Below, in pieces: positions 1 through 64,000 of a stretch of DNA of 64,000 nt. Source of the stretch: a virus; IMG/VR virus record IMGVR_UViG_3300029286_000009, positions 124,001 to 188,000 of that record; one strand, given 5' to 3'. The translations under genes and the position numbers were made by a program. The stretch's first letter is position 1. Every line of letters begins with the position of its first letter. The notes below the pieces were generated by a model. The model did no database searches, had not been told where the DNA came from, and worked only from the letters and a program-made list of their open reading frames with translations.

Positions 1-94
1 TATGGAGCACCTGGTAGGGGCACAACCGGGAACCTGCCTCTAGTCTAAGGGGCGCGCTTAGGGTGGGGCAGCCACCAATAACAGGAGGTGCCCA
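1..94 (+). ncRNA. Structured leader, copy A (5' end outside window)
   Basis: This stretch lies just upstream of the RHRR peptide at 95 and can be aligned by eye with the leader at 19376-19502. Shared blocks in the same order are an ACAnCCGG block, AACCTGCC, GGGGCG, a GGG(T)GGGGCAG-like block and CAnTAA. TGCCTC can pair with the later GGGGCA, as CTGCCCC pairs with GGGGCAG in copy B. The promoter and first helix would lie left of the window. The function is unknown; a cis-regulatory RNA for the downstream peptide is an inference. Confidence 0.5.
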
Positions 95-409
95 ATGGAC
101 TCCTACAACAGCATTGAAGGTTTGGCTCGAACCACAGTGCAGTGGTTCAAACGCCATCGTCGAGCAGTAGTGATCGTGGCAAAGATTCTGTATATTCTCT
201 ATAGAATCTGTAGAATCTATATGTGCGACCCAGACTACTTGATGCGGAGGATGACAGACTCACACTCTGCCATCTGTAGCACCGCCGCCCTTAGCAAAAT
301 CACTTCTTCCATAGTCTCTTCTCCTTTACTTCCCAACAAGATAGGGGTTCCTATACTGGTCTGTTGTTTCTGGGGTAATGATACCTTGTCTCAAAAAGGA
401 ATCTCGTAG
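95..409 (+). CDS. RHRR-type membrane micro-protein, copy A
   Basis: The ORF follows an AGGAGGTGCCCA ribosome site. Its N-terminal 45 residues match the 34-residue peptide at 19503: a Trp, then RHRR, then about 20 hydrophobic residues rich in I, V, L and Y. This suggests one membrane segment with a positive inside anchor. After residue 45 the frame runs antisense through two minus-strand genes and looks non-native, so the real product may be shorter or the tail unimportant. There is no homologue I recognise. Confidence 0.5.
   Translation: MDSYNSIEGLARTTVQWFKRHRRAVVIVAKILYILYRICRIYMCDPDYLMRRMTDSHSAICSTAALSKITSSIVSSPLLPNKIGVPILVCCFWGNDTLSQKGIS
235..312 (-). CDS. 25-residue hypothetical peptide
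   Basis: A short frame begins 14 bases after the stop of the 595-326 gene, behind an AAAGGAGA ribosome site. The product begins MEEVILLRAA. It lies antisense to the end of the plus-strand RHRR gene, so at most one of the two is likely to be important here. No family is recognised. Confidence 0.35.
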   Translation of the reverse strand: MEEVILLRAAVLQMAECESVILRIK

Positions 410-595
410 AAGCATCCGAGATAAGTGACCAATTTCGTCCTCGATAAAGAGCAAGTCATTGGTGATGTGTGTTATGTCTTTTCCATCCGCCACCATTCTA
501 AATTTGGACTTTGTGAGGAATCGGTAAGCGAACCAGTTGAGTCGCAGAAGGCTTTTTACCAATAACCGTAACCACCAAGTTAATGGTCGATCCAT
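326..595 (-). CDS. Hypothetical protein, 89 aa
   Basis: The ATG follows an AAAGGAAAA ribosome site. The N-terminus (WWLRLLVKSLLRLNWFAYRFL) is hydrophobic and basic and could form an amphipathic or membrane-associated helix; the rest is acidic and helical. It is the last sizeable gene of the minus block seen here. No family is recognised. Confidence 0.6.
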   Translation of the reverse strand: MDRPLTWWLRLLVKSLLRLNWFAYRFLTKSKFRMVADGKDITHITNDLLFIEDEIGHLSRMLLRDSFLRQGIITPETTDQYRNPYLVGK

Positions 596-622
596 TTTAA
601 TTTTCCTTTCTTTTACATTTTT

Positions 623-701
623 CAGCCAAACGGCGACGGGGAGTTGAACCCCGCCACCTCCGGGTATGAGCCGTTGGTCAGACCGCTTTACCGTTTAGCT
701 G
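623..701 (-). ncRNA. tRNA-like element with CAU-type loop
   Basis: Read on the minus strand, an 11-bp helix closes the element (CAGCUAAACGG with CCGUUUGGCUG, one G-U pair). That pair becomes a C-A mismatch on the plus strand, which favours minus transcription. Inside is a CGGGG/CCCCG hairpin whose loop fits the T-arm consensus GTTCRANTC, preceded by CTCATAC and CCGGAGG as in the 3' half of bacterial tRNA-Met. The D-arm is reduced to GGT-CTG-ACC and no CCA end is encoded. It may be a degenerate tRNA, a tRNA mimic or a processed RNA. Confidence 0.45.
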
Positions 702-1021
702 CTCCGCCCTCCTCAGGCTGGCCGGGACCGCGGGGAAAACAGAAACCAAATTTTTTGTTTTGCTGGCGACAATTGGAGTTGGCCACCAGCAGTTTGAAAG
801 GAGACGAAAGAGATAAGTCAAGAACTGGAAGAGGTTTGTGAGACAACCCTCATGTATGTGCTATCTTGATTATCCCGAATATTCATTAAATATACCTTAT
901 TGGGGTAGTGGGACTACCAATAAAGGCATATTAGAAAGGGTACATGCGTAATTAACTTAGGTAGGGGCCTCTACATAAGAGACTCCTACTCTTTCGGAAC
1001 GTCTTTTTCTAGGATGATTAG
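702..1021 (-). other. Intergenic stretch with two hairpins
   Basis: No convincing gene is seen. Two strong hairpins lie downstream of the 1312-1022 gene: 961-989 (11 of 12 pairs around a 5-base loop) and 897-923 (TTATTGG paired with CCAATAA around a GGTAGT stem). They may end the upstream operon or protect the 3' end, and they precede the tRNA-like element. Confidence 0.4.
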
Positions 1022-1312
1022 TTACTGCATAAACTGAAGATTGACAGTCATCTGGGGTTCTTCTCCATTGTGTTTTTTAGCTTCCATGTCTGCTCCTTGC
1101 TGGATTCCGACTAGGAAGATTGATTGCATCGCCAAGGCCAGCGGAATATCAAGTTTAGTAGTTAACTCAAGTGCACGTCTGGCAAGATATTCTGCCCACC
1201 GCATTCCTTCTTGGTCTAGAAGGTTCTGGGCGTTTTTCCTGGTTTCAACGAAACTCTCATTCTTCAGTTTTTTTTCCAGTGTCATAATATCGTTAATTGT
1301 GAATTTTGGCAC
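1022..1312 (-). CDS. Hypothetical protein, 96 aa
   Basis: It starts behind a GGAGGTAAAGTGCC ribosome site, directly after the membrane protein 1538-1314. The product is mostly helical and charged in its first half. The second half has a hydrophobic patch (IPLALAMQSIFLVGI), which may be a buried helix. No family is recognised. Confidence 0.7.
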   Translation of the reverse strand: MPKFTINDIMTLEKKLKNESFVETRKNAQNLLDQEGMRWAEYLARRALELTTKLDIPLALAMQSIFLVGIQQGADMEAKKHNGEEPQMTVNLQFMQ

Positions 1313-1313
1313 T

Positions 1314-1538
1314 TTACCTCCGTTCTCCGGGCGGGTTCTTTTGCAAGAGGTTTAGCCTCACCCATAGTTCTGCATGCTCTTTTTGCACTACTTCTTCAAT
1401 TTTGTCGAGCTTATAGTCAATATAGGCGGCTTCATAGCCTGCGGTTCTTCCACTAATCCTACCTATTGTAGCACCAATTGACAAGCTCAGAACGAGAATG
1501 ATTAGAACTAAGAGACTTACGTCGTTATCATTCCACAT
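1314..1538 (-). CDS. Small membrane protein with coiled tail
   Basis: I chose the internal ATG at 1538 because AGGAGGTCGC precedes it; a longer frame would overlap the upstream gene. The product begins MWNDND, has one membrane segment (about residues 7-27, rich in L, I and V), then a basic and charged helix. It probably sits in the inner membrane with a cytoplasmic helix. It lies between the TAXI-like gene and the 1312-1022 gene. Confidence 0.7.
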   Translation of the reverse strand: MWNDNDVSLLVLIILVLSLSIGATIGRISGRTAGYEAAYIDYKLDKIEEVVQKEHAELWVRLNLLQKNPPGERR

Positions 1539-1546
1539 GCGACCTC

Positions 1547-2470
1547 CTACTTTTTGACTACCGGGTCGTACTTGAGCCACGTAAATTCATCCGGGTTTTC
1601 GGCATCATTCCACGAAGGATGTGACCCATTCATTTCCTTGATATCTTGCAGGTTGTCCAGCAAGCACTGTTTAAATGCAAGTATTTGACTTACCTTGGAC
1701 GCACTGGAATAGTTCCACACAGCAACAATATTGCGGGGAGCTGCAGTAATGATACCCATGGCCCCAAGCTTGGGGTAGTTGAGCTTCACGAGCTTGTAAG
1801 GCTCACCTAGTTTTTTCACGTAGCTTTCATCCAGACTGGCAAGCGTGAAAGTGTTTGGGTCAAGATCATCTATCCACTCGATAGGCCACCCAGCTGTAGC
1901 AAACACTGCTACGACTTCGCCGCTCTTTAGCATGCCCGTAGCCTCTGCGGGGGACTTCATCCTTACCAACTGCAGCCCTGCCTGAAGTCTTTCGTTCAGA
2001 AATTCTCCGGTTACAATCGCACTACCAAAACATCCAATCTTTTTGCCGCGTAGATCACGCAAATCTTGAATGACCATTCGGTTGTCGCCACCTATCCCTA
2101 TACGACTGAACCACCCACCTTTGGAAGCACTCCCGTCTTTCATGATTACAATGTGTAATGAGTTATAGTGCAGACCCACTAACCCACGCACGTTCTTGGC
2201 TACATTGGGATCAGTACGCCGTGCCATTTCCATAACATCCTCAGGTACGATACCCATGTTGACCTTCTTTGTCATTATGAGGTTGAGGTTGTCGAATCCA
2301 CCCGTAGTGTCATTATATTCTTTGACCATCGGACAATAGGTGGCGAGGTTTCGAAACATCATTGAATAGGTTGCTTTGGGATTCCCAGTAGCAAGGGTCA
2401 GGGGATCCTCAGCAAACGCACCTGTAAAGGTAATGGCTACCAACATAACTACCACAATCAAGCTTTTCAT
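1547..2470 (-). CDS. TAXI-type periplasmic solute-binding-like protein
   Basis: A signal peptide (residues 1-20, cut after TGAFA) is followed by features of the TAXI family of TRAP-transporter receptors: an early ATGNPKATY stretch, NLNLIMTKKVNMGIV, and later two-lobed binding-protein segments. At 307 residues it has the family's usual size. No TRAP membrane subunit is visible nearby, so it is an orphan receptor, unexpected in a phage. It might bind a periplasmic ligand during infection or modify the host envelope; both are guesses. The stop overlaps the start region of nothing downstream, and its ATG overlaps the preceding gene's stop. Confidence 0.65.
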   Translation of the reverse strand: MKSLIVVVMLVAITFTGAFAEDPLTLATGNPKATYSMMFRNLATYCPMVKEYNDTTGGFDNLNLIMTKKVNMGIVPEDVMEMARRTDPNVAKNVRGLVGLHYNSLHIVIMKDGSASKGGWFSRIGIGGDNRMVIQDLRDLRGKKIGCFGSAIVTGEFLNERLQAGLQLVRMKSPAEATGMLKSGEVVAVFATAGWPIEWIDDLDPNTFTLASLDESYVKKLGEPYKLVKLNYPKLGAMGIITAAPRNIVAVWNYSSASKVSQILAFKQCLLDNLQDIKEMNGSHPSWNDAENPDEFTWLKYDPVVKK

Positions 2471-2661
2471 TTTTCTTCTTCCTTTTTCTTGTTTGTTCTG
2501 AGCAAGGGGAAATATTCTTCCCTGGGTCTGTCGTGAAAGAGATCGAAATCAGTTTCGTCCAAGAATTTATTTAGATTTTCTGGAGAGCTAAAAACTTTCT
2601 CTATGTAGTCCTCCATTTCCTTCTCCCACGCAGGTTTAATTATGCTGCTCTTCGTCCGCAT
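2467..2661 (-). CDS. Hypothetical acidic protein, 64 aa
   Basis: The ATG at 2661 is preceded by GAGGTGGTT, which favours it over a longer frame. The product begins MRTKSSIIKP, is rich in E, D and K and ends in a lysine/glutamate run. Its stop overlaps the start of the TAXI-like gene, so the two are probably co-translated. No family is recognised. Confidence 0.65.
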   Translation of the reverse strand: MRTKSSIIKPAWEKEMEDYIEKVFSSPENLNKFLDETDFDLFHDRPREEYFPLLRTNKKKEEEK

Positions 2662-2668
2662 AACCACC

Positions 2669-2746
2669 TCAGTCTTCTTGCAAGAGCATACCAATTGCGA
2701 TTGCAATCGCAACAGTAACTATCACACCAATTATGATATCAGGCAT
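2669..2746 (-). CDS. 25-residue membrane peptide
   Basis: A strong TAGGAGGTAATCG ribosome site precedes a short frame that is almost entirely one membrane helix (I, V, A and G rich) ending LLQED. It is one of several membrane micro-proteins in this block. Confidence 0.6.
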   Translation of the reverse strand: MPDIIIGVIVTVAIAIAIGMLLQED

Positions 2747-2753
2747 TTTTCGA

Positions 2754-2891
2754 TTACCTCCTAAACATTGATGAGGGTTGGTCGGCTGAACGGGGTGTGG
2801 GGTTGTCGGGGGCAGAAAGTACGAGTAGTAGGCATACTAGTGCGACTGCTATTACACCAGCGATACGAAACCATTTCCAAAATGTAGTCAT
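2754..2891 (-). CDS. 45-residue single-pass membrane protein
   Basis: The start overlaps the stop of the upstream gene (ATGA) and follows AAAGGAACC. The product begins MTTFWKWFR, has one hydrophobic segment of about 18 residues and a proline/serine-rich polar tail. Its AGGAGGTAA end supplies the ribosome site of the next gene. This looks like an N-in, C-out micro-protein; a spanin-like or lysis role cannot be tested here. Confidence 0.6.
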   Translation of the reverse strand: MTTFWKWFRIAGVIAVALVCLLLVLSAPDNPTPRSADQPSSMFRR

Positions 2892-3628
2892 CCAAGGTTC
2901 CTTTCGACTGTCTTAGGTTTAAGCAACTCCTCCAAGTTGGTGTGAGTAGTTTCAATTTGTTCTGCTTGGGACAGCACACTCTTAACTTCTAGCTCTCCGA
3001 ATATCTTATCAAACTGTTCAGAAACTGACTTAAGTGCTTCATCGGTAAGGAGCTGCTGCATCGCATCCCCTTCAGCTCCCTCGACACTCGCCATAGCTGT
3101 TTTGCCCGCCTCTACGAACGTGAGCTCAAAACGTTTACGTTCTATTTCTTTCTCATAATCCTTACACGCTTGTACAGCGGACTGAAGTTTTGTCATATTG
3201 GTAGCGTGAAACATCTGCATTGCAGCTAGAGACTTTCGGGGGATCGCGAGGTCGTGGTCAGGGTCGCGGTGAACTTCGTCATCGAGCATCCGTTCCATAG
3301 TCTTAACGATCCCACCAATACGTCCAAGGGCCCCCTCAGTAACTTTTATCTGTTCTTTTCGCTTGAGCAGAGTATTCTGTAGCTGCTCAATGGGGTTCGT
3401 GCGGGCTTCGGACTTGCGGGCAGATAGAATTGCATTTTCCCATTTCTGTCCTAGCATGGGCAAAGCAGAGAACAGCCCAAATCCCAAAATGCCCACAATC
3501 CCGATTCCCAATAAACCTAGTCCTGCCAGAAAGGCAGAGTAGATAATTGGGAGCAAGATTGCTAGTCCGGCGATACCGCCAAGGATAGCTATTCCTCTTA
3601 CCAACAGTTTTTGTTTTTTCTCATCCAT
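2888..3628 (-). CDS. Membrane-anchored coiled-coil protein
   Basis: The first 60 residues contain two adjoining membrane segments rich in G, L, I and A, followed by about 170 residues of charged helix with heptad-like spacing. The start is either ATG 3628 or ATG 3637; both lie behind GGAGGTGA, and the upstream gene overlaps them. It may be a membrane scaffold in the infected cell. No family is recognised. Confidence 0.7.
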   Translation of the reverse strand: MDEKKQKLLVRGIAILGGIAGLAILLPIIYSAFLAGLGLLGIGIVGILGFGLFSALPMLGQKWENAILSARKSEARTNPIEQLQNTLLKRKEQIKVTEGALGRIGGIVKTMERMLDDEVHRDPDHDLAIPRKSLAAMQMFHATNMTKLQSAVQACKDYEKEIERKRFELTFVEAGKTAMASVEGAEGDAMQQLLTDEALKSVSEQFDKIFGELEVKSVLSQAEQIETTHTNLEELLKPKTVERNLG

Positions 3629-3800
3629 TTGTAGCATTCACCTCCGTAGATTCAACGACTCCGTCCCAATGGCCCCGGTAGTAAGCTCTTCGTGCTATTC
3701 TTTCAACAATGTGCATCACCAAGTCCTCACAGTTTGCCGGATCCAGCTCTTCGTGTACCATCTTATTGCACCACTCTCTTGTCTCGTCAAACCTAGACAT
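3621..3800 (-). CDS. Hypothetical protein, 59 aa
   Basis: An AAGGAGATAAA ribosome site precedes MSRFDETREW. The product is helical, with a CNKMVHEE segment and a WDG turn, and ends in the start region of the next gene. It has the look of a conserved small phage protein, but I do not recognise it. Confidence 0.65.
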   Translation of the reverse strand: MSRFDETREWCNKMVHEELDPANCEDLVMHIVERIARRAYYRGHWDGVVESTEVNATNG

Positions 3801-3809
3801 TTTATCTCC

Positions 3810-4028
3810 TTATTCTTTGGGTGAAAATCTTTCGCAATTTCCGTAGTAGTTATCGTTGCAGGATGCCCAAGTGACTTCTCCAGTTCTGCAGTCGATATTT
3901 TTCTTAGAATGACACTCCCAAAAGCAACTATGTTTAGCTTTCCAGTGGAACGGCCACATGAATGTTGTATTCCCCGCAAACTTGCACTCTATGCATAACG
4001 TTTTGCATATAGGTGTTGCTATTTCCAT
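3810..4028 (-). CDS. Cys-rich hypothetical protein, 72 aa
   Basis: GGAGAAATGAT precedes the ATG. The protein has eight cysteines and several histidines (C8, C12, C15, then FHWKAKHSCFWEC, CRTG, SCND, NCER), suggesting metal binding or disulphides. Alternate frames over the same bases lack a ribosome site. Confidence 0.65.
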   Translation of the reverse strand: MEIATPICKTLCIECKFAGNTTFMWPFHWKAKHSCFWECHSKKNIDCRTGEVTWASCNDNYYGNCERFSPKE

Positions 4029-4029
4029 A

Positions 4030-4278
4030 TCATTTCTCCGTGTTGATTTCTCTATTCCTTCTAGCCCATGCTAGAAATTGTGGTACCGTGCCATAAAATA
4101 CATCCTCGTCTTCGTCGCGTACACACACATGCGGGTCTATCCTGTTACCTTCGCAGTCTACGTCTGCTACCGATACGCAAAAGTCCATCGGGTCTCCAAC
4201 GTAGACCGCTACGTCGCGGTCGTTTATTTCTCTTACATAAGGTTTGTCCTCGTCCGTGTATATCGTAACTGTTACCAT
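4030..4278 (-). CDS. Hypothetical protein, 82 aa
   Basis: The ATG at 4278 sits behind GAGGAGGTAC and is preferred to an upstream in-frame start. The product alternates short beta-like stretches with acidic loops (DEDKPYVREIND). No family is recognised. Confidence 0.65.
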   Translation of the reverse strand: MVTVTIYTDEDKPYVREINDRDVAVYVGDPMDFCVSVADVDCEGNRIDPHVCVRDEDEDVFYGTVPQFLAWARRNREINTEK

Positions 4279-4286
4279 GTACCTCC

Positions 4287-4628
4287 TCACAGAACCTCAA
4301 CGGATATTTGTGCATCTGAAGACATTTCATTAAGTTCTTTTTCCACTTGGTCTAGCAGATAGGCCAGATGACACAATATTCGTTTTACGTCATCGGGCAA
4401 GTCTACTTCCGGATCAAAGCCTCCGCGGGCGTCTAGTATGCAAGCTTGGATGCCCCCCTTCTTGACTTTAGGACACACTGCCGGTCCGAGTGCACGAGCA
4501 GTCTTACTGGCTTGCTTCTTTAGCTCATTTACAAAATGAACAATGAGAACAATCTCTGGATAAGAATGATGGGTTTTAAATAGGTAATTTTCCAGATGTT
4601 CCCACATTTGTTTATAATCAAGTTCCAT
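4287..4628 (-). CDS. Hypothetical helical protein, 113 aa
   Basis: It starts ten bases inside the end of the HNH gene. The first 40 residues and the last 30 form charged amphipathic helices; the middle has a basic stretch (PKVKKGGIQ). No family is recognised. Confidence 0.65.
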   Translation of the reverse strand: MELDYKQMWEHLENYLFKTHHSYPEIVLIVHFVNELKKQASKTARALGPAVCPKVKKGGIQACILDARGGFDPEVDLPDDVKRILCHLAYLLDQVEKELNEMSSDAQISVEVL

Positions 4629-5181
4629 CTTCTAGTTCCCTTTTTGTCCATGAATCCTTTTCGTCATAATCAAAAACAAATCTACCCTTCTCTGTCTTGC
4701 CTATCATTTTTACTCTTGGTATCCCCGCAGTCTCCAATGTTTTGTCTTTTCTGTTAACAATAAAGTCTACTCTGCAGTGCTCGCACATTACCAAATACCC
4801 CTCGGGCTTGTTGACATAAGCTATCTTGGACCAGCTGCGCCGCCCCTTTGTGTCTTGTCCACAATAAGGGCATGTTACTGTTGCTCTTGGTGTGCCCCAT
4901 TTATCCCAAGTAAAGTCCGGGTCTAATTGAGGGGGTAGTAAAGGTGGGATGCCAATTATAGCCCGTAACTCATCAGGTGAAATTTTACCCGTTTCACAAT
5001 GCCAGTGGTGATCAGCACACAGTGATGCACCGTTGCTAAGGTAATAACCACCATCTGGCCACAGTGCTCTGTCTATTATATGATGGGCATCCACAGGGGG
5101 TTCTCCACAAATGACACACTTACAGTTATCTCGGTTAAATACGGCTTCCTTGAACTTTTCTCGTGTCAGTAATTCTTCCAC
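4618..5181 (-). CDS. HNH endonuclease
   Basis: The N-terminal 70 residues carry an HNH nuclease: CKCVICGEPP, then DAHHIIDRALWP, then ASLCADHHWHCE, giving two CxxC-type zinc pairs and the HH/N/H metal-binding set. A second zinc ribbon follows (CPYC at about residue 103, then CEHC). Such proteins are common in phages as free-standing homing or packaging-associated nucleases. The extra ribbon may bind DNA. Confidence 0.8.
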   Translation of the reverse strand: MEELLTREKFKEAVFNRDNCKCVICGEPPVDAHHIIDRALWPDGGYYLSNGASLCADHHWHCETGKISPDELRAIIGIPPLLPPQLDPDFTWDKWGTPRATVTCPYCGQDTKGRRSWSKIAYVNKPEGYLVMCEHCRVDFIVNRKDKTLETAGIPRVKMIGKTEKGRFVFDYDEKDSWTKRELEDGT

Positions 5182-5383
5182 TATTTTTGATCCCCTTTTT
5201 CTGTACCCCGTGTTCGTTTGTAGTATTACTCAGCTGCAGTGAGGAACAGGGTGTATTAGCTCTGCCACAATATCACCCTAGGTATCTTTCCATTCTCCGT
5301 CCGTTATTGGGTCTGCCCCGAAACAAGATTTTACTTCTTCAAAAGTCATTACTAACTCTCTCTTGATCTGTATCTTGTGTAGA
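5182..5383 (-). other. Short gap with a possible 23-residue ORF at 5278-5349
   Basis: A minus-strand ATG at 5349 behind GAGAGAGTTAGTA opens MTFEEVKSCFGADP and stops at TAG after 23 codons. The frame continues as GDIVAELIHPVP before a further stop, which resembles a decayed gene. Nothing else is seen in this gap. Confidence 0.3.
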
Positions 5384-5587
5384 CTACTTTGATTCCTCCC
5401 GTATTTCTGCTAATCTTTTGTTTACATGATCCTGCATGTTCACATATGCGTCACTGTAACCCAGCTTGTAAGCCATTATCATCATTGGATAGGCCACAGT
5501 ACCTCTTCGTTCCATCGATGCTTCGAGCCCAATCGCTTCTTCCAGCAATGCCAACATTTTTTCGTGTACTTCAGATTCGTATGGCAC
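5384..5587 (-). CDS. Hypothetical protein, 67 aa
   Basis: A GTG start at 5587 behind GAGGAGGATTAAAG is preferred, because longer frames run deep into the upstream zinc protein. The product is helical with a hydrophobic, methionine-rich centre (YPMMIMAYKLGYSDAY). No family is recognised. Confidence 0.6.
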   Translation of the reverse strand: MPYESEVHEKMLALLEEAIGLEASMERRGTVAYPMMIMAYKLGYSDAYVNMQDHVNKRLAEIREESK

Positions 5588-5589
5588 CT

Positions 5590-5964
5590 TTAATCCTCCT
5601 CGGGCACACGGCTTATGTATCCGCAGTTCGGGCATTTACACAGGTCCTCAACTTGGTATAAGAAGGTCGCATCTAACATTACATGAAAGCCACAGCTTGG
5701 GCATTCATACGGGCCTTCTAGTTCACACTTTTCTACTTCAACGGGTAGCCATATTCCAGCTGGTGTGTGTAGTTCGTGGTACCAACTTATTGCTCGATAA
5801 ACGGATTGAGCCAAATCTTTAAAATCTTCTTTCATATCTATATGTCCTCTGCCCCACGATTGGCGCAGAAACCTATCTAATACTGCTACACACTGTGCAT
5901 CGGTTAAGATTTGCTCTTCACCTTCAGAATCCAAAAAGTCAGTATTTTCCGTGTCTGAATCCAT
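5590..5964 (-). CDS. Zinc-ribbon protein, 124 aa
   Basis: A strong AAGGAGGC site precedes the ATG. The acidic N-terminus is followed by helices, and the last 40 residues contain CPSC and, 26 residues on, CxCPNC, a classical zinc ribbon. A nucleic-acid or protein-binding role is likely; the specific job is unknown. Confidence 0.7.
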   Translation of the reverse strand: MDSDTENTDFLDSEGEEQILTDAQCVAVLDRFLRQSWGRGHIDMKEDFKDLAQSVYRAISWYHELHTPAGIWLPVEVEKCELEGPYECPSCGFHVMLDATFLYQVEDLCKCPNCGYISRVPEED

Positions 5965-6095
5965 ATAATTTAAGCCTCCTTGCTACTTCTTTCTCTGAAA
6001 ACGTGCCCCCGCACCCGTAGTAAAGGTCTACCCAATCAGCCCTGTAATCGGAATACCAGTACGGAATATATTGGTAAACCTTTGTCTAATTTCAT
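5939..6095 (-). pseudogene. Small gene interrupted by a +1 frameshift
   Basis: ATG 6095 has a good AAAAGGAAAGACGT site and overlaps the upstream stop (ATGA). The frame reads MKLDKGLP and then soon stops. Moving +1 after AAA (codon 5) gives a convincing tail rich in Y, W and D (YIPYWYSDYRADWVDLYYG) that ends inside the next gene. The length of 157 bases fits a single +1 shift. It could be programmed frameshifting, a real mutation or a base-call error. Confidence 0.45.
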
Positions 6096-6316
6096 ACGTC
6101 TTTCCTTTTAATCACCCATTTGTAACGTAGGATACATTCTACGCCAATTGAGTGAAGGACTGCGGGGCGGACCCAGTTAGCTGTCTGGTCAATCCATACC
6201 TGTTGATCTTCTGCCTTTAAGTATATGCTGTATTGATCAACATCTTCTGCATTGGCAATCTTTTCGCCAGCACGCAAGTAAGGAAGCATTTCGTCAAATG
6301 TAAGATACTCTGTCAT
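6092..6316 (-). CDS. Tad2/DUF2829-like mini-protein
   Basis: The 74-residue product has the layout TFDEMLPYLRAGEKI, a polar strand region, a central WIDQTANW and a closing RYKWVIKR. This N-terminal FxxxLxxLxxG with a C-terminal WxV is shared with 6471-6689 and with the repeats of 16052-16624. It resembles the DUF2829/Tad2 fold, members of which sequester signal nucleotides of host defences. The assignment rests on motif spacing only. Confidence 0.5.
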   Translation of the reverse strand: MTEYLTFDEMLPYLRAGEKIANAEDVDQYSIYLKAEDQQVWIDQTANWVRPAVLHSIGVECILRYKWVIKRKDV

Positions 6317-6392
6317 CTACTATTTCCCCCACTTTAAATTGTTGATTTTGAACCATAAGAATGTCGTATGTCAGTATAAGTGCACTTCTCAC
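6294..6392 (-). CDS. Possible 32-residue peptide
   Basis: GTG 6392 lies ten bases after AAAGGA and opens MRSALILTYD; the frame ends inside the next gene. The same frame stays open upstream for about 17 codons (NKFGGIKPKDIGK) without a normal start, so the true gene may begin earlier at an unusual codon or be broken. Confidence 0.35.
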   Translation of the reverse strand: MRSALILTYDILMVQNQQFKVGEIVDDRVSYI

Positions 6393-6470
6393 TTTACCGA
6401 TATCCTTTGGTTTAATGCCCCCGAATTTATTCGTGGGGAGTAGTCACACATGGTAGAACTTCTATGAAGA

Positions 6471-6689
6471 TTACATTTTTTTTCTCCGTTTTCCCACATT
6501 CCAATCACCTGTAATTACTTCTTCCCATGAGAGGCTGCTACTCGCACCTCTGAGCTTTCGACCACGATCGAACCGGCGGTAGCCCAACCGATAGTCACTT
6601 CTCAGATAATACTCAGTTACAATTGCACCAATAACTACGTGAACTACCTCACCACGGATAAGGTTTGGCATTATTTCTTCAAACTTCAC
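6471..6689 (-). CDS. Tad2/DUF2829-like mini-protein
   Basis: A GTG start overlaps the upstream stop (GTGA) behind GGGAGCG. The product reads MKFEEIMPNLIRGEV, then strands, then ITGDWNVGKRR. It has the same layout as 6092-6316, and both lie in one run of genes. The C-terminus is basic. Family assignment is by eye. Confidence 0.5.
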   Translation of the reverse strand: MKFEEIMPNLIRGEVVHVVIGAIVTEYYLRSDYRLGYRRFDRGRKLRGASSSLSWEEVITGDWNVGKRRKKM

Positions 6690-6898
6690 TTTTCGCTCCC
6701 GCTCTCCCTCTTACGCAAAGATTCTTTTGATGTCGGTCCGACTCGAATGTGTGCGAATTCTGTGTTTTCAAACCAGATAAAACTTCCATCTGTAAACCCA
6801 ATGCGGATAACATCATCATCGGCTGCTTCACTTCCGTTTATCTTCGTTGAAGAAATTGTTTTGCCTATAATTTGGTTTAATTTATTTTGATTTTCCAT
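6686..6898 (-). CDS. Hypothetical protein, 70 aa
   Basis: AGGAGATAAG precedes the ATG. A central DVIRIGFTDGSFIWF segment resembles EDRLLLSFTDGS in 12921-13118, so the two may share a small beta fold. The C-terminus is basic and polar. No function is known. Confidence 0.6.
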   Translation of the reverse strand: MENQNKLNQIIGKTISSTKINGSEAADDDVIRIGFTDGSFIWFENTEFAHIRVGPTSKESLRKRESGSEK

Positions 6899-6951
6899 CT
6901 TATCTCCTTCAGTAAACTGTTAATTGTTGCTCGCGAAGTTCTTTCTGAATT

Positions 6952-7509
6952 TCAGGGCTTTTCCATCTCCGCAGCTATATCTGCTAAATTACATAAATCA
7001 ATGGTATCAGCAGCATAAGCAGCAGCACGAGCAGCATAAGCAGCAGCACGAGCAGCATTGGTGGCGAGATATTCTCTTGCCGCCTTAATCGCTTTGCGTG
7101 GGCGGTCGTCGGATGGGTATTTAGTCTCGAAGATCGAAAGCACCGCCTCGGCACAGAGCACAGCAAACTGTATCCGCATACACTGTCGCTTCTTGTTGTC
7201 CAGATACCAATCCGGCAATTTGAGACGTTGCGTTGTTGTCAAGACAAAGCAGCCTACTTTCCCCCAATCCTCAATGACGATCTCGCCTTCTGCTTCCCAC
7301 AAAAGAGGCTTCTGGATATTAGCGTGGAGCGGGTTTAATAGCAAAGCTAGATTGCTGTTACGGTAAGCGTGTACAACATCCACAGAGCATAGTTGCGGAT
7401 CGACACACACCGGGAGTTTTAGTGTTTTACCGGAGTACCACTGCGTTTCTCCGGGCTTCTTACGTTGAGTATACCCTTCTTGGTCAGTTAACTTGTATAG
7501 TGTAACCAT
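6952..7509 (-). CDS. Phage family protein with HAY/LNPxHA motif
   Basis: It begins MVTLYKLTDQ and carries VVHAYRNSNLALLLNPLHA, then LLWEAEGEIV and GKVGCFVLTT, a pattern I recognise from widespread uncharacterised phage proteins. It is paralogous to 31465-32169. The C-terminal third holds an alanine-rich repeat (AARAAAY twice) encoded by tandem DNA repeats. Function is unknown. Confidence 0.7.
   Translation of the reverse strand: MVTLYKLTDQEGYTQRKKPGETQWYSGKTLKLPVCVDPQLCSVDVVHAYRNSNLALLLNPLHANIQKPLLWEAEGEIVIEDWGKVGCFVLTTTQRLKLPDWYLDNKKRQCMRIQFAVLCAEAVLSIFETKYPSDDRPRKAIKAAREYLATNAARAAAYAARAAAYAADTIDLCNLADIAAEMEKP
7006..7058. repeat. 21-bp tandem repeat inside a gene
   Basis: About 2.5 copies of a 21-bp unit (AGCAGCACGAGCAGCATAAG plus C) encode an Ala/Arg/Tyr repeat near the C-terminus of the 7509-6952 protein. 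The unit preserves the reading frame, so copy number could vary without a frameshift. Confidence 0.8.
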
Positions 7510-7700
7510 TTGGTGCGCAAATCCTTTCTAACTGGGATCGAATCGTTTACTAACATAAAGAACGTGTTTTCGAGTTTGTCATTAAACAAACAAAACTCAA
7601 ATATTGTGCCTATTGGTTGATTCTGTGCCCACACATTTTCCCGGCTCACTGGAATACCGTCTCCTTGCTCAATAGGTAAAATTAATACGGAATTATGCAC
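7488..7700 (-). CDS. Hypothetical protein, 70 aa
   Basis: The frame starts at GTG 7700 with only a weak ribosome site and overlaps the next gene by 22 bases. The product begins MHNSVLILPI and has hydrophobic strands (GTIFEFCLFND, NTFFMLVND), suggesting a small beta fold. No family is recognised. Confidence 0.5.
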   Translation of the reverse strand: MHNSVLILPIEQGDGIPVSRENVWAQNQPIGTIFEFCLFNDKLENTFFMLVNDSIPVRKDLRTKWLHYTS

Positions 7701-7760
7701 TTGGCAAAATCACATCTTAAGCTTATAATTCCACAGTTTTCTTGCGCTGGGGTGACCTGC

Positions 7761-8549
7761 CTACGCGCTTCTAATCCGTCCCCAAAATATCAGATCTTCG
7801 ACATCCTTTTTGTCCGCGTACCAGCATTTCCCTACTGCATCTTTTACCCAAATCTGCTCCAAGTCTGATGTCAAGACGCTTAATTGTGCAGGCTTCCAAT
7901 ATATCTCAGTATGTGAGTCCCCAGGTGCAAGTAATTTGGGTAGGTCATAGGGAGGGAGAAAGGTAAAACGATCACCGTCCGTTCTTGCCTGTCTCCATTT
8001 TCCTCCAACCGTATTCACTGTGATAGGGTGACGACCAACATTCGTGATTGCCACCTGCAAACAGTGTTGGGGCTCGCCTATTGGCATACCGTCGAGAGCG
8101 TGCTGACTGACCCCAAACTTGGCATCAACCTTTCTATTGTGAAGATATTCTCGAATGAGGGATTCTAGTTGTATTTCCATGATTTTGCCAACTGTATGCA
8201 AGTGTACATCCAGGGGCTGATGCTTGTCTAGATTCTCAAAAAGTTCATCAGGAGCATCAATTACTAAATTGCCTACGATTGTTATTGGGGACGTATACCC
8301 CCTAAAGATTATCTCAGTGAATTTTTCATTTCTAACATCTTTTGGGACTGCTGATGGGGGATGTAAATATTTAATATTACAAACTTCACAGTAATACCCG
8401 GTTGGTTGGTTTTCGTGTGGAAGTCCTGTTCCTGTGGGTGCACCGAACGGTGGTCTCCAAAGCCATTCTTGTTCCAGTCTCCCCCCGCAATTACACTTTG
8501 GCGAGTCAGGCCCCTCGACCAGTTTGTCAGATCCTCCAGGTGTTTGCAT
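7761..8549 (-). CDS. Zinc-ribbon protein with a beta-sandwich-like C-terminus
   Basis: AAAGGAGC precedes the ATG. Residues 19-60 hold CNC and CEVC, a probable zinc ribbon. From about residue 165 the sequence LQVAITNVGRHPITVNTVGG and KLLAPGDS resembles an Ig- or transthyretin-like accessory domain found in uncharacterised bacterial proteins. It is 262 residues long. The role is unknown. Confidence 0.6.
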   Translation of the reverse strand: MQTPGGSDKLVEGPDSPKCNCGGRLEQEWLWRPPFGAPTGTGLPHENQPTGYYCEVCNIKYLHPPSAVPKDVRNEKFTEIIFRGYTSPITIVGNLVIDAPDELFENLDKHQPLDVHLHTVGKIMEIQLESLIREYLHNRKVDAKFGVSQHALDGMPIGEPQHCLQVAITNVGRHPITVNTVGGKWRQARTDGDRFTFLPPYDLPKLLAPGDSHTEIYWKPAQLSVLTSDLEQIWVKDAVGKCWYADKKDVEDLIFWGRIRSA

Positions 8550-8585
8550 AACTTTTGCTCCTTTCTTTTCTCAGTTTGCTTTCCC

Positions 8586-8756
8586 TTATTTCTCGCTAGA
8601 GAACCACAAGTAGTTTACAAGTGAGTAAAGTATCAGTGTTCCCAGAATGGCACCCGAAGGTAATGCATTAGTAGCCATTAGTGCTCCCACCCGCAAAATG
8701 CTTGCCCGCGTAATATTGCCTACTTGCGTTGTGTGAATTTGAATGGGTGTAATCAT
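8586..8756 (-). CDS. 56-residue membrane protein
   Basis: ATG 8756 overlaps the stop of the upstream gene (ATGA). The product begins MITPIQIHTT and has one or two hydrophobic segments in its second half (ATNALPSGAILGTLILYSLV). It is probably an inner-membrane micro-protein. Confidence 0.6.
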   Translation of the reverse strand: MITPIQIHTTQVGNITRASILRVGALMATNALPSGAILGTLILYSLVNYLWFSSEK

Positions 8757-8998
8757 AATTCTTCTTCATAGAGGTTACGGAGGTCTTCAATGCCACCTAA
8801 AACATAGTGGTAGGATTCACACAAGTGTTCTATATCGACGAAAAGGTCGACCAATCGACCAACCATGTCTGTGTAGTCGTCGACTGTCTCTGGCTTGGGT
8901 GTGCTCTGATCAAGTTGTAAGTTCAATTTGTCCAGGACAGATACGTCTAAGTTAAGTAGTTCCGTTTCTATTCGATCTATTATTTCTGACAACTTCAT
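8753..8998 (-). CDS. Hypothetical helical protein, 81 aa
   Basis: CGGAGAAAAG precedes the ATG. The product is acidic and helical (MKLSEIIDRIETELL, then LVDLFVDIEHLC), with the look of a small helical bundle. It is translationally coupled to the next membrane gene. Confidence 0.65.
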   Translation of the reverse strand: MKLSEIIDRIETELLNLDVSVLDKLNLQLDQSTPKPETVDDYTDMVGRLVDLFVDIEHLCESYHYVLGGIEDLRNLYEEEL

Positions 8999-9009
8999 CT
9001 TTTCTCCGA

Positions 9010-9285
9010 TTATTCTATAATGGTATGCCGGTCCTCTATATCCATTTTAAGGAACGGTCCCGAACGGTCTTCCCAGGGACGTCTACGTGGCCAGCGACGA
9101 TACCAGCACCGTTCGCGTTCGATCTGCCCACTCCCACAGCATTCAGGGCATATCACTTTGATACCATCGCAGCGAGTCTGTATTCCGGTTCCATCGCAAC
9201 AAGGACAAGGTTCGGTAAAGGCATATCTGTAAGATTCGTAAGTTGTGTAGTCGGTATCTACTGGGCCATGTCCGATTCTAATCAT
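9010..9285 (-). CDS. DnaJ-type zinc-finger mini-protein
   Basis: Residues 27-54 carry two CxxCxGxG-like units (CPCCDGTG and CPECCGSG), the cysteine pattern of the DnaJ central domain but with only two of the four units. No J-domain is present. An Arg/Trp-rich stretch follows (CWYRRWPRRRPW). Similar mini-proteins are at 18705 and 44095. It may be a zinc-binding adaptor. Confidence 0.7.
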   Translation of the reverse strand: MIRIGHGPVDTDYTTYESYRYAFTEPCPCCDGTGIQTRCDGIKVICPECCGSGQIERERCWYRRWPRRRPWEDRSGPFLKMDIEDRHTIIE

Positions 9286-9410
9286 GGTTTATTCTCCTTT
9301 CTACATTCTTGACCTAATTCTTTGAGTCCTGCAATAAACTCAATTCCTGCGAGAATTATACCCGCAAGCACCCCGAGTATAACAATCGCGCATAGGATAT
9401 TTTCTGTCAT
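9282..9410 (-). CDS. 42-residue membrane protein
   Basis: A GGAGGAAATAGAG site precedes MTENILCAIV; a single membrane helix spans residues 4-27, followed by a charged tail. The stop overlaps the start of the DnaJ-type gene (ATGA). Confidence 0.6.
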   Translation of the reverse strand: MTENILCAIVILGVLAGIILAGIEFIAGLKELGQECRKENKP

Positions 9411-9412
9411 CT

Positions 9413-9637
9413 CTATTTCCTCCACTTGCTGCGTAACCAATCTGCGCTGCGGTTTATAGACTCGGGGAGCTGCAAGCGAACGACGTCTATGGCATTCATA
9501 AGATCGTGATAGGCTTCTTCTAGCAATGGCACATCACTTATCCTGTATGATCCTACCCACTCTACTTTGTGCTTCGCCCACATAGCACCAAGAGCAAACG
9601 CCCCTACTGCTAAAACAACGTTTCCTATGGTTCCCAT
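9413..9637 (-). CDS. Single-pass membrane protein, 74 aa
   Basis: An AGGAGGAGTGAC site precedes the ATG. Residues 3-20 form a glycine/alanine-rich membrane helix, followed by a soluble helical tail ending RSADWLRSKWRK. It lies within a run of membrane and zinc micro-proteins. Confidence 0.65.
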   Translation of the reverse strand: MGTIGNVVLAVGAFALGAMWAKHKVEWVGSYRISDVPLLEEAYHDLMNAIDVVRLQLPESINRSADWLRSKWRK

Positions 9638-9638
9638 G

Positions 9639-9770
9639 TCACTCCTCCTTGCTTAGTGCGTCTTCTGTTAAAAGCTGTTCCTCAGTAAAACAATCAATAC
9701 AGATTAATTCACCGCAATAATCAAACAATGTATCGCGTGCCCCGCACTTTGTGCATATTTTGTCTTCCAC
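9639..9770 (-). CDS. 43-residue zinc-ribbon peptide
   Basis: A GTG start behind GGGAGGC opens MEDKICTKCGAR, followed by YCG and ICIDCF. The four cysteines fit a small zinc ribbon. Its end carries the ribosome site for the next gene. Confidence 0.6.
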   Translation of the reverse strand: MEDKICTKCGARDTLFDYCGELICIDCFTEEQLLTEDALSKEE

Positions 9771-9781
9771 TGTCAGCCTCC

Positions 9782-10018
9782 CTAGTCAAGAAAGTGGCGG
9801 GGTAAACCTGTACAACTACATCCGCTTTCGTGGATGTGCTGGTCAAAGTCATCCCTGAAGTATCTAAGATCATCATTTAGTGTTTCTATCTTTTGTCGCT
9901 GTTCTTCTACTTCTTCAAACAGCTTCTCTACAACCTTAGAAAGAGACGTTACGGTTGCCAACAGTGCATCTGGCTCCTTCGCGTCAACAGCTTTGTAGTA
10001 TGTACCTTCGTCGTGCAT
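9782..10018 (-). CDS. Coiled-coil protein, 78 aa
   Basis: GAGGTAAGAA precedes the ATG. A heptad-rich helix runs from about residue 20 to 60 (VVEKLFEEVEEQRQKIETLN), followed by a His/Cys-rich end (HIHESGCSCTG) that could bind metal. No family is recognised. Confidence 0.65.
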   Translation of the reverse strand: MHDEGTYYKAVDAKEPDALLATVTSLSKVVEKLFEEVEEQRQKIETLNDDLRYFRDDFDQHIHESGCSCTGLPRHFLD

Positions 10019-10059
10019 TTCTTACCTCAATGCAGTATTGTTGATTCTTGATTGACAAT

Positions 10060-10371
10060 CTATCGTTGATGGACGTCTATCACACAGCGTAGTCGTTCTA
10101 TCTCCGTATTCTTGCGTTTTAACTCTACTTGTAACCGATGTATCGTTTCCTTAGCACCGTATAGGTCCTCTGTTATCTCTTCTGCTACTTTAAGTAAAGT
10201 TATCTCCCACGTGCGGCTCACTCCGGGGCACTCTTCTATTTCATCTTCGTAGAATTGAATTGCTTCTTGAAACTGCTGCAGCAACTCCCCGTAGTCTGCC
10301 CCCGAGTCCGCCTCTCGGTCTACTTGCACCTGTTGTTCTTTCCTCAAACTCCGCCCCCCATTCTCCTCCAT
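10060..10371 (-). CDS. Coiled-coil protein, 103 aa
   Basis: It begins 28 bases inside the upstream gene; the start is uncertain since no clear ribosome site is seen. Two helical regions dominate, the second a heptad-rich stretch with many charged residues (HRLQVELKRKNTEIERL). The role is unknown. Confidence 0.6.
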   Translation of the reverse strand: MEENGGRSLRKEQQVQVDREADSGADYGELLQQFQEAIQFYEDEIEECPGVSRTWEITLLKVAEEITEDLYGAKETIHRLQVELKRKNTEIERLRCVIDVHQR

Positions 10372-10643
10372 TCGTGGAATGTATACTTGCGGGCAGCTCG
10401 CAAAATATTGTGCTTGACAGCGTCCATTGTTTTACGCCACCACTTGGCTTCGGGTAGTCCGGTCATCTCATACAGCTCGTTCCACATTGCCTCGTAGCAG
10501 ACTTCCTCTGCTACCCCTTTCTCATTTTCCAGAGCATCTATAGCTATACCTAAGCTGAACCAAGCCGCGGGGCTATCCTTCTGCTCCTTTTGCAATGCCT
10601 TGAGCACATTTATTACTGTTACGTCATATTTGCAGTTGACCAT
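10344..10643 (-). CDS. Hypothetical protein, 99 aa
   Basis: ATG 10643 follows ATAGGAGACACA and is preferred to a longer frame that would overlap the HD gene. The product begins MVNCKYDVTV and contains AAWFSLGIAID and a basic end (WRKTMDAVKH, WRRMGGGV). No family is recognised. Confidence 0.65.
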   Translation of the reverse strand: MVNCKYDVTVINVLKALQKEQKDSPAAWFSLGIAIDALENEKGVAEEVCYEAMWNELYEMTGLPEAKWWRKTMDAVKHNILRAARKYTFHEWRRMGGGV

Positions 10644-10672
10644 TGTGTCTCCTATAAAGATGTTGTAGACGT

Positions 10673-10710
10673 TGGGAGGCTCATTCGGCAATGGGAGGCT
10701 CATTCGGCAA
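10673..10710. repeat. 19-bp perfect tandem duplication
   Basis: TGGGAGGCTCATTCGGCAA occurs twice with no spacer, between the stop of the HD gene and the start of 10643-10344. It could be a recent slippage event or a paired binding site. Confidence 0.9.
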
Positions 10711-10743
10711 ACCGTAATCTGGTATTGTGCCTCCCCCAGGTTT

Positions 10744-11400
10744 CTAACTATGCATAATCTTGATGATTGATTCATAGGCATGCCCCTCATTGCGCTTGAA
10801 CTCATCTGTTAGAAAGATGTAACCTCTTCCAAGTAGTTCGTTGAGAAATGCATTGCGACCCCGCCGATAATCCTCGTCAGACACAGTGGGGTATTCTGCT
10901 CGGATTCGTCGCTCAGATTCCATTACGATATGTTCTGTGTCAAGAAACCCTGCTAAATCTAGGTCGCATATAAGTTTTTCTTCCGAGCTAGAACTGTTAT
11001 ACTCCAGATTCTTATACGCCCGGCTGAGCCCATGCATAGTTGCCCATATACAATGGGATACTTTATTGTAGTCTAGTTTTGTGTAGGCATCAGTTAGACA
11101 AGCTCCTAGCTGTTGGCTACGTAGCTCGTTATCTGTCCGCGACGGATCGCAATAGATATCATGAAACCATATAGCCCACTCTATCTCATTCCAGTACCTT
11201 GTGAAATCTGGGTTACGCACGCGAAAGCGATAGAAGGTGTTGAGCATGTTGGGTATATGCCAACCTAACCCGTGATATTCTCGCTTGGGAATATGATAAA
11301 GATGCCATAACAGCTCCCACATGCCTTCTAGGAAGTGTCTGTCAAGGTCCATGGAGAACGCGTAATCTACCCACATTGTTCTTGCTTTATTATAGACCAT
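10744..11400 (-). CDS. HD-superfamily hydrolase
   Basis: ATG 11400 lies behind GAGAGGAAGAGG. Motifs of the predicted metal-dependent HD phosphohydrolases are seen in order: YHGLGWHIPNML, then EWAIWFHDIYCDP (the HD pair), then a helical region and CDLDLAGF. About 218 residues is the usual size. The substrate is unknown; nucleotide or nucleic-acid phosphates are typical of the family. Its start overlaps the end of the frameshifted gene upstream. Confidence 0.75.
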   Translation of the reverse strand: MVYNKARTMWVDYAFSMDLDRHFLEGMWELLWHLYHIPKREYHGLGWHIPNMLNTFYRFRVRNPDFTRYWNEIEWAIWFHDIYCDPSRTDNELRSQQLGACLTDAYTKLDYNKVSHCIWATMHGLSRAYKNLEYNSSSSEEKLICDLDLAGFLDTEHIVMESERRIRAEYPTVSDEDYRRGRNAFLNELLGRGYIFLTDEFKRNEGHAYESIIKIMHS

Positions 11401-11633
11401 CCTCTTCCTCTCTTTCAATCTGTAGATTTAGTAGAGACAGAGTGAGTAGCACTTGGTTTATGTGAGTCACACCAGGTACCTCTATGAACCTCTGTCTTGG
11501 ATAATAAGCACCTCTTACTTTTACCCCCGCCCGAAATTCAGGAGAAGCTATATAAGCTTTCTACCACCTGAAGTTCGTCGGGGGTTAGGTTACAATTTTC
11601 TACGACTACATTACAACATATGTAGTTTATCAC
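11390..11633 (-). pseudogene. Paralogue of 16874-16644 with a +1 frameshift
   Basis: GTG 11633 behind GTAGAGGTTACA reads MINYICCNVVVENCNLTPDE and stops at TGA after 31 codons. Reading +1 across TCC-TGA continues EFRAGVKVRGAYYPRQRF to a stop overlapping the HD gene start. Both halves match the intact protein 16874-16644 (NIVCCALVVDNCDVT; IEVIASYYPKQR). The whole would be 80 residues against 76. It is either RF2-like programmed frameshifting or a damaged copy. Confidence 0.6.
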
Positions 11634-11641
11634 TGTAACCT

Positions 11642-12223
11642 CTACAATATGCCGAGTGGTTTAGTGGTCTCAGCCACGGTGACCCTAACCAATCGATATT
11701 TGTATGTAAGACCATTGTTGTAACCTGCTTTTCTTACCAAATTTAGTGCAGAGATGCCCTCGTCCAATGATGAAAATCCAAATTTGATGTGATCATCATG
11801 AGAGGACCGCTCAATTACTACGTCGTAGGCACACGCGGGCACAGTGTCATAATTAATTACTTGCCATTCCCCGTCAGGTGATAGCTGGGCCTGGATAGTA
11901 TAGTAGGTAATGAATCTGGCTGGTGAGGTAGTTGTAATTGCTCCGTCACACTTGTCTTTACTTTGCCCAGAGAAGCGGGGGTCATACGTATGCCAACCCC
12001 ACTCTTCTTCGTTCCTCTCGTTCACCCCTATACACCATTCATAGAAGGTCTTATTTTCGAATGAACGGAGGACAATGTCACTATTCATGTAACCAACTAG
12101 AACCTCTTGTTGTGTGTAGTTTGCGAACGCTGCTAGAGCTCTTTCGTTAAGGGCACCAGTAAAATTATAGCAACGATAATGAGGGACCAAATACTGGCTC
12201 TGGTGTCGTGTGATTAGAAACAT
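11642..12223 (-). CDS. Hypothetical protein, 193 aa
   Basis: The ATG follows GGAGAAAAATAA. The product begins MFLITRHQSQ, is of mixed composition with many aromatic residues, and ends in a possible strand-rich domain (KYRLVRVTVAETT). No motif is recognised. Confidence 0.65.
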   Translation of the reverse strand: MFLITRHQSQYLVPHYRCYNFTGALNERALAAFANYTQQEVLVGYMNSDIVLRSFENKTFYEWCIGVNERNEEEWGWHTYDPRFSGQSKDKCDGAITTTSPARFITYYTIQAQLSPDGEWQVINYDTVPACAYDVVIERSSHDDHIKFGFSSLDEGISALNLVRKAGYNNGLTYKYRLVRVTVAETTKPLGIL

Positions 12224-12460
12224 TTATTTTTCTCCTATTTGCTTTTTTCTGACTGAAATGTGAATGTAAGGAAGACCTAACTCTAGCGTTACTGTGATTT
12301 CCCCACCGTCTCCAAACCAACTGATATTACCCCCGAATCCGATATTGTGTCCCAGACCATATTTGGAGTAAAGCCTCCGATATCCCAAGAGAAAGATAAT
12401 ATCGGTTCTGAAGATGCTACACCAAATTTTCAAACTACCAAAAGCTATGTTTACTTTCAT
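12224..12460 (-). CDS. Hypothetical protein, 78 aa
   Basis: ATGA overlap with the upstream gene supports the start. The product is strand-rich (GNISWFGDGGEITVTLELG, PYIHISVRKK) with a hydrophobic N-terminal half. No family is recognised. Confidence 0.6.
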   Translation of the reverse strand: MKVNIAFGSLKIWCSIFRTDIIFLLGYRRLYSKYGLGHNIGFGGNISWFGDGGEITVTLELGLPYIHISVRKKQIGEK

Positions 12461-12924
12461 TCCCCCCGTTCCTGTGCGTGCTGTTTACCCTGCAAGGACT
12501 TCCAGCCTCGTTGCGTGTATGCTTTGAGTGTGTCCCTCTTTCCTAGCACCACCATCTTAACCGAGCCTAAGAGATACTTTCGGTCTGTCCAAAACTCATA
12601 TAAGCGGTGTCCTTCCGTCCACGGAGAACACCCCCGCAGTTCGTCTGCGTAGGTGGTAGCCTCCTTAATTGCTTCGTCCAAGATTTTGATGACTTCTTCC
12701 GGAACCCACATTGCATTCTCTTGTCCAATTTCCATAGTGAGCGTGCTTGGGTTAAATTCGAACAGTTGAAGTTGTATGGAGCTTCTTCGCTTGCATAGGG
12801 CATCAATTGATATCCGAAAAATCTCTATGAGGTCACCTTTATCGTAGTCTTTGAGTGGCATCTCTGCTGGTAGGTCGAACTTGATGCACGCTTTAGTAGC
12901 TGGTGGTGTCGTAGACTCTTTCAT
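12457..12924 (-). CDS. Hypothetical protein, 155 aa
   Basis: The start overlaps the upstream stop (ATGA-type). The product mixes helices and strands (QLQLFEFNPSTLTMEIG) and ends with a basic tail (RGWKSLQGKQHAQERGE). No family is recognised. Confidence 0.65.
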   Translation of the reverse strand: MKESTTPPATKACIKFDLPAEMPLKDYDKGDLIEIFRISIDALCKRRSSIQLQLFEFNPSTLTMEIGQENAMWVPEEVIKILDEAIKEATTYADELRGCSPWTEGHRLYEFWTDRKYLLGSVKMVVLGKRDTLKAYTQRGWKSLQGKQHAQERGE

Positions 12925-13118
12925 GATACCAACTCCTCCGCATTATGGGTGGGGCCTTCTTGGTAGAATACACACAAATGAGTAGTTTCTTCTCTATTCT
13001 TCACTTTTACACGTATTAAAACTCTTGCACGAGAACCATCTGTAAACGAAAGTAGTAATCGATCCTCTTTAAGAGTAGCTACAGCGATCTCTTTTTCAAC
13101 TAGTTTTGGAATTTCCAT
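12921..13118 (-). CDS. Hypothetical protein, 65 aa
   Basis: AAAGGAAAGATA precedes the ATG. The core EDRLLLSFTDGS is similar to DVIRIGFTDGS in 6686-6898, suggesting a shared small beta fold. The function is unknown. Confidence 0.6.
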   Translation of the reverse strand: MEIPKLVEKEIAVATLKEDRLLLSFTDGSRARVLIRVKVKNREETTHLCVFYQEGPTHNAEELVS

Positions 13119-13159
13119 TATCTTTCCTTTCTACTTGCACTCATTTTCCTACGTTTCCA

Positions 13160-13375
13160 TCAGACAATATCAATACACGCTGTAGGGATTTCCCACTTGC
13201 AAGTTTTGAGTTGGTCACCCTTGCACGAATGTCTCTTTTTGCAGACTTGGCATTTAACCGGAAGTCTTCTACATTTATTGCAGTAAGCATCGCGGGGGTA
13301 GTTATTTGGAACACTGACTTCCCAGCATATACCACAGAGTGCTGTATCATCCTTGGCATAATGGTCTGTAAACAT
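13160..13375 (-). CDS. Multi-cysteine zinc protein, 71 aa
   Basis: AAGGATAAAA precedes the ATG. Three CxxC pairs (CGIC, CNKC, CQVC) plus further cysteines suggest one or two zinc sites, possibly RING- or treble-clef-like. An overlapping frame 13359-13141 lacks a ribosome site. Confidence 0.65.
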   Translation of the reverse strand: MFTDHYAKDDTALCGICWEVSVPNNYPRDAYCNKCRRLPVKCQVCKKRHSCKGDQLKTCKWEIPTACIDIV

Positions 13376-13398
13376 TTTTATCCTTGGTTATTATCCTC

Positions 13399-13659
13399 TT
13401 ACTTTCTTGTGCAGCTTTCGCTTTGATCCGTGTAAAACTTGTGTTCACATATAATATCCTCTATAACTTGGCAGCATATAACTCTGAGTGGTTTCTTATA
13501 ATTGTGTTCGATCCTCAGTTTGTAGAAGCTCATTGCCTCGTGAAGATGTGTGAACCCATTACGTTCACCGAGCTCAGCCCCACACCACCCATATCGCGTG
13601 TCCCATGTGAACCACTCTGCTCCCTCCGCTCCAGCTTCTTGGACAAAATATTGCTTCAT
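13399..13659 (-). CDS. Hypothetical protein, 86 aa
   Basis: GGGGAGAGTT precedes the ATG. The N-terminal half is rich in glycine and tryptophan (WFTWDTRYGWCG); the C-terminal half is mixed and has four cysteines. No family is recognised. Confidence 0.6.
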   Translation of the reverse strand: MKQYFVQEAGAEGAEWFTWDTRYGWCGAELGERNGFTHLHEAMSFYKLRIEHNYKKPLRVICCQVIEDIICEHKFYTDQSESCTRK

Positions 13660-13856
13660 AACTCTCCCCAGAGCGTATTCTTTGGTGTAAGTGCTTTATC
13701 GAGTAACCTTTTAATATCTTCTTCCGCATCACTTTTTATGGTGATAAGAATTCCTTTTTCTTCGCCCTCACACCATGTACACTCCTTAGGGAAGGCATCG
13801 CTTGCGTAAACTTGTACTCGGCACTTACTGCATTGTAACAACCGTATTATACCCAT
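13656..13856 (-). CDS. Zinc-ribbon protein, 66 aa
   Basis: ATG 13856 follows AAAGGAGACATTG. CSKC near the N-terminus and CTWC about 20 residues later form a zinc ribbon, followed by an acidic helix. The stop overlaps the next start. Confidence 0.65.
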   Translation of the reverse strand: MGIIRLLQCSKCRVQVYASDAFPKECTWCEGEEKGILITIKSDAEEDIKRLLDKALTPKNTLWGEL

Positions 13857-13874
13857 CAATGTCTCCTTTCTATC

Positions 13875-16055
13875 TTAATTTGCCTTCTCCTTGGTGCCGC
13901 TGAGGTATCTGTCAATTTCCTCCACCAACACACGATTGATAAGTTTACGGTTAGGCGATTTGGGCAATGAAGATTTATCCATTACTTCATTCAGTGCTTT
14001 GTCTTCCTTTTCCGCCCACTCGATTAGTTCCTCATACTTCCAAGCACCATTACGAATAGCGAGTAATTCTTCTGCGTCAGGGCGTCGTACGATTACGCCT
14101 TTACCTTCTAGTATTTCTCGTGCCATACGCATGAGACGAACAAGGTGAAGGGCGTGTTTAGAGTTCCCATGAATCGCAATTTTACCTTTTCTTCTGGTGA
14201 TAAGAACTTCGTTTGGAACCGTAAAACACACAACATGTCCATTTTTAACCCTGACAGGATGAATGTGTTGAGACTTACTCAAGTATGCACAGGTTCTAGT
14301 TTTTCCGATATATACCTGATACATTGCACAGTTGCCAAATTCTCTTGGTTTACGATCATAATAGTAAGGGCCCCATACTTGTGATACAATTCCGGCTTGT
14401 AAACACATTATCTGGACATCATCAGCTAGCCTCTTCAGGCTTGTATAGTATATACTACTAAATTTTCGGTATGTGCCGTCTCCGCCAATTAATCCTTCTA
14501 GCATCAATCTAGCTTGTCTTTCGTTAAGTTTGTCTTTAAAATGTGGGAGATGTTTGTTTTTTGCTTTGCCACACAAACCATATATCTCATCAGCAAGTTG
14601 GGCAGAGAATGAGTAAACACATTCTTTTGTAATTCTGCCTGACTTTAGTGTACGCTCATAATAGTATCGCTTCGCACCGTAACATTCTCTCAGATTTTCT
14701 AACCAAGGAATAAGGGGACTAGCAGGGTGTTGCGATATATTTAAAGACTTTGCTTTGTTTTTATAGAAAATTATAGACCCTTCGGCAATATATACACCAA
14801 TCAGCCTAAGTTTTTCGTTAGGTATCGGGTAATCTTCTCTGGGATTACAAGTTAATCTTGCATGAAAAGATCCGTAACGAGATTTTTCTATCTTGTCTAC
14901 CGATATTAGTGCCCAATCTGCCTGCTCTGGGTTGTATTTGATAGTAAAGTTATTGGATTTTTGTCGGTGGGTTCTGGTTACAAGTAATCTATGGTTGCTT
15001 GTCACAACACAGTTAGATTGTTGCATCCTTATCTCATATAGGAACCCAGAAGCTCTGTATGAATCTCGACCCAAGAAATGTTGATACTCTAAATTTCCTT
15101 CAGTGTTGATCGTTCCTAATTTATCGTTCTCAGATATTTCTCTGTATAACTTCCAACCTGTATCAGTCAAAAACTCGGTATCACTTAGATAACAGTCAAA
15201 TCCGTGCTTTTGTTCAAGTTCTGATCTTTTCGGATTACGTTCCTGCTTCCACTTTTCGTAATGATTCCAATCTTCCAGGTGGTTCTTGTAAGCAGAATAT
15301 CTTTGAAGATAGTTTACGAAGTCAGAATCGAATCCCAGCGTTCTGTTCGCCGCCCGTTCTAACACATCCTTGAGATGGTCTACATTAGCCTCTATGTAGA
15401 GTTGTTCAGTCACTACATTAACCATACGAACCATTTCTGGTCCTAGCTGTATCTTGGTGTCTTCCGTCAAGTGGGTCTGATCAACTAACCATTCACCTAC
15501 TTGAAGTTCTATCATTTTCAGAGCACCGTGTAGTTGGTCCTTCGGGAATTTCATTCCTTCTATCCCGTAGTCTGCACGCGTAGGATAGGTGGGCGGGTTG
15601 CTAGTCCAGCGATGATGGTTGCGCATCCTTTTGAGCTGTTGCATAGCGTACCCACTAAAGCGGTGTTTAAGTAGCTTACTGAGGAATGCATCCTTGATTT
15701 TGGAGAACCTTTCCATAAGTGGGTGTGCATAGATGATTGAATCTTCAGGAACGAACAACAGTTCCAGCATATTCGGGTTTCCATCTGCTGCTAATCCGAT
15801 CATTTTTTTAAGTGACCAGATTACAATATCACTATCGGGAACCAAGTCTCTCCTTGTTCCTTTAGCAACCAGAGGAATTACTTCTTTGCTATCAGTTTGC
15901 TCGAAGTTACCAAACCCGTAGAAATATTCTTTAGGAGGAATAGTCGCCCCCCGGTAATCCATATCTGATTCGGGTGTATTTGTCCCGTAAAGTTGAGATC
16001 CTGCGGGGGTAAGATAGACAATGTTTGAACCTATCCAGTTTTTTATGTTTATCAA
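13875..16055 (-). CDS. Predicted nucleotidyltransferase with inserted intein
   Basis: The extein is a polymerase-beta-type nucleotidyltransferase: near the N-terminus GSQLYGTNTPESDMDYRGA supplies the GS motif and the two metal-binding aspartates. The conserved GFD-SKHALHLVRL segment is split by a 344-residue intein. I prefer TTG 16055 (SD GGGAAGGAAG, TTGA overlap with the upstream stop); ATG 16082 would add 9 residues. After splicing the protein is about 382 residues. Phage members of this family are common but their substrate is unsettled; RNA end modification would fit the ligases on the plus strand. Confidence 0.85.
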   Translation of the reverse strand: MINIKNWIGSNIVYLTPAGSQLYGTNTPESDMDYRGATIPPKEYFYGFGNFEQTDSKEVIPLVAKGTRRDLVPDSDIVIWSLKKMIGLAADGNPNMLELLFVPEDSIIYAHPLMERFSKIKDAFLSKLLKHRFSGYAMQQLKRMRNHHRWTSNPPTYPTRADYGIEGMKFPKDQLHGALKMIELQVGEWLVDQTHLTEDTKIQLGPEMVRMVNVVTEQLYIEANVDHLKDVLERAANRTLGFDSDFVNYLQRYSAYKNHLEDWNHYEKWKQERNPKRSELEQKHGFDCYLSDTEFLTDTGWKLYREISENDKLGTINTEGNLEYQHFLGRDSYRASGFLYEIRMQQSNCVVTSNHRLLVTRTHRQKSNNFTIKYNPEQADWALISVDKIEKSRYGSFHARLTCNPREDYPIPNEKLRLIGVYIAEGSIIFYKNKAKSLNISQHPASPLIPWLENLRECYGAKRYYYERTLKSGRITKECVYSFSAQLADEIYGLCGKAKNKHLPHFKDKLNERQARLMLEGLIGGDGTYRKFSSIYYTSLKRLADDVQIMCLQAGIVSQVWGPYYYDRKPREFGNCAMYQVYIGKTRTCAYLSKSQHIHPVRVKNGHVVCFTVPNEVLITRRKGKIAIHGNSKHALHLVRLMRMAREILEGKGVIVRRPDAEELLAIRNGAWKYEELIEWAEKEDKALNEVMDKSSLPKSPNRKLINRVLVEEIDRYLSGTKEKAN
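14163..15194 (-). other. LAGLIDADG-containing intein
   Basis: The insert begins at Cys (CYLSDTEFLTDTGW, block A) and has a block-B-like VVTSNHRLLV. A dodecapeptide homing endonuclease is marked by LIGVYIAEGS and LEGLIGGDGTY. It ends ITRRKGKIAIHGN before Ser+1. The terminal pair is Gly-Asn rather than His-Asn, with His at the third-last position, an unusual but known variant. Cys1, the TxxH-type histidine (TSNH), Asn and Ser+1 are all present, so splicing should work. Confidence 0.85.
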
Positions 16056-16624
16056 GCTTCCTTCCCTTCTATAATTCTCCATTTACTTTTGAACGCCCAG
16101 TCTAGACTTAGTGGTGAGGTTCTCAGTCCTGTTAAACAGAATTCATAGCCGTTTTCGGCCTCAATAGCGTTAACTTCACCAGACTCCATACCTTTCAAGG
16201 CTTCTAGAAAAGAAAGGGGGTAATCTTTTACGACTTGCCACTTCATCTGTGTGAGTAAGCCATTCACCGAGCATCCGGAATCTAGCCATTTGTCCATAAA
16301 CACCTGCAATTTACCTTTACAGTATCTGTAGTTCCAGCAATTTCCTACGGGGCGCATGATGATAGTCTCATCCTCCGACATTTTATTCAGGGCGTCCAAA
16401 AAACTCACCCCACTGTCTGCGAGCTGAGAACAATTACCCGTAACTTCCCACTCTTCTTCTGGGAAGGAATTAACTGTAAGCATAGAGATTACCCACCTGC
16501 CACAATTACAGAGTTCCAGCTTTCCCTGGTTGAATCGATAGTTATTGTTGTTAGCATGCCCTACGGGCCTCATAACGAGACCTTCACACTCTGCCATCTT
16601 CTTCAAAGCGTCTATGAAGTTCAT
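16052..16624 (-). CDS. Three-repeat protein of Tad2/DUF2829-like layout
   Basis: ATG 16624 follows AGGAGCAAAGGCAAA. Three repeats of about 60 residues each open with FxxALxxM (FIDALKKM, FLDALNKM, FLEALKGM), continue with RPVG and YR strands, and close with a W-x-V type strand (EEWEV, MKWQVV, SKWRII). The layout resembles DUF2829/Tad2 domains, and tandem copies would suit multivalent ligand binding. Two single-domain relatives lie at 6.1-6.7 kb. The defence-inhibitor role is inference. Confidence 0.6.
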   Translation of the reverse strand: MNFIDALKKMAECEGLVMRPVGHANNNNYRFNQGKLELCNCGRWVISMLTVNSFPEEEWEVTGNCSQLADSGVSFLDALNKMSEDETIIMRPVGNCWNYRYCKGKLQVFMDKWLDSGCSVNGLLTQMKWQVVKDYPLSFLEALKGMESGEVNAIEAENGYEFCLTGLRTSPLSLDWAFKSKWRIIEGKEA

Positions 16625-16643
16625 TTTGCCTTTGCTCCTGTCT

Positions 16644-16874
16644 CTATAACTTACACAGTTCCTCAAGTTCGATCAGCCTTAATTTTCGCAAAGTGTGAGC
16701 GACCCAACTTAAGTCGGCGAGCCTCTGCATTTTTATGATCCTTTGTTTAGGGTAGTAAGATGCAATAACTTCTATGCCATCTGGAGATGGGTCTTGTTTT
16801 TTGATTAAATCCTCTAATTCTTTGGCTGTCACATCACAGTTATCTACTACCAGTGCACAACATACGATATTCAT
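16644..16874 (-). CDS. Hypothetical protein, 76 aa
   Basis: GGGAGGAGCAAT precedes the ATG. The product begins MNIVCCALVVDNCDVTAKEL and is followed by a helical C-terminus. A frameshifted paralogue lies at 11390-11633. No family is recognised. Confidence 0.7.
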   Translation of the reverse strand: MNIVCCALVVDNCDVTAKELEDLIKKQDPSPDGIEVIASYYPKQRIIKMQRLADLSWVAHTLRKLRLIELEELCKL

Positions 16875-16935
16875 ATTGCTCCTCCCTCCTAGTTCTCCTC
16901 TACTTTCGCAAAACGTCGGTATCAGACAGTTGCTG

Positions 16936-17145
16936 TTATTGTGCTATCTCCTCAGTAAAATACTGATCGCAATGCGGGCATCTACTACTCTCGTAATCTC
17001 CCCCGTCGTATACTACCCTGGAGTCTGGGTGCACTTTGCGATAATGTTTGTTGTTGGGGGCGACCTTAGAATTATTCCACGGATCTTCTGCAGTGCATAT
17101 AAACTCGTAAAAATCAGACAATGTTGGATGTTTTACGAATGGCAT
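16936..17145 (-). CDS. Hypothetical protein with CPHC knuckle, 69 aa
   Basis: AGGAGATTCTA precedes the ATG. A single CPHC lies near the C-terminus, with Cys 17 and histidines elsewhere. It may bind zinc with few ligands or as an oligomer. Confidence 0.6.
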   Translation of the reverse strand: MPFVKHPTLSDFYEFICTAEDPWNNSKVAPNNKHYRKVHPDSRVVYDGGDYESSRCPHCDQYFTEEIAQ

Positions 17146-17154
17146 TAGAATCTC

Positions 17155-17355
17155 CTAATTTTCCCCCTTACTTTCACAAGGACGCCATTCCTTGTTACCG
17201 TGAGTATTGCACCAACTTTGAACCCCGTCTCCCAAGGTGCACTGTACCGTGTAATATTTGTGGTCGCAGAAGATACAATTCAACCCATTATCCCATCGTT
17301 GTTGTGTCAGAGTAATTGGTGGGTCGTATTTATCGTTCTCGTAAACTATTTCCAT
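17155..17355 (-). CDS. Cys-rich protein, 66 aa
   Basis: ATG 17355 overlaps the upstream stop (TAATG) behind GTGGAGAAATA. CIFC and later CNTH and C residues suggest a zinc site. No family is recognised. Confidence 0.6.
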   Translation of the reverse strand: MEIVYENDKYDPPITLTQQRWDNGLNCIFCDHKYYTVQCTLGDGVQSWCNTHGNKEWRPCESKGEN

Positions 17356-17585
17356 TATTTCTCCACTAGACCTTTCTGCTCTTCCCACTTGCCAGTAAGC
17401 TTATTGAGCCCCCATGTGTGGTCAGCCCAATTACGGGAATATACCCCCTCTATTTTGAATCCTTCAAATATCGTATGCATCTCCATAAGAGCATTAAGGT
17501 CGGTCAGACAGTCTACATGGATAGCGTGCCATGTGGAGCTGATGTCTCCCCATTCATAAACTTCTTCTTCAAGTATAAGGTACAT
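17355..17585 (-). CDS. Hypothetical protein, 76 aa
   Basis: ATG 17585 overlaps the upstream stop (TAATG) with CTGGAGCAAAAG before it, so I reject a longer frame. The product begins MYLILEEEVY and is rich in W, D and H. No family is recognised. Confidence 0.6.
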   Translation of the reverse strand: MYLILEEEVYEWGDISSTWHAIHVDCLTDLNALMEMHTIFEGFKIEGVYSRNWADHTWGLNKLTGKWEEQKGLVEK

Positions 17586-18079
17586 TACTTTTGCTCCAGT
17601 GCCTGTAGTCCAATGTAATAACCTCCGTCCACTCTTATACAGCGGACCCCGTAGTCCCATTCACCGTTCCACTCCTTAATGTTGTATGGATGGTATTCTG
17701 AGAAAGCAATATCTGCATCACTGACGAACAAAGGTGCCTTCATGTTGTCTTCCCAGAAGCGTAAAAGAAGCAGTATCACAAGTTCAGAAATTGGACTCGC
17801 GATGAATGGTCCCTCAGGTATACTCTCGTTCTCATCCCGCGCACGCCCCTCCCCTCTTCCCTGTTCCGGGGTGCTCCAGCCCCTTACCCAATCGTTGGTG
17901 GCGACAAGCGTGCCGTCAGGAGCATAAAAGTAGCTTACTGACACATCTTCAACTAGCCCTTCATCACTGAGAAACATAGTAAATCCTTCGTAAGGAGGTT
18001 TCACGTTTTCCACTTTGGTCTCAACTCTGAGAGGTTGAGCCGTCAGCCTTTTCTTCTGATTTTCTAATGTTAAAGACAT
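17585..18079 (-). CDS. Hypothetical protein, 164 aa
   Basis: ATG 18079 follows AAAGGATAAGTTTG. The N-terminal half is strand-rich with an acidic loop; a hydrophobic helix (ISELVILLLLRFWED) lies at about residue 105, followed by an aromatic-rich end. No family is recognised. Confidence 0.65.
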   Translation of the reverse strand: MSLTLENQKKRLTAQPLRVETKVENVKPPYEGFTMFLSDEGLVEDVSVSYFYAPDGTLVATNDWVRGWSTPEQGRGEGRARDENESIPEGPFIASPISELVILLLLRFWEDNMKAPLFVSDADIAFSEYHPYNIKEWNGEWDYGVRCIRVDGGYYIGLQALEQK

Positions 18080-18190
18080 CAAACTTATCCTTTCTGTAAA
18101 AGACTAGGCTGTAGCAGTTCATTACTACATTTAATCCCTCTAGCATGGTTCAGGGTGTCCTGCCATACAGCGTTTGGAACCTAGTTATCC
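18080..18190 (-). other. Short untranslated gap
   Basis: No gene, strong hairpin or repeat is evident between the two flanking minus-strand genes. Confidence 0.5.
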
Positions 18191-18454
18191 CTACATAATG
18201 AAGAAGTTGAGTTCACTATAGTTGTAAAGCTCAGCAAGATGTGCATTTATAGCTTCCCACTGACTTACATCTTCTTCATTGTCCGAATCCCAGGGATTTG
18301 GTCCCAAACTTCTCACCCACAACTTATACTTTTCCCTTATTGTTCTCCAAGACGAAGGTGTTCCTTTTTCCGTATCGGCAAAGTAACACAAATCCGTTAC
18401 CCAAGTGGGGGTTTGGTAAAGGTCCATCTCCTCACACTGCAGATTTATACTCAT
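18191..18454 (-). CDS. Hypothetical protein, 87 aa
   Basis: AAGGAGTAACCGT precedes the ATG. The product is rich in W, D and Y, with a basic centre and an acidic stretch (SDNEEDVSQWEA). No family is recognised. Confidence 0.6.
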   Translation of the reverse strand: MSINLQCEEMDLYQTPTWVTDLCYFADTEKGTPSSWRTIREKYKLWVRSLGPNPWDSDNEEDVSQWEAINAHLAELYNYSELNFFIM

Positions 18455-18496
18455 ACGGTTACTCCTTCGTGGCGATATGTTTATAGGAGAATTTCC

Positions 18497-18676
18497 TTAG
18501 TCTATTTCGATGTTAAGTATGTCCAAGACATCCCGTAGCTCATTCATAGCCTGGTCAGCATAATCAGTGCATGGGGGTTCCACACTACGTCTAATAACCT
18601 GAAGCAGAACTAGCACAGTGCCCAACTTCATTCCGATCACTGCACTCTCGGGGTCTATAACTGTCTGTTCAGACAT
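18497..18676 (-). CDS. Hypothetical protein, 59 aa
   Basis: GAGGGCGATT precedes MSEQTVIDPE. A hydrophobic central helix (GMKLGTVLVLLQVI) is flanked by charged helices, suggesting a small helical bundle or dimer. Confidence 0.6.
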   Translation of the reverse strand: MSEQTVIDPESAVIGMKLGTVLVLLQVIRRSVEPPCTDYADQAMNELRDVLDILNIEID

Positions 18677-18704
18677 AATCGCCCTCTGTTTCTTTCGTTG
18701 TAAA

Positions 18705-18917
18705 TCAGCACCATCTTATAATGGGGTCGTAGATTGATGCCTCGTGTTTCCAACCAGGGTGGTTCTTCTGCACTCCTTTTTCTTCGGGTTTTACTACACC
18801 TGTGCCGTTACATACCGAGCACAGAGTCGGAGTTCCATCGTGTCGTGTTTGCTTACCTGTGCCACAACAGCACGGGCAAGGTTGTTCCTCTCTTTTGAAT
18901 GACCACATAACTGCCAT
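18705..18917 (-). CDS. DnaJ-type zinc-finger mini-protein
   Basis: CPCCCGTG and, about 14 residues later, CSVCNGTG reproduce two CxxCxGxG units of the DnaJ zinc domain within 70 residues. It is a paralogue of 9010-9285; 44095-44280 has the same units. There is no J-domain. A protein- or RNA-binding zinc module is plausible. Confidence 0.7.
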   Translation of the reverse strand: MAVMWSFKREEQPCPCCCGTGKQTRHDGTPTLCSVCNGTGVVKPEEKGVQKNHPGWKHEASIYDPIIRWC

Positions 18918-18928
18918 TTAAACGCTCC

Positions 18929-19297
18929 TTAACTTATTTGCCTTTTTCCTCGACCCACTCCCTCCCCCACTTGGGTGTTTGCTACTTGCCATAGCTTGCG
19001 GAGTGGGGACAGGGGAGATACGTTAATATATGCCTGGTGCTCTTTGTGAATATACACATGAAGGCAGTATAGGGGCAGCCAACCTTTATCTTCGCGAAGC
19101 GTTAGACTTATTTGCCCACCCCCATCTTTACCTGTCAGATATTCGCCGGTACACTGCCACGAGATAACTTTGAAATTAGTGAGTGAAATTATCATCTCAA
19201 CAATTTCGCGTTCATCCTTGGGGCACCATACGAACACTATCCAATACATAATATAAGCTGTTGTTATCAATAATATTATTGCTAGTTCCATTTGCAT
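18929..19297 (-). CDS. Single-pass membrane protein, 122 aa
   Basis: AAAAGGATA precedes the ATG. Residues 4-24 form a membrane helix (ELAIILLITTAYIMYW), followed by a strand-rich soluble domain (GGQISLTLRED, LHVYIH) and a basic end. No family is recognised. Confidence 0.65.
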   Translation of the reverse strand: MQMELAIILLITTAYIMYWIVFVWCPKDEREIVEMIISLTNFKVISWQCTGEYLTGKDGGGQISLTLREDKGWLPLYCLHVYIHKEHQAYINVSPLSPLRKLWQVANTQVGEGVGRGKRQIS

Positions 19298-19340
19298 TAT
19301 CCTTTTCTTTTACGGAACTATTCACCTGCCAAATAACGCA

Positions 19341-19369
19341 TTGACAAGAGCGAGGGCTATCCGTACACT
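19341..19369 (+). promoter_or_regulatory. Sigma70-type promoter
   Basis: A consensus TTGACA at 19341-19346 and TACACT at 19364-19369 are separated by exactly 17 bases. It points right, against the surrounding minus genes, and would drive the structured leader and RHRR peptide. Confidence 0.7.
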
Positions 19370-19375
19370 ATCGGA

Positions 19376-19502
19376 GGCCGGTTAATCTGGGTGTTCACGG
19401 GCCCAGAACGCCTCTGGGCCAAAGGTAAGAACACAGCCGGTCAACCTGCCCCTGTGGGGGCGACCATAAGGGGGCAGGATACATTAATCCCGAGGTAGTA
19501 TT
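19376..19502 (+). ncRNA. Structured leader, copy B
   Basis: The helices are nested. P1 pairs 19376-19383 (GGCCGGTT) with 19435-19442 (AGCCGGTC), 8 pairs including two G-U. P2 pairs 19391-19396 (GTGTTC) with 19429-19434 (GAACAC), stacked directly on P1. P3 pairs 19400-19407 (GGCCCAGA) with 19413-19420 (TCTGGGCC) around a 5-base loop. Downstream, CTGCCCC at 19446-19452 can pair with GGGGCAG at 19471-19477, or its CCCC with GGGG at 19456-19460, giving two exclusive folds just before the ribosome site. This resembles a riboswitch or attenuator, but the ligand is unknown. Confidence 0.65.
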
Positions 19503-19607
19503 ATGAGAAACCTCAAATTCCTTCGGCGGTGGCTTACACGTCATCGTCGAATGCTCTTGATTGTAGTGAAGGTAATCTTATGGCTTGTCTATAAATACTG
19601 GATATAG
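19503..19607 (+). CDS. RHRR-type membrane micro-protein, copy B
   Basis: The ATG follows CGAGGTAGTATT. The 34-residue peptide is basic at its start (LRRWLTRHRR), followed by a 16-residue hydrophobic helix and an aromatic end (YKYWI). It matches the first part of the 95-409 ORF. It would sit in the inner membrane with its N-terminus inside. Toxin-like or regulatory roles are possible for such peptides, but nothing here decides between them. Confidence 0.6.
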   Translation: MRNLKFLRRWLTRHRRMLLIVVKVILWLVYKYWI

Positions 19608-19619
19608 TTTAATTTGTTA

Positions 19620-19652
19620 GGAGGCTCTAGCAGTGTCCCCCTGCTATCCTCC
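19620..19652 (+). terminator. Hairpin after the RHRR peptide
   Basis: GGAGG...AGCAG pairs with CTGCT...CCTCC (ten pairs in two blocks) 12 bases after the stop. It lacks a strong T run on the plus side, so it may act with another factor or work for either strand. Confidence 0.5.
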
Positions 19653-19664
19653 ATTTCTACTCCA

Positions 19665-19853
19665 CTATTCTTTTTTCTTCGTACCTTCTACTTCTCTGCA
19701 CCAGTAATCGATTTGGTCCATCGCCCACTCGTGGAGATACTCTTCCTCCACGTAAGTGTGCTTGTCTCCTACTTCCTCTAACTCCTCATCATTTATATCA
19801 ACAACCTCTGAGTACAATTTGATTCCTAATTCTATATTGAATTCGAATTTCAC
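19665..19853 (-). CDS. Hypothetical acidic protein, 62 aa
   Basis: GTG 19853 follows AAAGGAGACGG and overlaps the upstream stop (GTGA), so I reject the longer frame to 20033. The product begins MKFEFNIELG and is very acidic, ending EGTKKKE. Confidence 0.65.
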   Translation of the reverse strand: MKFEFNIELGIKLYSEVVDINDEELEEVGDKHTYVEEEYLHEWAMDQIDYWCREVEGTKKKE

Positions 19854-20065
19854 CCGTCTCCTTTCTTTTCGGATTCTCTGACAACTTGAACAGTTACCGT
19901 GTTCCCGCAATATGGGCAGGTAATAGTATGGGGACACAATGGGCGAATAAAACGGTCTTCGAAGCCCATCTTTTTGTGGCAGTGGGGGCACTCCATTACT
20001 GTATCTATCCCAGGAACTGAAAAGTGAGACCAAGTATTCTCGAAATCATTCAGGATATCTTTCAT
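19850..20065 (-). CDS. Zinc-ribbon protein, 71 aa
   Basis: The ATG at 20065 follows AAAGGATGAGA. ECPHCHKKM and, about 22 residues later, TCPYCGNTV give a classical four-cysteine zinc ribbon, followed by a charged tail. It may bind DNA or RNA. Confidence 0.7.
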   Translation of the reverse strand: MKDILNDFENTWSHFSVPGIDTVMECPHCHKKMGFEDRFIRPLCPHTITCPYCGNTVTVQVVRESEKKGDG

Positions 20066-20119
20066 TCTCATCCTTTTATTACTCCTATAGGCATCAGTTT
20101 AGTCACAACTTCAACCAAG

Positions 20120-20872
20120 TCAGAATGCACAACTTTCCCAGTTTAACAGTTGGTCAAACCGTTTTAGTATCAAACCCGGGTTCTCTTTCCACTCCTTTTC
20201 CCAGATAGTATAAACACTATATCCCAGGTCTTTGATTAACTTTATCCTTTCTTCATCTCTATTCCAAATGTTTTGAGCTGTAAGACCATGATGGATAATG
20301 TCAGATGCACTGTATGTCTCTGGATTAGCATGCCAGAAATTACCATAGAACTCTATTACTACCCCATCTTTTCGAATGATACCATCTGGAAATAACCATG
20401 ATGCTTTCCCATAACTAATCGTCTCAGTAGTCACATTGTCATGGACTTCCTGTAACTCTTTAATAAATTTCTGTTCAATACGACTCCTGTTACAAGAAAA
20501 ATCATTTTTGGTAATCTTTCCTTCTCGCCATGACCTCCTCATATGTTCGCGACGGGCTTCACGTTGCTCTGGGTTATCTCTATACCATTGTTTGACACGA
20601 GCAGACTGTTCCTTTTTAAATCCCTCTCTCCTGGGCTTTGAGACTGCTTTAATAACCTTTTCTCTATATTCTTCATCCTTCCACAAATCTTTACTAATTT
20701 GTCTTAGCTTCTCCTTAGTTTGTGCAATTGTTTCTGGGTTATGTGTCTTTCCATAGAATGAGTTGTTCTCTCCGGTTCTATCTCTGTGGTGGTTACAAAA
20801 TCCAGTTTTATTCATATCTTGGAGAAGCTTCCCGCAAGTTTTGCACCGTTTGTTTAATTTAGGTTTTCCCAT
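20120..20872 (-). CDS. VSR/EDxHD-type homing endonuclease
   Basis: The N-terminal zinc knuckle (CKTCGKLL) is followed by a NUMOD3-like GENNSFYGKTHNPET motif and a long basic helix, the DNA-binding part. The C-terminus has PDGIIRKDGVVIEFYGNFWH and later IKLIKDLGYSVYTIWEKEW, as in Vsr-related homing nucleases of phages. It is 250 residues long. It lies beside a possibly broken small ORF (20.9-21.0 kb), which may mark its insertion site. Confidence 0.75.
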   Translation of the reverse strand: MGKPKLNKRCKTCGKLLQDMNKTGFCNHHRDRTGENNSFYGKTHNPETIAQTKEKLRQISKDLWKDEEYREKVIKAVSKPRREGFKKEQSARVKQWYRDNPEQREARREHMRRSWREGKITKNDFSCNRSRIEQKFIKELQEVHDNVTTETISYGKASWLFPDGIIRKDGVVIEFYGNFWHANPETYSASDIIHHGLTAQNIWNRDEERIKLIKDLGYSVYTIWEKEWKENPGLILKRFDQLLNWESCAF

Positions 20873-21064
20873 TTCTTATAATTTGTTCTCCTGTATTACT
20901 CCTTTCTGTCTCTTTGCAGTGTTTGACTCTGTCTCGTTTCAATTTCTGCAGGTCAGTTTTGGCAGCGAGAACGTCTCAGCCAATGTCCTTCCTAATTATA
21001 TTCATACTTAGTCAGCTACTTCATACCTAGGCCCAATGCTTCCCCCTGGACAGGGTGGGGTGAC

Positions 21065-21244
21065 TCATTTTTCTGGGAAACCCGTGCGTGGTCCCTGATA
21101 CGCTTGTATGTGTCCGCGTTTACAGCGTGTCATAATTACTGGACCATCATCATCTGGGTTGAACTGGTCGTAGCAGAATATCCTGTCAAATACTCCCTCC
21201 GCAACTCCAAAGATAGCCTCTCTTATCTTGTGTATCGCCCCCAT
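21065..21244 (-). CDS. Hypothetical protein, 59 aa
   Basis: TCGGAGGATC precedes MGAIHKIREA, ten bases after the stop of the HicB-like gene. The product is mixed with an acidic turn (NPDDDG) and a basic CKRGH. No family is recognised. Confidence 0.6.
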   Translation of the reverse strand: MGAIHKIREAIFGVAEGVFDRIFCYDQFNPDDDGPVIMTRCKRGHIQAYQGPRTGFPEK

Positions 21245-21254
21245 GATCCTCCGA

Positions 21255-21806
21255 TCACCATTCCCTTTCCGGTTCCGGTATTTTTACTCCTTCTTCTAAG
21301 TACTCCCGTAGCAACATTTTCTTGATCTCTTCCAAGCTTTCCAGGGCGTCCTCTGGGGTCTCCCCGTCGGCACACGATGCATGCCGCCCTAACCGAGGGA
21401 TACAAACATGCCAGCCCCCACCTTGGTTATGCGGTATTTTGGATATTACCACATCGTAGGAAAGCCTCATATAACGGTTTAATTCTTGTTCCACACGGTC
21501 CATCTTTTTCTTTTGTTCGCAGTATTGCCAGTACGAAGAAAGAGAGGGTTCACTAATTTCTATAGTGGGATAATAACGAGATTCTCCAAGTCCAAGTGTA
21601 GCATTTATTACAAAGTTTCTGGCTACTACAGAGCTATCGGCTAACATAGAGCAGTTAAGGTGATTCTTACACCAGAGAATACCATTCTCATCAATTAACT
21701 CTTCGACGCCTTCGTAAATAAGTGCCCCATAAAACATACAATCAACGAAGATGAAGTTTTCACAACCCCTCTTCCTAACCTTTTCAACTTTAACGATAAG
21801 TTTCAT
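21255..21806 (-). CDS. Protein with HicB-like C-terminal domain
   Basis: From about residue 120 the sequence reads YDVVISKIPHNQGGGWHVCIP, then DGETPEDALESLEEIKKMLL, then KIPEPE. This is the strand-strand-helix order of the HicB antitoxin fold, with the typical closing iPxP. No HicA toxin is adjacent. The N-terminal 115 residues are unassigned. ATG 21806 is preferred (GGAGCAACAAACA before it); an ATG five codons earlier is possible. It may act as an orphan antitoxin or regulator. Confidence 0.55.
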   Translation of the reverse strand: MKLIVKVEKVRKRGCENFIFVDCMFYGALIYEGVEELIDENGILWCKNHLNCSMLADSSVVARNFVINATLGLGESRYYPTIEISEPSLSSYWQYCEQKKKMDRVEQELNRYMRLSYDVVISKIPHNQGGGWHVCIPRLGRHASCADGETPEDALESLEEIKKMLLREYLEEGVKIPEPEREW

Positions 21807-22011
21807 TGTTTGTTGCTCCATTTGTTGCTCCGTTTATTTCCACATTTTGTGAGTAATCCTCAAGAGCATCACAAAGTTTAGAGAGGCTGTAATGTATGTC
21901 ATCTTCATGACTTACCAGTCTCTCCCACTCCTTTCGCATAACTCTTGCCATATCGAGACACGCCCCTAACAAGGTTTTTGCTGCTATCGGGTCTACTGTC
22001 CTTGCTATCAT
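21790..22011 (-). CDS. Hypothetical helical protein, 73 aa
   Basis: The start overlaps the end of the omega-like gene. It is a helical protein with an NGATNGATN repeat at its C-terminus, where the DNA also carries the ribosome site of the HicB-like gene. No family is recognised. Confidence 0.6.
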   Translation of the reverse strand: MIARTVDPIAAKTLLGACLDMARVMRKEWERLVSHEDDIHYSLSKLCDALEDYSQNVEINGATNGATNNETYR

Positions 22012-22196
22012 TATTCTTCCTTTCTTACTTTGCCTGCCGCAATCTCCCGTAAAGCAGTTACTATCTCTTTGTTGTCACTCTCAACTAGGGGCTCTGCTCC
22101 TCCCTTTAACTCCTTCACTCTTTTGCTAGTCAAGTGCACCAATTCAAAGCGATTCCCTATTTCATTCAAGCAGTCATCAATGGTTACTCGTGCCAC
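22011..22196 (-). CDS. RNA polymerase omega-subunit-like protein
   Basis: GTG 22196 follows GGAGGAGGTATATA. The 61-residue product reads [34 protein letters not shown] and [16 protein letters not shown], which matches RpoZ almost block by block (MARVTV, NRFDLVxxAxxRAxQL, ALREIxxG). Omega binds the C-terminal tail of the beta-prime subunit and aids polymerase assembly and ppGpp response. No other RNA polymerase subunit gene is visible in the window. A phage copy could replace host omega in the polymerase; this is inference. Confidence 0.75.
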
Positions 22197-22336
22197 TATA
22201 TACCTCCTCCATCTTGATATTCGAGTTCTTTGTCCAATTTTGTCCTGAGATGCCGCCAGTAAATGTAAGTAGGAGGGATAGCAGTTGCGATAGCTAATAT
22301 TATTGCTACCCCTACCCTGAAAAGTGTGTCTTCCAT
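22196..22336 (-). CDS. 46-residue membrane protein
   Basis: The frame begins [10 protein letters not shown] with one membrane helix ([16 protein letters not shown]) and a charged tail. Its AGGAGGTATATAG end overlaps the GTG of the omega-like gene, so the two are translationally coupled. Confidence 0.65.
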
Positions 22337-22347
22337 TATTCACCAAC

Positions 22348-22800
22348 TTAAACTGGGTTCAGAAGTGTGACTACACCCACAACGTTGATTAGTACCCACG
22401 CAACGTATAGAAAGAGAACATTCAACCAGCGTGATTCTACGTCCTCAAAGGAGTAATCAGACTCATCTTTTCTGTCACCTGTTTTACGTTGCCCAAAATA
22501 TTTGTGGTGGACTCTGTAAAGCAGGGTGTTCCCAACGATTAGAAGTGCAGTAGCTCCACAAATTTTCCATAAAGCAAATCCACAATAATTCCAAAACAGA
22601 ATCCACCATAACAGTTTGCCATAGGAAGTCTTGGAAAATTCTTCGGGTGTCAGGGACATTTCTTTCGCTGCCGCGGCTATCCCTTTAGCAACTTCTTCGA
22701 CTGTGGTTGTGTTGGTGGCGGACACTGGAGTTACTGTGTTTGCTGATGCACACGCTACAGAACAGACTACCAAACTTAGAATTAGAAACAAACTTTTCAC
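22348..22800 (-). CDS. Exported membrane protein, 150 aa
   Basis: GTG 22800 behind AAAGGAATCCCA opens a signal peptide cut after ACASA. A polar linker rich in threonine is followed by three hydrophobic segments (about residues 62-80, 84-98 and 127-148). ATG 22815 is an alternative start. It is probably an envelope protein; no family is recognised. Confidence 0.65.
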
Positions 22801-22811
22801 TGGGATTCCTT

Positions 22812-23279
22812 TCATACAACTATTTTTTCTATAACTTTGAAAGTTTCTTCAGTAACTAAAATCAGAGTTTCTCCCTCTTTACCGGATTGCTCCTTGTCGT
22901 AATTAACTTGTGTACGCATGCCTTCAACTATATTTTGTGCTGCAATCAAACTTCTGGTGGAGATACTCTCTGGCTTGCGAGAATAGTCTAGGAATATCTT
23001 CTGTACCCGGTAAGGATACAGTTTTCCCTCAATCCTACTTTGGATATACTCCTCTGAATATTTCTGAGCAACTTTCTTTTTGGTTCTTTCTCCTTTATTT
23101 TTGAAGCTACTTGCATATATAAATCGGTAACACCAGTCAGGTGGTCCCATGTCTGTAGCATCTGTAATGTAAACACAGGGATATTCAGCGGGAGATGAAC
23201 GAGGGCAGTATTCTGCTTTCAATGTATCAAGGAACTCTTCCCACTCTTCCCTATCGTTGATAACTCCGGATACCCACAT
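22812..23279 (-). CDS. Hypothetical protein, 155 aa
   Basis: ATG 23279 lies nine bases after AGGAGG. The product begins MWVSGVINDR and has aromatic and basic stretches; the last 60 residues are helical with a strand end (ETLILVTEETFKVIEKIVV). No family is recognised. Confidence 0.65.
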   Translation of the reverse strand: MWVSGVINDREEWEEFLDTLKAEYCPRSSPAEYPCVYITDATDMGPPDWCYRFIYASSFKNKGERTKKKVAQKYSEEYIQSRIEGKLYPYRVQKIFLDYSRKPESISTRSLIAAQNIVEGMRTQVNYDKEQSGKEGETLILVTEETFKVIEKIVV

Positions 23280-23324
23280 AGTTTCATTCCTCCTACTTGT
23301 ATTATTCAAATATTGGAACTCTTG

Positions 23325-23708
23325 TTACTCTCTCTCTATCGCGTCATGTGTGGTCTCAACTTTTCCACACCTGGAGCATACACGACTCCACGCTAAATAG
23401 TTCCCATCACGAGATATAGCTGTTGGTTTATCCCATTTGTGTTCGCAGTCTCTCTGAATGGCTTCAAGGTTAAGAGCACGCCCGGCAAACTGCGTATCTT
23501 CGGGATCCCAGTCATACCATGTGATATTCCTACTTTCTTTCTGAAGAAAGTCTGGCACGTCTCTAAACACACAGATACCGACGAGACAATCTAGTTCGCA
23601 CAAAAGAGTTTCGACTCCTTCTCTGGTATAGTCTTGAAAGTTCGATAAGTCATACACATCCCAACTCCTGACACCATAATCGTCTTCTTCTGATGTAACT
23701 ATAATCAT
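23325..23708 (-). CDS. Hypothetical protein with C-terminal zinc site, 127 aa
   Basis: ATG 23708 follows AAAGGAAATAAA. The first 90 residues are acidic and mixed. CEHKW and then CSRCGKVETTHD near the C-terminus resemble the short zinc knuckle of many phage proteins. Confidence 0.65.
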   Translation of the reverse strand: MIIVTSEEDDYGVRSWDVYDLSNFQDYTREGVETLLCELDCLVGICVFRDVPDFLQKESRNITWYDWDPEDTQFAGRALNLEAIQRDCEHKWDKPTAISRDGNYLAWSRVCSRCGKVETTHDAIERE

Positions 23709-23721
23709 TTTATTTCCTTTC

Positions 23722-24513
23722 TTAGCATCCCAAATCAACATCTATAGTTGTGTATGTTGGGCTACCATAAGTTGCTTGCCCTACCCACACTGCTATTTTA
23801 TCGTTGATGTTCACTCTTACTTCTTCATGTGTATGACCACACAGAATAGAGAGTCTTGCATTTGTTTTGCAAGCCACTTCACTCAATGCCTTACCCATTC
23901 CTACATTGGAAAAGTGGGGAATGTACATATCGTCTGTTGCTAGCCCATTATACATACATGCTCTTACATAGGGTGGGGCATGAGTTACTACAATGATATG
24001 CCTTGCTCCAATCTTTAGTATTTGGTTGGTTAGTCTATTGGATGCTTTATCCGCTATCTTTTGCATCAAACCGAATGTTGCCCCGACTGTCAACCCGTGA
24101 AAATCATATATTGCACGATAGTCATTGAGTAGAAGCCCAGACCGTTGACTTCCGCCAGCACGACCATCCGCCCAGCCATCGTGACCAATTAGATAAGTGT
24201 GATCAGTTAGTTTAATTGCTGTGCAATTAGTAAGCCAAAATAAATTCTTGTGATCTTCTACAGACCTACGAACCATAGCATATACATGCTCGAATGTTGC
24301 CGCGTATATGTCATGGTTTCCTAAAACGAAGTACACAGGCATCGGGAGATTACCTAGCACTTTCAAGTGATATTTGATATGTTTCGCATCGCTAATATCG
24401 CCACTTATCACTACACCATCCGTTTCTGAAGTGGACAACCTACGCAAGAAATCGCCAAGTGCGTGATCATTCAACCATTCCAAATGGGGGTCAGTTACCC
24501 ATGCGAGTTGCAT
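23722..24513 (-). CDS. Calcineurin-like metallophosphoesterase
   Basis: All five family motifs are seen: D8-x-H10 (TDPHL), GDISD (residues 38-42), GNHD (65-68), a THAPP histidine and GHTH near the C-terminus. It is 263 residues long. A TGGAGGTGATATAG site precedes the ATG. Such enzymes cleave phosphodiesters or phosphate monoesters; phage members act on nucleic-acid ends or small nucleotides. It lies just downstream of the TerY-P/nicotinamidase cluster. Confidence 0.85.
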   Translation of the reverse strand: MQLAWVTDPHLEWLNDHALGDFLRRLSTSETDGVVISGDISDAKHIKYHLKVLGNLPMPVYFVLGNHDIYAATFEHVYAMVRRSVEDHKNLFWLTNCTAIKLTDHTYLIGHDGWADGRAGGSQRSGLLLNDYRAIYDFHGLTVGATFGLMQKIADKASNRLTNQILKIGARHIIVVTHAPPYVRACMYNGLATDDMYIPHFSNVGMGKALSEVACKTNARLSILCGHTHEEVRVNINDKIAVWVGQATYGSPTYTTIDVDLGC

Positions 24514-24831
24514 CTATATCACCTCCAACTCTTCTTTCTCAGAAATCTCTGCCCGCCTTTCTTGCCATGTTAAATTTTTGACATGCTTTTGGCGACGAGG
24601 ATTTCCGCAACAAAAAGGATTGCTACATGTAGGCATATTTTCCGAAGCGACACACACCCAGTGCCAAAAGTCACTATAATCATCGAATCCATACATACCG
24701 CCCCATCTTCCCCAACGCCTACCTATCTGCTCCCACTTCTGCCGTACACGCTCTCTGTGGCTCCTTCTGTAGGCAATACCTCGTGCTGGCCTACCTCTTG
24801 ACAATAGTTTTGCTATCTTTCGGGAAGACAA
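24514..24831 (-). CDS. Phage protein with CSNPFCCGNPRR motif, 105 aa
   Basis: It probably starts at TTG 24831 behind AAGGATAG. A basic N-terminus and WGRWGGMYG precede CSNPFCCGNPRR and LTWQERR, a pattern seen in many small phage proteins of unknown function. Its stop abuts the metallophosphoesterase start. Confidence 0.65.
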   Translation of the reverse strand: MSSRKIAKLLSRGRPARGIAYRRSHRERVRQKWEQIGRRWGRWGGMYGFDDYSDFWHWVCVASENMPTCSNPFCCGNPRRQKHVKNLTWQERRAEISEKEELEVI

Positions 24832-24886
24832 TTGCTTCTATCCTTTTCTGCGGAAGTATGTTCTCGCATAACAACCTCTCATGGGC

Positions 24887-24919
24887 GGGATAGTAAACTA
24901 AAAAGCAGCTTACTACCCC
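24887..24919 (-). terminator. Hairpin after the nicotinamidase gene
   Basis: GGGGTAGTAA pairs with TTACTATCCC (nine of ten pairs) around a 13-base loop that contains TTTTT. It lies eleven bases past the stop of 25940-24930 and could end the cluster transcript. Confidence 0.5.
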
Positions 24920-24929
24920 ACTGAATTGA

Positions 24930-25940
24930 TTATTTACGAAACCGAGCGATGAGTTCCTTTGATGTTACCAGATTCATGCCTCCCTGTCTGAACCGGTCAA
25001 ATGCTTCTTCCATTGGTCCCGTGAAGTCAGCAACACCCGGAATCACAACAGCACTAGTACAATCTGTCACAATAGAGACCTTTTTAGCCAGGAACGGGTC
25101 TTTGGCAGCTATAATATCCAATAGGTCTTGTACAGTCCATGCTAAGCAATGAGATCCTGCCTGCCCTAAAATCCAGACTTCATCGTGGCTGAGTAGATTC
25201 TCTATGAACTTCACATTGAGCTCTCCAACAACAACCCCATCATGGGACTGGGTAACCTCAGGGCGTAACACCGAGTAGTTTTCGGTTAGCACCTTGCCAC
25301 CCTTTATTTGAAAACCGGTCTGTGATCCGCGAGCGACAGCGTGGAAGAATACTGCTTCGTAGAGCGAGGGGTTCATTGCGTGACCGGTTTCCCCGAGCAT
25401 TGTATGGTAGGGCCAGATCATCAGGGCGTACTTGCCAGTCGCACTAAGGCACTCTGTGTAGTACTGGCAATACTTCTGTAACCACATCAGCGGGGCGTTA
25501 ACCTCCTTACAGAGTGCTGGATTGAGTTTCCACAGACCAGTTTTCACATCTTTCTCGGAGAGAATGGTTCCAGGGGACGGGTGTTCACCATGGTCGTTTA
25601 CCCACGCTATCGAGAAGAATATCTGGTAGAGCATATGCGTATCCAAAGTAGGGCAAATTCGAGTGATCACGTCCATTAGCTCGTAAATCAGAACGCAGGT
25701 ACGGTTAGTATCGTCAATAGCTCCATGACCACTCCTACCCGTCACTGGCAGATTACCGTCGCTGTTTACGAAATCAATTTGTCCATCAATAATAAGCAAG
25801 CAGATTTTCAATGTGTCACTGGCTGCCGGTTTGAAGTTGTGGGTTCTCGCCCAGTCTATAGCGTCTTTCTGAAGACTGATCATATCGACTTTGCGCCGTG
25901 TATCGGTAAGTGTCGAATTATAAACTGCTGGAATTGGCAT
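24930..25940 (-). CDS. Nicotinamidase/isochorismatase-like hydrolase
   Basis: The cysteine-hydrolase pattern is clear: ICLLIIDGQIDFV (catalytic D52 of the PncA type), an acidic loop, WPYHTMLGETGH, and LGQAGSHCLAWT, whose Cys is the nucleophile. At 336 residues it is longer than bacterial PncA (about 210), with extra sequence at both ends. Nicotinamidase converts nicotinamide to nicotinate for NAD salvage. It follows the kinase gene by 11 bases, so the NAD-related enzyme and TerY-P triad share an operon. A role in NAD restoration against NAD-depleting host defence is possible. Confidence 0.75.
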   Translation of the reverse strand: MPIPAVYNSTLTDTRRKVDMISLQKDAIDWARTHNFKPAASDTLKICLLIIDGQIDFVNSDGNLPVTGRSGHGAIDDTNRTCVLIYELMDVITRICPTLDTHMLYQIFFSIAWVNDHGEHPSPGTILSEKDVKTGLWKLNPALCKEVNAPLMWLQKYCQYYTECLSATGKYALMIWPYHTMLGETGHAMNPSLYEAVFFHAVARGSQTGFQIKGGKVLTENYSVLRPEVTQSHDGVVVGELNVKFIENLLSHDEVWILGQAGSHCLAWTVQDLLDIIAAKDPFLAKKVSIVTDCTSAVVIPGVADFTGPMEEAFDRFRQGGMNLVTSKELIARFRK

Positions 25941-25951
25941 GATTTCTCTCC

Positions 25952-27814
25952 TCAGGAAATTTTGACTAGACTGATATAGTGTGCCGACACAGCATATATG
26001 CCGCCGCTTCCTGCTTGTATCCTGTGTCCGCTGTTGATAAATGGTTCTGTGTCTGGGAAGGTCTTGTCCACGAAGATGGTATGAGATTTATCATATGTTA
26101 TGCGTGCTAGACCTCCGTCGGTTGCTGCAAATAGGTAGTTCCCAGCTGGTGTCTTTCCTCTGATTGTTCCTGCCCAACTACCATCTTGCCATGTGGTAGT
26201 GGTGTGTGCGAGGGGACTACCAAGAGAGTCTATGACCGTCCATGCAGTACGGGTGATGCCTTGATCTTGGTAGGCAACACCGAACCAGGCAATATTGCCA
26301 CTAAACAAGCATGTCGAGTCTACAAGCTGCCCTCGTATTGTAAGAGGAAGTTTGACGAAGTTATTAATGCCAGGCAGTTTTGCATTAAAGACGAATGCAA
26401 AATCAACTTCTCCTGCTCGGTAGAAACCAAACCCGAACTTTTCTCCTACCCAAAACAAGGATTGCCCGCTAAGTATATCTCCAATATATGTTGGAGCATA
26501 CACGTCTTCTCTCATTAACCTCCCATTCTCCACCCAGTATAGGTGGTGAGAGTTGACATCAAAAATAGGTAGATTTCCAAATTGATCGATGTTCCGTATT
26601 TCTTTTCCATTGAGCAATCGAGAACCCTTACCAACAAAAGTACTGGAAGGTGTGATTCTAAAACGCAGAAATGGGTCTAAATCGCCTTCTATAAAAGTTT
26701 GCCCTGTTTCCCGTTTGAATTTTCCACCTTCATGATACAACCAGAGCAAGTTACCCATGTAAGCGGTGTGAAGAATAGTTCCTTTCGTTTCGAAAATACG
26801 CTCGCACGTGACTTGTCCTCTTACCTGTATGGTTACGTGCTTCTGGGGTAGTTGGGTCTGACATATGGGGCATGTATGGCGACAGTGGGTTGCCCCGCAT
26901 AATTTGCACGTTTGCCATACTACTCTCTCGATAAGCTTTAAAGGAAATTTTCCGCGTAAGTCTTTCGTAAAGACTTGCTGAAAATGATGTAGTAAGTCAT
27001 CGGTTAAAGCTTCAAAATGTATTGCTGCTTTAGGGTATCTTACGTCAGGATGAAACACTGAGATTCTCTTGAGGGGGCGTTCTTCGTCTTGTAATAGATT
27101 CTTTCCAGTGGCTTTATAGACGCCTTCGTACGGAGCTACATACAACCAAGATTGGAATAAGAGAACATTGAAAGCGTACCAGTCAGAATCTAGTGTATGC
27201 GGATTTACCATTACAAGACGTTCTAGGGCAGGATCGCATAATAGTGGGTCTACAAATTTGGCTGTAAAAGTTTTGCAAAGGTAGGGACCAAACTGTGTGG
27301 AGTCTGCATCAATAACAAAAACATCCATATACTTAATTAGAATGTTAAGGTCATTTAGAGCGTCTCCTAACACCACACCTAAGTTGTGTGCTTCTGTGAT
27401 CCCATAGTGGAGATTCTGTGCGATGTGAGTAATCTGGTCATTCGATATCCCGCCACCCTCCCTGAACTTCCTTTCGCTATATTTCAGGATTACTTCAGCA
27501 TCTGCAACTAACGGCATCGAATACCCGATGATATTTCCGCCCTTCTCCCTAATCAAATCATTACCTTTTACTACACAGGACGGAAATGTTTGTTGTAGGA
27601 AAGCGGGGAGTTTTTGTTGGTGTTCTTTGATCCTCTCGTCAGCCATCTTCTGGGCATGCGGTTGTCCACGGTAATCAGAGTGGTTAGGGGGTTTAAATAT
27701 TTTGGCGATCAGACCGGGAGTTAACCTGTAGATGTCTGCTTCGCCCCCCTTGCCCCCAGACAATGCGTCTTTGGGAGTAAGAATCGTTTTCTTCCCACAA
27801 ATGTAAATATCCAT
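25952..27814 (-). CDS. TerY-P-type protein kinase with zinc ribbon
   Basis: The N-terminal kinase fold shows GGKGGEADIYRL (Gly loop, residues 20-31), LIAKIF (Lys38), GVVLGDALNDLNILI (catalytic loop, about 146-160) and VFVIDADS (metal site, about 169). Near residues 305-325 CKLCGATHCRHTCPICQ forms a zinc ribbon. The C-terminal 280 residues are repetitive W- and G-rich strands, probably a beta-propeller sensor. It is 620 residues long. With the phosphatase and vWA genes it forms the TerY-P arrangement described in bacterial tellurite/stress loci. Confidence 0.8.
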   Translation of the reverse strand: MDIYICGKKTILTPKDALSGGKGGEADIYRLTPGLIAKIFKPPNHSDYRGQPHAQKMADERIKEHQQKLPAFLQQTFPSCVVKGNDLIREKGGNIIGYSMPLVADAEVILKYSERKFREGGGISNDQITHIAQNLHYGITEAHNLGVVLGDALNDLNILIKYMDVFVIDADSTQFGPYLCKTFTAKFVDPLLCDPALERLVMVNPHTLDSDWYAFNVLLFQSWLYVAPYEGVYKATGKNLLQDEERPLKRISVFHPDVRYPKAAIHFEALTDDLLHHFQQVFTKDLRGKFPLKLIERVVWQTCKLCGATHCRHTCPICQTQLPQKHVTIQVRGQVTCERIFETKGTILHTAYMGNLLWLYHEGGKFKRETGQTFIEGDLDPFLRFRITPSSTFVGKGSRLLNGKEIRNIDQFGNLPIFDVNSHHLYWVENGRLMREDVYAPTYIGDILSGQSLFWVGEKFGFGFYRAGEVDFAFVFNAKLPGINNFVKLPLTIRGQLVDSTCLFSGNIAWFGVAYQDQGITRTAWTVIDSLGSPLAHTTTTWQDGSWAGTIRGKTPAGNYLFAATDGGLARITYDKSHTIFVDKTFPDTEPFINSGHRIQAGSGGIYAVSAHYISLVKIS

Positions 27815-27823
27815 AACACTACC

Positions 27824-28660
27824 TCATACAAGGGGGCCCGAGAATCGCTTACACACCACTACTGTAGTGTCGTCTGATAGCATCCCAAGTGCACGCAAGG
27901 ATGGACGAGTGATAGGGTTGGCCTTGGCTAGGAAACGTTGTAATTGGGCTGGATGATCATACCACGTTGCATCCTCCCAGATGTTCTGTATATTAGGAAT
28001 TATGACATCATTTCTACCAGGCAAAGTATGTCCTTCTTTCGCAAGGAAATCATCTATACCGTCTGTGGCTATTGCGATCGAAGTAACATCTCGGGGAAGC
28101 TTAACGATAGAGAATTGTCTGCAGGTCCCAGCATCCGGGTGATTCGCATCCAATTGATGGGCTAAATACGGCGGGGCATTTCCAGGAAATGGTCCTAACG
28201 CGGTGTGTTCTCCTTCAATCCAAATATGCCCGTCGCCAAAGTGAAATGCAAAACTCAGGTTGGGTGATAGATAGAACCCAATCACTGTAAAAAGATAACT
28301 TTCATAGATTAGATTCTTCACTACGTTCTCGTCGTCAGTAATGTCCACAGTACCCGCACGAATTAGCTCCAATAGTCTCTGGCGGCAACACTCCATTACC
28401 CAGGTAGGAATATCCTCCTCTGTAACCCACCAGGAGACGCGGCGTGCGTGTATTACAAGTGCAGGCACCAGATGCACTAATACTTGCGTGCATATTCGAG
28501 AACCAACTTCACTGAAACGCCCCGATCCGCAACCATCCGATACTACTGCGACTATATAGCCAGGGGTAGAAATGTGATCATACGCGTCTTGGTTGTTATA
28601 ACCCGCCGAATCATGGAAGGTACCTATTACACTCGCACCTGCAATCTTGTAGTTGTGCAT
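27824..28660 (-). CDS. PP2C-like Ser/Thr phosphatase
   Basis: ATG 28660 follows GCGGAGAATATA. PP2C motifs appear in order: NNQDAY, VVSDGCGSG, AFHFGDGHIWI, IATDGIDDF and SDDTTVVV; the aspartates bind the two metal ions. About 278 residues fits the TerY-P phosphatase group. It should reverse the action of the adjacent kinase on shared targets, perhaps the vWA protein. Confidence 0.85.
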   Translation of the reverse strand: MHNYKIAGASVIGTFHDSAGYNNQDAYDHISTPGYIVAVVSDGCGSGRFSEVGSRICTQVLVHLVPALVIHARRVSWWVTEEDIPTWVMECCRQRLLELIRAGTVDITDDENVVKNLIYESYLFTVIGFYLSPNLSFAFHFGDGHIWIEGEHTALGPFPGNAPPYLAHQLDANHPDAGTCRQFSIVKLPRDVTSIAIATDGIDDFLAKEGHTLPGRNDVIIPNIQNIWEDATWYDHPAQLQRFLAKANPITRPSLRALGMLSDDTTVVVCKRFSGPLV

Positions 28661-28771
28661 TATATTCTCCGCATCGGGTAGCAAAGAATGCCGCTTACTG
28701 TTGATTCAGTTATCAGAGATGGCATGTTGTATCCTTTCGAGAGGGGGCGGTTACCCACCCCCACTGTTGTA

Positions 28772-29593
28772 TCAAGTAGTAAAGCCACCTAGCACGGTTT
28801 GGCTGCCAAAACCTGCTTGGGAAACCGGTCCCAGGTTGGCTGCTTGAGAGACCGCGATGGCACTTTGAGAAAAGACAGCAAACGCTTTTCGGATGTCAGA
28901 CGCTGAATTTCCTGGGGTGAGGATCCACTGTGCAGGAATCCCCATACCGGTAAATACGCGGGTAAAGTTGGTATGACGGTCTTCTATACCCATCCCAACT
29001 ATAATATTACGCTCCATACGCAAGAGGTCCTCTGCAATAGTCTTAACATCTTGGGCGGACACCCCGCGTGAGGCGTTGTCTGCCCCATCAGTTGCGAACA
29101 GTGTAACTGTTCGGCAGGACTGTGCTTCTTCAGCAAGTTCTTGTGCTTTAAGGAAAACTGTTCCAAGTACCACCTTAGCTTGTGCATAAAGAGGAGTACT
29201 CCCGTAGCTTGGATCGTAAACACCAAGACCGAAAGGTGGCACGTTGTCCAGCTCGCAATAGGGGGTGTAAACTTGTCCAGATAGTGCACGAGCGTGGAAA
29301 AGAATGGCGTCCTTTTGTTTAGATTCTTTTAATGCTCGGATACACCCGTTCACACCCTTTACCATGGCATCAGGACCATCTTTGATGCAACTGATGGATC
29401 CGGAGTCATCAATTAGTAGAGTAACCAATATCACTGTGGAGGGTAGTTGCATCTGCCCCACATTGTTCCCCATGCCACCCTGGATTTGGGCACCAATATC
29501 CTGCAAGTTTAGAAGGTTGGCAGAAGTAGGGGACAACACCCCGTCGTCTTGTGCAGACTGGAGTAAGTTCTGAAGACTTGCGTTCTGGCTCAT
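28772..29593 (-). CDS. von Willebrand A domain protein (TerY-like)
   Basis: The vWA fold carries a complete MIDAS: LIDDSGS (D62, S64, S66), a threonine in GSTPLY and ATDGAD. A helical N-terminal 50 residues precede it. GAAAGGAAAATAGG precedes the ATG. In TerY-P systems this protein is the metal-dependent adaptor paired with kinase and phosphatase. Confidence 0.85.
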   Translation of the reverse strand: MSQNASLQNLLQSAQDDGVLSPTSANLLNLQDIGAQIQGGMGNNVGQMQLPSTVILVTLLIDDSGSISCIKDGPDAMVKGVNGCIRALKESKQKDAILFHARALSGQVYTPYCELDNVPPFGLGVYDPSYGSTPLYAQAKVVLGTVFLKAQELAEEAQSCRTVTLFATDGADNASRGVSAQDVKTIAEDLLRMERNIIVGMGIEDRHTNFTRVFTGMGIPAQWILTPGNSASDIRKAFAVFSQSAIAVSQAANLGPVSQAGFGSQTVLGGFTT

Positions 29594-29681
29594 CCTATTT
29601 TCCTTTCATATTTGTTAGGTTAGATGCATTACTAGGGGGATAGCTCTGATTACTCCTAGGATTTGCTTGTGGGGGGACAAT

Positions 29682-30143
29682 TTAGTTATATTCTTCAGTT
29701 TCTATAAAATCAGGATATATCTCTTCTATGGGGAGCCGGTTAAAACGTAAAAAATCGTCTCGATACAAGTAATATCCCATCCCTTCATGCCACCACTGCC
29801 CATTTGCGCACCAGTGTTCGTCTATACTCAGCCCATGATCGGGCTGCCACACTGGAATAGGAGAAAGATGGCATCCTTTCGGCCCCAAACTACAACAATT
29901 TCTGCATACCAGTTCTTCTACATTTACATGCCACATATCTTGTACGCCTTTCTGTTTTTGATATCTTGCGCGGGTAAACAAAAACCGGAAATTCTCTATG
30001 GGGGTTGTTGGGACGATTTCTACGCGTCCGTATTGACGCTCCACCGCCCCAACAGTTCTATGAATAATACTAGCTTTTGTAAAGGGGAGAACGCCTTCCC
30101 TTGCGTTCCCCCCGGTCCATATACTTTCAATATAGTAAAACAC
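29682..30143 (-). CDS. Hypothetical Cys-rich protein, 153 aa
   Basis: It probably starts at GTG 30143 with only a weak ribosome site. The middle has CRNCCSLGPKGCHL, and later HWCANGQWWHEG, suggesting a zinc site. It sits between the structured region and the vWA gene, so it may belong to the TerY-P operon. Confidence 0.55.
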   Translation of the reverse strand: MFYYIESIWTGGNAREGVLPFTKASIIHRTVGAVERQYGRVEIVPTTPIENFRFLFTRARYQKQKGVQDMWHVNVEELVCRNCCSLGPKGCHLSPIPVWQPDHGLSIDEHWCANGQWWHEGMGYYLYRDDFLRFNRLPIEEIYPDFIETEEYN

Positions 30144-30195
30144 TACATCGTTAGTTGCCTAGCGTATTCCGTTCGCTTATTCATGCTTTAGGCGC

Positions 30196-30605
30196 TTGAA
30201 AATTCCGTGTCGCACTACTGCTATGCTACCACGCCATATTTTTTGGGGGCGTGGGGTGGATCTGCACCACCGTCTACACGTAAGTTGCCATAGCACTGCT
30301 AATGGGAAATTGCTTAACGGCGTTTAGCCTTGGGTCAATCACCTCACGGGATTTAGCCTGATACACCCCTATGCCGTAGTGGGTGCTCTTGTGAACGTGC
30401 TCCTAAGCTTACGACCCAACTGTATGGAACCTTCTTGCTTGCTAGATAGTATATTCGTCTAATTATTTAACGTCCAATCGCCCCAACTAACTATTTGTAC
30501 ACTACCTAGCAAGCAAGAAAGTCCTGGTATTTTTGGCGGTGTGCCATCTACCTACACATGTGTAGCATGTAGGGTGGCTAAAGACAGCACACCACAGACA
30601 TAACA
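30196..30605 (-). ncRNA. Long structured non-coding region
   Basis: About 410 bases hold no credible gene but many inverted repeats. A perfect 14-bp repeat (TTCTTGCTTGCTAG at 30432-30445 with its complement at 30506-30519) encloses a 60-base loop. There is also a hairpin centred on TACACATGTGTA at about 30555, and CCACGCC paired with GGCGTGG at about 30230. Two GGCTAAA blocks recur on the minus strand. It may be a regulatory RNA upstream of the TerY-P cluster or a protein-binding region; the direction is inferred from neighbours. Confidence 0.45.
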
Positions 30606-31376
30606 TTAACTGGTGGTTCGTATCGCGTCCAGAAAGCAGGAATAAACTTCTTCTCCTATCGCTGCGACGGGCACCGCCACCTGATTGGCACGTGCTCTTG
30701 CCTGCTTTACCTCACGTATCATCTGGTCAAGGACACTGAGTCCAACCATCTTCTGCCGTGGGGTGGGGCAACCGGTGTAACGTGTATTCTCATAGTGACC
30801 AACGACCTTTTGTTCGTCAACCACAATGACCTGTTCCTTATGTTCTTTTGTCGCGGGGGCGATGGACACGGGAACCTTCGTCATCTCGGTCTTATTCGCC
30901 TTTACAGGCTCAACAGTTCGACGTACACCTTCCAGCTCAGCAGATGTGTCGTTCTCCCAGTGTACGGTTGTATCCAGCGTAGGAATCCTGTCCGCAAGAT
31001 TCCGAATCCGGATAAGTTCTTTTTCAAGCCACATCAACATCGTGACCGGAACTGCTGTGATCACTTTGCCATTGGGCAGCGTAAGATCTGCAACCGCCTG
31101 CATATTGGCGAGCTCACGCTGGTACTCGGCGTCCATGCGATCAACAATTGCCTTGCCTATATACTTAAATCTTTCCGGCACGGTTGTCGTCAGACTGACC
31201 CTTTCTCCAGCACCGGCTTCCTCCGCCACACGATCATCGTCGTGCATCTTCAAAATTTTAACGTGTCCATTGAGCAGTTCTTTCTTGTCCAAGAGTCGAC
31301 TGGTCTCGTCCAGCATCTTAGCCTGAACCGCCTCCAGCTCCGGAATTTTTGCCAAAAGTTCGTGCAACATTCCCAT
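30606..31376 (-). CDS. DUF7873-like protein
   Basis: AAGGAGACTAAAACA precedes the ATG. Helical N-terminus; then LTLPNGKVITAVPVTML, LEKELIRIRNLADRIPTLD and, near the end, KVPVSIAPATKEHKEQ and VGHYENTRYTGCPTP. I recall this order from an uncharacterised bacterial family (DUF7873-like). It is 256 residues long. It precedes the TerY-P genes on the same strand and might be part of that system. Confidence 0.6.
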   Translation of the reverse strand: MGMLHELLAKIPELEAVQAKMLDETSRLLDKKELLNGHVKILKMHDDDRVAEEAGAGERVSLTTTVPERFKYIGKAIVDRMDAEYQRELANMQAVADLTLPNGKVITAVPVTMLMWLEKELIRIRNLADRIPTLDTTVHWENDTSAELEGVRRTVEPVKANKTEMTKVPVSIAPATKEHKEQVIVVDEQKVVGHYENTRYTGCPTPRQKMVGLSVLDQMIREVKQARARANQVAVPVAAIGEEVYSCFLDAIRTTS

Positions 31377-31464
31377 TGTTTTAGTCTCCTTTTCCTTTCG
31401 TACATGAGGCTGAACTTACTCTCTTCTACTTATTATTAAATATATCAAAAGACGCATGTGTGCT
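31377..31464 (-). other. Short gap
   Basis: This 88-base gap carries only the ribosome site of the next gene; no further feature is seen. Confidence 0.4.
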
Positions 31465-32169
31465 CTAGGTGGGTCTTGTCTCTATATCGACCGCTCGATT
31501 TATCAGTTCTAGCGTATTGTTACCACTTGCTGCACAGGCACTAAGTAGGAGTGCACACTGACGTTCTATTGCTATCCTATTACTATTATGCCGGACATCA
31601 GTAGCTATAGCAAGGGCATAAAGTAAGGTTTCCACGAAAGGCTGCAGTGTGCTGAAGCGAGGTGGGTTGAATCTGCCCACTGCTCTTTCTAGTTCTAGCG
31701 AAATAGTAGTAAACTGTTTTTGTCCTGCATATACCTCTTTAATCACATCAATCACCTGCTGCACTAAATTGCTCTCTGTATATTCTTTTTCTATTTCACA
31801 GGACACTGCTTCAACACAAAGAAGTGCTAATTGGAGAATTACTCTATTTTGTTTTACCTTATCGGAGTACCATTCGGGGTAATCTATCCTTTTTATTGTA
31901 GTTAACGCGAAACAGCCAACCTTACCCCAGTCCTCTACTACTACTTTCCCTTCTGCCTCCCATATTAGCGGGTTTCTAAACCCGGCATGCACAGGATTTA
32001 GTAATAGAGCACTGTTTGGATCTCGGTACGCATGGATAACATCACAAGAGCAAAGTTGTGGGTCCAGGCATGGTAATAGGGTTAAAGTTTGTCCTTCTCT
32101 CCAGTGTGTTTCTCCTGTTAGGTCGCTCCTAGTGACCCCACGTTCGTTTGTCAGCTTGTAAAGAACCAT
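31465..32169 (-). CDS. Phage family protein with HAY/LNPxHA motif
   Basis: ATG 32169 follows AAAAGGGAAAAAT and matches the start of the paralogue 7509-6952; a longer frame would overlap the upstream gene. VIHAYRDPNSALLLNPVHA, LIWEAEGKVV and GKVGCFALTT define the family. The C-terminal third is helical without the alanine repeats of the paralogue. Confidence 0.7.
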   Translation of the reverse strand: MVLYKLTNERGVTRSDLTGETHWREGQTLTLLPCLDPQLCSCDVIHAYRDPNSALLLNPVHAGFRNPLIWEAEGKVVVEDWGKVGCFALTTIKRIDYPEWYSDKVKQNRVILQLALLCVEAVSCEIEKEYTESNLVQQVIDVIKEVYAGQKQFTTISLELERAVGRFNPPRFSTLQPFVETLLYALAIATDVRHNSNRIAIERQCALLLSACAASGNNTLELINRAVDIETRPT

Positions 32170-32188
32170 ATTTTTCCCTTTTCTTGGT

Positions 32189-32785
32189 TTATCCCAAGAT
32201 TGTGTCCAGAGCATTACTCAACTCCTGTTTTGGGAACAATTTTACTATATGGAAAACATTTACACCACCATCTAATACGCATGTACCCAGATAATGGCAA
32301 TTAGGTGGTAAGTCCCAACCTGAAGGTAATAAGGAAAAGTAACGACGTTCGTAGGGAGCAGTCGGATACACAATCGCCCACATACTGGGGGGCTCGCCAT
32401 CATTAGGAACCTCTATATGCACAATGTTTGCACCCACAGGCATGTCTAATTCGGTTACATCATCTACCGGATCAACTTCATATCTCCAAATTTGCATTTT
32501 TGTTCCCGTTCCAGTGTCGTTCCTTACTGGATGTTCGCAGATTTTGTAATCTCGGATAGTGACATGTTCCTCGTAATAATCTCGCCACTCTGCGACTTTC
32601 TGATTTAGTGTGGTAGCTAGTTCATCTTTGTTGCATACAATGAAGAAGGGTGCACTAAAGGCCCCAGTTTTAATATAGTTCGTAGCCTCCGCAACGTCAA
32701 CCATTGTAATGATGGGAAGCTTTGCACCTATTGCGGTTTCAATAGTCAATATCGCATCTGTTATTGATCTACCGGAGTTGCTCAT
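32189..32785 (-). CDS. Protein with DUF7352-like C-terminal domain
   Basis: ATG 32785 follows AAAGGAATTAGTT. The first 95 residues are unassigned. From about 105, QIWRYEVDPVDD, ANIVHIEVPNDGEPPSMWAI, RYFSLLPSGWDL and YLGTCVLDGGVNVFHIV follow the layout of a small phage and actinobacterial domain (DUF7352-like). Function is unknown. Confidence 0.6.
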   Translation of the reverse strand: MSNSGRSITDAILTIETAIGAKLPIITMVDVAEATNYIKTGAFSAPFFIVCNKDELATTLNQKVAEWRDYYEEHVTIRDYKICEHPVRNDTGTGTKMQIWRYEVDPVDDVTELDMPVGANIVHIEVPNDGEPPSMWAIVYPTAPYERRYFSLLPSGWDLPPNCHYLGTCVLDGGVNVFHIVKLFPKQELSNALDTILG

Positions 32786-32878
32786 AACTAATTCCTTTCT
32801 CATTCTCTGTAATGCCAATCTTAATGCAGTTAATTCCATATTATCAGATTTATCATTTATATTTTCTTCTATTTCTCT

Positions 32879-33061
32879 CTAACGAAGTAGCTGCCCACAC
32901 TTAGGACACGGTTTGCCCACTGATAAGGGGGGTGTAAATTCAGCTATTCTAATCCTGTCCTCCATGTGTGCTTGGATCGCTTCTAGCTTTTCACGCAGCA
33001 TAGCCACCATTACACGAAGGGTGTTTCTTTCCCTTTCAATACTTTCATAAGTTTCTGGCAT
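32879..33061 (-). CDS. Coiled-coil protein with terminal zinc knuckle, 60 aa
   Basis: ATG 33061 follows GGAGGAGGTAGTG. A helix with heptad spacing fills residues 3-40 and CPKCGQLLR ends the protein; two copies would be needed for a four-cysteine site, so it may dimerise. Confidence 0.65.
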   Translation of the reverse strand: MPETYESIERERNTLRVMVAMLREKLEAIQAHMEDRIRIAEFTPPLSVGKPCPKCGQLLR

Positions 33062-33106
33062 CACTACCTCCTCCAAGACATGCAACACAAGCTCTAATTG
33101 AAGTTG

Positions 33107-33955
33107 TTAGAATACAAGGTTTAGTCTGGCGTAGGGGCCGTTCGTGCTGACTTCTACGTTTCCTGTGTCAAACGGGAGCTTTCGTGTGCTATAACGATAG
33201 CCAATCTCCGCCCACATATTGTTTTGGCGGTAACCAAGTCCTGCCTCTAACAAACACCCACTTGTATGCCCGCCTGATGTGTAAAGTGCTCTGTAGGATA
33301 CGCACATCGGTGTCTGTACCGATTCCCCAGATACACCTACGCCAAGCATAATCTTGTTGAAGTCCTGCTTAACCTCAATTGTTGCTTGGCTCGTAGTTGA
33401 GGTGTTCGGGATGCCGCTGGCGATAGTATTCAAATGCCACCACTCACACATTCCAGTTGGCATTACTCTACGGTTGGTGAAGTAGGGTGTTGCTAACATA
33501 AAACGTTCCCCAGACAAACTGGCTTTCAGCGAAATGGTGTCAGCAAGTCGGGGTCCGAAAGTGTAACCACCTATACTTATCGGTACTGTAGGCACTCCTA
33601 CTCCAGAACGTACTAAGGGCGATATCCATGTGAATTCGGCATCTGCATATTGCGGCATATGTACACTGACCGAGAACTCAGGAATTGCTGCTTTAGCACT
33701 CCACCCAAACGCCGCCCCGAAATTGAGGTCAGGGTAGCCATTTTGTTGCAAGATGGACTTATAATCGGTCATATAGACGGTTAGCCCACCCGATGCGAAC
33801 ATTCGCGGAGGCGTAGGAGGAGGTGGTGGAGGCGGAGGGGCTATCACTGGAAGAGGAGGTGGAACTGCACGTGTCAGCATAGGGCCACCAGCCAATGTTG
33901 CCGAGAAGCAACCAGCGATAATAAAAAGGATAACAAACAATGTGAACTTTTTCAT
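33107..33955 (-). CDS. Outer-membrane beta-barrel-like protein
   Basis: ATG 33955 behind AAAGGAAAAA starts a signal peptide (MKKFTLFVILFIIAGCFSAT). IAGC could be a lipobox, or cleavage could follow ATLA. A poly-proline linker of about 20 residues follows, then about 220 residues of alternating strands ending NGPYARLNLVF. The terminal Phe and strand pattern match Gram-negative outer-membrane barrels. Phage-encoded barrels may alter the surface against superinfection; that role is inference. Confidence 0.65.
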   Translation of the reverse strand: MKKFTLFVILFIIAGCFSATLAGGPMLTRAVPPPLPVIAPPPPPPPPTPPRMFASGGLTVYMTDYKSILQQNGYPDLNFGAAFGWSAKAAIPEFSVSVHMPQYADAEFTWISPLVRSGVGVPTVPISIGGYTFGPRLADTISLKASLSGERFMLATPYFTNRRVMPTGMCEWWHLNTIASGIPNTSTTSQATIEVKQDFNKIMLGVGVSGESVQTPMCVSYRALYTSGGHTSGCLLEAGLGYRQNNMWAEIGYRYSTRKLPFDTGNVEVSTNGPYARLNLVF

Positions 33956-33975
33956 TTTTAATTTTTTCCTTTCTT

Positions 33976-34491
33976 CTATTGGATGCATTTCCAAAGATCG
34001 GCTCTGTTATTGGGGTCCATAAACATGTGCCAGGATGCCTGTCTTAGTTTAGATCGTCGTAAGATATGGTGTTCACGTAATTCAACAAGCCCACTACTAT
34101 AACTTTGGGGGTCACCATCTGCGAATTTCACTCTCAAATCTTCCTCTTCTTTTTGTGTCTCACACTCTTCTTGTTCGAGCATTTGGCAGTATTCCTTCTC
34201 TGCATCCCTACTAAGTAGCCCGATTGGTGTGTCTCCAAACCACCGTGCAAACTCGCCACGCACCAATGCTTCCCTAATCTCTTTAGGAAAGTTAGAGGGG
34301 TAGTCGAATCCAGTGAATTCCTGATTATAACCACCTTCTAGTGAGTAAAACCACCGGATAGCACCATGCCCTGAAACCTCCTCCCATTGTATAAAATCCC
34401 GCAGTTCCTTGCCCCGAGGGCTCTCAATGTTAGCTGTTGTTAGGTACCAGATAGTTCCATTCTTTTCTATCCACGACACAAAGTCACACAT
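33976..34491 (-). CDS. Hypothetical phage protein (MCxFxSW family), 171 aa
   Basis: GAAGGGATCG precedes the ATG. MCDFVSWIEKNGTIWYLTTA, GKELRDF and GHGAIRWFY are shared with the plus-strand protein 47834-48241, so the family occurs in both gene blocks. The C-terminus here is longer, acidic and helical. I recall similar phage proteins but no function. Confidence 0.7.
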   Translation of the reverse strand: MCDFVSWIEKNGTIWYLTTANIESPRGKELRDFIQWEEVSGHGAIRWFYSLEGGYNQEFTGFDYPSNFPKEIREALVRGEFARWFGDTPIGLLSRDAEKEYCQMLEQEECETQKEEEDLRVKFADGDPQSYSSGLVELREHHILRRSKLRQASWHMFMDPNNRADLWKCIQ

Positions 34492-34506
34492 AATATCGAT
34501 CCCTTC

Positions 34507-34761
34507 TTACCGACCAAAAACGATGTAAGTCACACTTTTCAGCACACGCACTGGTAGGAGTAAAATTTGTTCGACACACCCCGGAGTTCTTCTTAGCGGA
34601 ATAGGGGACGGGGGTGGACAATAGTAGATAGGTGGCAATGGTTGCACAACTTGTGCTTTCCAATGAACTGTCTTCATTTGAGGACCACCTGAGTATGCAC
34701 CGCTGATCAGAATTCCGATGACGATAAGGATCACTAAACCTATAATAACTTTCTGTTTCAT
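34507..34761 (-). CDS. Membrane protein with Pro-rich segment, 84 aa
   Basis: AAGGAATAATAG precedes the ATG. Residues 5-23 are a membrane helix or signal anchor, then a proline/tyrosine-rich periplasmic part (PLPPIYYCPPPSPIP) and a hydrophobic end. The Gly-Gly-Pro after the helix resembles the neighbouring barrel gene. Confidence 0.6.
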   Translation of the reverse strand: MKQKVIIGLVILIVIGILISGAYSGGPQMKTVHWKAQVVQPLPPIYYCPPPSPIPLRRTPGCVEQILLLPVRVLKSVTYIVFGR

Positions 34762-34764
34762 CTA

Positions 34765-35100
34765 TTATTCCTTTTGGTGTAGTTTTCTATGTTTTGTCCT
34801 AGTTATACACGTTAAATTAGTAAGACAATCATTATTATGATCTCCATCTAAATGATGTATATCGTCGCTAGGACCTAGTGTTATGTGGGGGTGACCCAGT
34901 GAATATATAACTCTTGCTAGCGGAAAAGCAATCCCCCTGTAAGCCAGGATGTTTCTCTTCTTGTAACGCATTATTCGCCCTCGCCCCGCGAGTTTTCTGT
35001 AAAACGTGGGTGGGAATGTTCCTGTGGGGAATACTAGCCCTGGCATGATATGGGTCTGCTTTATTTGGTCAATTATGGCATTGAATTCCTTCTTTGTCAC
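34765..35100 (-). CDS. HNH endonuclease
   Basis: GTG 35100 follows AAAGGCATAGCA. DIHHLDGDHNNDCLTNLTC is the HNH core and HRKLHQ follows; the N-terminal half is a basic DNA-binding region. At 111 residues it is a typical free-standing phage homing nuclease of the HNH_3 type. Confidence 0.8.
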   Translation of the reverse strand: MTKKEFNAIIDQIKQTHIMPGLVFPTGTFPPTFYRKLAGRGRIMRYKKRNILAYRGIAFPLARVIYSLGHPHITLGPSDDIHHLDGDHNNDCLTNLTCITRTKHRKLHQKE

Positions 35101-35112
35101 TGCTATGCCTTT

Positions 35113-35310
35113 CTAGCATATTCTGTTGCATGAAACAACGCAAGAAACCGCTTTGTCAAGTGCTGCTTCAAGATACTCACTTGGGAACACCCCATCGAGT
35201 GACCTCCCCCGATGGGCCCGTTCCAGCAGGATAATCAGCATCCTAGCCACTTCCTCTAAACTCAGACCGGGCGGTGGGTTTCTTATTCCGTAATCTACTG
35301 CTCCTAACAT
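35113..35310 (-). CDS. Hypothetical protein, 65 aa
   Basis: The ATG overlaps the upstream stop (TAATG) behind AAGGATAAGATA. It is a helical product with MLIILLERAH and a Cys-containing end. No family is recognised. Confidence 0.6.
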   Translation of the reverse strand: MLGAVDYGIRNPPPGLSLEEVARMLIILLERAHRGRSLDGVFPSEYLEAALDKAVSCVVSCNRIC

Positions 35311-35816
35311 TATCTTATCCTTCCTAGATATTTTTTCTCAATGAACACTTCCAGGTCGTCCACATCATAGGGATACCCAAATCCAGCCCTACCCCTTTTG
35401 TATGGATCGGTTGGAAATCTATCTCCTACTCGAAGAGGACAACGGAACCATGTTTTCACAATCGTGGTGTTAAGAAAGTGTTTATTGTCACGGAGAAGTT
35501 TAATGAACCTAGATGTAGTTACTTGTCGCCAAGAACCTACCCATTCAATGTTGGTAGTATCCTCTTTAGGTGAAGTAAGGTGTGTCCACAACAAACCAGT
35601 ATACCAAAAGTCTCGGCAACCATTGTGTAATACCTCTTGATTCCCTTTTTCATGCCAACAGACAAAAAATAAGCTCATGTGAGGCCATGGGAAAGCAAAG
35701 ATACCTTTTCGGCGGGGAGGACAGTGAAACGTTGGATTTCCTTCGTCATCAATTCTCTCTTTTATGGCCTCCTTGTAAGATACTGGAGAAAGCCCCCCGA
35801 ACCGTAATAATCTCAT
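35310..35816 (-). CDS. Hypothetical protein, 168 aa
   Basis: GAGGAGGATGAGGA precedes the ATG. The product is aromatic-rich (FPWPHMSLFFVCWHE, WYTGLLW) with a basic C-terminal half. No motif is recognised. Confidence 0.6.
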   Translation of the reverse strand: MRLLRFGGLSPVSYKEAIKERIDDEGNPTFHCPPRRKGIFAFPWPHMSLFFVCWHEKGNQEVLHNGCRDFWYTGLLWTHLTSPKEDTTNIEWVGSWRQVTTSRFIKLLRDNKHFLNTTIVKTWFRCPLRVGDRFPTDPYKRGRAGFGYPYDVDDLEVFIEKKYLGRIR

Positions 35817-36184
35817 TCCTCATCCTCCTCGTAGGGGAACACGGAATCCATGAAAGCATGAGTAGAGTCTCGATTAGCGTCGATCTCAGCCATCTTCCAC
35901 AGAATTTCTTGGTAAACTTCTGACCGATAACTTTTCTCTCCTACGCGTGGGCTCGGGCTGTAATCGAACACATAGCTAGAATGATGATAATCTACGTCAG
36001 TCGCAGGGGGTGTCAACACGCCCTTTTCTTCGTAAAGAATGACAGCCTTGACGAACTTTCTGAGTTCAGACCACATCTTATGTCGAGACTTACGTTGCAC
36101 CTTGGGTAGCCTAACGGGATGTTTGCACCTTTTTGTGCCTCCTGAAGACACAACCATTTGTGTACTTCTGCTTGGATCTATCAT
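35813..36184 (-). CDS. Hypothetical protein, 123 aa
   Basis: The frame is open to a TTG at 36244 behind CGGAG, or may start at ATG 36184. Either overlaps the 36887-36111 gene. The N-terminal region is basic (KRCKHPVRLPKVQRKSRHK), and the end very acidic (YEEDEE). It could bind nucleic acid. Confidence 0.5.
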   Translation of the reverse strand: MIDPSRSTQMVVSSGGTKRCKHPVRLPKVQRKSRHKMWSELRKFVKAVILYEEKGVLTPPATDVDYHHSSYVFDYSPSPRVGEKSYRSEVYQEILWKMAEIDANRDSTHAFMDSVFPYEEDEE

Positions 36185-36887
36185 GGGGACTGTCTTTCTT
36201 TGATACTTCTTCTGGGGGTATGCACCCCAAAGATGGTAACGCAATTACACACTCCGGAAACACAGTATCCATTGATCGCCACTCCCCATTTTGTGTGCAA
36301 TACTCTAATTTCCATGTCTTGTCAGAGACTTTTGTGACAACCGATTCAGAGCAACCAGACAGAGCTTCCCAAACGGGGATATCGTCGCAGACAGACCAGT
36401 AGTAATCTGTAGGGCCTCGGGAGTCATTGTCATTACCACCCAGTATTACAATTTCCGGATCTGACACAACATACCAGAACAGGTCCCGGAAGAAGGCATT
36501 GCAAATACGGCGTTCCGGATCGCCTGCTCTATATGGCAGAGCAACACAACTTTGGTGGTCGATGTAATAATCGTCGCAATCCTTGTCCAGCACGTTGCGT
36601 TGTATGATACGGTTTACCTTCTCTATGTCAGCTTGCGTGATCCCTCTGAGTGTATTGGTAAGGCTTTGCAACAACTGAACTGCCATATAAACCGCCTTGT
36701 CCTCAGGTTTAGTTAACTTAAAGAATTGCCAGCCAAATTCGCCTGGCTTCCAGCCAGCTCCCGATATACCTGGCCCCTTCTTCTTGTTCAGAGTCACAAC
36801 GGAGTGACTAGAGGATGAATTAGTTGTAAAGGTTTCTCTCTGGTAAATGTGTCGATTTAAACAAATACGAAAAAATATTGATTGCAT
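36111..36887 (-). CDS. Hypothetical protein with NSSSSHS motif, 258 aa
   Basis: FTTNSSSSHSVVT near the N-terminus is a motif I recall from many phage proteins (TNSSSSH). The centre has FFRDLFWYVVSD and a WxCDDIPVWE stretch; the C-terminal 30 residues are basic and overlap the next gene. The start ATG overlaps the end of the winged-helix gene. Confidence 0.6.
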   Translation of the reverse strand: MQSIFFRICLNRHIYQRETFTTNSSSSHSVVTLNKKKGPGISGAGWKPGEFGWQFFKLTKPEDKAVYMAVQLLQSLTNTLRGITQADIEKVNRIIQRNVLDKDCDDYYIDHQSCVALPYRAGDPERRICNAFFRDLFWYVVSDPEIVILGGNDNDSRGPTDYYWSVCDDIPVWEALSGCSESVVTKVSDKTWKLEYCTQNGEWRSMDTVFPECVIALPSLGCIPPEEVSKKDSPHDRSKQKYTNGCVFRRHKKVQTSR

Positions 36888-37222
36888 TTACCTGCCTTTC
36901 TTGTAATTCGGAGTAACCCGAGTTTCTCCATTTGTATCGTATACCGCCCCACAACTGAATTAGACCAGCCAGCAACAGATCCGATTTGTTTTTGGTCATA
37001 GCCACTAATACCGCGGCTTAGTTCCCCAGGATGTCGGCGGGCGATAATTAGTAAAGCCTGTAGTACATCGATACACGTACGAGCGGCTTTAGTGTGACCT
37101 GCTCCAAACGAACATTTTATCTTTTCAATTGCTTCGTCAATTTTTCTTTGTTCTTTTTGAGCAGGGGTGGTAGGTTCACCTATCACCGCAATCATCTGCT
37201 CACACCATTCCGCTCGTGGCAT
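36857..37222 (-). CDS. Winged-helix DNA-binding protein, 121 aa
   Basis: AGGAAGGTGAACC precedes the ATG. From residue 75, DQKQIGSVAGWSNSVVGRYT, MEKLGLLRITRKAG and FFVFV form a helix-turn-helix followed by a wing. It lies close to the divergent control region and is a candidate regulator of it. Confidence 0.65.
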   Translation of the reverse strand: MPRAEWCEQMIAVIGEPTTPAQKEQRKIDEAIEKIKCSFGAGHTKAARTCIDVLQALLIIARRHPGELSRGISGYDQKQIGSVAGWSNSVVGRYTIQMEKLGLLRITRKAGKCNQYFFVFV

Positions 37223-37233
37223 GGTTCACCTTC

Positions 37234-37509
37234 CTATGCTAGGTTATCAGGAGAAACATTCATACTGAGGACCCTGGTCATGTCAGGGACTTCCGCCCGA
37301 GGAACATAGCCAGTCTCAGTCCCTTCTCTCTTGGGAAGGGTGCTTGACAGAGCTTCCACCTCATAATACATGTCATTGAGCAGCTTGTCTCTTTCTTCTT
37401 TTGCTTCTCGGAGTGAGTTTTCTATACTCTTGATTTCCAGCTGCCATTGGTCATAGGTGTCTATCAAACTAACTAGTGAATCTACTTTGTTTCTGAATTC
37501 TGATACCAT
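37234..37509 (-). CDS. Coiled-coil protein, 91 aa
   Basis: AAAGGAGAACC precedes the ATG. A heptad-rich helix spans residues 5-55, with a basic/proline-rich end. No family is recognised. Confidence 0.6.
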   Translation of the reverse strand: MVSEFRNKVDSLVSLIDTYDQWQLEIKSIENSLREAKEERDKLLNDMYYEVEALSSTLPKREGTETGYVPRAEVPDMTRVLSMNVSPDNLA

Positions 37510-38147
37510 CGTTTTGGTTCTCCTTTGAATTTGGGTTGCAGTCTTTGTACGGTAAATTCTATCCGATCAGCCCCCGGTCCGTACATCCGGTTGCACCGCT
37601 TGATTATTTTGTTACGTTCTTCAGCAAACTGGGTGTATTTATCCAAGTAGTCAGTCACACCAGGATTGCGATAAATCAGCCATGAATAATATTTAGATCT
37701 TAGCCAGGCTAACCTTTGTGCATCTGAAAAACTGCCCTTGAACTGTGTAAGATAATAATCGTAAAGACAAGCTATGGTGGTCGCAGAAAGTAAATTTGCG
37801 TTCGCACCACGAATTACAAATAGAGAAGTTCCTTCGGAATCATGACATTTAGTAAGAACAACACTTAGCCTAAGTTTTTGCAACACACGCTGAAGGATGT
37901 CTTCGTTCCATCCCCCTGTGCTAATCCCAGGTACAGAATGACTGGGAGAACGTTCAACTCCGTCTTCATGGACTTGTCTTATAAGAGCATATTGAGCCAG
38001 CTCTTCAGCTATAGGCCCGCAAAAGCCACACTCTTCAATCTTGCTAACTAGTCCAGGGTAGAACTCTGTTATGTGTTCTTCAAAAGATTTGCCGCTACAA
38101 AAGTTGGGCAATAACAAAACTAATGTAATACTTAGGACTTTTTGCAC
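37482..38147 (-). CDS. Exported protein, 221 aa
   Basis: GTG 38147 behind AAGGAGGATTT opens a signal peptide of about 19 residues (ending NFCSG). The mature part has two cysteines in ECGFCGP and a helical core, with a basic C-terminus. It is probably periplasmic. No family is recognised with confidence. Confidence 0.6.
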   Translation of the reverse strand: MQKVLSITLVLLLPNFCSGKSFEEHITEFYPGLVSKIEECGFCGPIAEELAQYALIRQVHEDGVERSPSHSVPGISTGGWNEDILQRVLQKLRLSVVLTKCHDSEGTSLFVIRGANANLLSATTIACLYDYYLTQFKGSFSDAQRLAWLRSKYYSWLIYRNPGVTDYLDKYTQFAEERNKIIKRCNRMYGPGADRIEFTVQRLQPKFKGEPKRWYQNSETK

Positions 38148-38165
38148 AAATCCTCCTTGTGTTAG

Positions 38166-38456
38166 TTAAAATTCAGTTGCAGATTCCCACCGATAAACAT
38201 TTTCTTGCTCCATTCTTTCTATGTCCCACGTTCCTTCTGGGGTTTGGTAGACAAAGCCAACAAAGTATACATCATTACCTTTTCCGCAATCTGGAGAATA
38301 GAAGTCATCAATGTAAGCCCAACACGGAAACTGCTCGGGGTCCCCGCTAACTTCAGTAAACTCGTTCTTCTCTTCAATTTGCTTCCTGAGTCTAACCCAC
38401 TCAGCTTCATTTGTAACTAATGGCGTTTTGTTTTCCTTTTTATTTATTTTTTTTAT
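38166..38456 (-). CDS. 96-residue protein with apparent AUA start
   Basis: The frame encodes a convincing protein (EAEWVRLRKQIEEKNEF, CWAYIDDFYSPDCGKGND, VYFVGFVYQTPEGTWDIE) but has no ATG, GTG or TTG before it. AGGAGGGTAAGA lies directly before an ATA codon that opens KKINKKENK. A stop lies seven codons further upstream, so the start is confined. It is the first gene of the minus block. Alternatives are ACG further in, or a mutated start. Confidence 0.6.
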   Translation of the reverse strand: MKKINKKENKTPLVTNEAEWVRLRKQIEEKNEFTEVSGDPEQFPCWAYIDDFYSPDCGKGNDVYFVGFVYQTPEGTWDIERMEQENVYRWESATEF

Positions 38457-38577
38457 TCTTACCCTCCTCTTTTACTATATATATATTTGAGGGTATAGCG
38501 GTATTAGTACTCTAATACTGCCTATACTAGTATAGGAGGGTTGAGAAAGAAAATGATATAAAAGAAAGAGGTGCGGA
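38457..38577. promoter_or_regulatory. Divergent control region
   Basis: This gap separates the two divergent gene blocks. It holds TACCCTC/GAGGGTA (38460-38495 region), GTATTAG/CTAATAC around a 4-base loop, and a perfect 14-bp palindrome CTATACTAGTATAG. An outer pair, ACCCTCCT at 38461-38468 and AGGAGGGT near 38536, doubles as the ribosome site on each side. A TATATATATA run lies between. Opposed promoters and operators are very likely here; exact hexamers are uncertain. Confidence 0.65.
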
Positions 38578-38748
38578 ATGTCTCATGATAGAGACAATAA
38601 ATGTCAGAGAGAAGACTGTAAGTGGTGGAATCCTGATTTTCCGATCAGTTGTCTTCAGTGGGATATTCAACGTTCTGCTGTGATTCTCGGTATCGAGAAG
38701 TGTGCTCGACATACAGTGGAGGAGAAGCGAAATGCCGCACAGCATTGA
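38578..38748 (+). CDS. Cys/Trp mini-protein, 56 aa
   Basis: AAAGAGGTGCGGA precedes MSHDRDNKCQ. NKCQREDCKWWN is shared with the next gene (DKCYREDCWWWD), showing tandem paralogues. Four cysteines and a histidine suggest a zinc or disulphide site. It is the first gene of the plus block. Confidence 0.65.
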   Translation: MSHDRDNKCQREDCKWWNPDFPISCLQWDIQRSAVILGIEKCARHTVEEKRNAAQH

Positions 38749-38926
38749 CGACAAATGTTATCGAGAAGATTGTTGGTGGTGGGATAATCAGCAGCCTTGT
38801 AACTGTTTATTGACCGCAACAAAATCGGTAGATCCTCAAACTTGTGAGGACCATAGACGTAATGCTAATTATCTCTGTGGATGCGGATTTTTTCATGGAC
38901 CAGGGGAACGGTGCGGTCCATGGTAA
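38732..38926 (+). CDS. Cys-rich mini-protein with CGCGxFHxPxERCGPW tail
   Basis: ATG 38732 follows GGAGGAGAAGCGA inside the previous gene. The N-terminus is paralogous to 38578-38748. The C-terminus CGCGFFHGPGERCGPW is almost identical to that of 46051-46242, whose N-terminus differs. The tail, with three cysteines and a histidine, looks like a transferable metal-binding or docking motif. Confidence 0.7.
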   Translation: MPHSIDDKCYREDCWWWDNQQPCNCLLTATKSVDPQTCEDHRRNANYLCGCGFFHGPGERCGPW

Positions 38927-38947
38927 ATTTGAATTTAGGAGGTTAGC

Positions 38948-39145
38948 ATGTGGCACATAAATGCCCCAAAACTCTCGGATTTGATGCCGAGGGACTACAT
39001 TAAGAAGGAGCCTATAAATGGCACAATTGAAGTTACTGAACGAAGAGAGCCTCAACAAGGAGTTACTGAACATTGGGAAGAAGCGGGATGCTGTGGAGAA
39101 AGTTCTGGAGCAGTCCCGCCAGCAGATGAACGAAGCCTACGCTAA
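38948..39145 (+). CDS. Possible overlapping ORF, 65 aa
   Basis: A very good AGGAGGTTAGC site precedes MWHINAPKLSDL. The frame overlaps the AT-hook gene by 128 bases in another frame. The first 23 codons lie before that gene; the rest may be incidental. It could be a leader coupled to 39018. Confidence 0.4.
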   Translation: MWHINAPKLSDLMPRDYIKKEPINGTIEVTERREPQQGVTEHWEEAGCCGESSGAVPPADERSLR

Positions 39146-39536
39146 AGCCGACGAGTTGAAGAAACAGAAAGTATTGTTTCAAACACTGAAAGAAACGATC
39201 GGTGAGACAGCAAAAGTGAGATCTGCTTACGCACGTGGTCTAGCTCAAGGTATGGGTATTGTTTTCGCTGATGGGGAGGCAGAATCATCATTGTTGGCGT
39301 TACTGGAGGAGTTTGCATTACAGGATGCGAGCAAAGAGACACGAGAGTCCAAGGGGAAGTCAACACCTAGAGCAAATGTTATTGTGCCTGAGAAGCCGAA
39401 AGGTAAACGTGGACGACCGCCTAAGGTCAAGGTTACAGAATCTGAAGAGCTCGAGGTTAATACCTCAGCCATTTCTAATCTTGCTGACTCTGATAGCGTG
39501 GAGGAAGTTGAGTATGACGATGGTTACGACGACTAA
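39018..39536 (+). CDS. Coiled-coil protein with AT-hook
   Basis: AAGAAGGAGCCTATAA precedes the ATG. Residues 1-65 form a coiled coil. At about 125-137, PKGKRGRPPKVK is a classical AT-hook (GRP core in basic context), followed by an acidic tail (EEVEYDDGYDD). It probably binds the minor groove of A/T-rich DNA, in either host or phage chromatin. Confidence 0.7.
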   Translation: MAQLKLLNEESLNKELLNIGKKRDAVEKVLEQSRQQMNEAYAKADELKKQKVLFQTLKETIGETAKVRSAYARGLAQGMGIVFADGEAESSLLALLEEFALQDASKETRESKGKSTPRANVIVPEKPKGKRGRPPKVKVTESEELEVNTSAISNLADSDSVEEVEYDDGYDD

Positions 39537-39591
39537 TTAAGCATCCTTCTGTACTGCCTAGCATTTAAAAGAGATATTGGAAAGGAGAAGA

Positions 39592-39756
39592 ATGGAAGTT
39601 TTCTTTAAATGCGGAGATTGCAAGATAGGGATATTCTCTAAAGATAGGCTCACACGAAGACGAAAACATATTATCTATAAGTGTAACGTTTGTGGTAGAG
39701 AAGTCGTTGTCAAACGTAATCCGCGCAGTACAGAGTCACAACCCCAAATTAACTAG
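39592..39756 (+). CDS. Zinc-ribbon protein, 54 aa
   Basis: GGAAAGGAGAAGA precedes MEVFFKCGDC. CGDC and, about 22 residues later, CNVC form a ribbon with a basic linker (RLTRRRKH). It probably binds nucleic acid. Confidence 0.65.
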   Translation: MEVFFKCGDCKIGIFSKDRLTRRRKHIIYKCNVCGREVVVKRNPRSTESQPQIN

Positions 39757-39773
39757 AAAGGCAGAATTCCAAG

Positions 39774-40523
39774 ATGAATGCCAAGCCGCTCGACCACCCG
39801 ATCTACGGGTCTATCCCACACCTGCCTCAATCACGTTTGGGGCCGTCTGATAAGCAAGCCTCGATTGGACATGTCCGCATCGCAACTGAAAAGCCACGCG
39901 ACAAATGCGATCTAATCATTGTGAGCGAGAAAATAGACGGGAGCAATGTTGGTGTAGCTAAGTTACCAGATAGCTCTCTCGTTCCCCTAATACGGTCAGG
40001 GTACGTAGCCGATACTTCGCCCTATCTCCAGCACCGCTATTGGGCTAGCTGGGTGTATGAGCACAGCCACAGGTTTAACTCACTTTTATCTAACGGGGAA
40101 TGGTGTGTAGGAGAGTGGTGCATTCAAGCACATGGAACTAAGTATACTTTTCTGGATGAACCTTTTTTCCTATTTGATATTTTCTCTACTGATAAACGTA
40201 TCACTAAATTACAGCTTGACTTAAGAAACAACTCTCTTTTAAAGCCATTTTGTTGCCCGCGGGTGTTCTTCTGTGCCAACTCAGCTCTTCCTGTTTGCGA
40301 AGCATCGGCAGTTCTCGGGGATCACGGTTTTCACGGAGCTCTCGACAAGGCAGAAGGTGCGGTTTGGCGGGTGGAACGTAATGGAATGGTAGACTTTCTA
40401 TGTAAATACGTTCGCCCACAGAAATATGACGGTATCTACCTCCCTGAGATAGCAGGTACTCATTATATTGTGTGGAACGAATGGGGTAGCGATTGTCAAT
40501 CACTTAAACATTTATTAAGATAG
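39774..40523 (+). CDS. RNA ligase (Rnl2-like nucleotidyltransferase)
   Basis: Motif I is SEKIDGSNVGV with K53 as the adenylated lysine. GEWCVGEWCIQAHG and FFLFDIF correspond to motifs III/IIIa, EGAVWRVERNG to motif IV and FLCKYVRP to motif V. It is 249 residues long. ATP-dependent ligases of this type seal RNA nicks. It opens a plus-strand group with a CCA-adding enzyme and a second ligase, consistent with tRNA repair after host anticodon-nuclease attack. Confidence 0.8.
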   Translation: MNAKPLDHPIYGSIPHLPQSRLGPSDKQASIGHVRIATEKPRDKCDLIIVSEKIDGSNVGVAKLPDSSLVPLIRSGYVADTSPYLQHRYWASWVYEHSHRFNSLLSNGEWCVGEWCIQAHGTKYTFLDEPFFLFDIFSTDKRITKLQLDLRNNSLLKPFCCPRVFFCANSALPVCEASAVLGDHGFHGALDKAEGAVWRVERNGMVDFLCKYVRPQKYDGIYLPEIAGTHYIVWNEWGSDCQSLKHLLR

Positions 40524-40539
40524 AAAAGGGAAGGAAAAG

Positions 40540-41319
40540 ATGGGACGTCGGCGTGTTATAACACCGGAACAGAAAGAAATGATTTTGGAACTCACAGCAG
40601 ACCTCAAGCTCCCCGAACAGTTACCTGTGGAGAGTGCGTTGTGTCTCATGTTCGTGATGGCAAATAAGTTTAATGGACAGCTCAACAAATCCGATTATTA
40701 TGTATTGGGTCGCACAGTGATGGGTGCAACCAATGCATATTATGATGTTTATCGGATCACAGCATTTGGACTTGGCTACGGCGATAGTGTCAAGGATGTA
40801 AATACGATATTTATACCCGGTAACTACCGACATTGGGGAGACCTTAAGAAGTCTTTCAGCGTATGGAGACGGGACTACTTCAATCGCATACCACAAAAAC
40901 TCCGAAAACAGGGGCGTAAGCAAAAAGATGAGACCTATGAATTACCGGTATGCCGGTTCAATGATGATGCAGTCGAACAGCTCTTTCAATCGAATGTTGC
41001 ACTCAAAGCAGATGTTAGTGCTCTTTTTGACTGCATCTCTGACCGCTTCTTGTCGTTGCGCCCCAAAGACTTCAATGAGGATGGGGAAGAAAATATTTTT
41101 GCAGGCTACAAGAAATTGAAACAAGAAGTGTTTGAGTTGCGAAAGATTGTTCGCATTTTGGGATACGAGCCTGATTTTGTGCGTAAGCAGTTGGCAACTG
41201 CTCAGCATATGGCAACTCAATCAGCTTTGTTTGCATCTTCTGCTATGGAGATACTCTTCAAACTGGCGGGAGGGAAGGACGAAGAATCAGGTCCTGCATC
41301 TGCTGTTGCCCGCCACTAA
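40540..41319 (+). CDS. Hypothetical protein, 259 aa
   Basis: GGGAAGGAAAAG precedes the ATG. The product begins MGRRRVITPEQK and has helical segments, a basic linker (KLRKQGRKQKDE) and a long C-terminal coiled region. It is followed by a strong terminator. No family is recognised. Confidence 0.65.
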   Translation: MGRRRVITPEQKEMILELTADLKLPEQLPVESALCLMFVMANKFNGQLNKSDYYVLGRTVMGATNAYYDVYRITAFGLGYGDSVKDVNTIFIPGNYRHWGDLKKSFSVWRRDYFNRIPQKLRKQGRKQKDETYELPVCRFNDDAVEQLFQSNVALKADVSALFDCISDRFLSLRPKDFNEDGEENIFAGYKKLKQEVFELRKIVRILGYEPDFVRKQLATAQHMATQSALFASSAMEILFKLAGGKDEESGPASAVARH

Positions 41320-41326
41320 CCGCATA

Positions 41327-41352
41327 GGGGTTCCCCTAAGGGAACCCTTTCC
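41327..41352 (+). terminator. Rho-independent terminator
   Basis: GGGTTCCC (41328-41335), loop CTAA, GGGAACCC (41340-41347), then TTT. The perfect 8-bp stem lies eight bases after the previous stop. Confidence 0.75.
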
Positions 41353-41365
41353 TAAAGGAGGAACA

Positions 41366-41806
41366 ATGACAGGGTATGAGGCTATTCGTTATGCTTGCGG
41401 GGGTAGTAAAATTCGTAACTCATCTTGGACATGGGCTCCGTGTTCATTTATAACTCTCCGTATCAGCCCACCCCCACAAGGCAATGAGTTTATGATCCAC
41501 ACCGATGCTGGTGCTTTCCCGCGTCCGTATACGTGGGACAACTCAGCGTTACTGGACACAAATTGGGAAGTCATAAGCGAAAAATCCATCTCTTCTTGCA
41601 CACCCGTAACCCAAGAGAAAAGAGATATTCGTGTTTGGCACACAAGCCTGGCAGGAACACCTATGACTTATGCGACAGCTATAGAATGTGCTAAAGAGCG
41701 GGCCCGCAGTAATCCTAATGTGAAGTATATTCTCGTCAGAGAGATACAGTCTGTTTGCTATGAAGTCCCAGATGTTGAACCGAAACTAGTGATCAAAGAG
41801 TTGTAA
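41366..41806 (+). CDS. Tad2/DUF2829-like protein, 146 aa
   Basis: ATG 41366 follows AAAGGAGGAACA. MTGYEAIRYACGGSKIRNSSW, strands, and DTNWEVISEK fit the FxEAxxxxxxGxxxR...W-x-V layout. The C-terminal 60 residues are an extra strand/helix region. It stands next to the CCA-adding enzyme. The assignment is by layout only. Confidence 0.5.
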   Translation: MTGYEAIRYACGGSKIRNSSWTWAPCSFITLRISPPPQGNEFMIHTDAGAFPRPYTWDNSALLDTNWEVISEKSISSCTPVTQEKRDIRVWHTSLAGTPMTYATAIECAKERARSNPNVKYILVREIQSVCYEVPDVEPKLVIKEL

Positions 41807-41829
41807 ATTATTCAGAAAGGAAGGTCGGT

Positions 41830-43320
41830 ATGCGAGCCAAGTTGCCATATTGGGATAAAACTATGGAGTTAGCTCTTAATGTGGCTTTTGCAATAAGAGA
41901 TACAGGTCATTCCGTGTATGTTAACGGTGGACAGGCTCGTGAGTCTGTATTAGCGGTATTGGAAAATCGTGACCTTCACCCCGCTAAAGACATCGATATG
42001 TGCACATCAATGCCTGTTAGTGTAATGAAGCAATTGATAGTAGATGCACATATAGTGCCTACTGGTGAACAGTACGGGACGCTTACGTTTGTAAAGGATG
42101 GTGTTAGTGTAGAGGTTACCCAATACCGGAAAGATTTTGGTGATGTGAACGGCCCAACTGACAATCGTAAAGAGGTTTTCCCCACATTTTCATGTGACCC
42201 TGTTAGTGGTCCTCATTTTGACGTAGCCCGCCGTGACCTTACTATCAATGGGCTCTTGATAGACCCTTTTACAAGAGAAGTCATCGACTATGTAGGTGGA
42301 GTTGAAGACCTTTGTGCACACAAGATTAAGTTTATTGGAGGTGCTGTTGAGCGTTGCAGAGAAGATGCTCTTCGGTTGTTGCGGGCTATACGTTTCGCGG
42401 CACGCTATGATTACTCTCTGTCTCCTGAGGTGTTTGATGCAGCCGAAGACGAAATCGTGCAGAGACGCCTGAAGCTTCTGTCCGCTGAACGTGTAAGAGA
42501 TGAGTTCTTGGCCATTATGTCTGTTGAATCAGGGCACAATGTGGCGTGGGCACTCACAATGCTCGCTGAATTTGGTGTGCTGGGTTTCTGGTTCCCCGAA
42601 CTAGTTGCTATGATGGACGTGGAACAAAACATATATCACAGCCATGATGTTTGGGGACATACACTATTAGCTGTTGAACAGTCTGATCCTAATTTATATT
42701 GTCGTTTATTCGCTTTGTTCCATGACATAGGCAAACCCCCAACACAAGAGTTCGTTCATGAGGATTATGGCTACTCGTTTCATGGTCACCCCCATGTATC
42801 GTGTGATATGTTGGACACAATATTCGAACGATTGCGTTTCGGGCAAACCCGTACAGGCCAGTATGATTTTAATACAGACATACTTAAACATCTGGTGGGG
42901 CACCACATGGATGCATTCATTGATGGCAAGATGTCGCGTATGCTAAAACGTATTGGTATCGCACAGTATGGGAAGCATATGCTCGATTTGTCTTGGCGAG
43001 CAGGACGAGCAGATTTCTACGGAAGGAGCCCCAGGTGGCAAGTCAACCCGGATTTTCGGGGGGCAGACGAAAAGCTGCACCATACATACAATAAGGTTGC
43101 TGCTTACATCCATAGCATAGAGAACCCAGTGTTCTCAACTCGCGATTTGCAAATCGACGGGCGAGTAGTCATGCAAGAACTCCAAATTCCTCCGGGACCA
43201 GTTGTAGGTGAGGTGCTGAAACACCTTTTAGCTACAGTTCAAGATAACCTGGTTGCTAACACACAAGAGGAACTACTGTCTGAAGCTAAGCTGTATTGGC
43301 GAACCAGGGGTATAAACTAG
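41830..43320 (+). CDS. tRNA CCA-nucleotidyltransferase / poly(A) polymerase family with HD domain
   Basis: Class II features are in order: VNGGQARESVL (GG motif), DIDMCTSM (D54, D56 metal site), RRDLTINGLL, EDALRLLRAIRFAARY, then an HD domain with LFALFHDIGKP and a later HHMD. It is 496 residues long, the size of the HD-containing bacterial enzymes. It adds or repairs the 3' CCA of tRNA; the HD part may remove 2',3'-cyclic phosphates. It complements the two RNA ligases. Confidence 0.85.
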   Translation: MRAKLPYWDKTMELALNVAFAIRDTGHSVYVNGGQARESVLAVLENRDLHPAKDIDMCTSMPVSVMKQLIVDAHIVPTGEQYGTLTFVKDGVSVEVTQYRKDFGDVNGPTDNRKEVFPTFSCDPVSGPHFDVARRDLTINGLLIDPFTREVIDYVGGVEDLCAHKIKFIGGAVERCREDALRLLRAIRFAARYDYSLSPEVFDAAEDEIVQRRLKLLSAERVRDEFLAIMSVESGHNVAWALTMLAEFGVLGFWFPELVAMMDVEQNIYHSHDVWGHTLLAVEQSDPNLYCRLFALFHDIGKPPTQEFVHEDYGYSFHGHPHVSCDMLDTIFERLRFGQTRTGQYDFNTDILKHLVGHHMDAFIDGKMSRMLKRIGIAQYGKHMLDLSWRAGRADFYGRSPRWQVNPDFRGADEKLHHTYNKVAAYIHSIENPVFSTRDLQIDGRVVMQELQIPPGPVVGEVLKHLLATVQDNLVANTQEELLSEAKLYWRTRGIN

Positions 43321-43346
43321 GAACGTCACTAGATAGGAGGAATATA

Positions 43347-43508
43347 ATGGCTAAGTCTAAGAAAAAAATCAGGCACAGTCGTCCGCGGAACTTTGTAGTG
43401 GAGATTATGATACTCCATTGCAAGGCAGGTGGGCACATTAATCAGAAAAAGGAGAAAGATAGAAAAGCATGCCGGAACTTCTGTCTAAACGACGCTTTGA
43501 ATCTGTGA
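43347..43508 (+). CDS. Basic protein, 53 aa
   Basis: TAGGAGGAATATA precedes MAKSKKKIRHSRPRNF. A basic N-terminus is followed by a CKAGGHIN segment and a Cys pair. It overlaps the next gene by 40 bases. It is possibly nucleic-acid-binding. Confidence 0.6.
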   Translation: MAKSKKKIRHSRPRNFVVEIMILHCKAGGHINQKKEKDRKACRNFCLNDALNL

Positions 43509-43765
43509 TTGACCGAATACCTGTATTAGATAAAGCTCTGTATTCATTTGCAGAAGCTGTTTCGGATTATGAGCCCACGGCAGTAGATTTGGATGCATAC
43601 GATGAAGTCGACGCGTGTATCATCAGTTTACTAGACTCACTAAGTGAGGTGGAAGAAGCCCTAGAGAGACTTTCTGATAAGTTTCTTAACGGATTAACCC
43701 GCCTTGATGAAGAAGGTTTTGTTTTAGACCAGGAACTGGAGTCTGAAGAGTACGAGGTGGGCTGA
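43469..43765 (+). CDS. Acidic helical protein, 98 aa
   Basis: AAAAAGGAGAAAG lies upstream of the ATG. It is a strongly acidic product with long helices (SEVEEALERLSDKFLNG). The stop overlaps the next start (TGATG). Confidence 0.65.
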   Translation: MPELLSKRRFESVIDRIPVLDKALYSFAEAVSDYEPTAVDLDAYDEVDACIISLLDSLSEVEEALERLSDKFLNGLTRLDEEGFVLDQELESEEYEVG

Positions 43766-44085
43766 TGGTTTACAAAGGCACACGTAATATGGTATGCCCT
43801 GTTTGTAAAAAGACGATGACTTATGGGCACCCAGTGATGTATCGTGTGAACAACGTTGAGACACGGGGGCATTTGTGGTGTCCTACTTGCTTTACAAAAG
43901 TGTATTCGCAATATACAACCTCAAGAGAAGCAGACTTGGAAACATTTCAATCCTCAATTAAAGATGTGGTCGATAAAGCACACCGTGAAATAACAGATCG
44001 GGCATTCCCTGCTATAAATGGCTTTTGGTTTTGTTATTTTGAAAACCACAATCTGGGACTTGTTATCAACTATGCTATAGAATAG
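43765..44085 (+). CDS. Zinc-finger protein, 106 aa
   Basis: MVCPVCKKTM and, 26 residues on, LWCPTCFTK form a ribbon with two histidines nearby. A helical region and a strand-rich end follow. Function is unknown. Confidence 0.65.
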   Translation: MVYKGTRNMVCPVCKKTMTYGHPVMYRVNNVETRGHLWCPTCFTKVYSQYTTSREADLETFQSSIKDVVDKAHREITDRAFPAINGFWFCYFENHNLGLVINYAIE

Positions 44086-44094
44086 GGGGTTACC

Positions 44095-44280
44095 ATGGGC
44101 AAGGACTTAAGAAAGTGTCCTCATTGTAAGGGGAGTGGCTGGGACCCTAAAGGGGGAGAGTGTTATGTATGTGATGGTACCGGGGTCATTGCCTCGGGAG
44201 ATGACGCTCCTGCGACTATACAGGACGCTGATGATTTCTTCAGCGACTATTACCAGCGGAAAACCGCACAAGACTTCTAA
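44095..44280 (+). CDS. DnaJ-type zinc-finger mini-protein, 61 aa
   Basis: KCPHCKGSGW and ECYVCDGTG give two CxxCxGxG units, as in 9010-9285 and 18705-18917. An acidic helical tail follows. Confidence 0.7.
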   Translation: MGKDLRKCPHCKGSGWDPKGGECYVCDGTGVIASGDDAPATIQDADDFFSDYYQRKTAQDF

Positions 44281-44292
44281 AAAGGAACTGAC

Positions 44293-44739
44293 ATGAGTTC
44301 AAAAATGGTTGGAATCACAGTTATCAATAGATGCCAAAAGTTACTGTATAACATGATCGACAACAAGATCAAGATCGCTTGCCAAGGCATGAGTGCAGAA
44401 CAAATTAACAATTTTGCTTGGAAGCTGTTGGGACAAGAAGACCTTATGGCGGAAAAGCGAGAACTGAAGAAACGGTTGGAGGATATAAATACAGAACTCG
44501 ATAAGTTTGGGAGACAGCTCTACTTCCAGTATGACGGATTTTCTCACGGGGATAAAGACTGCAATAGTAACTCGAAACTGGCACGGGCACAGATAAAAGC
44601 CCAAGACATGCTCTACCCGCAAGTCAAAAAATTGCAGAAGTTGAAAGACTCCATTGAGGAGCGGACTTTATTGTGTATCGCACCAGAAGACTTACAAGCG
44701 TTACTTAAGGAAGTTAAAGCAGAGATAGAAAACTGCTGA
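44293..44739 (+). CDS. Coiled-coil protein, 148 aa
   Basis: AAAAGGAACTGAC precedes the ATG. Two heptad-rich helices (about 50-75 and 95-145) dominate, separated by a polar turn with HGDKDC. A hairpin (GGCAA with TTGCC) follows the stop at 44758-44790. Confidence 0.6.
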   Translation: MSSKMVGITVINRCQKLLYNMIDNKIKIACQGMSAEQINNFAWKLLGQEDLMAEKRELKKRLEDINTELDKFGRQLYFQYDGFSHGDKDCNSNSKLARAQIKAQDMLYPQVKKLQKLKDSIEERTLLCIAPEDLQALLKEVKAEIENC

Positions 44740-44805
44740 CCTCTGACCTAAATGGGGGTGGCAATCTTTTTTAAAGAGGTTGCCTCCCTATGAAAGGAAC
44801 AAAAA

Positions 44806-45054
44806 GTGATAGAACATCCTGTTATGATAGGGCAGACCGCTACCGCACTTACTTTGCTCTACGGATCTAACATTCAAATCGGAACGGATAATCAGCAACG
44901 ACTGTATGTATATGACTCTAGTTTGCACCATACCAAATATTTCAACTCAGAAGACGACTTGATGATATGGCTGTTGGAGCAAATCCACACAATCTCAGGT
45001 ATCAAACTTGTGTGGTTCAAGGACCACGGGGTACAAGTGAAAAATACCGCCTGA
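44806..45054 (+). CDS. Hypothetical protein, 82 aa
   Basis: A GTG start follows AAAGGAACAAAAA. The product is strand-rich (ALTLLYGSNIQIG, RLYVYDSS), with a DDLMIWLLEQI helix and a strand end. No family is recognised. Confidence 0.6.
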   Translation: MIEHPVMIGQTATALTLLYGSNIQIGTDNQQRLYVYDSSLHHTKYFNSEDDLMIWLLEQIHTISGIKLVWFKDHGVQVKNTA

Positions 45055-45164
45055 CGCGGTTGCGGGGTAGTGTGCACACACAACAATGAATATAGCCACA
45101 ACTACGCTGCATAATACCACAATGCTGCTATCGAAACAAAATTTAACAACAATAAGGATTACAC
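45055..45164 (+). other. Short leader
   Basis: This 110-base gap carries no clear gene or hairpin; the following ATG has only a weak AATAAGGATTACAC site. Confidence 0.4.
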
Positions 45165-45872
45165 ATGACCAGATTGACTGGATTTGAAGCTCAGATATAC
45201 ATACTGGGGGGTGGCAAGGCTCGGCAGCTCATATGGCCGCTCGGGTGGTATGTGGTTATTGATGAGTTCGGGCACTTCATTCATACTAACTCTACAGGTG
45301 CCAAGATCGTAACCTGGGAGTGGACTGCAGACTCTCTTGAATGTGCGATATGGGAACCCTATATTGAGCCGAAGGGTGACCCGGCGGAAGACCGGCGCTG
45401 TGCGACGTGCGGGGGATGGAAAACTGATGCATATCAGCAGGCTGGTGTGTGCACGAATACTTCTAGCCCCTTTTGCGGACGCACTTATGGAACTTCAGCT
45501 CTTCCGTGTAAAGATTGGTATCCTATTGTCATTCCCCCTTCCTCCTTCTTCATCGTCTGGTCACCCGAAGGAGCCACGCCACCCGAAATGCGATATGCGA
45601 CACATGATCAGGCTAGAGAAGCAGCCGAGGGCATGGCACTACTGCATCCAAACCAAAAGTTTTACCCGTTGTTCTGTAACGAATACTGTGTCTCTTCCGC
45701 GACACGGTGTCCCTTACCATCGGAGTGGGAGAGAGCGTGGGATGGTTTGCAACAGTCGTTTGATGGCGACAATTGTCGCCATATACTTAAAACGATTTGT
45801 GACCATGATCCCCGTAGGAAGACCGAAGTTCGTCCAGTATGGAAGGAAACGAAAGAGAGGGAGATGCTATGA
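45165..45872 (+). CDS. Protein with Tad2/DUF2829-like N-terminus and zinc site, 235 aa
   Basis: TGFEAQIYILGGGKARQLIW, GWYVVIDEFGHFIH, VTWEWTADSLECAIWEPY fit the Tad2/DUF2829 layout in the first 65 residues. Then CATCGGWK and further cysteines form a possible zinc site. The C-terminal half has a second strand region (SFFIVWSPEG). Repeated modules suggest a composite binding protein. Confidence 0.5.
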   Translation: MTRLTGFEAQIYILGGGKARQLIWPLGWYVVIDEFGHFIHTNSTGAKIVTWEWTADSLECAIWEPYIEPKGDPAEDRRCATCGGWKTDAYQQAGVCTNTSSPFCGRTYGTSALPCKDWYPIVIPPSSFFIVWSPEGATPPEMRYATHDQAREAAEGMALLHPNQKFYPLFCNEYCVSSATRCPLPSEWERAWDGLQQSFDGDNCRHILKTICDHDPRRKTEVRPVWKETKEREML

Positions 45873-46038
45873 TTGAGATTGGTTCTAATTTAATGGAAAC
45901 TGTTCAGGCGGGGCGGACCTGATAGCGACACTAAGCGGGTGGGTATGCCCAGATTGCGAGTACAAGCAATATTGGGTGCATGATTTTATGTTTAGTTGGT
46001 GCACAACAGACCTAAACGCCGTGTTTCTTCTTGGATAG
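45870..46038 (+). pseudogene. Small zinc-type gene broken by a -1 frameshift
   Basis: ATG 45870 (overlapping the previous stop, behind GAGGGAG) reads MIEIGSNLMETVQAG and stops soon after. Shifting -1 at the GCGGGGCGG run continues ADLIATLSGWVCPDCEYKQY to a TAG at 46038, with a CPDC knuckle and a WC. The joined length of about 57 residues resembles other small zinc proteins here. It is either programmed or a damaged gene. Confidence 0.45.
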
Positions 46039-46050
46039 TGGGGTCCAACT

Positions 46051-46242
46051 ATGCCGACTAAAGAAAAGCTGTGTTCAAAATGCGGTTCCGAAATGACCCT
46101 TAGCGGAACCTACGGTTATTTTTGGAGTTGCCCCTGTTGTGGGCAAATTGAACAACTCACCGAAGAGGAGCAACCCGAGAAAGCTCATATGTGCGGTTGT
46201 GGACATTTTCACAGGCCAAGCGAACGGTGCGGCCCTTGGTAG
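46051..46242 (+). CDS. Zinc-ribbon protein with CGCGxFHxPxERCGPW tail
   Basis: CSKCGSEM and CPCCGQIE form an N-terminal ribbon. The last 16 residues are CGCGHFHRPSERCGPW, nearly the same as in 38732-38926. A modular exchange of this tail seems likely. Confidence 0.7.
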   Translation: MPTKEKLCSKCGSEMTLSGTYGYFWSCPCCGQIEQLTEEEQPEKAHMCGCGHFHRPSERCGPW

Positions 46243-46339
46243 AAGGAGACCAGTTCAACTAAATCTACAAGTATAAAATATAGACGGTGCCAGTGAACTA
46301 CACAGATTAAAATTAACGGGACCCCAAAGGAGTGCAAAG

Positions 46340-46720
46340 ATGCGAATTCAACAACAAATACAACAAAAACTAACAACAGCGATGGTAGAAAAAGATGAGG
46401 ATACTAAGTCTACTCTCCGATTCATTTTGGGGGAGTTTAGCCGGTGCCGAGAAAAGGAAATTCCCGACCTATTGGCTATTAAGATTGTGCGTAAGGCGAT
46501 TGAAGATGAGCAGTCTATAAACGGTTCCCAACAGTTTATCAATATCCTCAAACAGTTTATCCCAACCCCTGTCACAAAAGAAGAAGTTTTGGTATGGATT
46601 CAAGACAATATCGACTTTTCCCTTTTCCGTAACAAACCACAAGCAATGCAGCCCATTATGGCACATTTTGCCGGGCGAATAAGTGGGAGTACAGTAAAAG
46701 AGATTATAGAGGCTTTGTAA
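46340..46720 (+). CDS. YqeY/GatB-domain-like protein
   Basis: AAAGGAGTGCAAAG precedes the ATG. TLRFILGEFSRC, KIVRKAIEDEQ, FINILKQFIPTPVTKEEV, PIMAHFAGRISGSTVKEIIEAL follow the order of the YqeY family related to the tail domain of GatB amidotransferase. It is 126 residues against about 148 in bacteria. That tail binds tRNA in GatB, which suits the RNA-repair neighbours; the phage role is unknown. Confidence 0.65.
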   Translation: MRIQQQIQQKLTTAMVEKDEDTKSTLRFILGEFSRCREKEIPDLLAIKIVRKAIEDEQSINGSQQFINILKQFIPTPVTKEEVLVWIQDNIDFSLFRNKPQAMQPIMAHFAGRISGSTVKEIIEAL

Positions 46721-47821
46721 ATGCCAAGTGACACAATTGTAAGATGTGCACGAGTTGATGCTATTACTGAGCATCCCCACGCAGACAACTTGTTGATATT
46801 GGACATTCTTGGTTGGCAAGTAATTACTAATAGAGACACAAACCCCAAGGTAGGAGAGTTAAGAGTTTTTATTGCACCTGATCTTATTCTTCCTCAGGAA
46901 TTGGCAGAGCAACTAGGAGTTACTGTATATTTAAAAAATGGGAATCGGGTAAGACAAGTAAAGCTCAGAGGAATTATGTCATTTGGTATCGCCGCGTCTA
47001 ACCATTGGAATTTCCAAGAGGGCGAAGAAGTATCTGAGCAACTAGGTATAACAAAGTATAGCCCTCCTGAAGAGTTCACAGTCGGTGATCAAGCACGGGA
47101 ACATCCACTTTTTACTCACTACTCTAACATCGAAAACTTTAGAAACTTTCCTAAAGCTTTTGAGGAAGGTGAAGTGGTAGCAATTTATGAAAAGATTGAA
47201 GGAACAAACTCTAGAATGGGAGGTGTTCGTATAACTGAAGCAGAAGTTATGGGTGTTGACCAGAGAATGCCTATCCCCCGTAAACACTTGCACCATGAGA
47301 CTTTTGTGGGGTTTATGATTGGCTCTCATAGCACACAAAAGAAGTTTGAGGCCGCTAAACCTACGATTTACGCATCTCCCTATAACCCACACGTTCGGGA
47401 TGCAATTTGCAAAATTATGTATGACTATAATGCCAACGTGGTCATTTTCTTTGGAGAAATATTTGGTAGGGGCATTAAGAATGGTGCTAGAAGTATGACT
47501 TACGGAAGGAACACACCGGACTGGCGGCTATTCGATATTTACATAGACGGTAGATTCGCTGGTGTTCAGGAACTAACTAATTTGGCAACTCTATACGGAC
47601 TAGAGTTAGCTCCTCTCCTTTATTGTGGGCCATTTAGTTTGGATGCCTTAAAATTGCATGCCAATCAACCAACTCAGTTAATGGACCAAAGCCCCCATCT
47701 CAGTGAAGGAGTGGTCATAAAGCCTCTAAGCGAACGTGTGTATGATGGGTGCAGGCGTCTCTTGCTCAAATACAAGAGCGACGCCTATGAGGAACTAAAA
47801 GCAAAGGGAAAAGCTGGGTGA
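46721..47821 (+). CDS. RNA ligase (DRB0094/Rnl5-like)
   Basis: An N-terminal OB-like domain (about 1-110, HPHADNLLILDILGWQVI) precedes a ligase core: YEKIEGTNSRMGG (K158), FGEIFGRGIKNG, DIYIDGRF, SEGVVIKP and LLKYKSDAY cover motifs I to V. It is 366 residues long. The N-terminal domain before the ligase is typical of the Deinococcus/Naegleria type that seals 3'-OH, 5'-phosphate nicks. It is the second ligase of the RNA-repair set. Confidence 0.8.
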   Translation: MPSDTIVRCARVDAITEHPHADNLLILDILGWQVITNRDTNPKVGELRVFIAPDLILPQELAEQLGVTVYLKNGNRVRQVKLRGIMSFGIAASNHWNFQEGEEVSEQLGITKYSPPEEFTVGDQAREHPLFTHYSNIENFRNFPKAFEEGEVVAIYEKIEGTNSRMGGVRITEAEVMGVDQRMPIPRKHLHHETFVGFMIGSHSTQKKFEAAKPTIYASPYNPHVRDAICKIMYDYNANVVIFFGEIFGRGIKNGARSMTYGRNTPDWRLFDIYIDGRFAGVQELTNLATLYGLELAPLLYCGPFSLDALKLHANQPTQLMDQSPHLSEGVVIKPLSERVYDGCRRLLLKYKSDAYEELKAKGKAG

Positions 47822-47833
47822 AAGGACATAACG

Positions 47834-48241
47834 ATGTGTGAATTTATCTCAGTAGTCAAACTAGGTGAAACCTTATGGTATTTAACCACACCAGATATTG
47901 AGTCTAAAAAGGGAAAGGAGCTGAGACATTTTTGTGAATACCCCAGTGATTTGAGGGGACATGGGGCAATCAGGTATTTCTATGATATACCTGACAACGT
48001 AGGAGAAGACTTGGAGTTTATTAACTTCCGTGACCCCGCAAATTTACCCGCTGAGCTCGTGTCTGCTATGGTAAACGGGAAATTTGTCAGGTGGTTTGGG
48101 GAACCCCCGTATGGACTTCTTAACGAGAAGCATGAAGACGGCTATACGGAAACTTATGAGGCTCTCCGGAGGCCATATGTAGATATGGGGGTAAGAAGTC
48201 AACTACCTCCAATTGAAATCGGAGGCTTTCCAGCTGCTTAA
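47834..48241 (+). CDS. Hypothetical phage protein (MCxFxSW family), 135 aa
   Basis: GAAAGGACATAACG precedes the ATG. MCEFISVVKLGETLWYLTTP, GKELRHF, GHGAIRYFY and FVRWFGEPPYGLL match 33976-34491. It is shorter at the C-terminus. Confidence 0.7.
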   Translation: MCEFISVVKLGETLWYLTTPDIESKKGKELRHFCEYPSDLRGHGAIRYFYDIPDNVGEDLEFINFRDPANLPAELVSAMVNGKFVRWFGEPPYGLLNEKHEDGYTETYEALRRPYVDMGVRSQLPPIEIGGFPAA

Positions 48242-48407
48242 ACCTCTCTGCGAGGGGTTGACAAAACTTGTAATGCATCCGGAAGATTACCAACAGTTTA
48301 ACCCCCCAAATGGATGGGGAAATTACGATGGGTTGGTGCAATTCGTGAGAGATTACTTGACTGCATGCACAAATTACCCGGAAGCAACAGTAAGGGTGTG
48401 GAGGTAA
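48213..48407 (+). CDS. Hypothetical phage protein, about 57-64 aa
   Basis: The end FNPPNGWGNYDGLVQFVRDY and ATVRVWR is a pattern I recall from small phage proteins. The start is uncertain: TTG 48213 lacks a ribosome site, while CTG 48234 has CGGAGG eight bases upstream. It overlaps the previous gene. Confidence 0.6.
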   Translation: MKSEAFQLLKPLCEGLTKLVMHPEDYQQFNPPNGWGNYDGLVQFVRDYLTACTNYPEATVRVWR

Positions 48408-48412
48408 AACTA

Positions 48413-49486
48413 ATGGGTGACACACGGTACGTAAATAGTCCAGAAAAATACGTAAATAGTCAAGAAGAATACGACTCTATCCCAGATGACTTCGACGGGT
48501 ATATCTATGTGCGGGGAAACATACCCCGTATAATGAAAACCCCACCACGGGCACATGTTTATCTTGTTAATCAGGCATGTGTGGGCTTTATTGGTGGAGA
48601 TGCCCATATCAGTAGTATTTTTGACAATTCTACGGTTACATCTATTCGGGATAATGCCTGTGTAAGCCACATAAGTGATGCTGCTGTGGTTCACGCCATC
48701 AGGGGAAAGGCACGGATTTATTGCATTTCTGGGCGTGCAGCTATCACCAGCGTTGGCGAATCCGCCCGTATCGATTCCGTAAGTGGTAGTGTAATCATAG
48801 ATGTGGTAGAGGGGAGTGCTAGCATAGATGTTTTGCTGGGGTCTGCTCATATCAGGAGGGTGGGGCAAGATGCTGTAATTCGTGACATGTTCGGAAACAC
48901 GCAAATTGAAGAACTTCGGGATGGGGCCCGCATTAAACGAGTTGGGGGAGCTGCTATTGTTGCTTTAAAGGGAAACTCCATTATAGAACATGCTTACTCC
49001 TCTGCAGTTATTAGGGTATATTCTACCGCTGCTAAGATAAAAAACGCTTATCAGAATGTAGTCATTCTCGGTTATGGTTGCTCCCCTGCAATTAATGAGT
49101 GTGCTAGCAGTGTTTCAGTAATCGACATACCACCATCCGAGGTAAGTCCCAGAGATTTCCGTGATATATTTGACTTGGTAAGACAACCTGATGGACGTAT
49201 CGTTCTCTTCAAAATAACACAACCAGACGGAACTGATTACTTCTCTGGACAAGTCTTATATGAGGGCATCGTTGAATGTAGTGATTGGGATCCAGATCCT
49301 GGGATACAATGTGGGCAGGGTCTTCACCTTTCAGCTACGTCTGCACTAGCAGCACTGTATCATTGTTCCGGAAGAGTGAAACGCTGTTTAGTGGATCCGG
49401 AGGACATTGTATTCTTCAAGGATGACCTTTCTAAAGTAAGATGCAAAAAGGTTGAGGTTATTGAAGATTGTGGTTTATTGACTTAA
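48413..49486 (+). CDS. Beta-helix-like repeat protein with DUF7666-like C-terminus
   Basis: ATG 48413 follows GTGGAGGTAAAACTA. Residues 30-235 consist of roughly 9-residue repeats of the type AxIxxVxGx (AHISSI, ARIYCI, ARIDSV, AHIRRV), as expected of a right-handed parallel beta-helix. From about residue 260, GRIVLFKITQPDG, GIQCGQGLHLS and CKKVEVIEDC resemble the DUF7666 domain often fused to such repeats in phages. Function is unknown. Confidence 0.65.
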   Translation: MGDTRYVNSPEKYVNSQEEYDSIPDDFDGYIYVRGNIPRIMKTPPRAHVYLVNQACVGFIGGDAHISSIFDNSTVTSIRDNACVSHISDAAVVHAIRGKARIYCISGRAAITSVGESARIDSVSGSVIIDVVEGSASIDVLLGSAHIRRVGQDAVIRDMFGNTQIEELRDGARIKRVGGAAIVALKGNSIIEHAYSSAVIRVYSTAAKIKNAYQNVVILGYGCSPAINECASSVSVIDIPPSEVSPRDFRDIFDLVRQPDGRIVLFKITQPDGTDYFSGQVLYEGIVECSDWDPDPGIQCGQGLHLSATSALAALYHCSGRVKRCLVDPEDIVFFKDDLSKVRCKKVEVIEDCGLLT

Positions 49487-49547
49487 AGGAATGGGAGCAT
49501 CGTGGTATCCACACCACACCAGAATAGGGAAAAGAAAAAGGGAAAAC

Positions 49548-49757
49548 ATGGTATACGAATACGAATGCTCAAATTGCGGTCAAATTACTGAGGTATCCTT
49601 TCCTATCAGTGCTAAGAAGCCAAAAGTGTTACCTTGTGGGCATTGTCAAAGTTGTGCCAAGCTAATTATCAGCCGGAGTAACTTTTTCTTAAGGGGAGGG
49701 GGCTGGTACAAAGATGGTTATGAAAAGAAACCCAATCCTAGCCCCGCCCCAACCTGA
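49548..49757 (+). CDS. FmdB-family zinc ribbon, 69 aa
   Basis: ATG 49548 follows AAAAAGGGAAAAC. VYEYECSNCGQITEV, CGHCQSCAKLIIS and the end FFLRGGGWYKDGY match the FmdB regulatory-protein zinc ribbon found in bacteria and phages. Confidence 0.75.
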   Translation: MVYEYECSNCGQITEVSFPISAKKPKVLPCGHCQSCAKLIISRSNFFLRGGGWYKDGYEKKPNPSPAPT

Positions 49758-49797
49758 ACTTCAAAAGAACCTGGCAGTTGCCAGTAGGAGAAATAAT

Positions 49798-50058
49798 ATG
49801 GCAGCAGTAGTTCTTGGACAAGCTGACGACGCCACTATGCAACGAGTTCAAGATTGGAATAACAAGAATGTTCTGCAAAAACAAGCAGACAATGCACTCA
49901 TTTTGAAAGAGTTTGGTGATCTGGGGAACTTTCATGCACATCTACGCAAAACCAATAGTTCTCGAGAAAAGTGGCTAAAAGAGTCTGTTGTGTCTTATGC
50001 GGTTGAAGATGCTTTTGATTATTTACTTGATTGGCTTCTTCCTCGCGGAAGAGTGTAA
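49798..50058 (+). CDS. Hypothetical helical protein, 86 aa
   Basis: ATG 49798 follows TAGGAGAAATA and is preferred to a start at 49714 that overlaps the FmdB gene. The product begins MAAVVLGQAD and has two helical regions, ending with a basic PRGRV. It is followed by a terminator. Confidence 0.65.
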   Translation: MAAVVLGQADDATMQRVQDWNNKNVLQKQADNALILKEFGDLGNFHAHLRKTNSSREKWLKESVVSYAVEDAFDYLLDWLLPRGRV

Positions 50059-50063
50059 CATGT

Positions 50064-50087
50064 GGGGGTCTACGTACCCCTTTTTTC
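50064..50087 (+). terminator. Rho-independent terminator
   Basis: GGGGT, loop CTACGT, ACCCC, then TTTTTT. It closes the 49.5-50.06 kb transcript. Confidence 0.8.
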
Positions 50088-50094
50088 TTTATCA

Positions 50095-50312
50095 AACCTT
50101 TAGATGGTACCCTCTACCCATCAAAGGTATATCTTAAGAGTAAGGGTAAGATTGATTAATTACCGCATGCGGTAAAGTTCTTTATTGAAGGGTTTAATGG
50201 CTACTATAGCCCGCAATCAATCTTACCCTATTCAAGACTGATTAACAAAGCGGGTCTTCCCGCAAAACGTTATTGTTCAAGTAACGTAGCTTTTACTGTT
50301 CGGAGGTTGTGA
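50095..50312 (+). promoter_or_regulatory. Structured intergenic element 1 (ACCC/GGGT family)
   Basis: CCCTCTACCCATCAAAGG and TATCTTAAGAG are shared with elements at 52.2 and 53.05 kb. A perfect 14-bp inverted repeat (GGGTAAGATTGATT at 50144-50157, complement at 50215-50228) encloses a perfect palindrome TACCGCATGCGGTA (50161-50174). A GCGGG/CCCGC hairpin and an ACGTTA/TAACGT hairpin follow before the ribosome site. It is probably a promoter plus structured leader. Confidence 0.6.
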
Positions 50313-50483
50313 ATGAACAAGAAACAGATTAGTAAAAAGAAGTCTCGTGCAACACAAACCATTCAACATGATTATAGCTCGCTTACCTACGAAGCAGTTG
50401 CTGTTGATATGAGAAAAATAGAGATCAGTCGGCTGAAACGCGGCAAAGGCTTCGACTGTTTCGTTGTCCCCTCGGGGCGTTAA
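50313..50483 (+). CDS. Basic hypothetical protein, 56 aa
   Basis: CGGAGGTTGTGA precedes MNKKQISKKKSRATQ. A lysine-rich N-terminus is followed by a mixed region ending RGKGFDCFVVPSGR. It is possibly nucleic-acid-binding. Confidence 0.6.
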   Translation: MNKKQISKKKSRATQTIQHDYSSLTYEAVAVDMRKIEISRLKRGKGFDCFVVPSGR

Positions 50484-50762
50484 TCCCCCAAATCACATTC
50501 GTTAGCCTTGTTTGTAGGGGGTCTGAATTTCTTCCTGGCTCTTTGCAAACTCTAAGGATGTCATCCAGGCAGGGGCTACACAAACTGCTGTGGGCAGTTT
50601 TCGCAATAGAATAAGAAACAAAGGCTTTTGTTTTCCTGTTCTAAGCTTTACTGTCTTAAATCGGTGGTTACTCCACCATACACTTACGTTCCGGGGCTAA
50701 AAAAGCCCAAAATATATGCCATTCCAATAGGCAGATTTCTCACTAAAAGAAAGGAATTTGAC
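50484..50762 (+). other. Non-coding gap with hairpins
   Basis: No gene is seen. AAACTGC/GCAGTTT (about 50582-50600) ends in TTTT and may be a terminator. GAAACAAA pairs with TTTGTTTTC at about 50615-50635. The 15-mer AGAAACAAAGGCTTT (50614-50628) recurs at 63663-63677. Confidence 0.45.
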
Positions 50763-51239
50763 ATGGCAACACAGAAGAATTCGAAGAAAGGTAACCGCCC
50801 GTTCAAAGCCCCGCTTCGAAAAGTCGGTATCAAGTCAGTTAAAGTAAATTATGACACGCTGGTGGTTACGTTCTGGCGACGACAGACCACAGCAACTAAA
50901 GCTGGTATCAAGACTGGTCCGTCTATAGGACGTCCGGCTGTCCAGCGAATTGACGACAAAAATCCCGTAGAATTTAACTGTGAGTCTGAAGACTATGCTA
51001 CTCTCCTCGCTCAGCATGTCCTAAAGATGGGAGCTACCACAAAAAAGAGCGGGCTGGTGTATCAGATTCGCCGGCTGGTAGAAGACCCTACTCGTTTCAC
51101 CGCAGCTACCATGCGCTCGGCAAACCGGCGTGTATACCGCGGTAAGATGAAAGTCATAAAAGAAGAGCGGCGGCGGCGTGAAGAAGCACGCCTTTTGGCG
51201 ATGCAAAAACGTTCTGGGGCGGGACAACAAAGACCTTAG
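50763..51239 (+). CDS. Basic hypothetical protein, 158 aa
   Basis: ATG 50763 follows AAAGAAAGGAATTTGAC. The product is strongly basic, with VKVNYDTLVVTFWRRQ, a helical middle and an Arg-rich end (EERRRREEARLL). A DNA- or RNA-binding role is likely from charge alone. Confidence 0.65.
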   Translation: MATQKNSKKGNRPFKAPLRKVGIKSVKVNYDTLVVTFWRRQTTATKAGIKTGPSIGRPAVQRIDDKNPVEFNCESEDYATLLAQHVLKMGATTKKSGLVYQIRRLVEDPTRFTAATMRSANRRVYRGKMKVIKEERRRREEARLLAMQKRSGAGQQRP

Positions 51240-51254
51240 ATAGAAGAGGATAAT

Positions 51255-51473
51255 ATGGACAACAAGATCAACTTTCTAATTTTGGGGTTCAGTGTAATTG
51301 TGATTAGTATTGCACTTCTCTGTATTTCAATTAAAACAAGTTCAAGAATTATATCCCTGGAACAACAGGTTGTTGAGATAAAAACACACCAACAAATGTT
51401 ATCCAGCCCAACTGAAGATTGGGTGGTTAGGTCTAACGATCAGTTGTGGCTGCCAATGTCAGGTAAACGATAA
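51255..51473 (+). CDS. Single-pass membrane protein, 72 aa
   Basis: AGAAGAGGATAAT precedes the ATG. Residues 6-27 form a membrane helix (FLILGFSVIVISIALLCI), followed by a polar coiled segment. Confidence 0.65.
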   Translation: MDNKINFLILGFSVIVISIALLCISIKTSSRIISLEQQVVEIKTHQQMLSSPTEDWVVRSNDQLWLPMSGKR

Positions 51474-51514
51474 AGAATCTCCGTAAAACTGCCCAACACA
51501 TTAAAGGAAAAAAA

Positions 51515-51934
51515 ATGGACCACGAAGAAGTTTCGTTTGTAAGGTTCGCCCTCTGGGCCGCAACACTTGCCCTTGTAGTGACTGTTCTCATCTTTTGGGC
51601 TTACCCTGTCTACACTGTTTGGCAAAGAGGACTGGCCGGGGAAGCTGAACTCCGACAAGCTGAATGGAACCGGCAGATAAAGATAAGAGAAGCCCAGGCT
51701 GCTGAAGAATCTGCGGGGCATTTGGCGTCAGCAGAAGTGAAGCGGGCGGAAGGTGTAGCAAAGGCAAATTTAATCATCGGCGGCAGTCTCAAGGATAATG
51801 AAGGGTATCTTCGTTGGCTTTGGGTGGAAGGAATGAAAGAAAATACTGGTAAAACCACAGTATATATTCCCACTGAAGCCAACTTACCTGTTCTTGAGGC
51901 AACACGACTCCATCTCCCAGCATCTTCTAAGTAG
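51515..51934 (+). CDS. Membrane protein with SPFH-type tail
   Basis: AAAGGAAAAAAA precedes the ATG. A membrane helix (about 10-32) is followed by an Ala/Glu-rich coiled coil (AEWNRQIKIREAQAAEE, AEVKRAEGVAKAN) and then YIPTEANLPVLEA. This matches a phage/bacterial membrane protein family related to SPFH/band-7 tails. It may oligomerise at the membrane. Confidence 0.65.
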   Translation: MDHEEVSFVRFALWAATLALVVTVLIFWAYPVYTVWQRGLAGEAELRQAEWNRQIKIREAQAAEESAGHLASAEVKRAEGVAKANLIIGGSLKDNEGYLRWLWVEGMKENTGKTTVYIPTEANLPVLEATRLHLPASSK

Positions 51935-52502
51935 GTAGTTCTGTGTAAGGGTCGTCTGGTGCTGCAACTAGGCGACCTATTCCTTCAATTTGGATTCATC
52001 TCCAATTATTGTACGTTCCAAAATCCCCCTTCTCGTGTATACGTGTTATATCAAACCTAATAATGGTAACCCTCAGTTACCCATTTTAGGTGCAGATATA
52101 TTTATAAGACAATAGGGTTTATTAGGTGCAGTAAGATAAAAAAACAGTCGCGCGAGGGTTACACACGCGTACGCAACTATAAAGCCTTATTGGTAAGTCC
52201 CTCTTACCCATATATAAGGGTTTATAGAGTATCTTAAAGTACATTAGGGTACAAGAGGAAAAATGACAAAAAGGAGAAGTTAACACCTTTTTTGTTTCGC
52301 GTGCGTTAAATCTATAGACTAATGGTTTAATATACGTGCGTGTAAATAAAGTAATCAAAGTTCTCGGCTTTGTTTTTGGATATAAACAATTAATAGCTTC
52401 TTGGGTTTTACACTTACTACTACTCACCTTCTTATCTCTTTCACTTTTGGCTCTCATCTAGGGCCGTTCAGTTTCTGTCTATCAGGAATAGGGGAGGGAT
52501 GT
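51935..52502 (+). promoter_or_regulatory. Intergenic elements 2 and 3 (ACCC/GGGT family)
   Basis: No convincing gene is seen. GGTAACCCTCAGTTACC near 52065 is a hairpin. Near 52200, CCCTCTTACCCATATATAAG and then GGGTTTATAGAGTATCTTA and GTACATTAGGGTAC match the element at 53.05 kb. ACGCGT occurs at 52165. Promoters for the genes to the right are probable but not resolved. Confidence 0.5.
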
Positions 52503-53006
52503 ATGGATTTATGTGTCAAGGCAGTTTTGGCTGTCTTAGTTGGTGAGGTTAGTCGAGTTCACATGGAGCAGATTCTGCTCCCTTTTCAATCCATCCGGTC
52601 CGGAGGGAACATGTCATTATGGGTAAGAGAGTCTGGTGATAGCTTAAAGAATACAACAAGAAAAATGTATTCGCCAGATGCGGTATCAAGTTTTGTGTGT
52701 TCACTGTTTATCTCCTCGAAAAGTGTGTTGAGAAGCACTACCAGAGGAGGAGGAAAGGAGATGCATAACTATTATGCAGAAATGGGAAGAGAGGTTCCCG
52801 AGAACAACTCTATATCTACCAACACTACTACTAACGAAGACAATCGGATTTATTGTCTTTCAACCGACTCCCGCCGTTTTCTGCTACGCAAAAGTAGGAC
52901 CAGACCTGTGAGGAAGAGTACTGTTGAGAAGTGCGATTCCAGGGACAGGGCAGCCGTTCACTGCGTTGAACGTTTGTCACATTCCTTGATTGCCCAACTA
53001 CAATAG
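52503..53006 (+). CDS. Hypothetical protein, 167 aa
   Basis: ATG 52503 follows GGGGAGGGATGT. The composition is unusual: Ser/Thr/Arg-rich with an Asn/Thr run (NNSISTNTTTNEDN) and a basic region. An alternative frame from about 52770 (MQKWEERFPR) is also open for 45 codons. The gene call is moderate. Confidence 0.4.
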   Translation: MDLCVKAVLAVLVGEVSRVHMEQILLPFQSIRSGGNMSLWVRESGDSLKNTTRKMYSPDAVSSFVCSLFISSKSVLRSTTRGGGKEMHNYYAEMGREVPENNSISTNTTTNEDNRIYCLSTDSRRFLLRKSRTRPVRKSTVEKCDSRDRAAVHCVERLSHSLIAQLQ

Positions 53007-53208
53007 CTAGATTGGAGTCGTACGCGTTAGGCCCATGCCTTTTAGCCTAGTAATAATCCCTCTAACCCATCAAGGGTTTTAGGGTTATATAGGCTATCTT
53101 AGTACAATCGGGTTAAAGAAGAAAGTACCCAAGAAGAAAGGAAGACAAACTTTTGGGTAGTTACTTACAACCTACAGCTTTTTGCTGGCGCAGGAAAGGA
53201 GGTTAGTT
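53007..53208 (+). promoter_or_regulatory. Intergenic element 4 (ACCC/GGGT family)
   Basis: CCCTCTAACCCATCAAGGGT is followed by a second GGGTTA, TATCTTAGTACAATCGGGTT and an inverted TACCCAA/TTGGGTA pair. It closely matches the 52.2 kb element. ACGCGT occurs at 53022. It precedes the 53209 gene. Confidence 0.55.
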
Positions 53209-53565
53209 ATGCATCAGCAATATACGGTATGGGTCTACAGGGGAAAAAGTCCAATGCTGTGCTGTGCTTCAATTCTCAATCGTCGGGCACCAGTGATGCC
53301 CCAACTTAAGCAGATATTGGAGGAGGAATATGAACAAAAGCTTCCGCCAAGGATTAGTATTTGGCTTGCAGCATGGTGCAATGAGAACGGTCCTTACTGG
53401 AGTATTGATCGGTACGTTTGTATTAAGCGTAATTCCAGTCGATCAATCCTTCAAGTCAACGGACGTTCTTTTACTGGTAGACATCTCTTGTTGCCGGTGT
53501 TGGAGACGCCTCGACGATGGTACGAGGTTTTATATGGGGATCATCGAACAGGGTTACTGTTATAG
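53209..53565 (+). CDS. Hypothetical protein, 118 aa
   Basis: AAAGGAGGTTAGTT is a near-perfect ribosome site before MHQQYTVWVY. The product is aromatic and strand-rich, with a basic C-terminal half (SFTGRHLLLPVLETPRRW). It overlaps 53330-53614 in another frame for 236 bases. Confidence 0.55.
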   Translation: MHQQYTVWVYRGKSPMLCCASILNRRAPVMPQLKQILEEEYEQKLPPRISIWLAAWCNENGPYWSIDRYVCIKRNSSRSILQVNGRSFTGRHLLLPVLETPRRWYEVLYGDHRTGLLL

Positions 53566-53614
53566 TTACCCTGGGGGGTTTTGCACAGACACTGTCCCAT
53601 GCTTTGGAAATTAG
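53330..53614 (+). CDS. Overlapping membrane-type ORF, 94 aa
   Basis: GGAGGAGGAAT precedes MNKSFRQGLVFG. A hydrophobic segment (TVLTGVLIGTFVLSVI) at about residues 20-36 suggests a membrane helix; the rest is Cys-rich. It lies almost wholly inside 53209-53565 in another frame, so one may be spurious or both may be used. Confidence 0.4.
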   Translation: MNKSFRQGLVFGLQHGAMRTVLTGVLIGTFVLSVIPVDQSFKSTDVLLLVDISCCRCWRRLDDGTRFYMGIIEQGYCYSYPGGFCTDTVPCFGN

Positions 53615-53691
53615 TGAGAAAGGAGTAACTAGGTGTGGGTGGAAGGCAACTCTCGTACAATCTTGCGGGGGTGGTAAAGGAGGAAATCAAA

Positions 53692-54006
53692 TTGGCTAGA
53701 ATGCACAGTGCGGAGCGAGAAGAGAAAATATGTCACTTGAGACACCAGGGTTTTTTCTATCATGAGATAGCCTTGATAGTTGGGGTAGCCAAACGGACTG
53801 TCGTACAGGTGTGTAAGGCTGCTGGACTAAATAAAATTCGGTGCCACAAGTGGTTAAACGATCCAGAATTTGTGAAAGCAATCATGGATCCAACTATTTC
53901 CTATGCCCGCATTGGACAAAAGTATAATCTGTCCCGCCAACGAATTCAAGTTCTGGCAAAAGAAATCGGCGTAACTCGGCGAAGAAGCGGGGAGAATGCA
54001 GAGTGA
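53692..54006 (+). CDS. Tandem helix-turn-helix protein, 104 aa
   Basis: TTG 53692 follows AAAGGAGGAAATCAAA; ATG 53701 is an alternative. Two HTH units are seen: HEIALIVGVAKRTVVQVC (about 23-45) and ARIGQKYNLSRQRIQVLAKE (about 70-92), similar to sigma region 4 or resolvase-type HTHs. It is a likely DNA-binding regulator, perhaps of the repeats around it. Confidence 0.65.
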   Translation: MARMHSAEREEKICHLRHQGFFYHEIALIVGVAKRTVVQVCKAAGLNKIRCHKWLNDPEFVKAIMDPTISYARIGQKYNLSRQRIQVLAKEIGVTRRRSGENAE

Positions 54007-54165
54007 AAGCGTGCACGCAAATAATCATATGTACCTTTTAGGGTAACCCCTTACCCAAAAGTACATTTATAGAATTAGGGTTTAGTTGGTACATTACACA
54101 AGTGTACCTACACAACTGCCCAATGTATGTTGGGCATACCACAACATATCGAGGAGGAAAAAGAA
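54007..54165 (+). promoter_or_regulatory. Intergenic element 5 (ACCC/GGGT family)
   Basis: A long hairpin joins GTAC, TTTT and GGGTAA (near 54030) with TTACCC, AAAA and GTAC, 14 pairs in all with two bulges. TTAGGGTTTAGTTGGTACATT and a GGTAC/GTACC pair follow. It is the fifth member of the family. Confidence 0.55.
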
Positions 54166-54357
54166 ATGATCACATTACTATTGACAGTCGGGTTTATGAC
54201 GTGGCCTCTCTGGGGCACCCCACCTGCGTGGGCATCCACTCCGGCGATGATGCTCGGGTTTGGGGTGGTGGGATTTTTTACTGGTAGGGCTGCTGAAGAG
54301 GTCTTCTCGGGGCGGCCTTGCGAGCAAACGCAAACGTCCCTTCAGCAAGCCGCGTAG
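54166..54357 (+). CDS. Membrane protein, 63 aa
   Basis: GAGGAGGAAAAAGAA precedes the ATG. Two hydrophobic segments (MITLLLTVGFMTWPLWG and MMLGFGVVGFF) and a polar, Gln-rich end. It may span the membrane twice. Confidence 0.6.
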   Translation: MITLLLTVGFMTWPLWGTPPAWASTPAMMLGFGVVGFFTGRAAEEVFSGRPCEQTQTSLQQAA

Positions 54358-54365
54358 GTCTCACC

Positions 54366-54394
54366 TGCTAGGAGGAACTTTGTTCCCCCTAGCA
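54366..54394 (+). terminator. Hairpin terminator
   Basis: TGCTAGG-A-GGAAC pairs with GTTCC-C-CCTAGCA around TTT, 12 pairs with one mismatch. There is no long T run, so its efficiency is uncertain. Confidence 0.55.
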
Positions 54395-54416
54395 CTTCTC
54401 ACCAAGGAGGAAAATT

Positions 54417-54854
54417 ATGAGTTACTTTAGTGAGTTGTCACCGTTTGGGAAATTACTGGCGGTGTGGATTGCTTGCCCTACCACTGTGGCTTCGGTAGCA
54501 TGGCACCTTCCTGAACTATTCAACAAGGAACTCGAAAATGCCGCACTCTCCATTCAGAGTGCCCCCCGCGGGTGGGCGTTCATAAAGGAATGGAGAAGCA
54601 CCACCAAGAAAATGGCAGAGCTTGTCGGGAAGCTTCGCGAGTACGAGGAGCGTACCCGGTTCGGCGAGAATCTGAACGAAGCTGTTATCACGGTTCAAGC
54701 TGAAATCCTGCAGCTTCAATCTCGATTGCTGCAGCTAAAGGCAGAGTCGGACGAGCTGGATAAGAAGTTCGACGACATCGGAGCAGTGATCAGCAAAATT
54801 AGGAAGGCCACGCACTGGTTCGATCGAGCCATGTTTGGTTCGATAGCTACGTAG
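54417..54854 (+). CDS. Membrane-anchored coiled-coil protein, 145 aa
   Basis: AAGGAGGAAAATT precedes the ATG. A hydrophobic N-terminal helix (about 10-30) is followed by a long coiled coil (about 60-125, ILQLQSRLLQLKAESDELDK). No family is recognised. Confidence 0.65.
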   Translation: MSYFSELSPFGKLLAVWIACPTTVASVAWHLPELFNKELENAALSIQSAPRGWAFIKEWRSTTKKMAELVGKLREYEERTRFGENLNEAVITVQAEILQLQSRLLQLKAESDELDKKFDDIGAVISKIRKATHWFDRAMFGSIAT

Positions 54855-54861
54855 GTGCAGA

Positions 54862-55230
54862 ATGGAACTAAACTCTCTCCGTGGCCAACAGGAAATGATC
54901 CAACTCTTGACAGGAAATCGGCGACATGCTAATAATGTTTATACGATGCATATCGCTATTCCGGACAGGGTTGACTTGCTTCCTGTAGATGTCCTGTACG
55001 TTTGTCGGGGATTTCTTGCTTGGTGGAGAAACATCTGGGAACGTGCAAGACTAGCACGGCTTCGTGTTCTGCAGGAGCGGGTATTGATGGATGCTCTGGC
55101 AGTGCAAGATGCCTTTGTCAAGTACAACAGGTCGTCTGAAGAGTACAAAGGGCAGCACCAGCTGTGCGAACGGAATGGGGACCGCATCCCCAAGGTAGGT
55201 AAACTACCCAGACCTTTTGTTGAAGAGTGA
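54862..55230 (+). CDS. Hypothetical protein, 122 aa
   Basis: GTAGGTGCAGA precedes the ATG. A strand region (YTMHIAIPDRVDLLPVDV), a Trp-rich WWRNIWERARLARLR helix and a charged tail. It is possibly membrane-associated via the amphipathic helix. Confidence 0.6.
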   Translation: MELNSLRGQQEMIQLLTGNRRHANNVYTMHIAIPDRVDLLPVDVLYVCRGFLAWWRNIWERARLARLRVLQERVLMDALAVQDAFVKYNRSSEEYKGQHQLCERNGDRIPKVGKLPRPFVEE

Positions 55231-55237
55231 GGTAATC

Positions 55238-55372
55238 ATGGACACCAAGTGGTGGCATGTCCCGTTATATCCCGCATGTGTTCTTGCGGTAATAGCGGGA
55301 TTCGGTTTGAAGTTGGTTGGGGACGTGCTGATCACAATTGGCAGGTTCCTAAAGACACTGTGTAATGAGTAA
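55238..55372 (+). CDS. 44-residue membrane protein
   Basis: GAGTGAGGTAATC precedes MDTKWWHVPL. One membrane helix covers residues 10-34, and a basic end follows. The stop overlaps the next gene. Confidence 0.6.
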   Translation: MDTKWWHVPLYPACVLAVIAGFGLKLVGDVLITIGRFLKTLCNE

Positions 55373-55790
55373 TCATCCGGAGCCACCAGCATCTTCCAGG
55401 GGGTGTTGGTGGCTCTGCAATACCCTTTTGGAGTGGGGAATGTGGAGTACGATTAGGGAGGCGGTAAACTTTGCGTACTGGCAACGTACTACTTGTTACG
55501 GGAGGTATGCACCGTTCGTTGTAGTTTACACTTTTTTAACCACATTTCTTTGGGTATGGGCACTTGCACTAAATCCTGTGCTCACGATAGGCTTGTCATT
55601 AATCTGTTTCGCCATGTTCCGCTTGTGGTACTTGTTTAACCGCGAGTCAATCCTGTGGGAAACCTTGGAGAGAGCACGGGCGAGACAACCAACAATTTTG
55701 GGTTCCTCAATGGAACTCCCCACCGGCTTGTATGCTTTTGCGTTTGTAGCGTGTTGTGTATACGTTATCGTGACAGCGTACTTCTGGTAG
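55365..55790 (+). CDS. Multi-pass membrane protein, 141 aa
   Basis: The ATG overlaps the upstream stop. Three hydrophobic segments lie at about 50-68, 70-88 and 120-140, separated by basic loops. No family is recognised. Confidence 0.65.
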   Translation: MSNHPEPPASSRGCWWLCNTLLEWGMWSTIREAVNFAYWQRTTCYGRYAPFVVVYTFLTTFLWVWALALNPVLTIGLSLICFAMFRLWYLFNRESILWETLERARARQPTILGSSMELPTGLYAFAFVACCVYVIVTAYFW

Positions 55791-55801
55791 AAAGGAATAC
55801 C

Positions 55802-55993
55802 ATGTTTGATATACAGTGGGTGGGTACGCCAACGGGCGTGATTTCGTTGCTCACCTTTAACGGTGCCCCCATCGATCATCTCCCTGGGTGTTGGACACCC
55901 TGGGTGAAGCCAGTTCTTGAACAGTATATGCTCCCGGAGCAGGCATTAGCGTTCATCCGGACGCACTTCTGGGAAACAGGAGCAATGCTATGA
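55802..55993 (+). CDS. Hypothetical protein, 63 aa
   Basis: AAAGGAATACC precedes the ATG at 55802. It is a strand-rich, Pro/Trp-containing product ending in AFIRTHFWETGAML. The stop overlaps the next start (ATGA). Confidence 0.6.
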   Translation: MFDIQWVGTPTGVISLLTFNGAPIDHLPGCWTPWVKPVLEQYMLPEQALAFIRTHFWETGAML

Positions 55994-56238
55994 CTCCCAA
56001 ACACGAGGAAGCCATAGCCTTGTTTCAAGACACCGTGGAAGACATGATTCGTGCTGCGGCGGCAGGACTCGGAGAGGCGACGGTAGACTGCGATGATGAC
56101 GCAATCGATATTTACTACCAAGCTATTCGGCATTTGGATGAGTTGAATCGTAGCATCGTGGTCATCCCGGATACGGTCGATAAACCCTTACTGCGGGTAG
56201 TTCCCGCGGATAAGAACACCAACGAAGGAGGTGCTTGA
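55990..56238 (+). CDS. Acidic helical protein, 82 aa
   Basis: Start coupled by ATGA. The product is helical and acidic (DTVEDMIRAAAAGLGEA) and carries the next ribosome site (GAAGGAGGTGC) in its last codons. Confidence 0.6.
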   Translation: MTPKHEEAIALFQDTVEDMIRAAAAGLGEATVDCDDDAIDIYYQAIRHLDELNRSIVVIPDTVDKPLLRVVPADKNTNEGGA

Positions 56239-56825
56239 TGAGAATGCCGCCTGAGGACCGCATGTACAATCGCATCATTCGCGTGATGCAACTTTCTCCC
56301 GGAAAAGAATTTACGGTAGACGATGTGGTAGAAGCTCTCGGAAGCAAAAACCACAAGCCTTCCGTCAATACAGCTTTGGGAAAACTTCGGCAAGACAGGA
56401 TTCTCAAATGGCTTCGGAAGGGAGTGTATACGTATCCGCTACCTGAGGGGCAGCAACCTACTTTACATGTGGTAGCGGAGCCGGAACCAATGGACACCCA
56501 CGCGCCCGAGGAATCCCCTTCCCGAATAGCTCTTCCGCCAACAGGCACCGTTTCTCGTCGGGTGCATGAGATTTCTCAGCAAGTGACCGAAATGGAAACC
56601 CGAGTTGTGGAAGCTGAGGAGTTGGTGCTCCAACTTCAAGCACAATTAGAGGAACGGGACCAGGAAATAGCCAAGTTGCGTCAGCAGATTGCCGGGATAT
56701 ACGAGGTAGCAAAGAATGACATCATGGACTATGTCCAGCGGTTCACGAAACAGGATGCGGAAAGAGGAGAGGAACAAGTGACTCGCCCTTTCGATCAAAG
56801 AAAACAAAACTCCCTGGCGAACTAA
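56238..56825 (+). CDS. Winged-helix protein with coiled coil, 195 aa
   Basis: The N-terminal 65 residues (FTVDDVVEALGSKNHKPSVN, LGKLRQDRILKWLRKGVYTY) form a winged helix. A proline-rich linker precedes a coiled coil at about 108-160. It is probably a dimeric DNA-binding regulator or replication-associated protein. Confidence 0.65.
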   Translation: MRMPPEDRMYNRIIRVMQLSPGKEFTVDDVVEALGSKNHKPSVNTALGKLRQDRILKWLRKGVYTYPLPEGQQPTLHVVAEPEPMDTHAPEESPSRIALPPTGTVSRRVHEISQQVTEMETRVVEAEELVLQLQAQLEERDQEIAKLRQQIAGIYEVAKNDIMDYVQRFTKQDAERGEEQVTRPFDQRKQNSLAN

Positions 56826-56836
56826 TCACTTCCAGA

Positions 56837-57073
56837 GTGGTTAGTATCCTAGAGGAACTGGGGTTCACTGTTGCACCATCAAAGCGTGCGCCCCATATGA
56901 ATGCTAGTAGGGGTAATGGCAAGGGACAAAGTACAACTGGATTTTGTTTTCACACCCCCGCCGTTAGCCCTACAACGAGAACCAAGGTCATACTGGGTAA
57001 GATAGGCAGGGCCTTCGGGGAGGAAACCCGCAAGGCGGTCGTTAGGTCCTATCTTAAAAGTATGAAAAGGTAA
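56837..57073 (+). CDS. Basic hypothetical protein, 78 aa
   Basis: The GTG at 56837 has no ribosome site. The frame is open 42 codons further left, overlapping the previous gene in the -1 frame, and looks coding there (TKLPGELITSRVV), so a -1 frameshift fusion or an unusual start is possible. The C-terminus is basic (RKAVVRSYLKSMKR). Confidence 0.5.
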   Translation: MVSILEELGFTVAPSKRAPHMNASRGNGKGQSTTGFCFHTPAVSPTTRTKVILGKIGRAFGEETRKAVVRSYLKSMKR

Positions 57074-57081
57074 CGTCGGGA

Positions 57082-57219
57082 GGGACAGTCTAGCAACCAC
57101 TAGGCTGTCCCTATCGCGGCTATCAGATCGACTTGTCTATATACTTGCCGGAACCTTGTCCCATGAACAGCATCTTGCAACCAGAGGATTTCCGGCAATT
57201 TTATAGGCAGGGTCGCTGA
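57082..57219 (+). other. Two hairpins and a possible 18-residue ORF
   Basis: GGGACAG/CTGTCCC with an inner CTAG/CTAG (57082-57111) looks like a terminator without a T run. A perfect 9-bp repeat, TTGCCGGAA (57145-57153) with TTCCGGCAA (57190-57198), follows. Within it ATG 57163 opens an 18-codon ORF ending 57219 with a poor ribosome site. It may be a leader controlling 57230. Confidence 0.4.
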
Positions 57220-57229
57220 GGAATGAGGT

Positions 57230-57973
57230 ATGATATTAAACACCTGCTTGAAATTGAATTATGATTGGGGACCACAAGAGATTAGGGAGTTATCGGGGGA
57301 ACTGGTGATTATGCCCGTTCGTGAGCTGCAGTACCATCTAGATATCCCTCTAGACACCGCAGGGGGTAGCTTAACTCCGCGAGAGATTCTTGCGAACCCA
57401 CATTCGCATCCTTTGGGTTACTCCAAGGTATTATGGGGTGGGTGTCAATCTTACGTGGTTGTAGTTAAACACCCGGTTTGTGAGCACTGGGTAATACTCG
57501 AAGGAATTTTCCATCTGATGGCAGAGGCCATACTAGGGCATTTTGCTGTGAAAGCAAAAATTCTCCAGTGGGATGACTTTCAAAGAGTAGCACATCCCAA
57601 GGGAGGGAAGACGGTGTTCAAAAAACAGTATCGTGTCGAACTGGGCGAACACTGGTGGCCACGATCGTTTGACCAATACCGGTACAACCTTCATGTTGCA
57701 AGAAGGGCTGGGGTTATACCGGATGAAAAGCACCCCCATATTGTAGACTTAGAAAAGGCGAAGCAACTCCGAAACTTAGATACGCTAGGTGGTCCTCCTG
57801 AAGATTTACAAAGTATAGAGGGAGAAGCAGTTGTGGAACTGGAACGTATCTGGGTAGCGTGGGTGGGGTGGGCACGCAATGAAGGATTCGACTGGATATA
57901 CGAGGATGGCCGGGGTCATACCCAAGGGGGTCAACATGTTCTCCATCCAGTTACACAAAACACTGATGGATAG
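57230..57973 (+). CDS. ParB/sulfiredoxin-nuclease-like protein
   Basis: GAGGAATGAGGT precedes the ATG. VIMPVRELQYHLDIP, LTPREILANPHSHPLGYSKV and WVILEGIFHLMAEAILGHFA recall the ParB-like fold (promoter-strand, then DGxHR-type helix), but the usual DGNHR reads EGIFH. The C-terminal half is unassigned. The catalytic residues look degenerate. Confidence 0.4.
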   Translation: MILNTCLKLNYDWGPQEIRELSGELVIMPVRELQYHLDIPLDTAGGSLTPREILANPHSHPLGYSKVLWGGCQSYVVVVKHPVCEHWVILEGIFHLMAEAILGHFAVKAKILQWDDFQRVAHPKGGKTVFKKQYRVELGEHWWPRSFDQYRYNLHVARRAGVIPDEKHPHIVDLEKAKQLRNLDTLGGPPEDLQSIEGEAVVELERIWVAWVGWARNEGFDWIYEDGRGHTQGGQHVLHPVTQNTDG

Positions 57974-58349
57974 ATTCGAGGAGTCTGTCCATCAAACACA
58001 CGTGGTGATGTTATACGCAGGTAAGCCGTTTGCTCGCCTAGAATTACACTGGTGGGAACACTTTGACGATCTTCCTCTACCAACTAGGGCGGTCTTTTCG
58101 TTACCTCTGATTGACACGTGGGAAAAGATCAGTTCTTCCAGAAGACTCTCACACCTTGGCCACGGGTATTGGCTAGAAGTTTATGAGGAAGAGTGTGGGG
58201 TTCACAACATCTATCTTCTCCACAAAAACAGGGAAGGGAAGTGGATGAAAGCACCATTTTCAACGAGCACAGGAAAATTAGGTGCTCGATGCGAGCTTAA
58301 GTGGATACCTGCAATTCTGGCAATGTTTTCACAAGAGAAAGGAAAATAG
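57936..58349 (+). CDS. Hypothetical protein, 137 aa
   Basis: ATG 57936 follows AAGGGGGTCAAC, inside the end of the previous gene. It is a strand-rich product with WWEHF, a turn at ISSSRRL and a basic centre (KNREGKWMKAPF). No family is recognised. Confidence 0.6.
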   Translation: MFSIQLHKTLMDRFEESVHQTHVVMLYAGKPFARLELHWWEHFDDLPLPTRAVFSLPLIDTWEKISSSRRLSHLGHGYWLEVYEEECGVHNIYLLHKNREGKWMKAPFSTSTGKLGARCELKWIPAILAMFSQEKGK

Positions 58350-58350
58350 G

Positions 58351-58731
58351 ATGTGTGTAGACCGGCTATTCGAGGAACTGATAGAGGCAGTGGAAAGGGG
58401 AAATGAGAGGCAATGGTCCATTGCCTCTGATCTTTTGGTGGCACTTTTTCAGGAAGGTTTATACCCAACATTCTTTGATATGTGCATGTACCTCCTGTCC
58501 ATGTCAGAAAAACAAAGTAAGTCTGGTAAGGAGCTGGGGGTGTTGCTGAGCCCTAGGGCTCTTGTAATCTGGATTTATGGTCTTGGCTTTCTTAAATTTG
58601 TAGGTGACTCCTCGGCGGCAAACTACGCGTTCCAGAGTGCCCGCCCCAACGGAAAGGAGACTATGATGAACACGGTGGTTAAAGATGCAGTAGTCTTGGC
58701 GATGGACATCCACCGGGGGCAAGCCCAATGA
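58351..58731 (+). CDS. Hypothetical helical protein, 126 aa
   Basis: AAAGGAAAATAGG precedes the ATG. Helical throughout, with a hydrophobic patch (PRALVIWIYGLGFLKFVG). A short ORF (13 codons) overlaps the stop. No family is recognised. Confidence 0.6.
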   Translation: MCVDRLFEELIEAVERGNERQWSIASDLLVALFQEGLYPTFFDMCMYLLSMSEKQSKSGKELGVLLSPRALVIWIYGLGFLKFVGDSSAANYAFQSARPNGKETMMNTVVKDAVVLAMDIHRGQAQ

Positions 58732-58873
58732 CTGCTTCAAAGAGGGCGGGATTCTTTTCCGGAGAGTAAGTCCGCAGTATATCTGCAACTTACTTGGCGT
58801 AGGGGCGGCTAAGGCAAACCCAAGCTCTACCATGGAAGCGGTTTAGCACCAGCATACTTGAGGGGGGTCTGAT

Positions 58874-59236
58874 ATGATGAGTATGAGGCAATGGCAAATA
58901 CAAACGCCTCTACGTGAGAGCATGAGTGACTCAGCGTTACCTCTTGTCCATCAATTCTATGTTGATCACAAGGAACACATGGATAAGTTACTGACAAGGA
59001 CCCGGGTACACATTTATAGGTCGCCTGTTGATTTTATCCTTGTTGAGTTCTTCCCCAAGATGCGTAGAGCCTGCATCTTATTCTACCTGGAAAAGGGGAA
59101 GCCCTTTTCAGAACTTTACACAGGGGAGTATCAAGAGCTGGTAGATTTGTGGATTCACCATTGGCTTCCAGCGTTACTCGAACAACCCTGGAAAAGTTGG
59201 GATTCCTTTATGCAACTTGTCCACCACAATGTGTAA
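58874..59236 (+). CDS. Hypothetical protein, 120 aa
   Basis: GAGGGGGGTCTGAT precedes the ATG pair. Mixed fold with a strand region (VDFILVEFFPKMRRACILFY) and Trp-rich helices. The 58740-58870 leader contains GTAAGT/ACTTAC. Confidence 0.6.
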   Translation: MMSMRQWQIQTPLRESMSDSALPLVHQFYVDHKEHMDKLLTRTRVHIYRSPVDFILVEFFPKMRRACILFYLEKGKPFSELYTGEYQELVDLWIHHWLPALLEQPWKSWDSFMQLVHHNV

Positions 59237-59289
59237 CGCCTTATAGGTAGAAAAGACCCACATACGAATCTAAATGAAAGGAAAAGGTA

Positions 59290-60030
59290 ATGGCAATGGC
59301 GGATTATAAGATATATAAGAAGGCTAACACCGGCTACATGGACCAAGTCTATGCCGATCTGGAAGAACGGGTAGAGCTGCTCGTACAACAAGGAGTCATC
59401 GATCGAGATAAGAGGATATGGCTTTTGGAACGGCTCCATCACCTACTCGTATGTGACCCACCTTCCGTAACAAAGGACCGTGATCTTGCGGAAGGATTTG
59501 GTTACCTTCTTCGTTTGCTCTGCGGTGATAGAAGACGTGGTATCACTACACCTATTTTGCATGTCCTTATGGGGACACAGGGAAGTGGTAAAACCACTTA
59601 TGCAACCCGAGAAATGCCGGCGTTGATATTACTTTCTTCTGATTCTTGGTTCAGTGTCGACGATGCGGGGCGCAAGTACTGGAATAACCACAACCACCGG
59701 GCTTACTACTCAGCAGATCTGAACCCGCAGACACTGGACACAGCAGGGAAATGGGTGTGGCAAGTATTTGGGGAGCTCCTTCGACGGAGTGAGTCCTTTG
59801 TTCTAGAGGGGACCTTTCCATCTAAGATATCGCGCTCTGCCGCAATCAATATTGCCCATTCCTTCGGGTATCGGGTCAAAGTAGTGTGGTTCAATACTGA
59901 ATTGGCTGAATGCTTGCGGCGGAATAACAAAAGGGTTGATGCTATACCTGACGCTGTTTTAGCCAGCACCTTTGCAAGCATGGAGCCCCCGCGAGAGGAT
60001 GAAGGTTGGGATCACATAGAGGTTGTGTAG
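59290..60030 (+). CDS. P-loop kinase (polynucleotide-kinase/zeta-like)
   Basis: AAAGGAAAAGGTA precedes the ATG. MGTQGSGKTTYATRE is the Walker A motif (G95-T103); SSDSWF follows as the substrate/metal segment, VLEGTF as the Walker B strand, and LAECLRRNNKR as the lid. The 90-residue N-terminus is helical. The AAA_33-type kinase fold is shared by T4 Pnk and zeta toxins. With the two ligases and CCA enzyme, 5'-end phosphorylation of cleaved RNA is a reasonable role; a toxin-type kinase is the alternative. Confidence 0.7.
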   Translation: MAMADYKIYKKANTGYMDQVYADLEERVELLVQQGVIDRDKRIWLLERLHHLLVCDPPSVTKDRDLAEGFGYLLRLLCGDRRRGITTPILHVLMGTQGSGKTTYATREMPALILLSSDSWFSVDDAGRKYWNNHNHRAYYSADLNPQTLDTAGKWVWQVFGELLRRSESFVLEGTFPSKISRSAAINIAHSFGYRVKVVWFNTELAECLRRNNKRVDAIPDAVLASTFASMEPPREDEGWDHIEVV

Positions 60031-60132
60031 GAAAGAGGCAAAGTATGTTCTACTCGGATTGTGGATAAGTAATTATCCTCAAACGTTTTTAAATAAGCTG
60101 TCAACTCTAGACACTTACCAGAAAGGCTGTCG

Positions 60133-60354
60133 ATGAACGCAGAAAATATTAGTGTCGAGATGTATAATTGGTGGGGACATCTAGAAACAAGAAGTGGGCT
60201 CACCATGGAAGAAGCAGAGGTTTTTATAGAGGGACACAAGGAGAAATCCAAACCACCTCTCACTTACCACATAAAGGAACTGGACTCTTTTGGTGTTTAC
60301 AAAACACGCTGTAGTGTTGCTACCAGTGGGGACGTGATACAGCATTGGTGGTAG
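60133..60354 (+). CDS. Hypothetical protein, 73 aa
   Basis: GAAAGGCTGTCG precedes the ATG. The product is mixed, ending in a strand with ATSGDVIQHWW. No family is recognised. Confidence 0.55.
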   Translation: MNAENISVEMYNWWGHLETRSGLTMEEAEVFIEGHKEKSKPPLTYHIKELDSFGVYKTRCSVATSGDVIQHWW

Positions 60355-60532
60355 GGGTTCCAGTGTGCAGCATGCACGCGTATTAAATATAACTTTAGAT
60401 AGAGGAAAGCAGACTCCTGATTCCTGACTGCGAAGCCCGTAAGGGTAAGTGGGAAGGGATTGAAATGGAAAAAGAAAGCATGTAGGTGCTTTCTATAATA
60501 AAATCCCTTTGAAAGGGCGGGTGGGAAAGAAA
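60355..60532 (+). promoter_or_regulatory. Leader with alternative hairpins and a 6-codon ORF
   Basis: ATG 60465 behind GGGAAGGGATTGAA encodes six codons (MEKESM). AAGGGATT at 60454-60461 pairs with AATCCCTT at 60502-60509, while CCCTT at 60505-60509 can pair instead with AAGGG at 60513-60517. GAAAGC/GCTTTC lies between, over the short ORF. This is the form of a translational attenuator for the 60533 gene. ACGCGT occurs at 60376. Confidence 0.5.
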
Positions 60533-61042
60533 ATGGAATTGCTGGAAGTAGTAAGGGATATAGAGAAGCGTGTGGCAGGACACTTCGAATGTCCTGCCCC
60601 GTGGTCCAACGGGACCCAGTGGGTCCGTATCGTCCCTATCGGGACGAGTAAGACCCTGGTGTGGGAACTCTCCTATGGAGGGGGTTCCTACGAAGACGAG
60701 TGGTCAACCATTCGATTCTTCGTCTCCGTAGAAGCTGCTCAGGCGGCATTTGCGGAGCATCTCCGGGAAGAGCGCATCAGGGTGCTCTCCTCCACCCCGT
60801 TATCCGAGTTGAGGTGGAAGCGGGGAAAAGAGGAGGGTGCAATTGATGTGATGGACTCCATGGGTTATTGGACTCATGGAGTTCCTTGCAATAAAGACCT
60901 TCCACCTTCAGAGGAACCAGCCCCTGAGTGGAAGGAGGCGGGATGTTGGGAGGATAAATCCCAGCAGTTTGGGTGGAGGTGGAAGGGGTATAAAGTAAAC
61001 CCCGCCACGGGAGAGTGCATGTTCTTCTCCCACGATATGTAA
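60533..61042 (+). CDS. Hypothetical protein, 169 aa
   Basis: ATG 60533 is near GGTGGGAAAGAAA. The product begins MELLEVVRDI, has a strand-rich core (VRIVPIGTSKTLVWEL) and an aromatic, Glu-rich C-terminus. An inverted ATTATAC/GTATAAT pair lies just downstream. No family is recognised. Confidence 0.6.
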   Translation: MELLEVVRDIEKRVAGHFECPAPWSNGTQWVRIVPIGTSKTLVWELSYGGGSYEDEWSTIRFFVSVEAAQAAFAEHLREERIRVLSSTPLSELRWKRGKEEGAIDVMDSMGYWTHGVPCNKDLPPSEEPAPEWKEAGCWEDKSQQFGWRWKGYKVNPATGECMFFSHDM

Positions 61043-61168
61043 ATTATACTTTTACGCCCTAACCCGAGGCGTATAATAAATATCGGGTTTTGCATTTTTC
61101 GCGGGCGCGATAATTAAAAAAATGTTACCCGTGCCCTTAAACACTAAAGAAAGGAGATGAGAGTAGAT

Positions 61169-61525
61169 ATGGATATAATAATTTCTTGTTATGGAACTTT
61201 ATACCATAGGGAGGAATACGCGGCCCCTTATGGATTTAGGAGGCCCGCCGGAGAGCGGGTAGACCTGTGGGGGCTCGAGGGGAAGTGGGTTAGGATAATA
61301 CCTGATCAGTCTATTTTTGTGTTCTCAGCTAAGGAAGAAGGTGAGGTTGTTATTATTGAGAGTGGTTTCACTAATACTGCTCTTAATGGAGCAACGTTAC
61401 CCATCCAGGTATTAACGATGGGTAATGATGCAGAACTTAAGGCAGCCATGAAAGAGTGTGGACTGCCTTCGTGTACCCGTAAGAATTTGTTAAAGGATTT
61501 TTTGAGGTGGTACTTTCTAGATTGA
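61169..61525 (+). CDS. Hypothetical protein, 118 aa
   Basis: ATG 61169 lies 12 bases after AAAGGAG; ATG 61157 is too close to it. It is a strand-rich product (VRIIPDQSIFVFSAKEEG) with a helical C-terminus. It is preceded by the repeat GTTACCCGTGC at 61124, which recurs at 62760. Confidence 0.6.
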   Translation: MDIIISCYGTLYHREEYAAPYGFRRPAGERVDLWGLEGKWVRIIPDQSIFVFSAKEEGEVVIIESGFTNTALNGATLPIQVLTMGNDAELKAAMKECGLPSCTRKNLLKDFLRWYFLD

Positions 61526-61539
61526 CCCCCTCCCGATAG

Positions 61540-61607
61540 CTCCGGGTGTATGCGTCGAATAGGATACGTGTACACCTGGAGTTACAGGTAGCAAAAAGGC
61601 TTTTTTG
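61540..61607 (+). terminator. Long hairpin and T-run terminator
   Basis: CTCCGGGTGTA (61540-61550) pairs with TACACCTGGAG (61571-61581), 11 pairs with one G-U. CAAAAA/TTTTTTG follows, ending in a T run. Confidence 0.65.
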
Positions 61608-62869
61608 TTACCCGTGTAGATGGGGTAAAATACGCACTAGGAGCGTTATAGTGCGAAGAACGACACTGGGGTGATAAAAGGTATAGGGATACGCGTAGGA
61701 AGGCTGAGAAGAGCTTAGAAGCGGTAATAGCATAGGCAGCAACAGAATATACACCTTTGAATAGGGGTACATGTTATCCTGCCCGCAGAGAGTAAAACAT
61801 AGACGTAAAGAGGAGAATCGTAACGGAGAAGAAGGAAAGCGTATACAATGGGGTGTAAGAGTATAATTACACAGGTGGGGACGCGTGTATATGAATATGC
61901 ATATATAGCTATATAATATACGTTCACAGAGTAAAGTGTAGAAGCAAAGAAGAGAATGGAGATGCAACGAATAAAGAAATGAGTAGAGTGATAGATAAAA
62001 CAGAGTATGACGATATGATTATAGAGAAGGGGACGAGAATATATAAATATTCATATATACATATAATACTATGCCCACTGTGTCTTTTATATAGAGAGCA
62101 CCCGCACCCTTGTTTCTGACCTTTCGTTTTCATTTTGCCGCGTCTTTTTCGTTTTCTAGTCTTTATAACCCCTTGTTTTCCCTATTTTTTCTATTTAAGG
62201 TCTTTTTGTCCCCGCTTTGACTCTATTTCCCATTTTTGTCTTCCCTGTTTTTACCCTTTCTAACCCTAATCTTCCACTTTAACTTTTCTTTGATTCCTTA
62301 ATAGTAAAAACTACTTAACTAGCGTTGTACCAAATCGTATTTTTCATGATTTTTTCTGAAAAAGGTATCTCACTAATATCACTCATCTTCCTTTTTAAGG
62401 GTGTCCCGATTTCCCATCCTGACAAAAAATACCTATTTTCACTTATGCGTAATTATTAAAGTAGTCATACGTGAGTATTTGTATATAAACATGCAAATAT
62501 ACAAACAATTACTACACACAGTGACACCCTGCCCGCAATTAGCACATTTAACTACGCAACTATATACTATGAAACTGTGGCTGTTGTCTGGATCAGCCTG
62601 AACTAAATACCAGTAGGTTGTATTTAATTTGGTTATGTTCTTTTTATTCTCTTGCGAAAGTTGAGGTGACTCCGATGCAAGAGCAACTACACTCAAGTGT
62701 TCGAGGGTGTATAAACAGAGAGACGCCAGGCGTTGTTTCCTGTACCCAATAAACAATATGTTACCTGTGCATATAAACACTAGGTGGTATTAGACTCTCA
62801 TATAACTCATAACATGGTCAGGGCAGACCTTTAATCCTCTTCGCCGAGGGTATCGTTAAGGGATATAAG
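61608..62869. repeat. Non-coding region with strand asymmetry and imperfect repeats
   Basis: I see no supported gene. The plus strand is purine-rich from about 61615 to 62060, then strongly pyrimidine-rich from about 62105 to 62335. Two imperfect direct repeats of about 140-150 bases (from about 61786 and 61926) share CAGAG-TAAA, AAAGAnGAGAAT and GGGGACG, each followed by an A/T-rich palindromic stretch. ACGCGT occurs at 61691 and 61881. GTTACCTGTGC at 62760 repeats 61124. An origin or a control region is possible. Confidence 0.45.
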
Positions 62870-62953
62870 ATGAGTAAGAATACAAGGACAACGATTTTTT
62901 CAAAAACAAATGAATATGTCTTCATTAAAGCTTTTCCCGCGATCTGCCAGTAA
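62870..62953 (+). CDS. Possible 27-residue peptide
   Basis: TTAAGGGATATAAG precedes MSKNTRTTIFSKTNEY. A longer frame over the same bases (62910-63152) has no ribosome site and crosses the small RNA. The call rests on the ribosome site only. Confidence 0.35.
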   Translation: MSKNTRTTIFSKTNEYVFIKAFPAICQ

Positions 62954-63044
62954 AAGGAGCTTGTCTAACTCAGAAAGAGGCGATCGGGAGATTGCTTTAG
63001 CTTTGTACAGCGCCCGCCAAAATTTTCTTTTATACACGCCTGCG

Positions 63045-63067
63045 TATAATTATATTTATAGTATAAT
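63045..63067 (+). promoter_or_regulatory. Promoter with two TATAAT boxes
   Basis: TATAAT occurs at 63045-63050 and 63062-63067, directly before the small-RNA helix. The upstream TATACACGCCTGCG resembles TATGCACGCGTG at 63391 and TATACCCGCGTG at 63681. -35 boxes are weak. Confidence 0.55.
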
Positions 63068-63215
63068 GGAGAGGGAACAAAGGATACCTGTTTACCGTAG
63101 TAGGCGGTACATAAGCTATACAGGTATCATCACCCTCTCCTATAGTAGCTGATAAAACCCGGCTCCCATCGGAGTTCCTCCTAGCTTCAAGGGCTCTGGG
63201 TTTTTCTTTCTTTGG
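63068..63215 (+). ncRNA. Probable small structured RNA with terminator
   Basis: Three nested helices are perfect: GGAGAGGG (63068-63075) with CCCTCTCC (63133-63140), GATACCTGT (63083-63091) with ACAGGTATC (63120-63128), and TACCG (63093-63097) with CGGTA (63105-63109). An AACCC...GGGTTTTTCTTTCTTT end near 63157-63212 looks like a terminator. Promoter, structure and terminator together make a self-contained transcript of roughly 140 bases. Confidence 0.6.
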
Positions 63216-63390
63216 GTGTGCTAATAGTTACACCCTGCGGTGCGGGATGCCTAAGGTGTGATGGCCCCGCAATCAAGACATATGCACCAGGAAAAGAAGT
63301 GGCTACCTTTCTCGGGGGGAGACCATTTCTTTTCTTGTACCTTTCTTTTCTTACCCACTAACCCAGTTAGTTTGAAGGGGTTATTACAAT

Positions 63391-63564
63391 TATGCACGCG
63401 TGTTTATACTTATAGTAGAATAGAGGCATATCAAATTTTACTGGTGTGTCTCAATTTATACTTGGCAGTAGGAGGTTAAACTGCCAGAAGCTCGTCCCTC
63501 GTATTGTGCGGGGCTGAACGAGTGCAATTGTAAACATGATTTTCTTCTTTGGAAGGAGAAGGGA
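63391..63564 (+). promoter_or_regulatory. Promoter-like box and structured leader
   Basis: GCACGCGTGTTTATAC and TATAGTAGAAT resemble the 63.04 kb promoter. Downstream, TGGCAGT/ACTGCCA encloses an AGGAGG, and CTCGT/ACGAG with an inner CCC/GGG forms a second hairpin. The leader ends at the ribosome site of 63565. Confidence 0.5.
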
Positions 63565-63627
63565 ATGATTATCAGAGTTTACCCGGATGGCACGATCGAT
63601 CGTGTTATTGCGGTAGTGCGGCACTAG
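63565..63627 (+). CDS. 20-residue peptide
   Basis: GGAAGGAGAAGGGA precedes MIIRVYPDGTIDRVIAVVRH. It is short but the ribosome site is strong and the sequence looks like a strand-turn-strand. It may be a leader or micro-protein. Confidence 0.45.
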   Translation: MIIRVYPDGTIDRVIAVVRH

Positions 63628-63704
63628 ATGCCGCGGGGGAGTAGAAAGCACTCCCTGGCAACAGAAACAAAGGCTTTCATTATACCCGCGTGCAATTGTG
63701 TGGG

Positions 63705-63779
63705 TATAATATATGTAATAATTAATAGGAGAGAGACCCGCCATATAAAGGGGTTCAACGTCTTTTGTAGGAGGTTGTC
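63705..63779 (+). promoter_or_regulatory. TATAAT promoter before the last gene
   Basis: TATAAT at 63705-63710 is preceded by TATACCCGCGTG, as at the other two promoters here. The 15-mer AGAAACAAAGGCTTT lies at 63663-63677. The 5' leader runs 65 bases to the ribosome site. Confidence 0.55.
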
Positions 63780-64000
63780 ATGAAGGCTTTCACAATCGCT
63801 GGTGCATTGTTGGATCTCGCAATAACAAAATCGTATGCGGCTGTTCAGAGTGAGGTGAGGAACGAACTCACCAACGCGAAAGATTTCGTTGAGAAGATTA
63901 AATACGAACATGCGGTCAGAAAAGAACTGGCTGTAATCAACAGGCAGTCCGAGGAATTGAGGCGGCGACAGGCAGAGTATGCAGTCGCCCGGAAGTATTT
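63780..64000 (+). CDS. Coiled-coil protein, runs off the window
   Basis: TAGGAGGTTGTC precedes MKAFTIAGALLDLAITKSYA. The visible 73 codons form a long charged helix (FVEKIKYEHAVRKELAVIN, SEELRRRQAEYAVARKY). The end lies beyond 64000. No family is recognised. Confidence 0.6.
   Translation, partial: MKAFTIAGALLDLAITKSYAAVQSEVRNELTNAKDFVEKIKYEHAVRKELAVINRQSEELRRRQAEYAVARKY

Follow-up and report, generated by a model that had tools for sequence, protein, structure and literature searches.

Two diverged copies of a small phage gene combine a structured leader, a predicted ribosome-site hairpin and a putative membrane micro-peptide

What is made, and under what control, from two short plus-strand elements that lie among minus-strand genes of a virus? 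The window that we analysed, a stretch of 64,000 nucleotides, comprises bases 124001-188000 of a virus record of 259,732 bp in total. The sequence-only reading had described two such elements, each a structured leader followed by a tiny peptide with the motif RHRR and a hydrophobic helix, and their orientation against the surrounding genes was borne out. Copy B extends from 19314 to 19652; copy A occupies window positions 1-409. Both elements thus exist, but the leader of copy A is truncated by the window edge, and its 5' part lies upstream: the complete copy stands at 2930-3410 of the upstream stretch L004 (window position = L004 position - 3001).

The two copies are homologous across about 310 nt, which take in an upstream block of 23 bp, the leader and the RHRR plus hydrophobic-helix peptide. 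The leaders had been said to align by eye, and they do so in computation, with a local score of 43.5 over the whole unit against 20.5 for the best of 300 shuffles. Judged by this comparison, which is of n = 2 sequences from one genome, A and B are two diverged paralogous copies of one small, self-contained phage gene that runs opposite to the block around it.

The reading frame of the peptide is conserved between the copies. Copy B encodes a micro-peptide of 34 aa (MRNLKFLRRWLTRHRRMLLIVVKVILWLVYKYWI, 19503-19607, plus strand), whose stop codon precedes a terminator-like hairpin, GGAGG..CCTCC with a weak U tract, between convergent genes (19620-19652, plus strand; found by sequence reading and folding, absent from a terminator scan). 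The open reading frame (ORF) of copy A (95-409, plus strand) is longer, at 104 aa, so that the description as tiny holds for B and fails for A, while the link of an RHRR plus hydrophobic-helix peptide to both leaders stands. Residues 1-43 of A (KRHRRAVVIVAKILYILYR) match the B peptide and only these first ~43 aa are comparable; the remainder seems, by eye, to be a run-on overlapping the end of a minus-strand gene. In the ungapped core (KRHRRAVVIVAK / TRHRRMLLIVVK), frame 0 scored 36, where the neutral mean is 17 (P 0.008), the other frames were stopped or lower-scoring, and mismatches fell 3/3/6 over the codon positions. At its start the peptide is rich in Arg and His; one helix is predicted from its hydrophobicity, and its expected place is the inner membrane of the host. 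When small ORFs were screened for a cationic stretch followed by a hydrophobic helix, the window gave A and B only, and 80 kb of a related 545-kb phage gave none.

The structured leader claimed for both copies also held up, and modelling supports its fold as real. The minimum-energy fold of copy B has a helix P1 (19391-19396 with 19429-19434, GTGTTC/GAACAC) around a hairpin P2 (19400-19407 with 19413-19420, GGCCCAGA-ACGCC-TCTGGGCC), the whole spanning 19391-19434 on the plus strand, and then a two-part hairpin P3 with loop GGGCGA (19445-19478, plus strand; CCTGCCCC-TGTGG-GGGCGA-CCATA-AG-GGGGCAGG). Both folding and covariance models place the same helices in copy A, where every one is retained with different letters. 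There P1 is GTGTCC/GGGCAC and P2 is CCAG-TGCTC-g-CA-CCCGCCTA-TG-GAGCA-c-CTGG, with the 3' strands of P2 (3-14) and P1 (18-23) inside window positions 1-23 of the plus strand and the 5' strands, with the conserved upstream block, before the window at L004 2932-3001; P3 (34-71, plus strand) pairs CTGCCTC/GGGGCAG below an upper stem CTAAG/CTTAG and carries the loop GGGCGCG. P3 was ruled out as a transcription terminator, there being no U tract.

Compensatory changes between the copies, which the earlier reading had put forward as something to look for, were found. Four of the five pairs in the P3 upper stem differ between A and B, all compensated. In the structural alignment 98% of cells are paired and ten pairs are changed on both sides, against 0-2 in slid-partner controls, a count for which the alignment was fitted to the structure and to which a one-base register shift contributes part of P3. 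Consensus folding energy beat column shuffles with a sequence-only alignment (z -3.07; 6/1000 shuffles) and shuffles with a dynamic-programming alignment (z -4.47; 0/500), as well as with a hand alignment that is biased by design (z -5.5). A covariance model built from B alone recovered A end to end (88 positions, 17.3 bits, E 0.12) as its best non-self hit in 69 kb scanned, other hits reaching at most 9.7 bits. Identity is similar overall in paired and unpaired columns. While the stems of P2 and P3 have changed, their loops, CGCCT and GGGGCG respectively, are identical in A and B. CGCC of the one is complementary to GGCG of the other, and the two loops may pair as a kissing contact, the letters of which are invariant between the copies.

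At its downstream end each leader forms a further hairpin, P4, at the ribosome site. In copy B the Shine-Dalgarno (SD) letters GAGGU (19492-19496) pair with ACCUC (19510-19514) within the ORF, and in copy A AGGAG (83-87) pairs with CTCCT (100-104), around start codon 95; both hairpins (19492-19514 and 83-104, plus strand) hold the start codon in the loop. Each has five Watson-Crick pairs of different letters, the anti-SD strand being codons 2-5, and P4 alone is worth about -5 to -6 kcal/mol. By the same definition, set post hoc after the hairpin had been noticed, 0 of the 113 other ORFs that a simple ORF caller listed in the window has such a hairpin; predicted SD accessibility is low, sixth lowest for B and sixteenth for A among 114 ORFs. 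The ribosome-binding site is thus predicted to be sequestered by mRNA structure in both copies, and a conserved mRNA shape probably hides its own start signal. Of the earlier account of copy B, the folds and the ribosome-site hairpin stand as predictions; the two exclusive folds are not common to the copies in detail, and the one that is common is P4.

The best-conserved part of the unit lies 5' of both leaders and consists of GGAAYTATTCACYTRCCAAATAA followed by GC.TTGACA; GGAAYTATTCACYTRCCAAATAA.GC.TTGACA occurs only twice in the 259,732-bp record, at A and at B, and had escaped the earlier reading because the block of copy A precedes the window. The copy B block (GGAACTATTCACCTGCCAAATAA + CGCATTGACA; 19314-19346, plus strand; about 85% identity between copies, two occurrences in the record) is a promoter or regulatory region and, in the opposite orientation, may act for the divergent minus-strand gene as well. 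Of the consensus promoter that had been proposed, TTGACA-17-TACACT, the match is good in copy B (19341-19369, plus strand, 10/12 sigma-70-like positions), and this match alone is weak evidence because the region as a whole holds fewer such matches than shuffles do; copy A has TTGACA without a good -10. Were transcription of A to start about 30 nt past TTGACA, its mRNA would lack the 5' strands of both P1 and P2. Copy A has either another promoter, perhaps inside the conserved block, or a decayed one. On the minus strand, the copy A block also contains TTGTCA-18-AATAAT (L004 2932-2961, 10/12), a possible divergent promoter of the neighbouring minus-strand gene. Antisense to leader or ORF we found no sigma-70-like promoter, and the B region likewise shows no enrichment of such promoters.

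That the element belongs to no described family agrees with our searches, in which neither Rfam nor Pfam gave a match and PHROG gave no significant one. No Rfam family, riboswitch and leader families included, matched at or near gathering score, and a tRNA or known-RNA origin was rejected. Among Pfam and PHROG profiles there was none for the B peptide, and the best for A, phrog_18607, was not significant (E 0.031); tblastn of both peptides against 50,697 phage records found none. Leader DNA patterns in IMG/VR yielded a set of 16 stretches with no comparable peptide and one of 58 stretches, nearly all in long open frames and with no matching peptide; the covariance model R2 scored nothing above 15.5 bits on 73 leader-pattern loci. 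Six stretches matched peptide patterns in IMG/VR and GTDB and were put down to chance, and no relative was found in the IMG/VR records, phage records or GTDB genomes scanned.

Relatives of the phage itself were sought through other genes. An RlaP-like protein of the window and its 306-aa neighbour, used as queries, found no IMG/VR relatives. TerL found four IMG/VR records, a fifth being added via TerL alignment: one is a 50-kb record with an identical TerL, and the others have 35-61% identity. The leader RNA is absent from all five of these records and the peptide from the four tested, records that may be fragments. The nearest large relative, IMGVR_UViG_3300037484_000435, is a 545-kb contig with 61% TerL identity that has several neighbouring genes in common in its first 60 kb; the 80 kb of it that were read are without the RNA and without a peptide of this type.

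Type I toxins with antisense RNA provide known examples of structured leaders that restrain small membrane peptides. We think it somewhat probable that A and B are a duplicated small phage gene of this general design, in which a structured leader controls translation of a membrane micro-peptide much as in the type I toxin mRNAs timP and aapA3. Each mRNA would open with the fold of P1 around P2, then P3, and its leader would end in P4, which traps the SD; the stable 5' fold would protect the mRNA and decide whether P4 opens, and the P2 (CGCC) and P3 (GGCG) loops may form a kissing contact. Translation would be off or low during RNA synthesis, and a trans factor or refolding would turn it on afterwards, so that the tiny membrane peptide would be made under some condition only, and the outcome might be a timed perturbation of the host membrane or exclusion.

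In timP/TimR, as would be the case here, a small inner-membrane peptide is encoded behind a sequestered ribosome-binding site and a stem-loop leader, and pairing between stem-loops matters for translation (PMC11228461); a leader pseudoknot is required for timP translation (PMC11228461). Its loop contact has 7 bp with covariation, whereas the putative one here has 4-5 bp and is unvaried, and timP lies on an enterobacterial chromosome with a known antitoxin RNA, where none is seen here (PMC11228461). The aapA/IsoA toxins of Helicobacter have an SD-sequestering hairpin whose anti-SD lies within the aapA3 ORF, as in P4, but control of the Helicobacter toxins also involves a long-distance 5'-3' fold and an antisense RNA (PMC6733600). 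Membrane-associated type I toxins are shorter than 60 aa and hydrophobic, with one transmembrane helix and cationic residues usually C-terminal; copy B, at 34 aa and cationic with a helix suggested by its hydrophobicity, resembles them, but its cationic residues are mainly N-terminal, as in copy A, which has 104 aa (PMC8309996). With an antitoxin and toxicity both hypothetical here, and with A larger than is usual for such toxins (PMC8309996), we do not class the pair as a type I toxin-antitoxin.

Could the RNA itself be the product, a duplicated structured small RNA of the phage acting as decoy, sponge or scaffold, with the peptide incidental? The strong fold of the leader and the retention of its loops and linker (CGCCT, GGGGCG, CACARCCGG, AACCTGCC) would suit such an RNA, yet the in-frame conservation of the peptide core (P 0.008), the same unusual composition of both ORFs and the retention of SD and P4 in both copies speak for a translated product, and we consider this decidedly unlikely. 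An ordinary duplicated early gene for a small membrane protein, its leader merely stabilising the mRNA without any switch, is unlikely too. Structured 5' ends are a known means of longer mRNA life, the predicted 5' end of B falls within a helix and small membrane proteins are numerous in phages; against this stand an SD hairpin kept in both copies with changed letters and seen in 0 of 113 other ORFs, and loop letters conserved on hairpins whose stems have changed.

Identical loop and linker letters in otherwise diverged leaders, together with the same upstream block in both copies, would also be expected of a leader that binds a ligand or protein, in the manner of a riboswitch or for autoregulation, and through whose common loops one factor controlled both paralogues. 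No Rfam riboswitch or leader matches and no ligand or protein offers itself as a candidate, so that we hold this to be very improbable. The translational-control reading can be carried further, to a new family of RNA-controlled phage membrane peptides in which two mRNAs with common loops act on one another in trans, or respond to one common factor, via the P2-P3 contact and with no antisense antitoxin; this extension is tentative and rather doubtful. A phage pair that follows type I control logic without a visible antitoxin would represent another way of timing such peptides, and compensatory changes between paralogues inside one genome make the fold directly testable.

Other features of the window were recorded in passing. 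At 631-708 on the minus strand lies a stretch resembling a tRNA, in which the T arm (CGGGGTTCAACTCCCCG) is good and the anticodon position reads CAT; it scored 17.2 bits with RF00005, below gathering (29), was not called by ARAGORN and is possibly a degenerate or unusual tRNA. The RlaP-like nucleotidyltransferase (13878-16082, minus strand, 735 aa) contains a LAGLIDADG-like domain by Pfam, perhaps an intein. Two diverged plus-strand copies (75%) at 38871-38925 and 46187-46241 end small Cys-rich ORFs, LCGCGFFHGPGERCGPW and MCGCGHFHRPSERCGPW, each followed by a stop, and at 30429-30522 there is an inverted repeat whose 25-nt arms are 88% complementary and stand 44 nt apart (ACCTTCTTGCTTGCTAG...).

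Follow-up and report, generated by a model that had tools for sequence, protein, structure and literature searches.

What might a bacterial phosphorylation triad of the TerY-P kind be doing in the genome of a large phage, beside a gene that resembles a nicotinamidase? TerY-P triads are widespread, and they are usually discussed in the context of tellurite resistance and restriction; we know of no physiological target for any of them. An earlier note on a single stretch of phage DNA had pointed out such a triad, compared its gene order with that of bacterial modules at tellurite and stress loci, and proposed that it might reprogramme the host or counter its defences, either of which we regard as plausible. 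Since the four-gene set recurs, often beside genes that rebuild NAD, we argue that its probable function is to recycle NAD under regulatory control.

Results

Layout of the locus

The window, by which we mean the whole stretch of 64,000 nucleotides that was analysed, is part of a viral record of 259,732 bp (IMGVR_UViG_3300029286_000009). Four cassette genes are present and intact on this phage record, in the order vWA, PP2C, kinase, nicotinamidase (Table 1). The gaps between successive genes are 87 bp, 9 bp and 11 bp, so that the triad does lie in a row, with the nicotinamidase-like gene 11 bases further on, as the earlier note had described. An in-frame ATG at 28660 is an alternative start for the PP2C gene, and it was the one chosen in that note. 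The record carries a terminase, and the window includes phage RNA ligases, a tRNA nucleotidyltransferase and RIIB-like genes, which bears out the phage, as opposed to bacterial, setting of the cassette. A distant blastn search of the region against phages returned no match.

Table 1. Positions, within the window, of the cassette genes and of one nearby gene.
Feature	Position	Strand	Basis and remarks
vWA (TerY-like) protein, 273 aa, cassette gene 1	28772..29593	-	ORF; MIDAS DxSxS...T...D intact
PP2C-type Ser/Thr phosphatase, 286 aa	27824..28684	-	TTG start; metal-binding aspartates intact
TerY-P/YegI-type Ser/Thr kinase, 620 aa	25952..27814	-	profile, conserved residues, model
Nicotinamidase-like cysteine hydrolase (NIC), 336 aa	24930..25940	-	profile, conserved residues, model
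DUF7873 gene	30606-31376		Pfam DUF7873 7e-48

The triad proteins

Pfam returned nothing for the kinase, the vWA protein or the nicotinamidase of the window, and these three were placed by profiles built for this analysis (A2, A3 and A1, respectively). Profile A2 matches Ser/Thr kinases in the PDB and A3 matches vWA proteins, while the phosphatase matches Pfam PP2C_2 at 2.2e-21. Judged by sequence, the kinase, PP2C and vWA proteins group with YegI, PphC and YegL of E. coli, which the profiles recover at 4e-22, 3e-8 and 9e-4, and they constitute a TerY-P triad. The earlier note had also held that all catalytic motifs are intact, and the relevant residues are indeed conserved across relatives of all four proteins. 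In the triad, the MIDAS residues D62, S66, T133 and D169 of the vWA protein are kept in 82/82 relatives (position S64 is either S or T), the metal-binding aspartates of the phosphatase in 76-77 of 77, and the catalytic K38, D151 and D169 of the kinase in 78-79 of 79.

The kinase consists of a kinase domain (approximately residues 1-300), a zinc ribbon (CKLC...CPIC, 303-318) and a C-terminal all-beta domain (329-619). The label of zinc-ribbon kinase, which it had been given earlier, fits the protein in the window, but it does not fit the family: the ribbon, C-terminal to the kinase domain, is found in 24 of the 79 relatives and is missing from the other 55. What is conserved is the C-terminus itself, which according to structure prediction is a beta-propeller-like domain; the AlphaFold2 model (mean pLDDT 90, pTM 0.54) retrieves kinases together with propellers such as WIPI2/3, DDB1 and the clathrin NTD in Foldseek. 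In the kinase tree, the protein falls in a supported clade of 17 that includes 12 mostly cyanobacterial rows, a grouping from which the direction of transfer cannot be read.

The nicotinamidase-like protein

The NIC profile matches nicotinamidases (best 1e-11), and all seven catalytic and metal-binding residues of the yeast nicotinamidase Pnc1 are kept in NIC. Its catalytic D52, K213 and C265 align with D8, K122 and C167 of Pnc1, and its metal ligands D100, H102, H179 and E220 with D51, H53, H94 and E129; every one of these residues is invariant in 161/161 family members. When the NIC model (pLDDT 93.9) is compared with the PDB by Foldseek, the 14 best matches are all nicotinamidases or pyrazinamidases (2wta, 1.8e-12), with biuret hydrolase and maleamate amidase lower in the list. 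Against the curated nicotinamidase model NF008623, NIC scores 14.1 bits where the cut-off is 174, a threshold that marks recognition rather than a biochemical trait. The Pfam Isochorismatase family has no match in the NIC of the window and a borderline match in one relative (26.6 versus a cut-off of 27). Since NIC lies so far under the curated cut-offs, we treat it as a divergent, long subfamily and call it nicotinamidase-like. The fold and the conserved residues point to an enzyme of the nicotinamidase type, with nicotinamide as its predicted substrate.

Recurrence of the cassette

A synteny search, which the earlier note had proposed together with profile searches, reveals that the association is a recurrent one. 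Among 80 viral loci selected by the nicotinamidase alone, 61 have all four genes within 10 kb; conversely, the nicotinamidase is present at 52 of 54 viral loci selected by the kinase alone. The cassette is conserved among large phages, dozens of them giant phages, and it occurs in some cyanobacterial genomes, where the arrangement is NrtR (divergent) - PP2C - ADP-ribosylglycohydrolase - kinase - NIC - vWA. The majority of bacterial NIC relatives are solitary, without the triad. It is therefore correct that a complete module resides in a phage, as had been noted, but the module is a conserved cassette of large phages and of cyanobacteria rather than an unusual one.

Two further candidates for membership were rejected. 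The DUF7873 gene, which the earlier note had placed before the triad, has no homologue near any other cassette, and an unrelated ORF lies in between; a metallophosphoesterase does not recur beyond one phage type.

The NAD-salvage neighbourhood

We clustered every gene lying up to 10 kb from the nicotinamidase at the 80 loci. After the cassette genes themselves, the commonest neighbours are NadE (25) and PncB (21), followed by NadD (10) and an NrtR-like Nudix protein (9). In Preiss-Handler salvage, PncB, NadD and NadE take nicotinate the rest of the way to NAD, whereas NadV represents the competing route. Compared with curated models, PncB and NadE score above the cut-off, NrtR is supported, and NadD falls just below its cut-off. 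Across cassette records, NAPRTase is found in 30/51 and NAD synthase in 36/51, while the NadV-type domain NAMPT_N is found in 0/51.

It is important to compare such counts with a base rate. Phages selected by their terminase could not be used as controls, since the alignment held no usable conserved stretch and a single terminase query retrieved only its own record; we therefore relied upon a positional control by simulation and upon locus sets selected by PncB and by the kinase. NadE lies at most 10 kb from NIC in 22 of 36 records, where 3.0 are expected and the maximum in 20,000 simulations is 11. At 80 loci selected by PncB, the TerY-P kinase is present in 15, of which 14 have the long nicotinamidase; it is present in 0/26 of the PncB-selected loci where the sole match is a weak one of canonical PncA type.

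Genes for handling ADP-ribose (macro, ADP-ribosylglycohydrolase, NrtR) are frequent nearby, and the cassette is linked to the downstream pathway as well as to an ADP-ribose-responsive repressor. No tellurite or Ter-type genes stood out among the recurrent neighbours in the 10 kb clustering of 80 loci. The evidence points to NAD+ salvage, instead of the tellurite and stress context first suggested, and the link of the cassette to NAD is well supported. In approximately one third of the cassette records NadE or PncB is missing from the available sequence, and an isolate-derived clade (L031, L033, L036, L042) is without both. In the record to which the window belongs, an ADP-ribosylglycohydrolase lies at 37.9 kb, and there is no match to PncB, NadD, NadE or NrtR in the searched contig, which may be incomplete; with PncB, NadD and NadE absent from the contig, the pathway would need host enzymes in this phage.

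Discussion

Proposed function and its alternatives

Our preferred explanation, which we hold to be probable though well short of certain, is that this phage and cyanobacterial module couples a TerY-P phosphorylation switch to NAD salvage by the nicotinate route, and that it likely upholds NAD+ during infection. The nicotinamidase would convert nicotinamide, which is released when NAD+ is split by enzymes such as those of NADase defences, to nicotinate, and PncB, NadD and NadE, supplied by the phage in many relatives or else by the host, would convert nicotinate to NAD+. The kinase, with its beta-propeller-like domain, would phosphorylate one or more targets, the likeliest being the salvage enzymes or NAD-consuming enzymes of the host; the phosphatase would undo this phosphorylation, and the vWA protein may be a metal-dependent adaptor. 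Such a module would keep NAD+ up through a long infection, above all if a host defence destroys NAD+, and surviving such defences is plausibly its purpose. More tentatively, and with less than even confidence, we suggest a previously undescribed NAD+-guarding system of giant phages and cyanobacteria, in which the TerY-P switch senses the NAD+/ADP-ribose state and turns on nicotinate-route salvage under NAD+-destroying immunity.

The gene linkage would also be explained without any defence, if nicotinate-route salvage simply feeds the NAD+ demand of large-genome replication and the triad tunes it to host physiology. The chromosomal cyanobacterial copies, beside the NAD regulator NrtR, do resemble housekeeping NAD homeostasis. 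The nearby macro, ADP-ribosylglycohydrolase and NrtR genes, although compatible with both readings, suggest that NAD+ breakdown products act as the signal, and we consider supply alone unlikely, if the most serious of the alternatives.

It is also conceivable, though improbable, that the triad serves as a TerY-P defence or superinfection exclusion system against rival phages, with the nicotinamidase as a secondary accessory. Protection against T7-like phages is known from TerY-P-like modules that stand alone and whose kinase has an OB-fold (Gao et al. 2020, as described in PMC11090510 and PMC7699616), and exclusion has been suggested for other Ter genes in jumbo phages (PMC7824862). Against this, the kinase is nearly inseparable from the nicotinamidase, and the surrounding genes encode NAD enzymes instead of restriction or Ter functions. 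PADLOC gives only weak generic kinase matches to the cassette, but it misses E. coli YegIKL as well, so its library is silent for TerY-P rather than negative.

Nicotinamide inhibits sirtuins and ADP-ribosyltransferases, of whose reactions it is a product. The nicotinamidase might accordingly clear nicotinamide so that phage or host ADP-ribosylation continues, with NAD+ re-synthesis incidental, and the phage of the window does have both the nicotinamidase and an ADP-ribosylglycohydrolase, with the downstream steps all missing from its contig; since most relatives have the downstream enzymes, often close by, we find this very hard to credit. Least probable of all is that the fourth protein belongs to the isochorismatase superfamily as some other cysteine hydrolase, with an amide other than nicotinamide as its substrate, as its low curated and Pfam scores and the lower Foldseek matches might suggest, for the Asp-His-His-Glu metal site, which is a mark of nicotinamidases, is invariant, the best structural matches are nicotinamidases, and the family adjoins PncB, whose substrate is the nicotinamidase product.

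Comparison with known systems

Anantharaman et al. reportedly described the TerY-P triad in 2012, with yegI-pphC-yegL as an E. coli example. The cassette resembles it in having a vWA protein with MIDAS, a PP2C phosphatase and a zinc-ribbon Ser/Thr kinase adjacent on one strand. It differs in the beta-propeller-like C-terminus predicted for its kinase and the frequent loss of the ribbon, in its constant nicotinamidase partner, and in its NAD-enzyme neighbours, which take the place of Ter or restriction genes. A conserved cassette in an NAD+ salvage neighbourhood thereby offers a concrete, testable pathway for a TerY-P triad. The TerY-P-like anti-phage system of Gao et al. 2020, as described in PMC11090510, has the same three protein classes and an OB-fold kinase; the cassette, by contrast, is phage-carried, has a nicotinamidase as its fourth gene, and has a modelled kinase C-terminus that suggests a beta-propeller rather than an OB-fold.

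The ARG-centred Nudix-TF systems of actinobacteria, planctomycetes and proteobacteria (PMC9503650, section 3.8) share with the cyanobacterial cassette an ADP-ribosylglycohydrolase and an NrtR-like Nudix repressor, sometimes with a phosphatase and a vWA protein. Their phosphatases are of the rhodanese, calcineurin, HD or HAD type, and the description in that section includes no kinase, PP2C or nicotinamidase.

The PncB proteins of cassette phages match curated nicotinate phosphoribosyltransferase models. Phage NAD+ salvage is known in the form of KVP40-type NadV/NadM and of NARP1 (Adps/Namat), and the cassette is similar to both in that phage genes would serve to turn nicotinamide back into NAD+. 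It differs in lying on the deamidating route (PncA, PncB, NadD, NadE) instead of that of NadV or Namat, and in being tied to a kinase-phosphatase triad. The surveys consulted here, on jumbo phages and on viral NAD+ systems, do not list the nicotinate route, and our results suggest that many large phages may rebuild NAD+ through nicotinate, beside the known NadV and NARP routes. If the NAD+-guarding reading is true, then this would be a regulated form of phage NAD+ restoration, distinct from those based on NadV and Namat.

The cassette in its phage setting

All four ORFs that the earlier note had placed on a phage, namely a vWA protein, a PP2C phosphatase, a kinase and a nicotinamidase-like protein, are found where it put them, closely packed on the minus strand with gaps of 87, 9 and 11 bp. 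The window spans bases 124,001-188,000 of a virus record of 259,732 bp that carries a terminase. The window itself encodes RNA ligases of phage type as well as a tRNA nucleotidyltransferase and an RIIB-like protein; the setting is therefore indeed that of a phage. An RNA-repair-like group occupies 39774-47821 and 59290-60030. Elsewhere, a 735-aa protein shows weak thymidylate-synthase and PhoH-like matches beyond its N-terminal domain, which may reflect either fusion or an inserted element.

Features of the window and its phage (window positions, except in the last line, where G000 is the record of the window's phage)
Feature	Position	Strand	Match
vWA gene	28772-29593	minus	
PP2C gene	27824-28684	minus	Pfam PP2C, 2e-21
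Kinase gene	25952-27814	minus	
Nicotinamidase-like gene	24930-25940	minus	
735-aa protein	13875-16082	minus	N-terminal nucleotidyltransferase, phrog_388, 1e-64
Second RNA-ligase-like protein	39774-40523		
tRNA nucleotidyltransferase	41830-43320		
RNA ligase	46721-47821		
Polynucleotide-kinase-like protein	59290-60030		
ADP-ribosylglycohydrolase	G000:C1:37944-38609		PF03747, 1.9e-30

Identity of the four proteins

The profile searches proposed in the earlier note succeed with Pfam for PP2C only, and give no match for the window's kinase, vWA and nicotinamidase-like proteins, because these sequences are divergent; profiles that we built from alignments of their huge-phage relatives place them all. 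Searched against the PDB, the profile of the kinase finds Ser/Thr kinases, that of the vWA protein finds integrin and thread-matrix vWA domains, and that of the nicotinamidase finds nicotinamidases of yeast, Acinetobacter, Pyrococcus and M. tuberculosis. The cassette profiles also recover YegI (4e-22), PphC (3e-8) and YegL (9e-4) of E. coli K-12, the reference trio of TerY-P type.

The catalytic motifs, described beforehand as intact, are essentially invariant when conservation is scored over relatives from both phages and bacteria. Nicotinamidase residues D52, D100, H102, H179, K213, E220 and C265 are identical in 161 of 161 sequences and, by alignment comparison, correspond to D8, D51, H53, H94, K122, E129 and C167 of yeast Pnc1. 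Kinase K38, D151 and D169 are kept in 78-79 of 79 relatives, the PP2C aspartates in 76-77 of 77, and the vWA MIDAS, with S or T at its second position, in 82 of 82. The nicotinamidase structure model is confident (pLDDT 93.9), and every one of its 14 best PDB matches is a nicotinamidase or a pyrazinamidase. For the kinase, the model (pLDDT 90, pTM 0.54) comprises a kinase domain followed by a zinc ribbon and, at the C-terminus whose modelling had been suggested, an all-beta domain with beta-propellers among its structural matches. The zinc ribbon by which the kinase had been described is thus present in the window, but in only 24 of 79 relatives. The cassette encodes intact enzymes of the named families and is conserved.

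Distribution of the cassette among viruses

Searching IMG/VR by the nicotinamidase motif alone yields 80 confirmed loci. Scoring all ORFs in the 10-kb flanks, we find the four genes together in 61 of them, which answers the earlier call for a synteny search, and at least one triad gene in 69; several of the remaining loci are short contigs, and in loci L020 and L023 the genes are more widely spaced. A kinase-motif scan gives 54 loci with nicotinamidase in 52, vWA in 52 and PP2C in 51, although this set shares many contigs with the first and its seeds were taken from such clusters. The contigs are up to 618 kb long; LR745208, LR756511 and LR756500, three of the Al-Shayeb records of huge phages, belong to the set.

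The order in the main huge-phage group is mostly nicotinamidase-vWA-PP2C-kinase, while cyanobacteria and window-like phages have PP2C-kinase-nicotinamidase-vWA; the window's own order, vWA-PP2C-kinase-nicotinamidase, recurs in L051 and L307. Extra nicotinamidase copies lie near the cassette in L068 (15469-16389) and L105 (19711-20337), and the vWA gene is duplicated in L038, L052 and L071. Beyond the cassette of L006, at 16560-20166, inspection by eye shows a larger vWA protein that resembles TROVE/Ro60, then a JAB-type peptidase and a ThiF/E1-like protein. The terminase ORF of L188 (1156-2772, record G050) opens, by eye, with an apparent intein-type segment (TDDGW...CADEHIV).

Linkage to NAD synthesis

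Without preselecting families, we clustered all genes lying no more than 10 kb from the nicotinamidase at 80 unique loci. After the cassette genes, the commonest neighbours are NadE (25 loci) and PncB (21), followed by NadD (10), a metallophosphoesterase (10), an NrtR-like Nudix regulator (9), Thg1-like enzymes (7), macro-like domains (7, without Pfam confirmation) and RNA ligases (6). Curated models bear out the main identities: PncB scores 403-407 bits against a TIGR01514 cut-off of 270, NadE exceeds its cut-off in two forms, NadD falls just below its own, and the NrtR match includes the winged-helix domain. Locus L029, for example, reads PncB-NadE-nicotinamidase-vWA-(one gene)-PP2C-kinase-NrtR, and L086 groups nicotinamidase, kinase, PncB, NadE and NadD.

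Over the full length of 51 records, NAPRTase exceeds its cut-off in 30, NAD synthase in 36 and CTP_transf_like, a broader family than NadD, in 32. Of the 36 records that have both NadE and the nicotinamidase, 22 place the two within 10 kb of each other, whereas random placement expects 3.0 and reaches at most 11 in 20,000 simulations. The cassette is thus linked to NAD+ synthesis by the nicotinate route and to a repressor of an ADP-ribose-responsive type. NAMPT_N, which marks NadV, occurs in 0 of 51 cassette records, compared with NadV in 33% of jumbo phages according to PMC9503650; since the samples are not the same and many of the records are fragmentary, this is suggestive, not proof, that cassette phages use the nicotinate route to the exclusion of NadV.

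PncB, NadE, NadD and NrtR have no match over the window's own record, so that the cassette, if it works as proposed, would need host PncB, NadD and NadE or genes outside the record. Its ADP-ribosylglycohydrolase belongs to a family also seen inside the cyanobacterial cassette. NadE, PncB and NadD were likewise not found on the records of a clade (L031, L033, L036, L042) whose IMG numbers point to isolate-genome projects, a possible lead to cultured hosts.

Regulation versus supply

From family knowledge, the nicotinamidase would turn nicotinamide into nicotinate, and the kinase and PP2C would perform reversible Ser/Thr phosphorylation. Gene context suggests that the triad may control NAD salvage, that the kinase's propeller domain may sense or dock something, and that the purpose might be to outlast defences that deplete NAD+. 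Simple metabolic supply of NAD+ is the main rival.

In a second sample of 80 loci, selected by phage PncB, NadE is present in 59, 44 have a match to the nicotinamidase family and 15 carry the triad kinase. The long nicotinamidase accompanies 14 of these 15 kinases; in the remaining case, on the L020 contig, it sits outside the analysed stretch. The kinase occurs in 0 of the 26 loci having only a weak nicotinamidase match (E 1e-17 to 1e-7), presumably the canonical short kind. The triad is therefore tied to this nicotinamidase and not to NAD salvage in general.

Bacterial counterparts and known systems

Across GTDB genomes, members of the nicotinamidase family are common in cyanobacteria as well as in other phyla and usually stand alone; the kinase accompanies them in 12 of 80 loci. 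A tree groups the window kinase with 12 mostly cyanobacterial kinases in a supported clade of 17 (tree support 100/100). The cyanobacterial layout is a divergent NrtR repressor, then PP2C, ADP-ribosylglycohydrolase, kinase, nicotinamidase and vWA, and one copy (L111) lies within a 6.1-Mb Nodosilinea scaffold. On a Parcubacteria contig (L107, 2675-14713), with gatB and thymidylate kinase upstream, the cassette runs PP2C, kinase, nicotinamidase, vWA, and is followed in a row by a NadD-NAD kinase fusion, Nudix, PncB, a nucleoside deoxyribosyltransferase-like protein, PRPP synthetase and NadE; the contig is either mis-binned or from a CPR bacterium that, unusually, makes NAD. The NAD/ADP-ribose signature of the phage neighbourhoods is shared by these cellular copies of the cassette.

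TerY-P was reportedly defined by Anantharaman et al. in 2012. Surveys of NAD+ genes in jumbo phages and viruses list NadV, NadM and NadR (PMC7824862, PMC9503650), and term matching over them does not find nicotinamidase, PncB or NadE; nicotin- or kinase terms have no match in the huge-phage paper PMC7162821 or the 2026 jumbo review PMC13282480. The literature covered is open-licence only, and absence there is therefore not proof of novelty. TerY-P variants with an OB-fold kinase have anti-phage activity, as described in PMC11090510 and PMC7699616.
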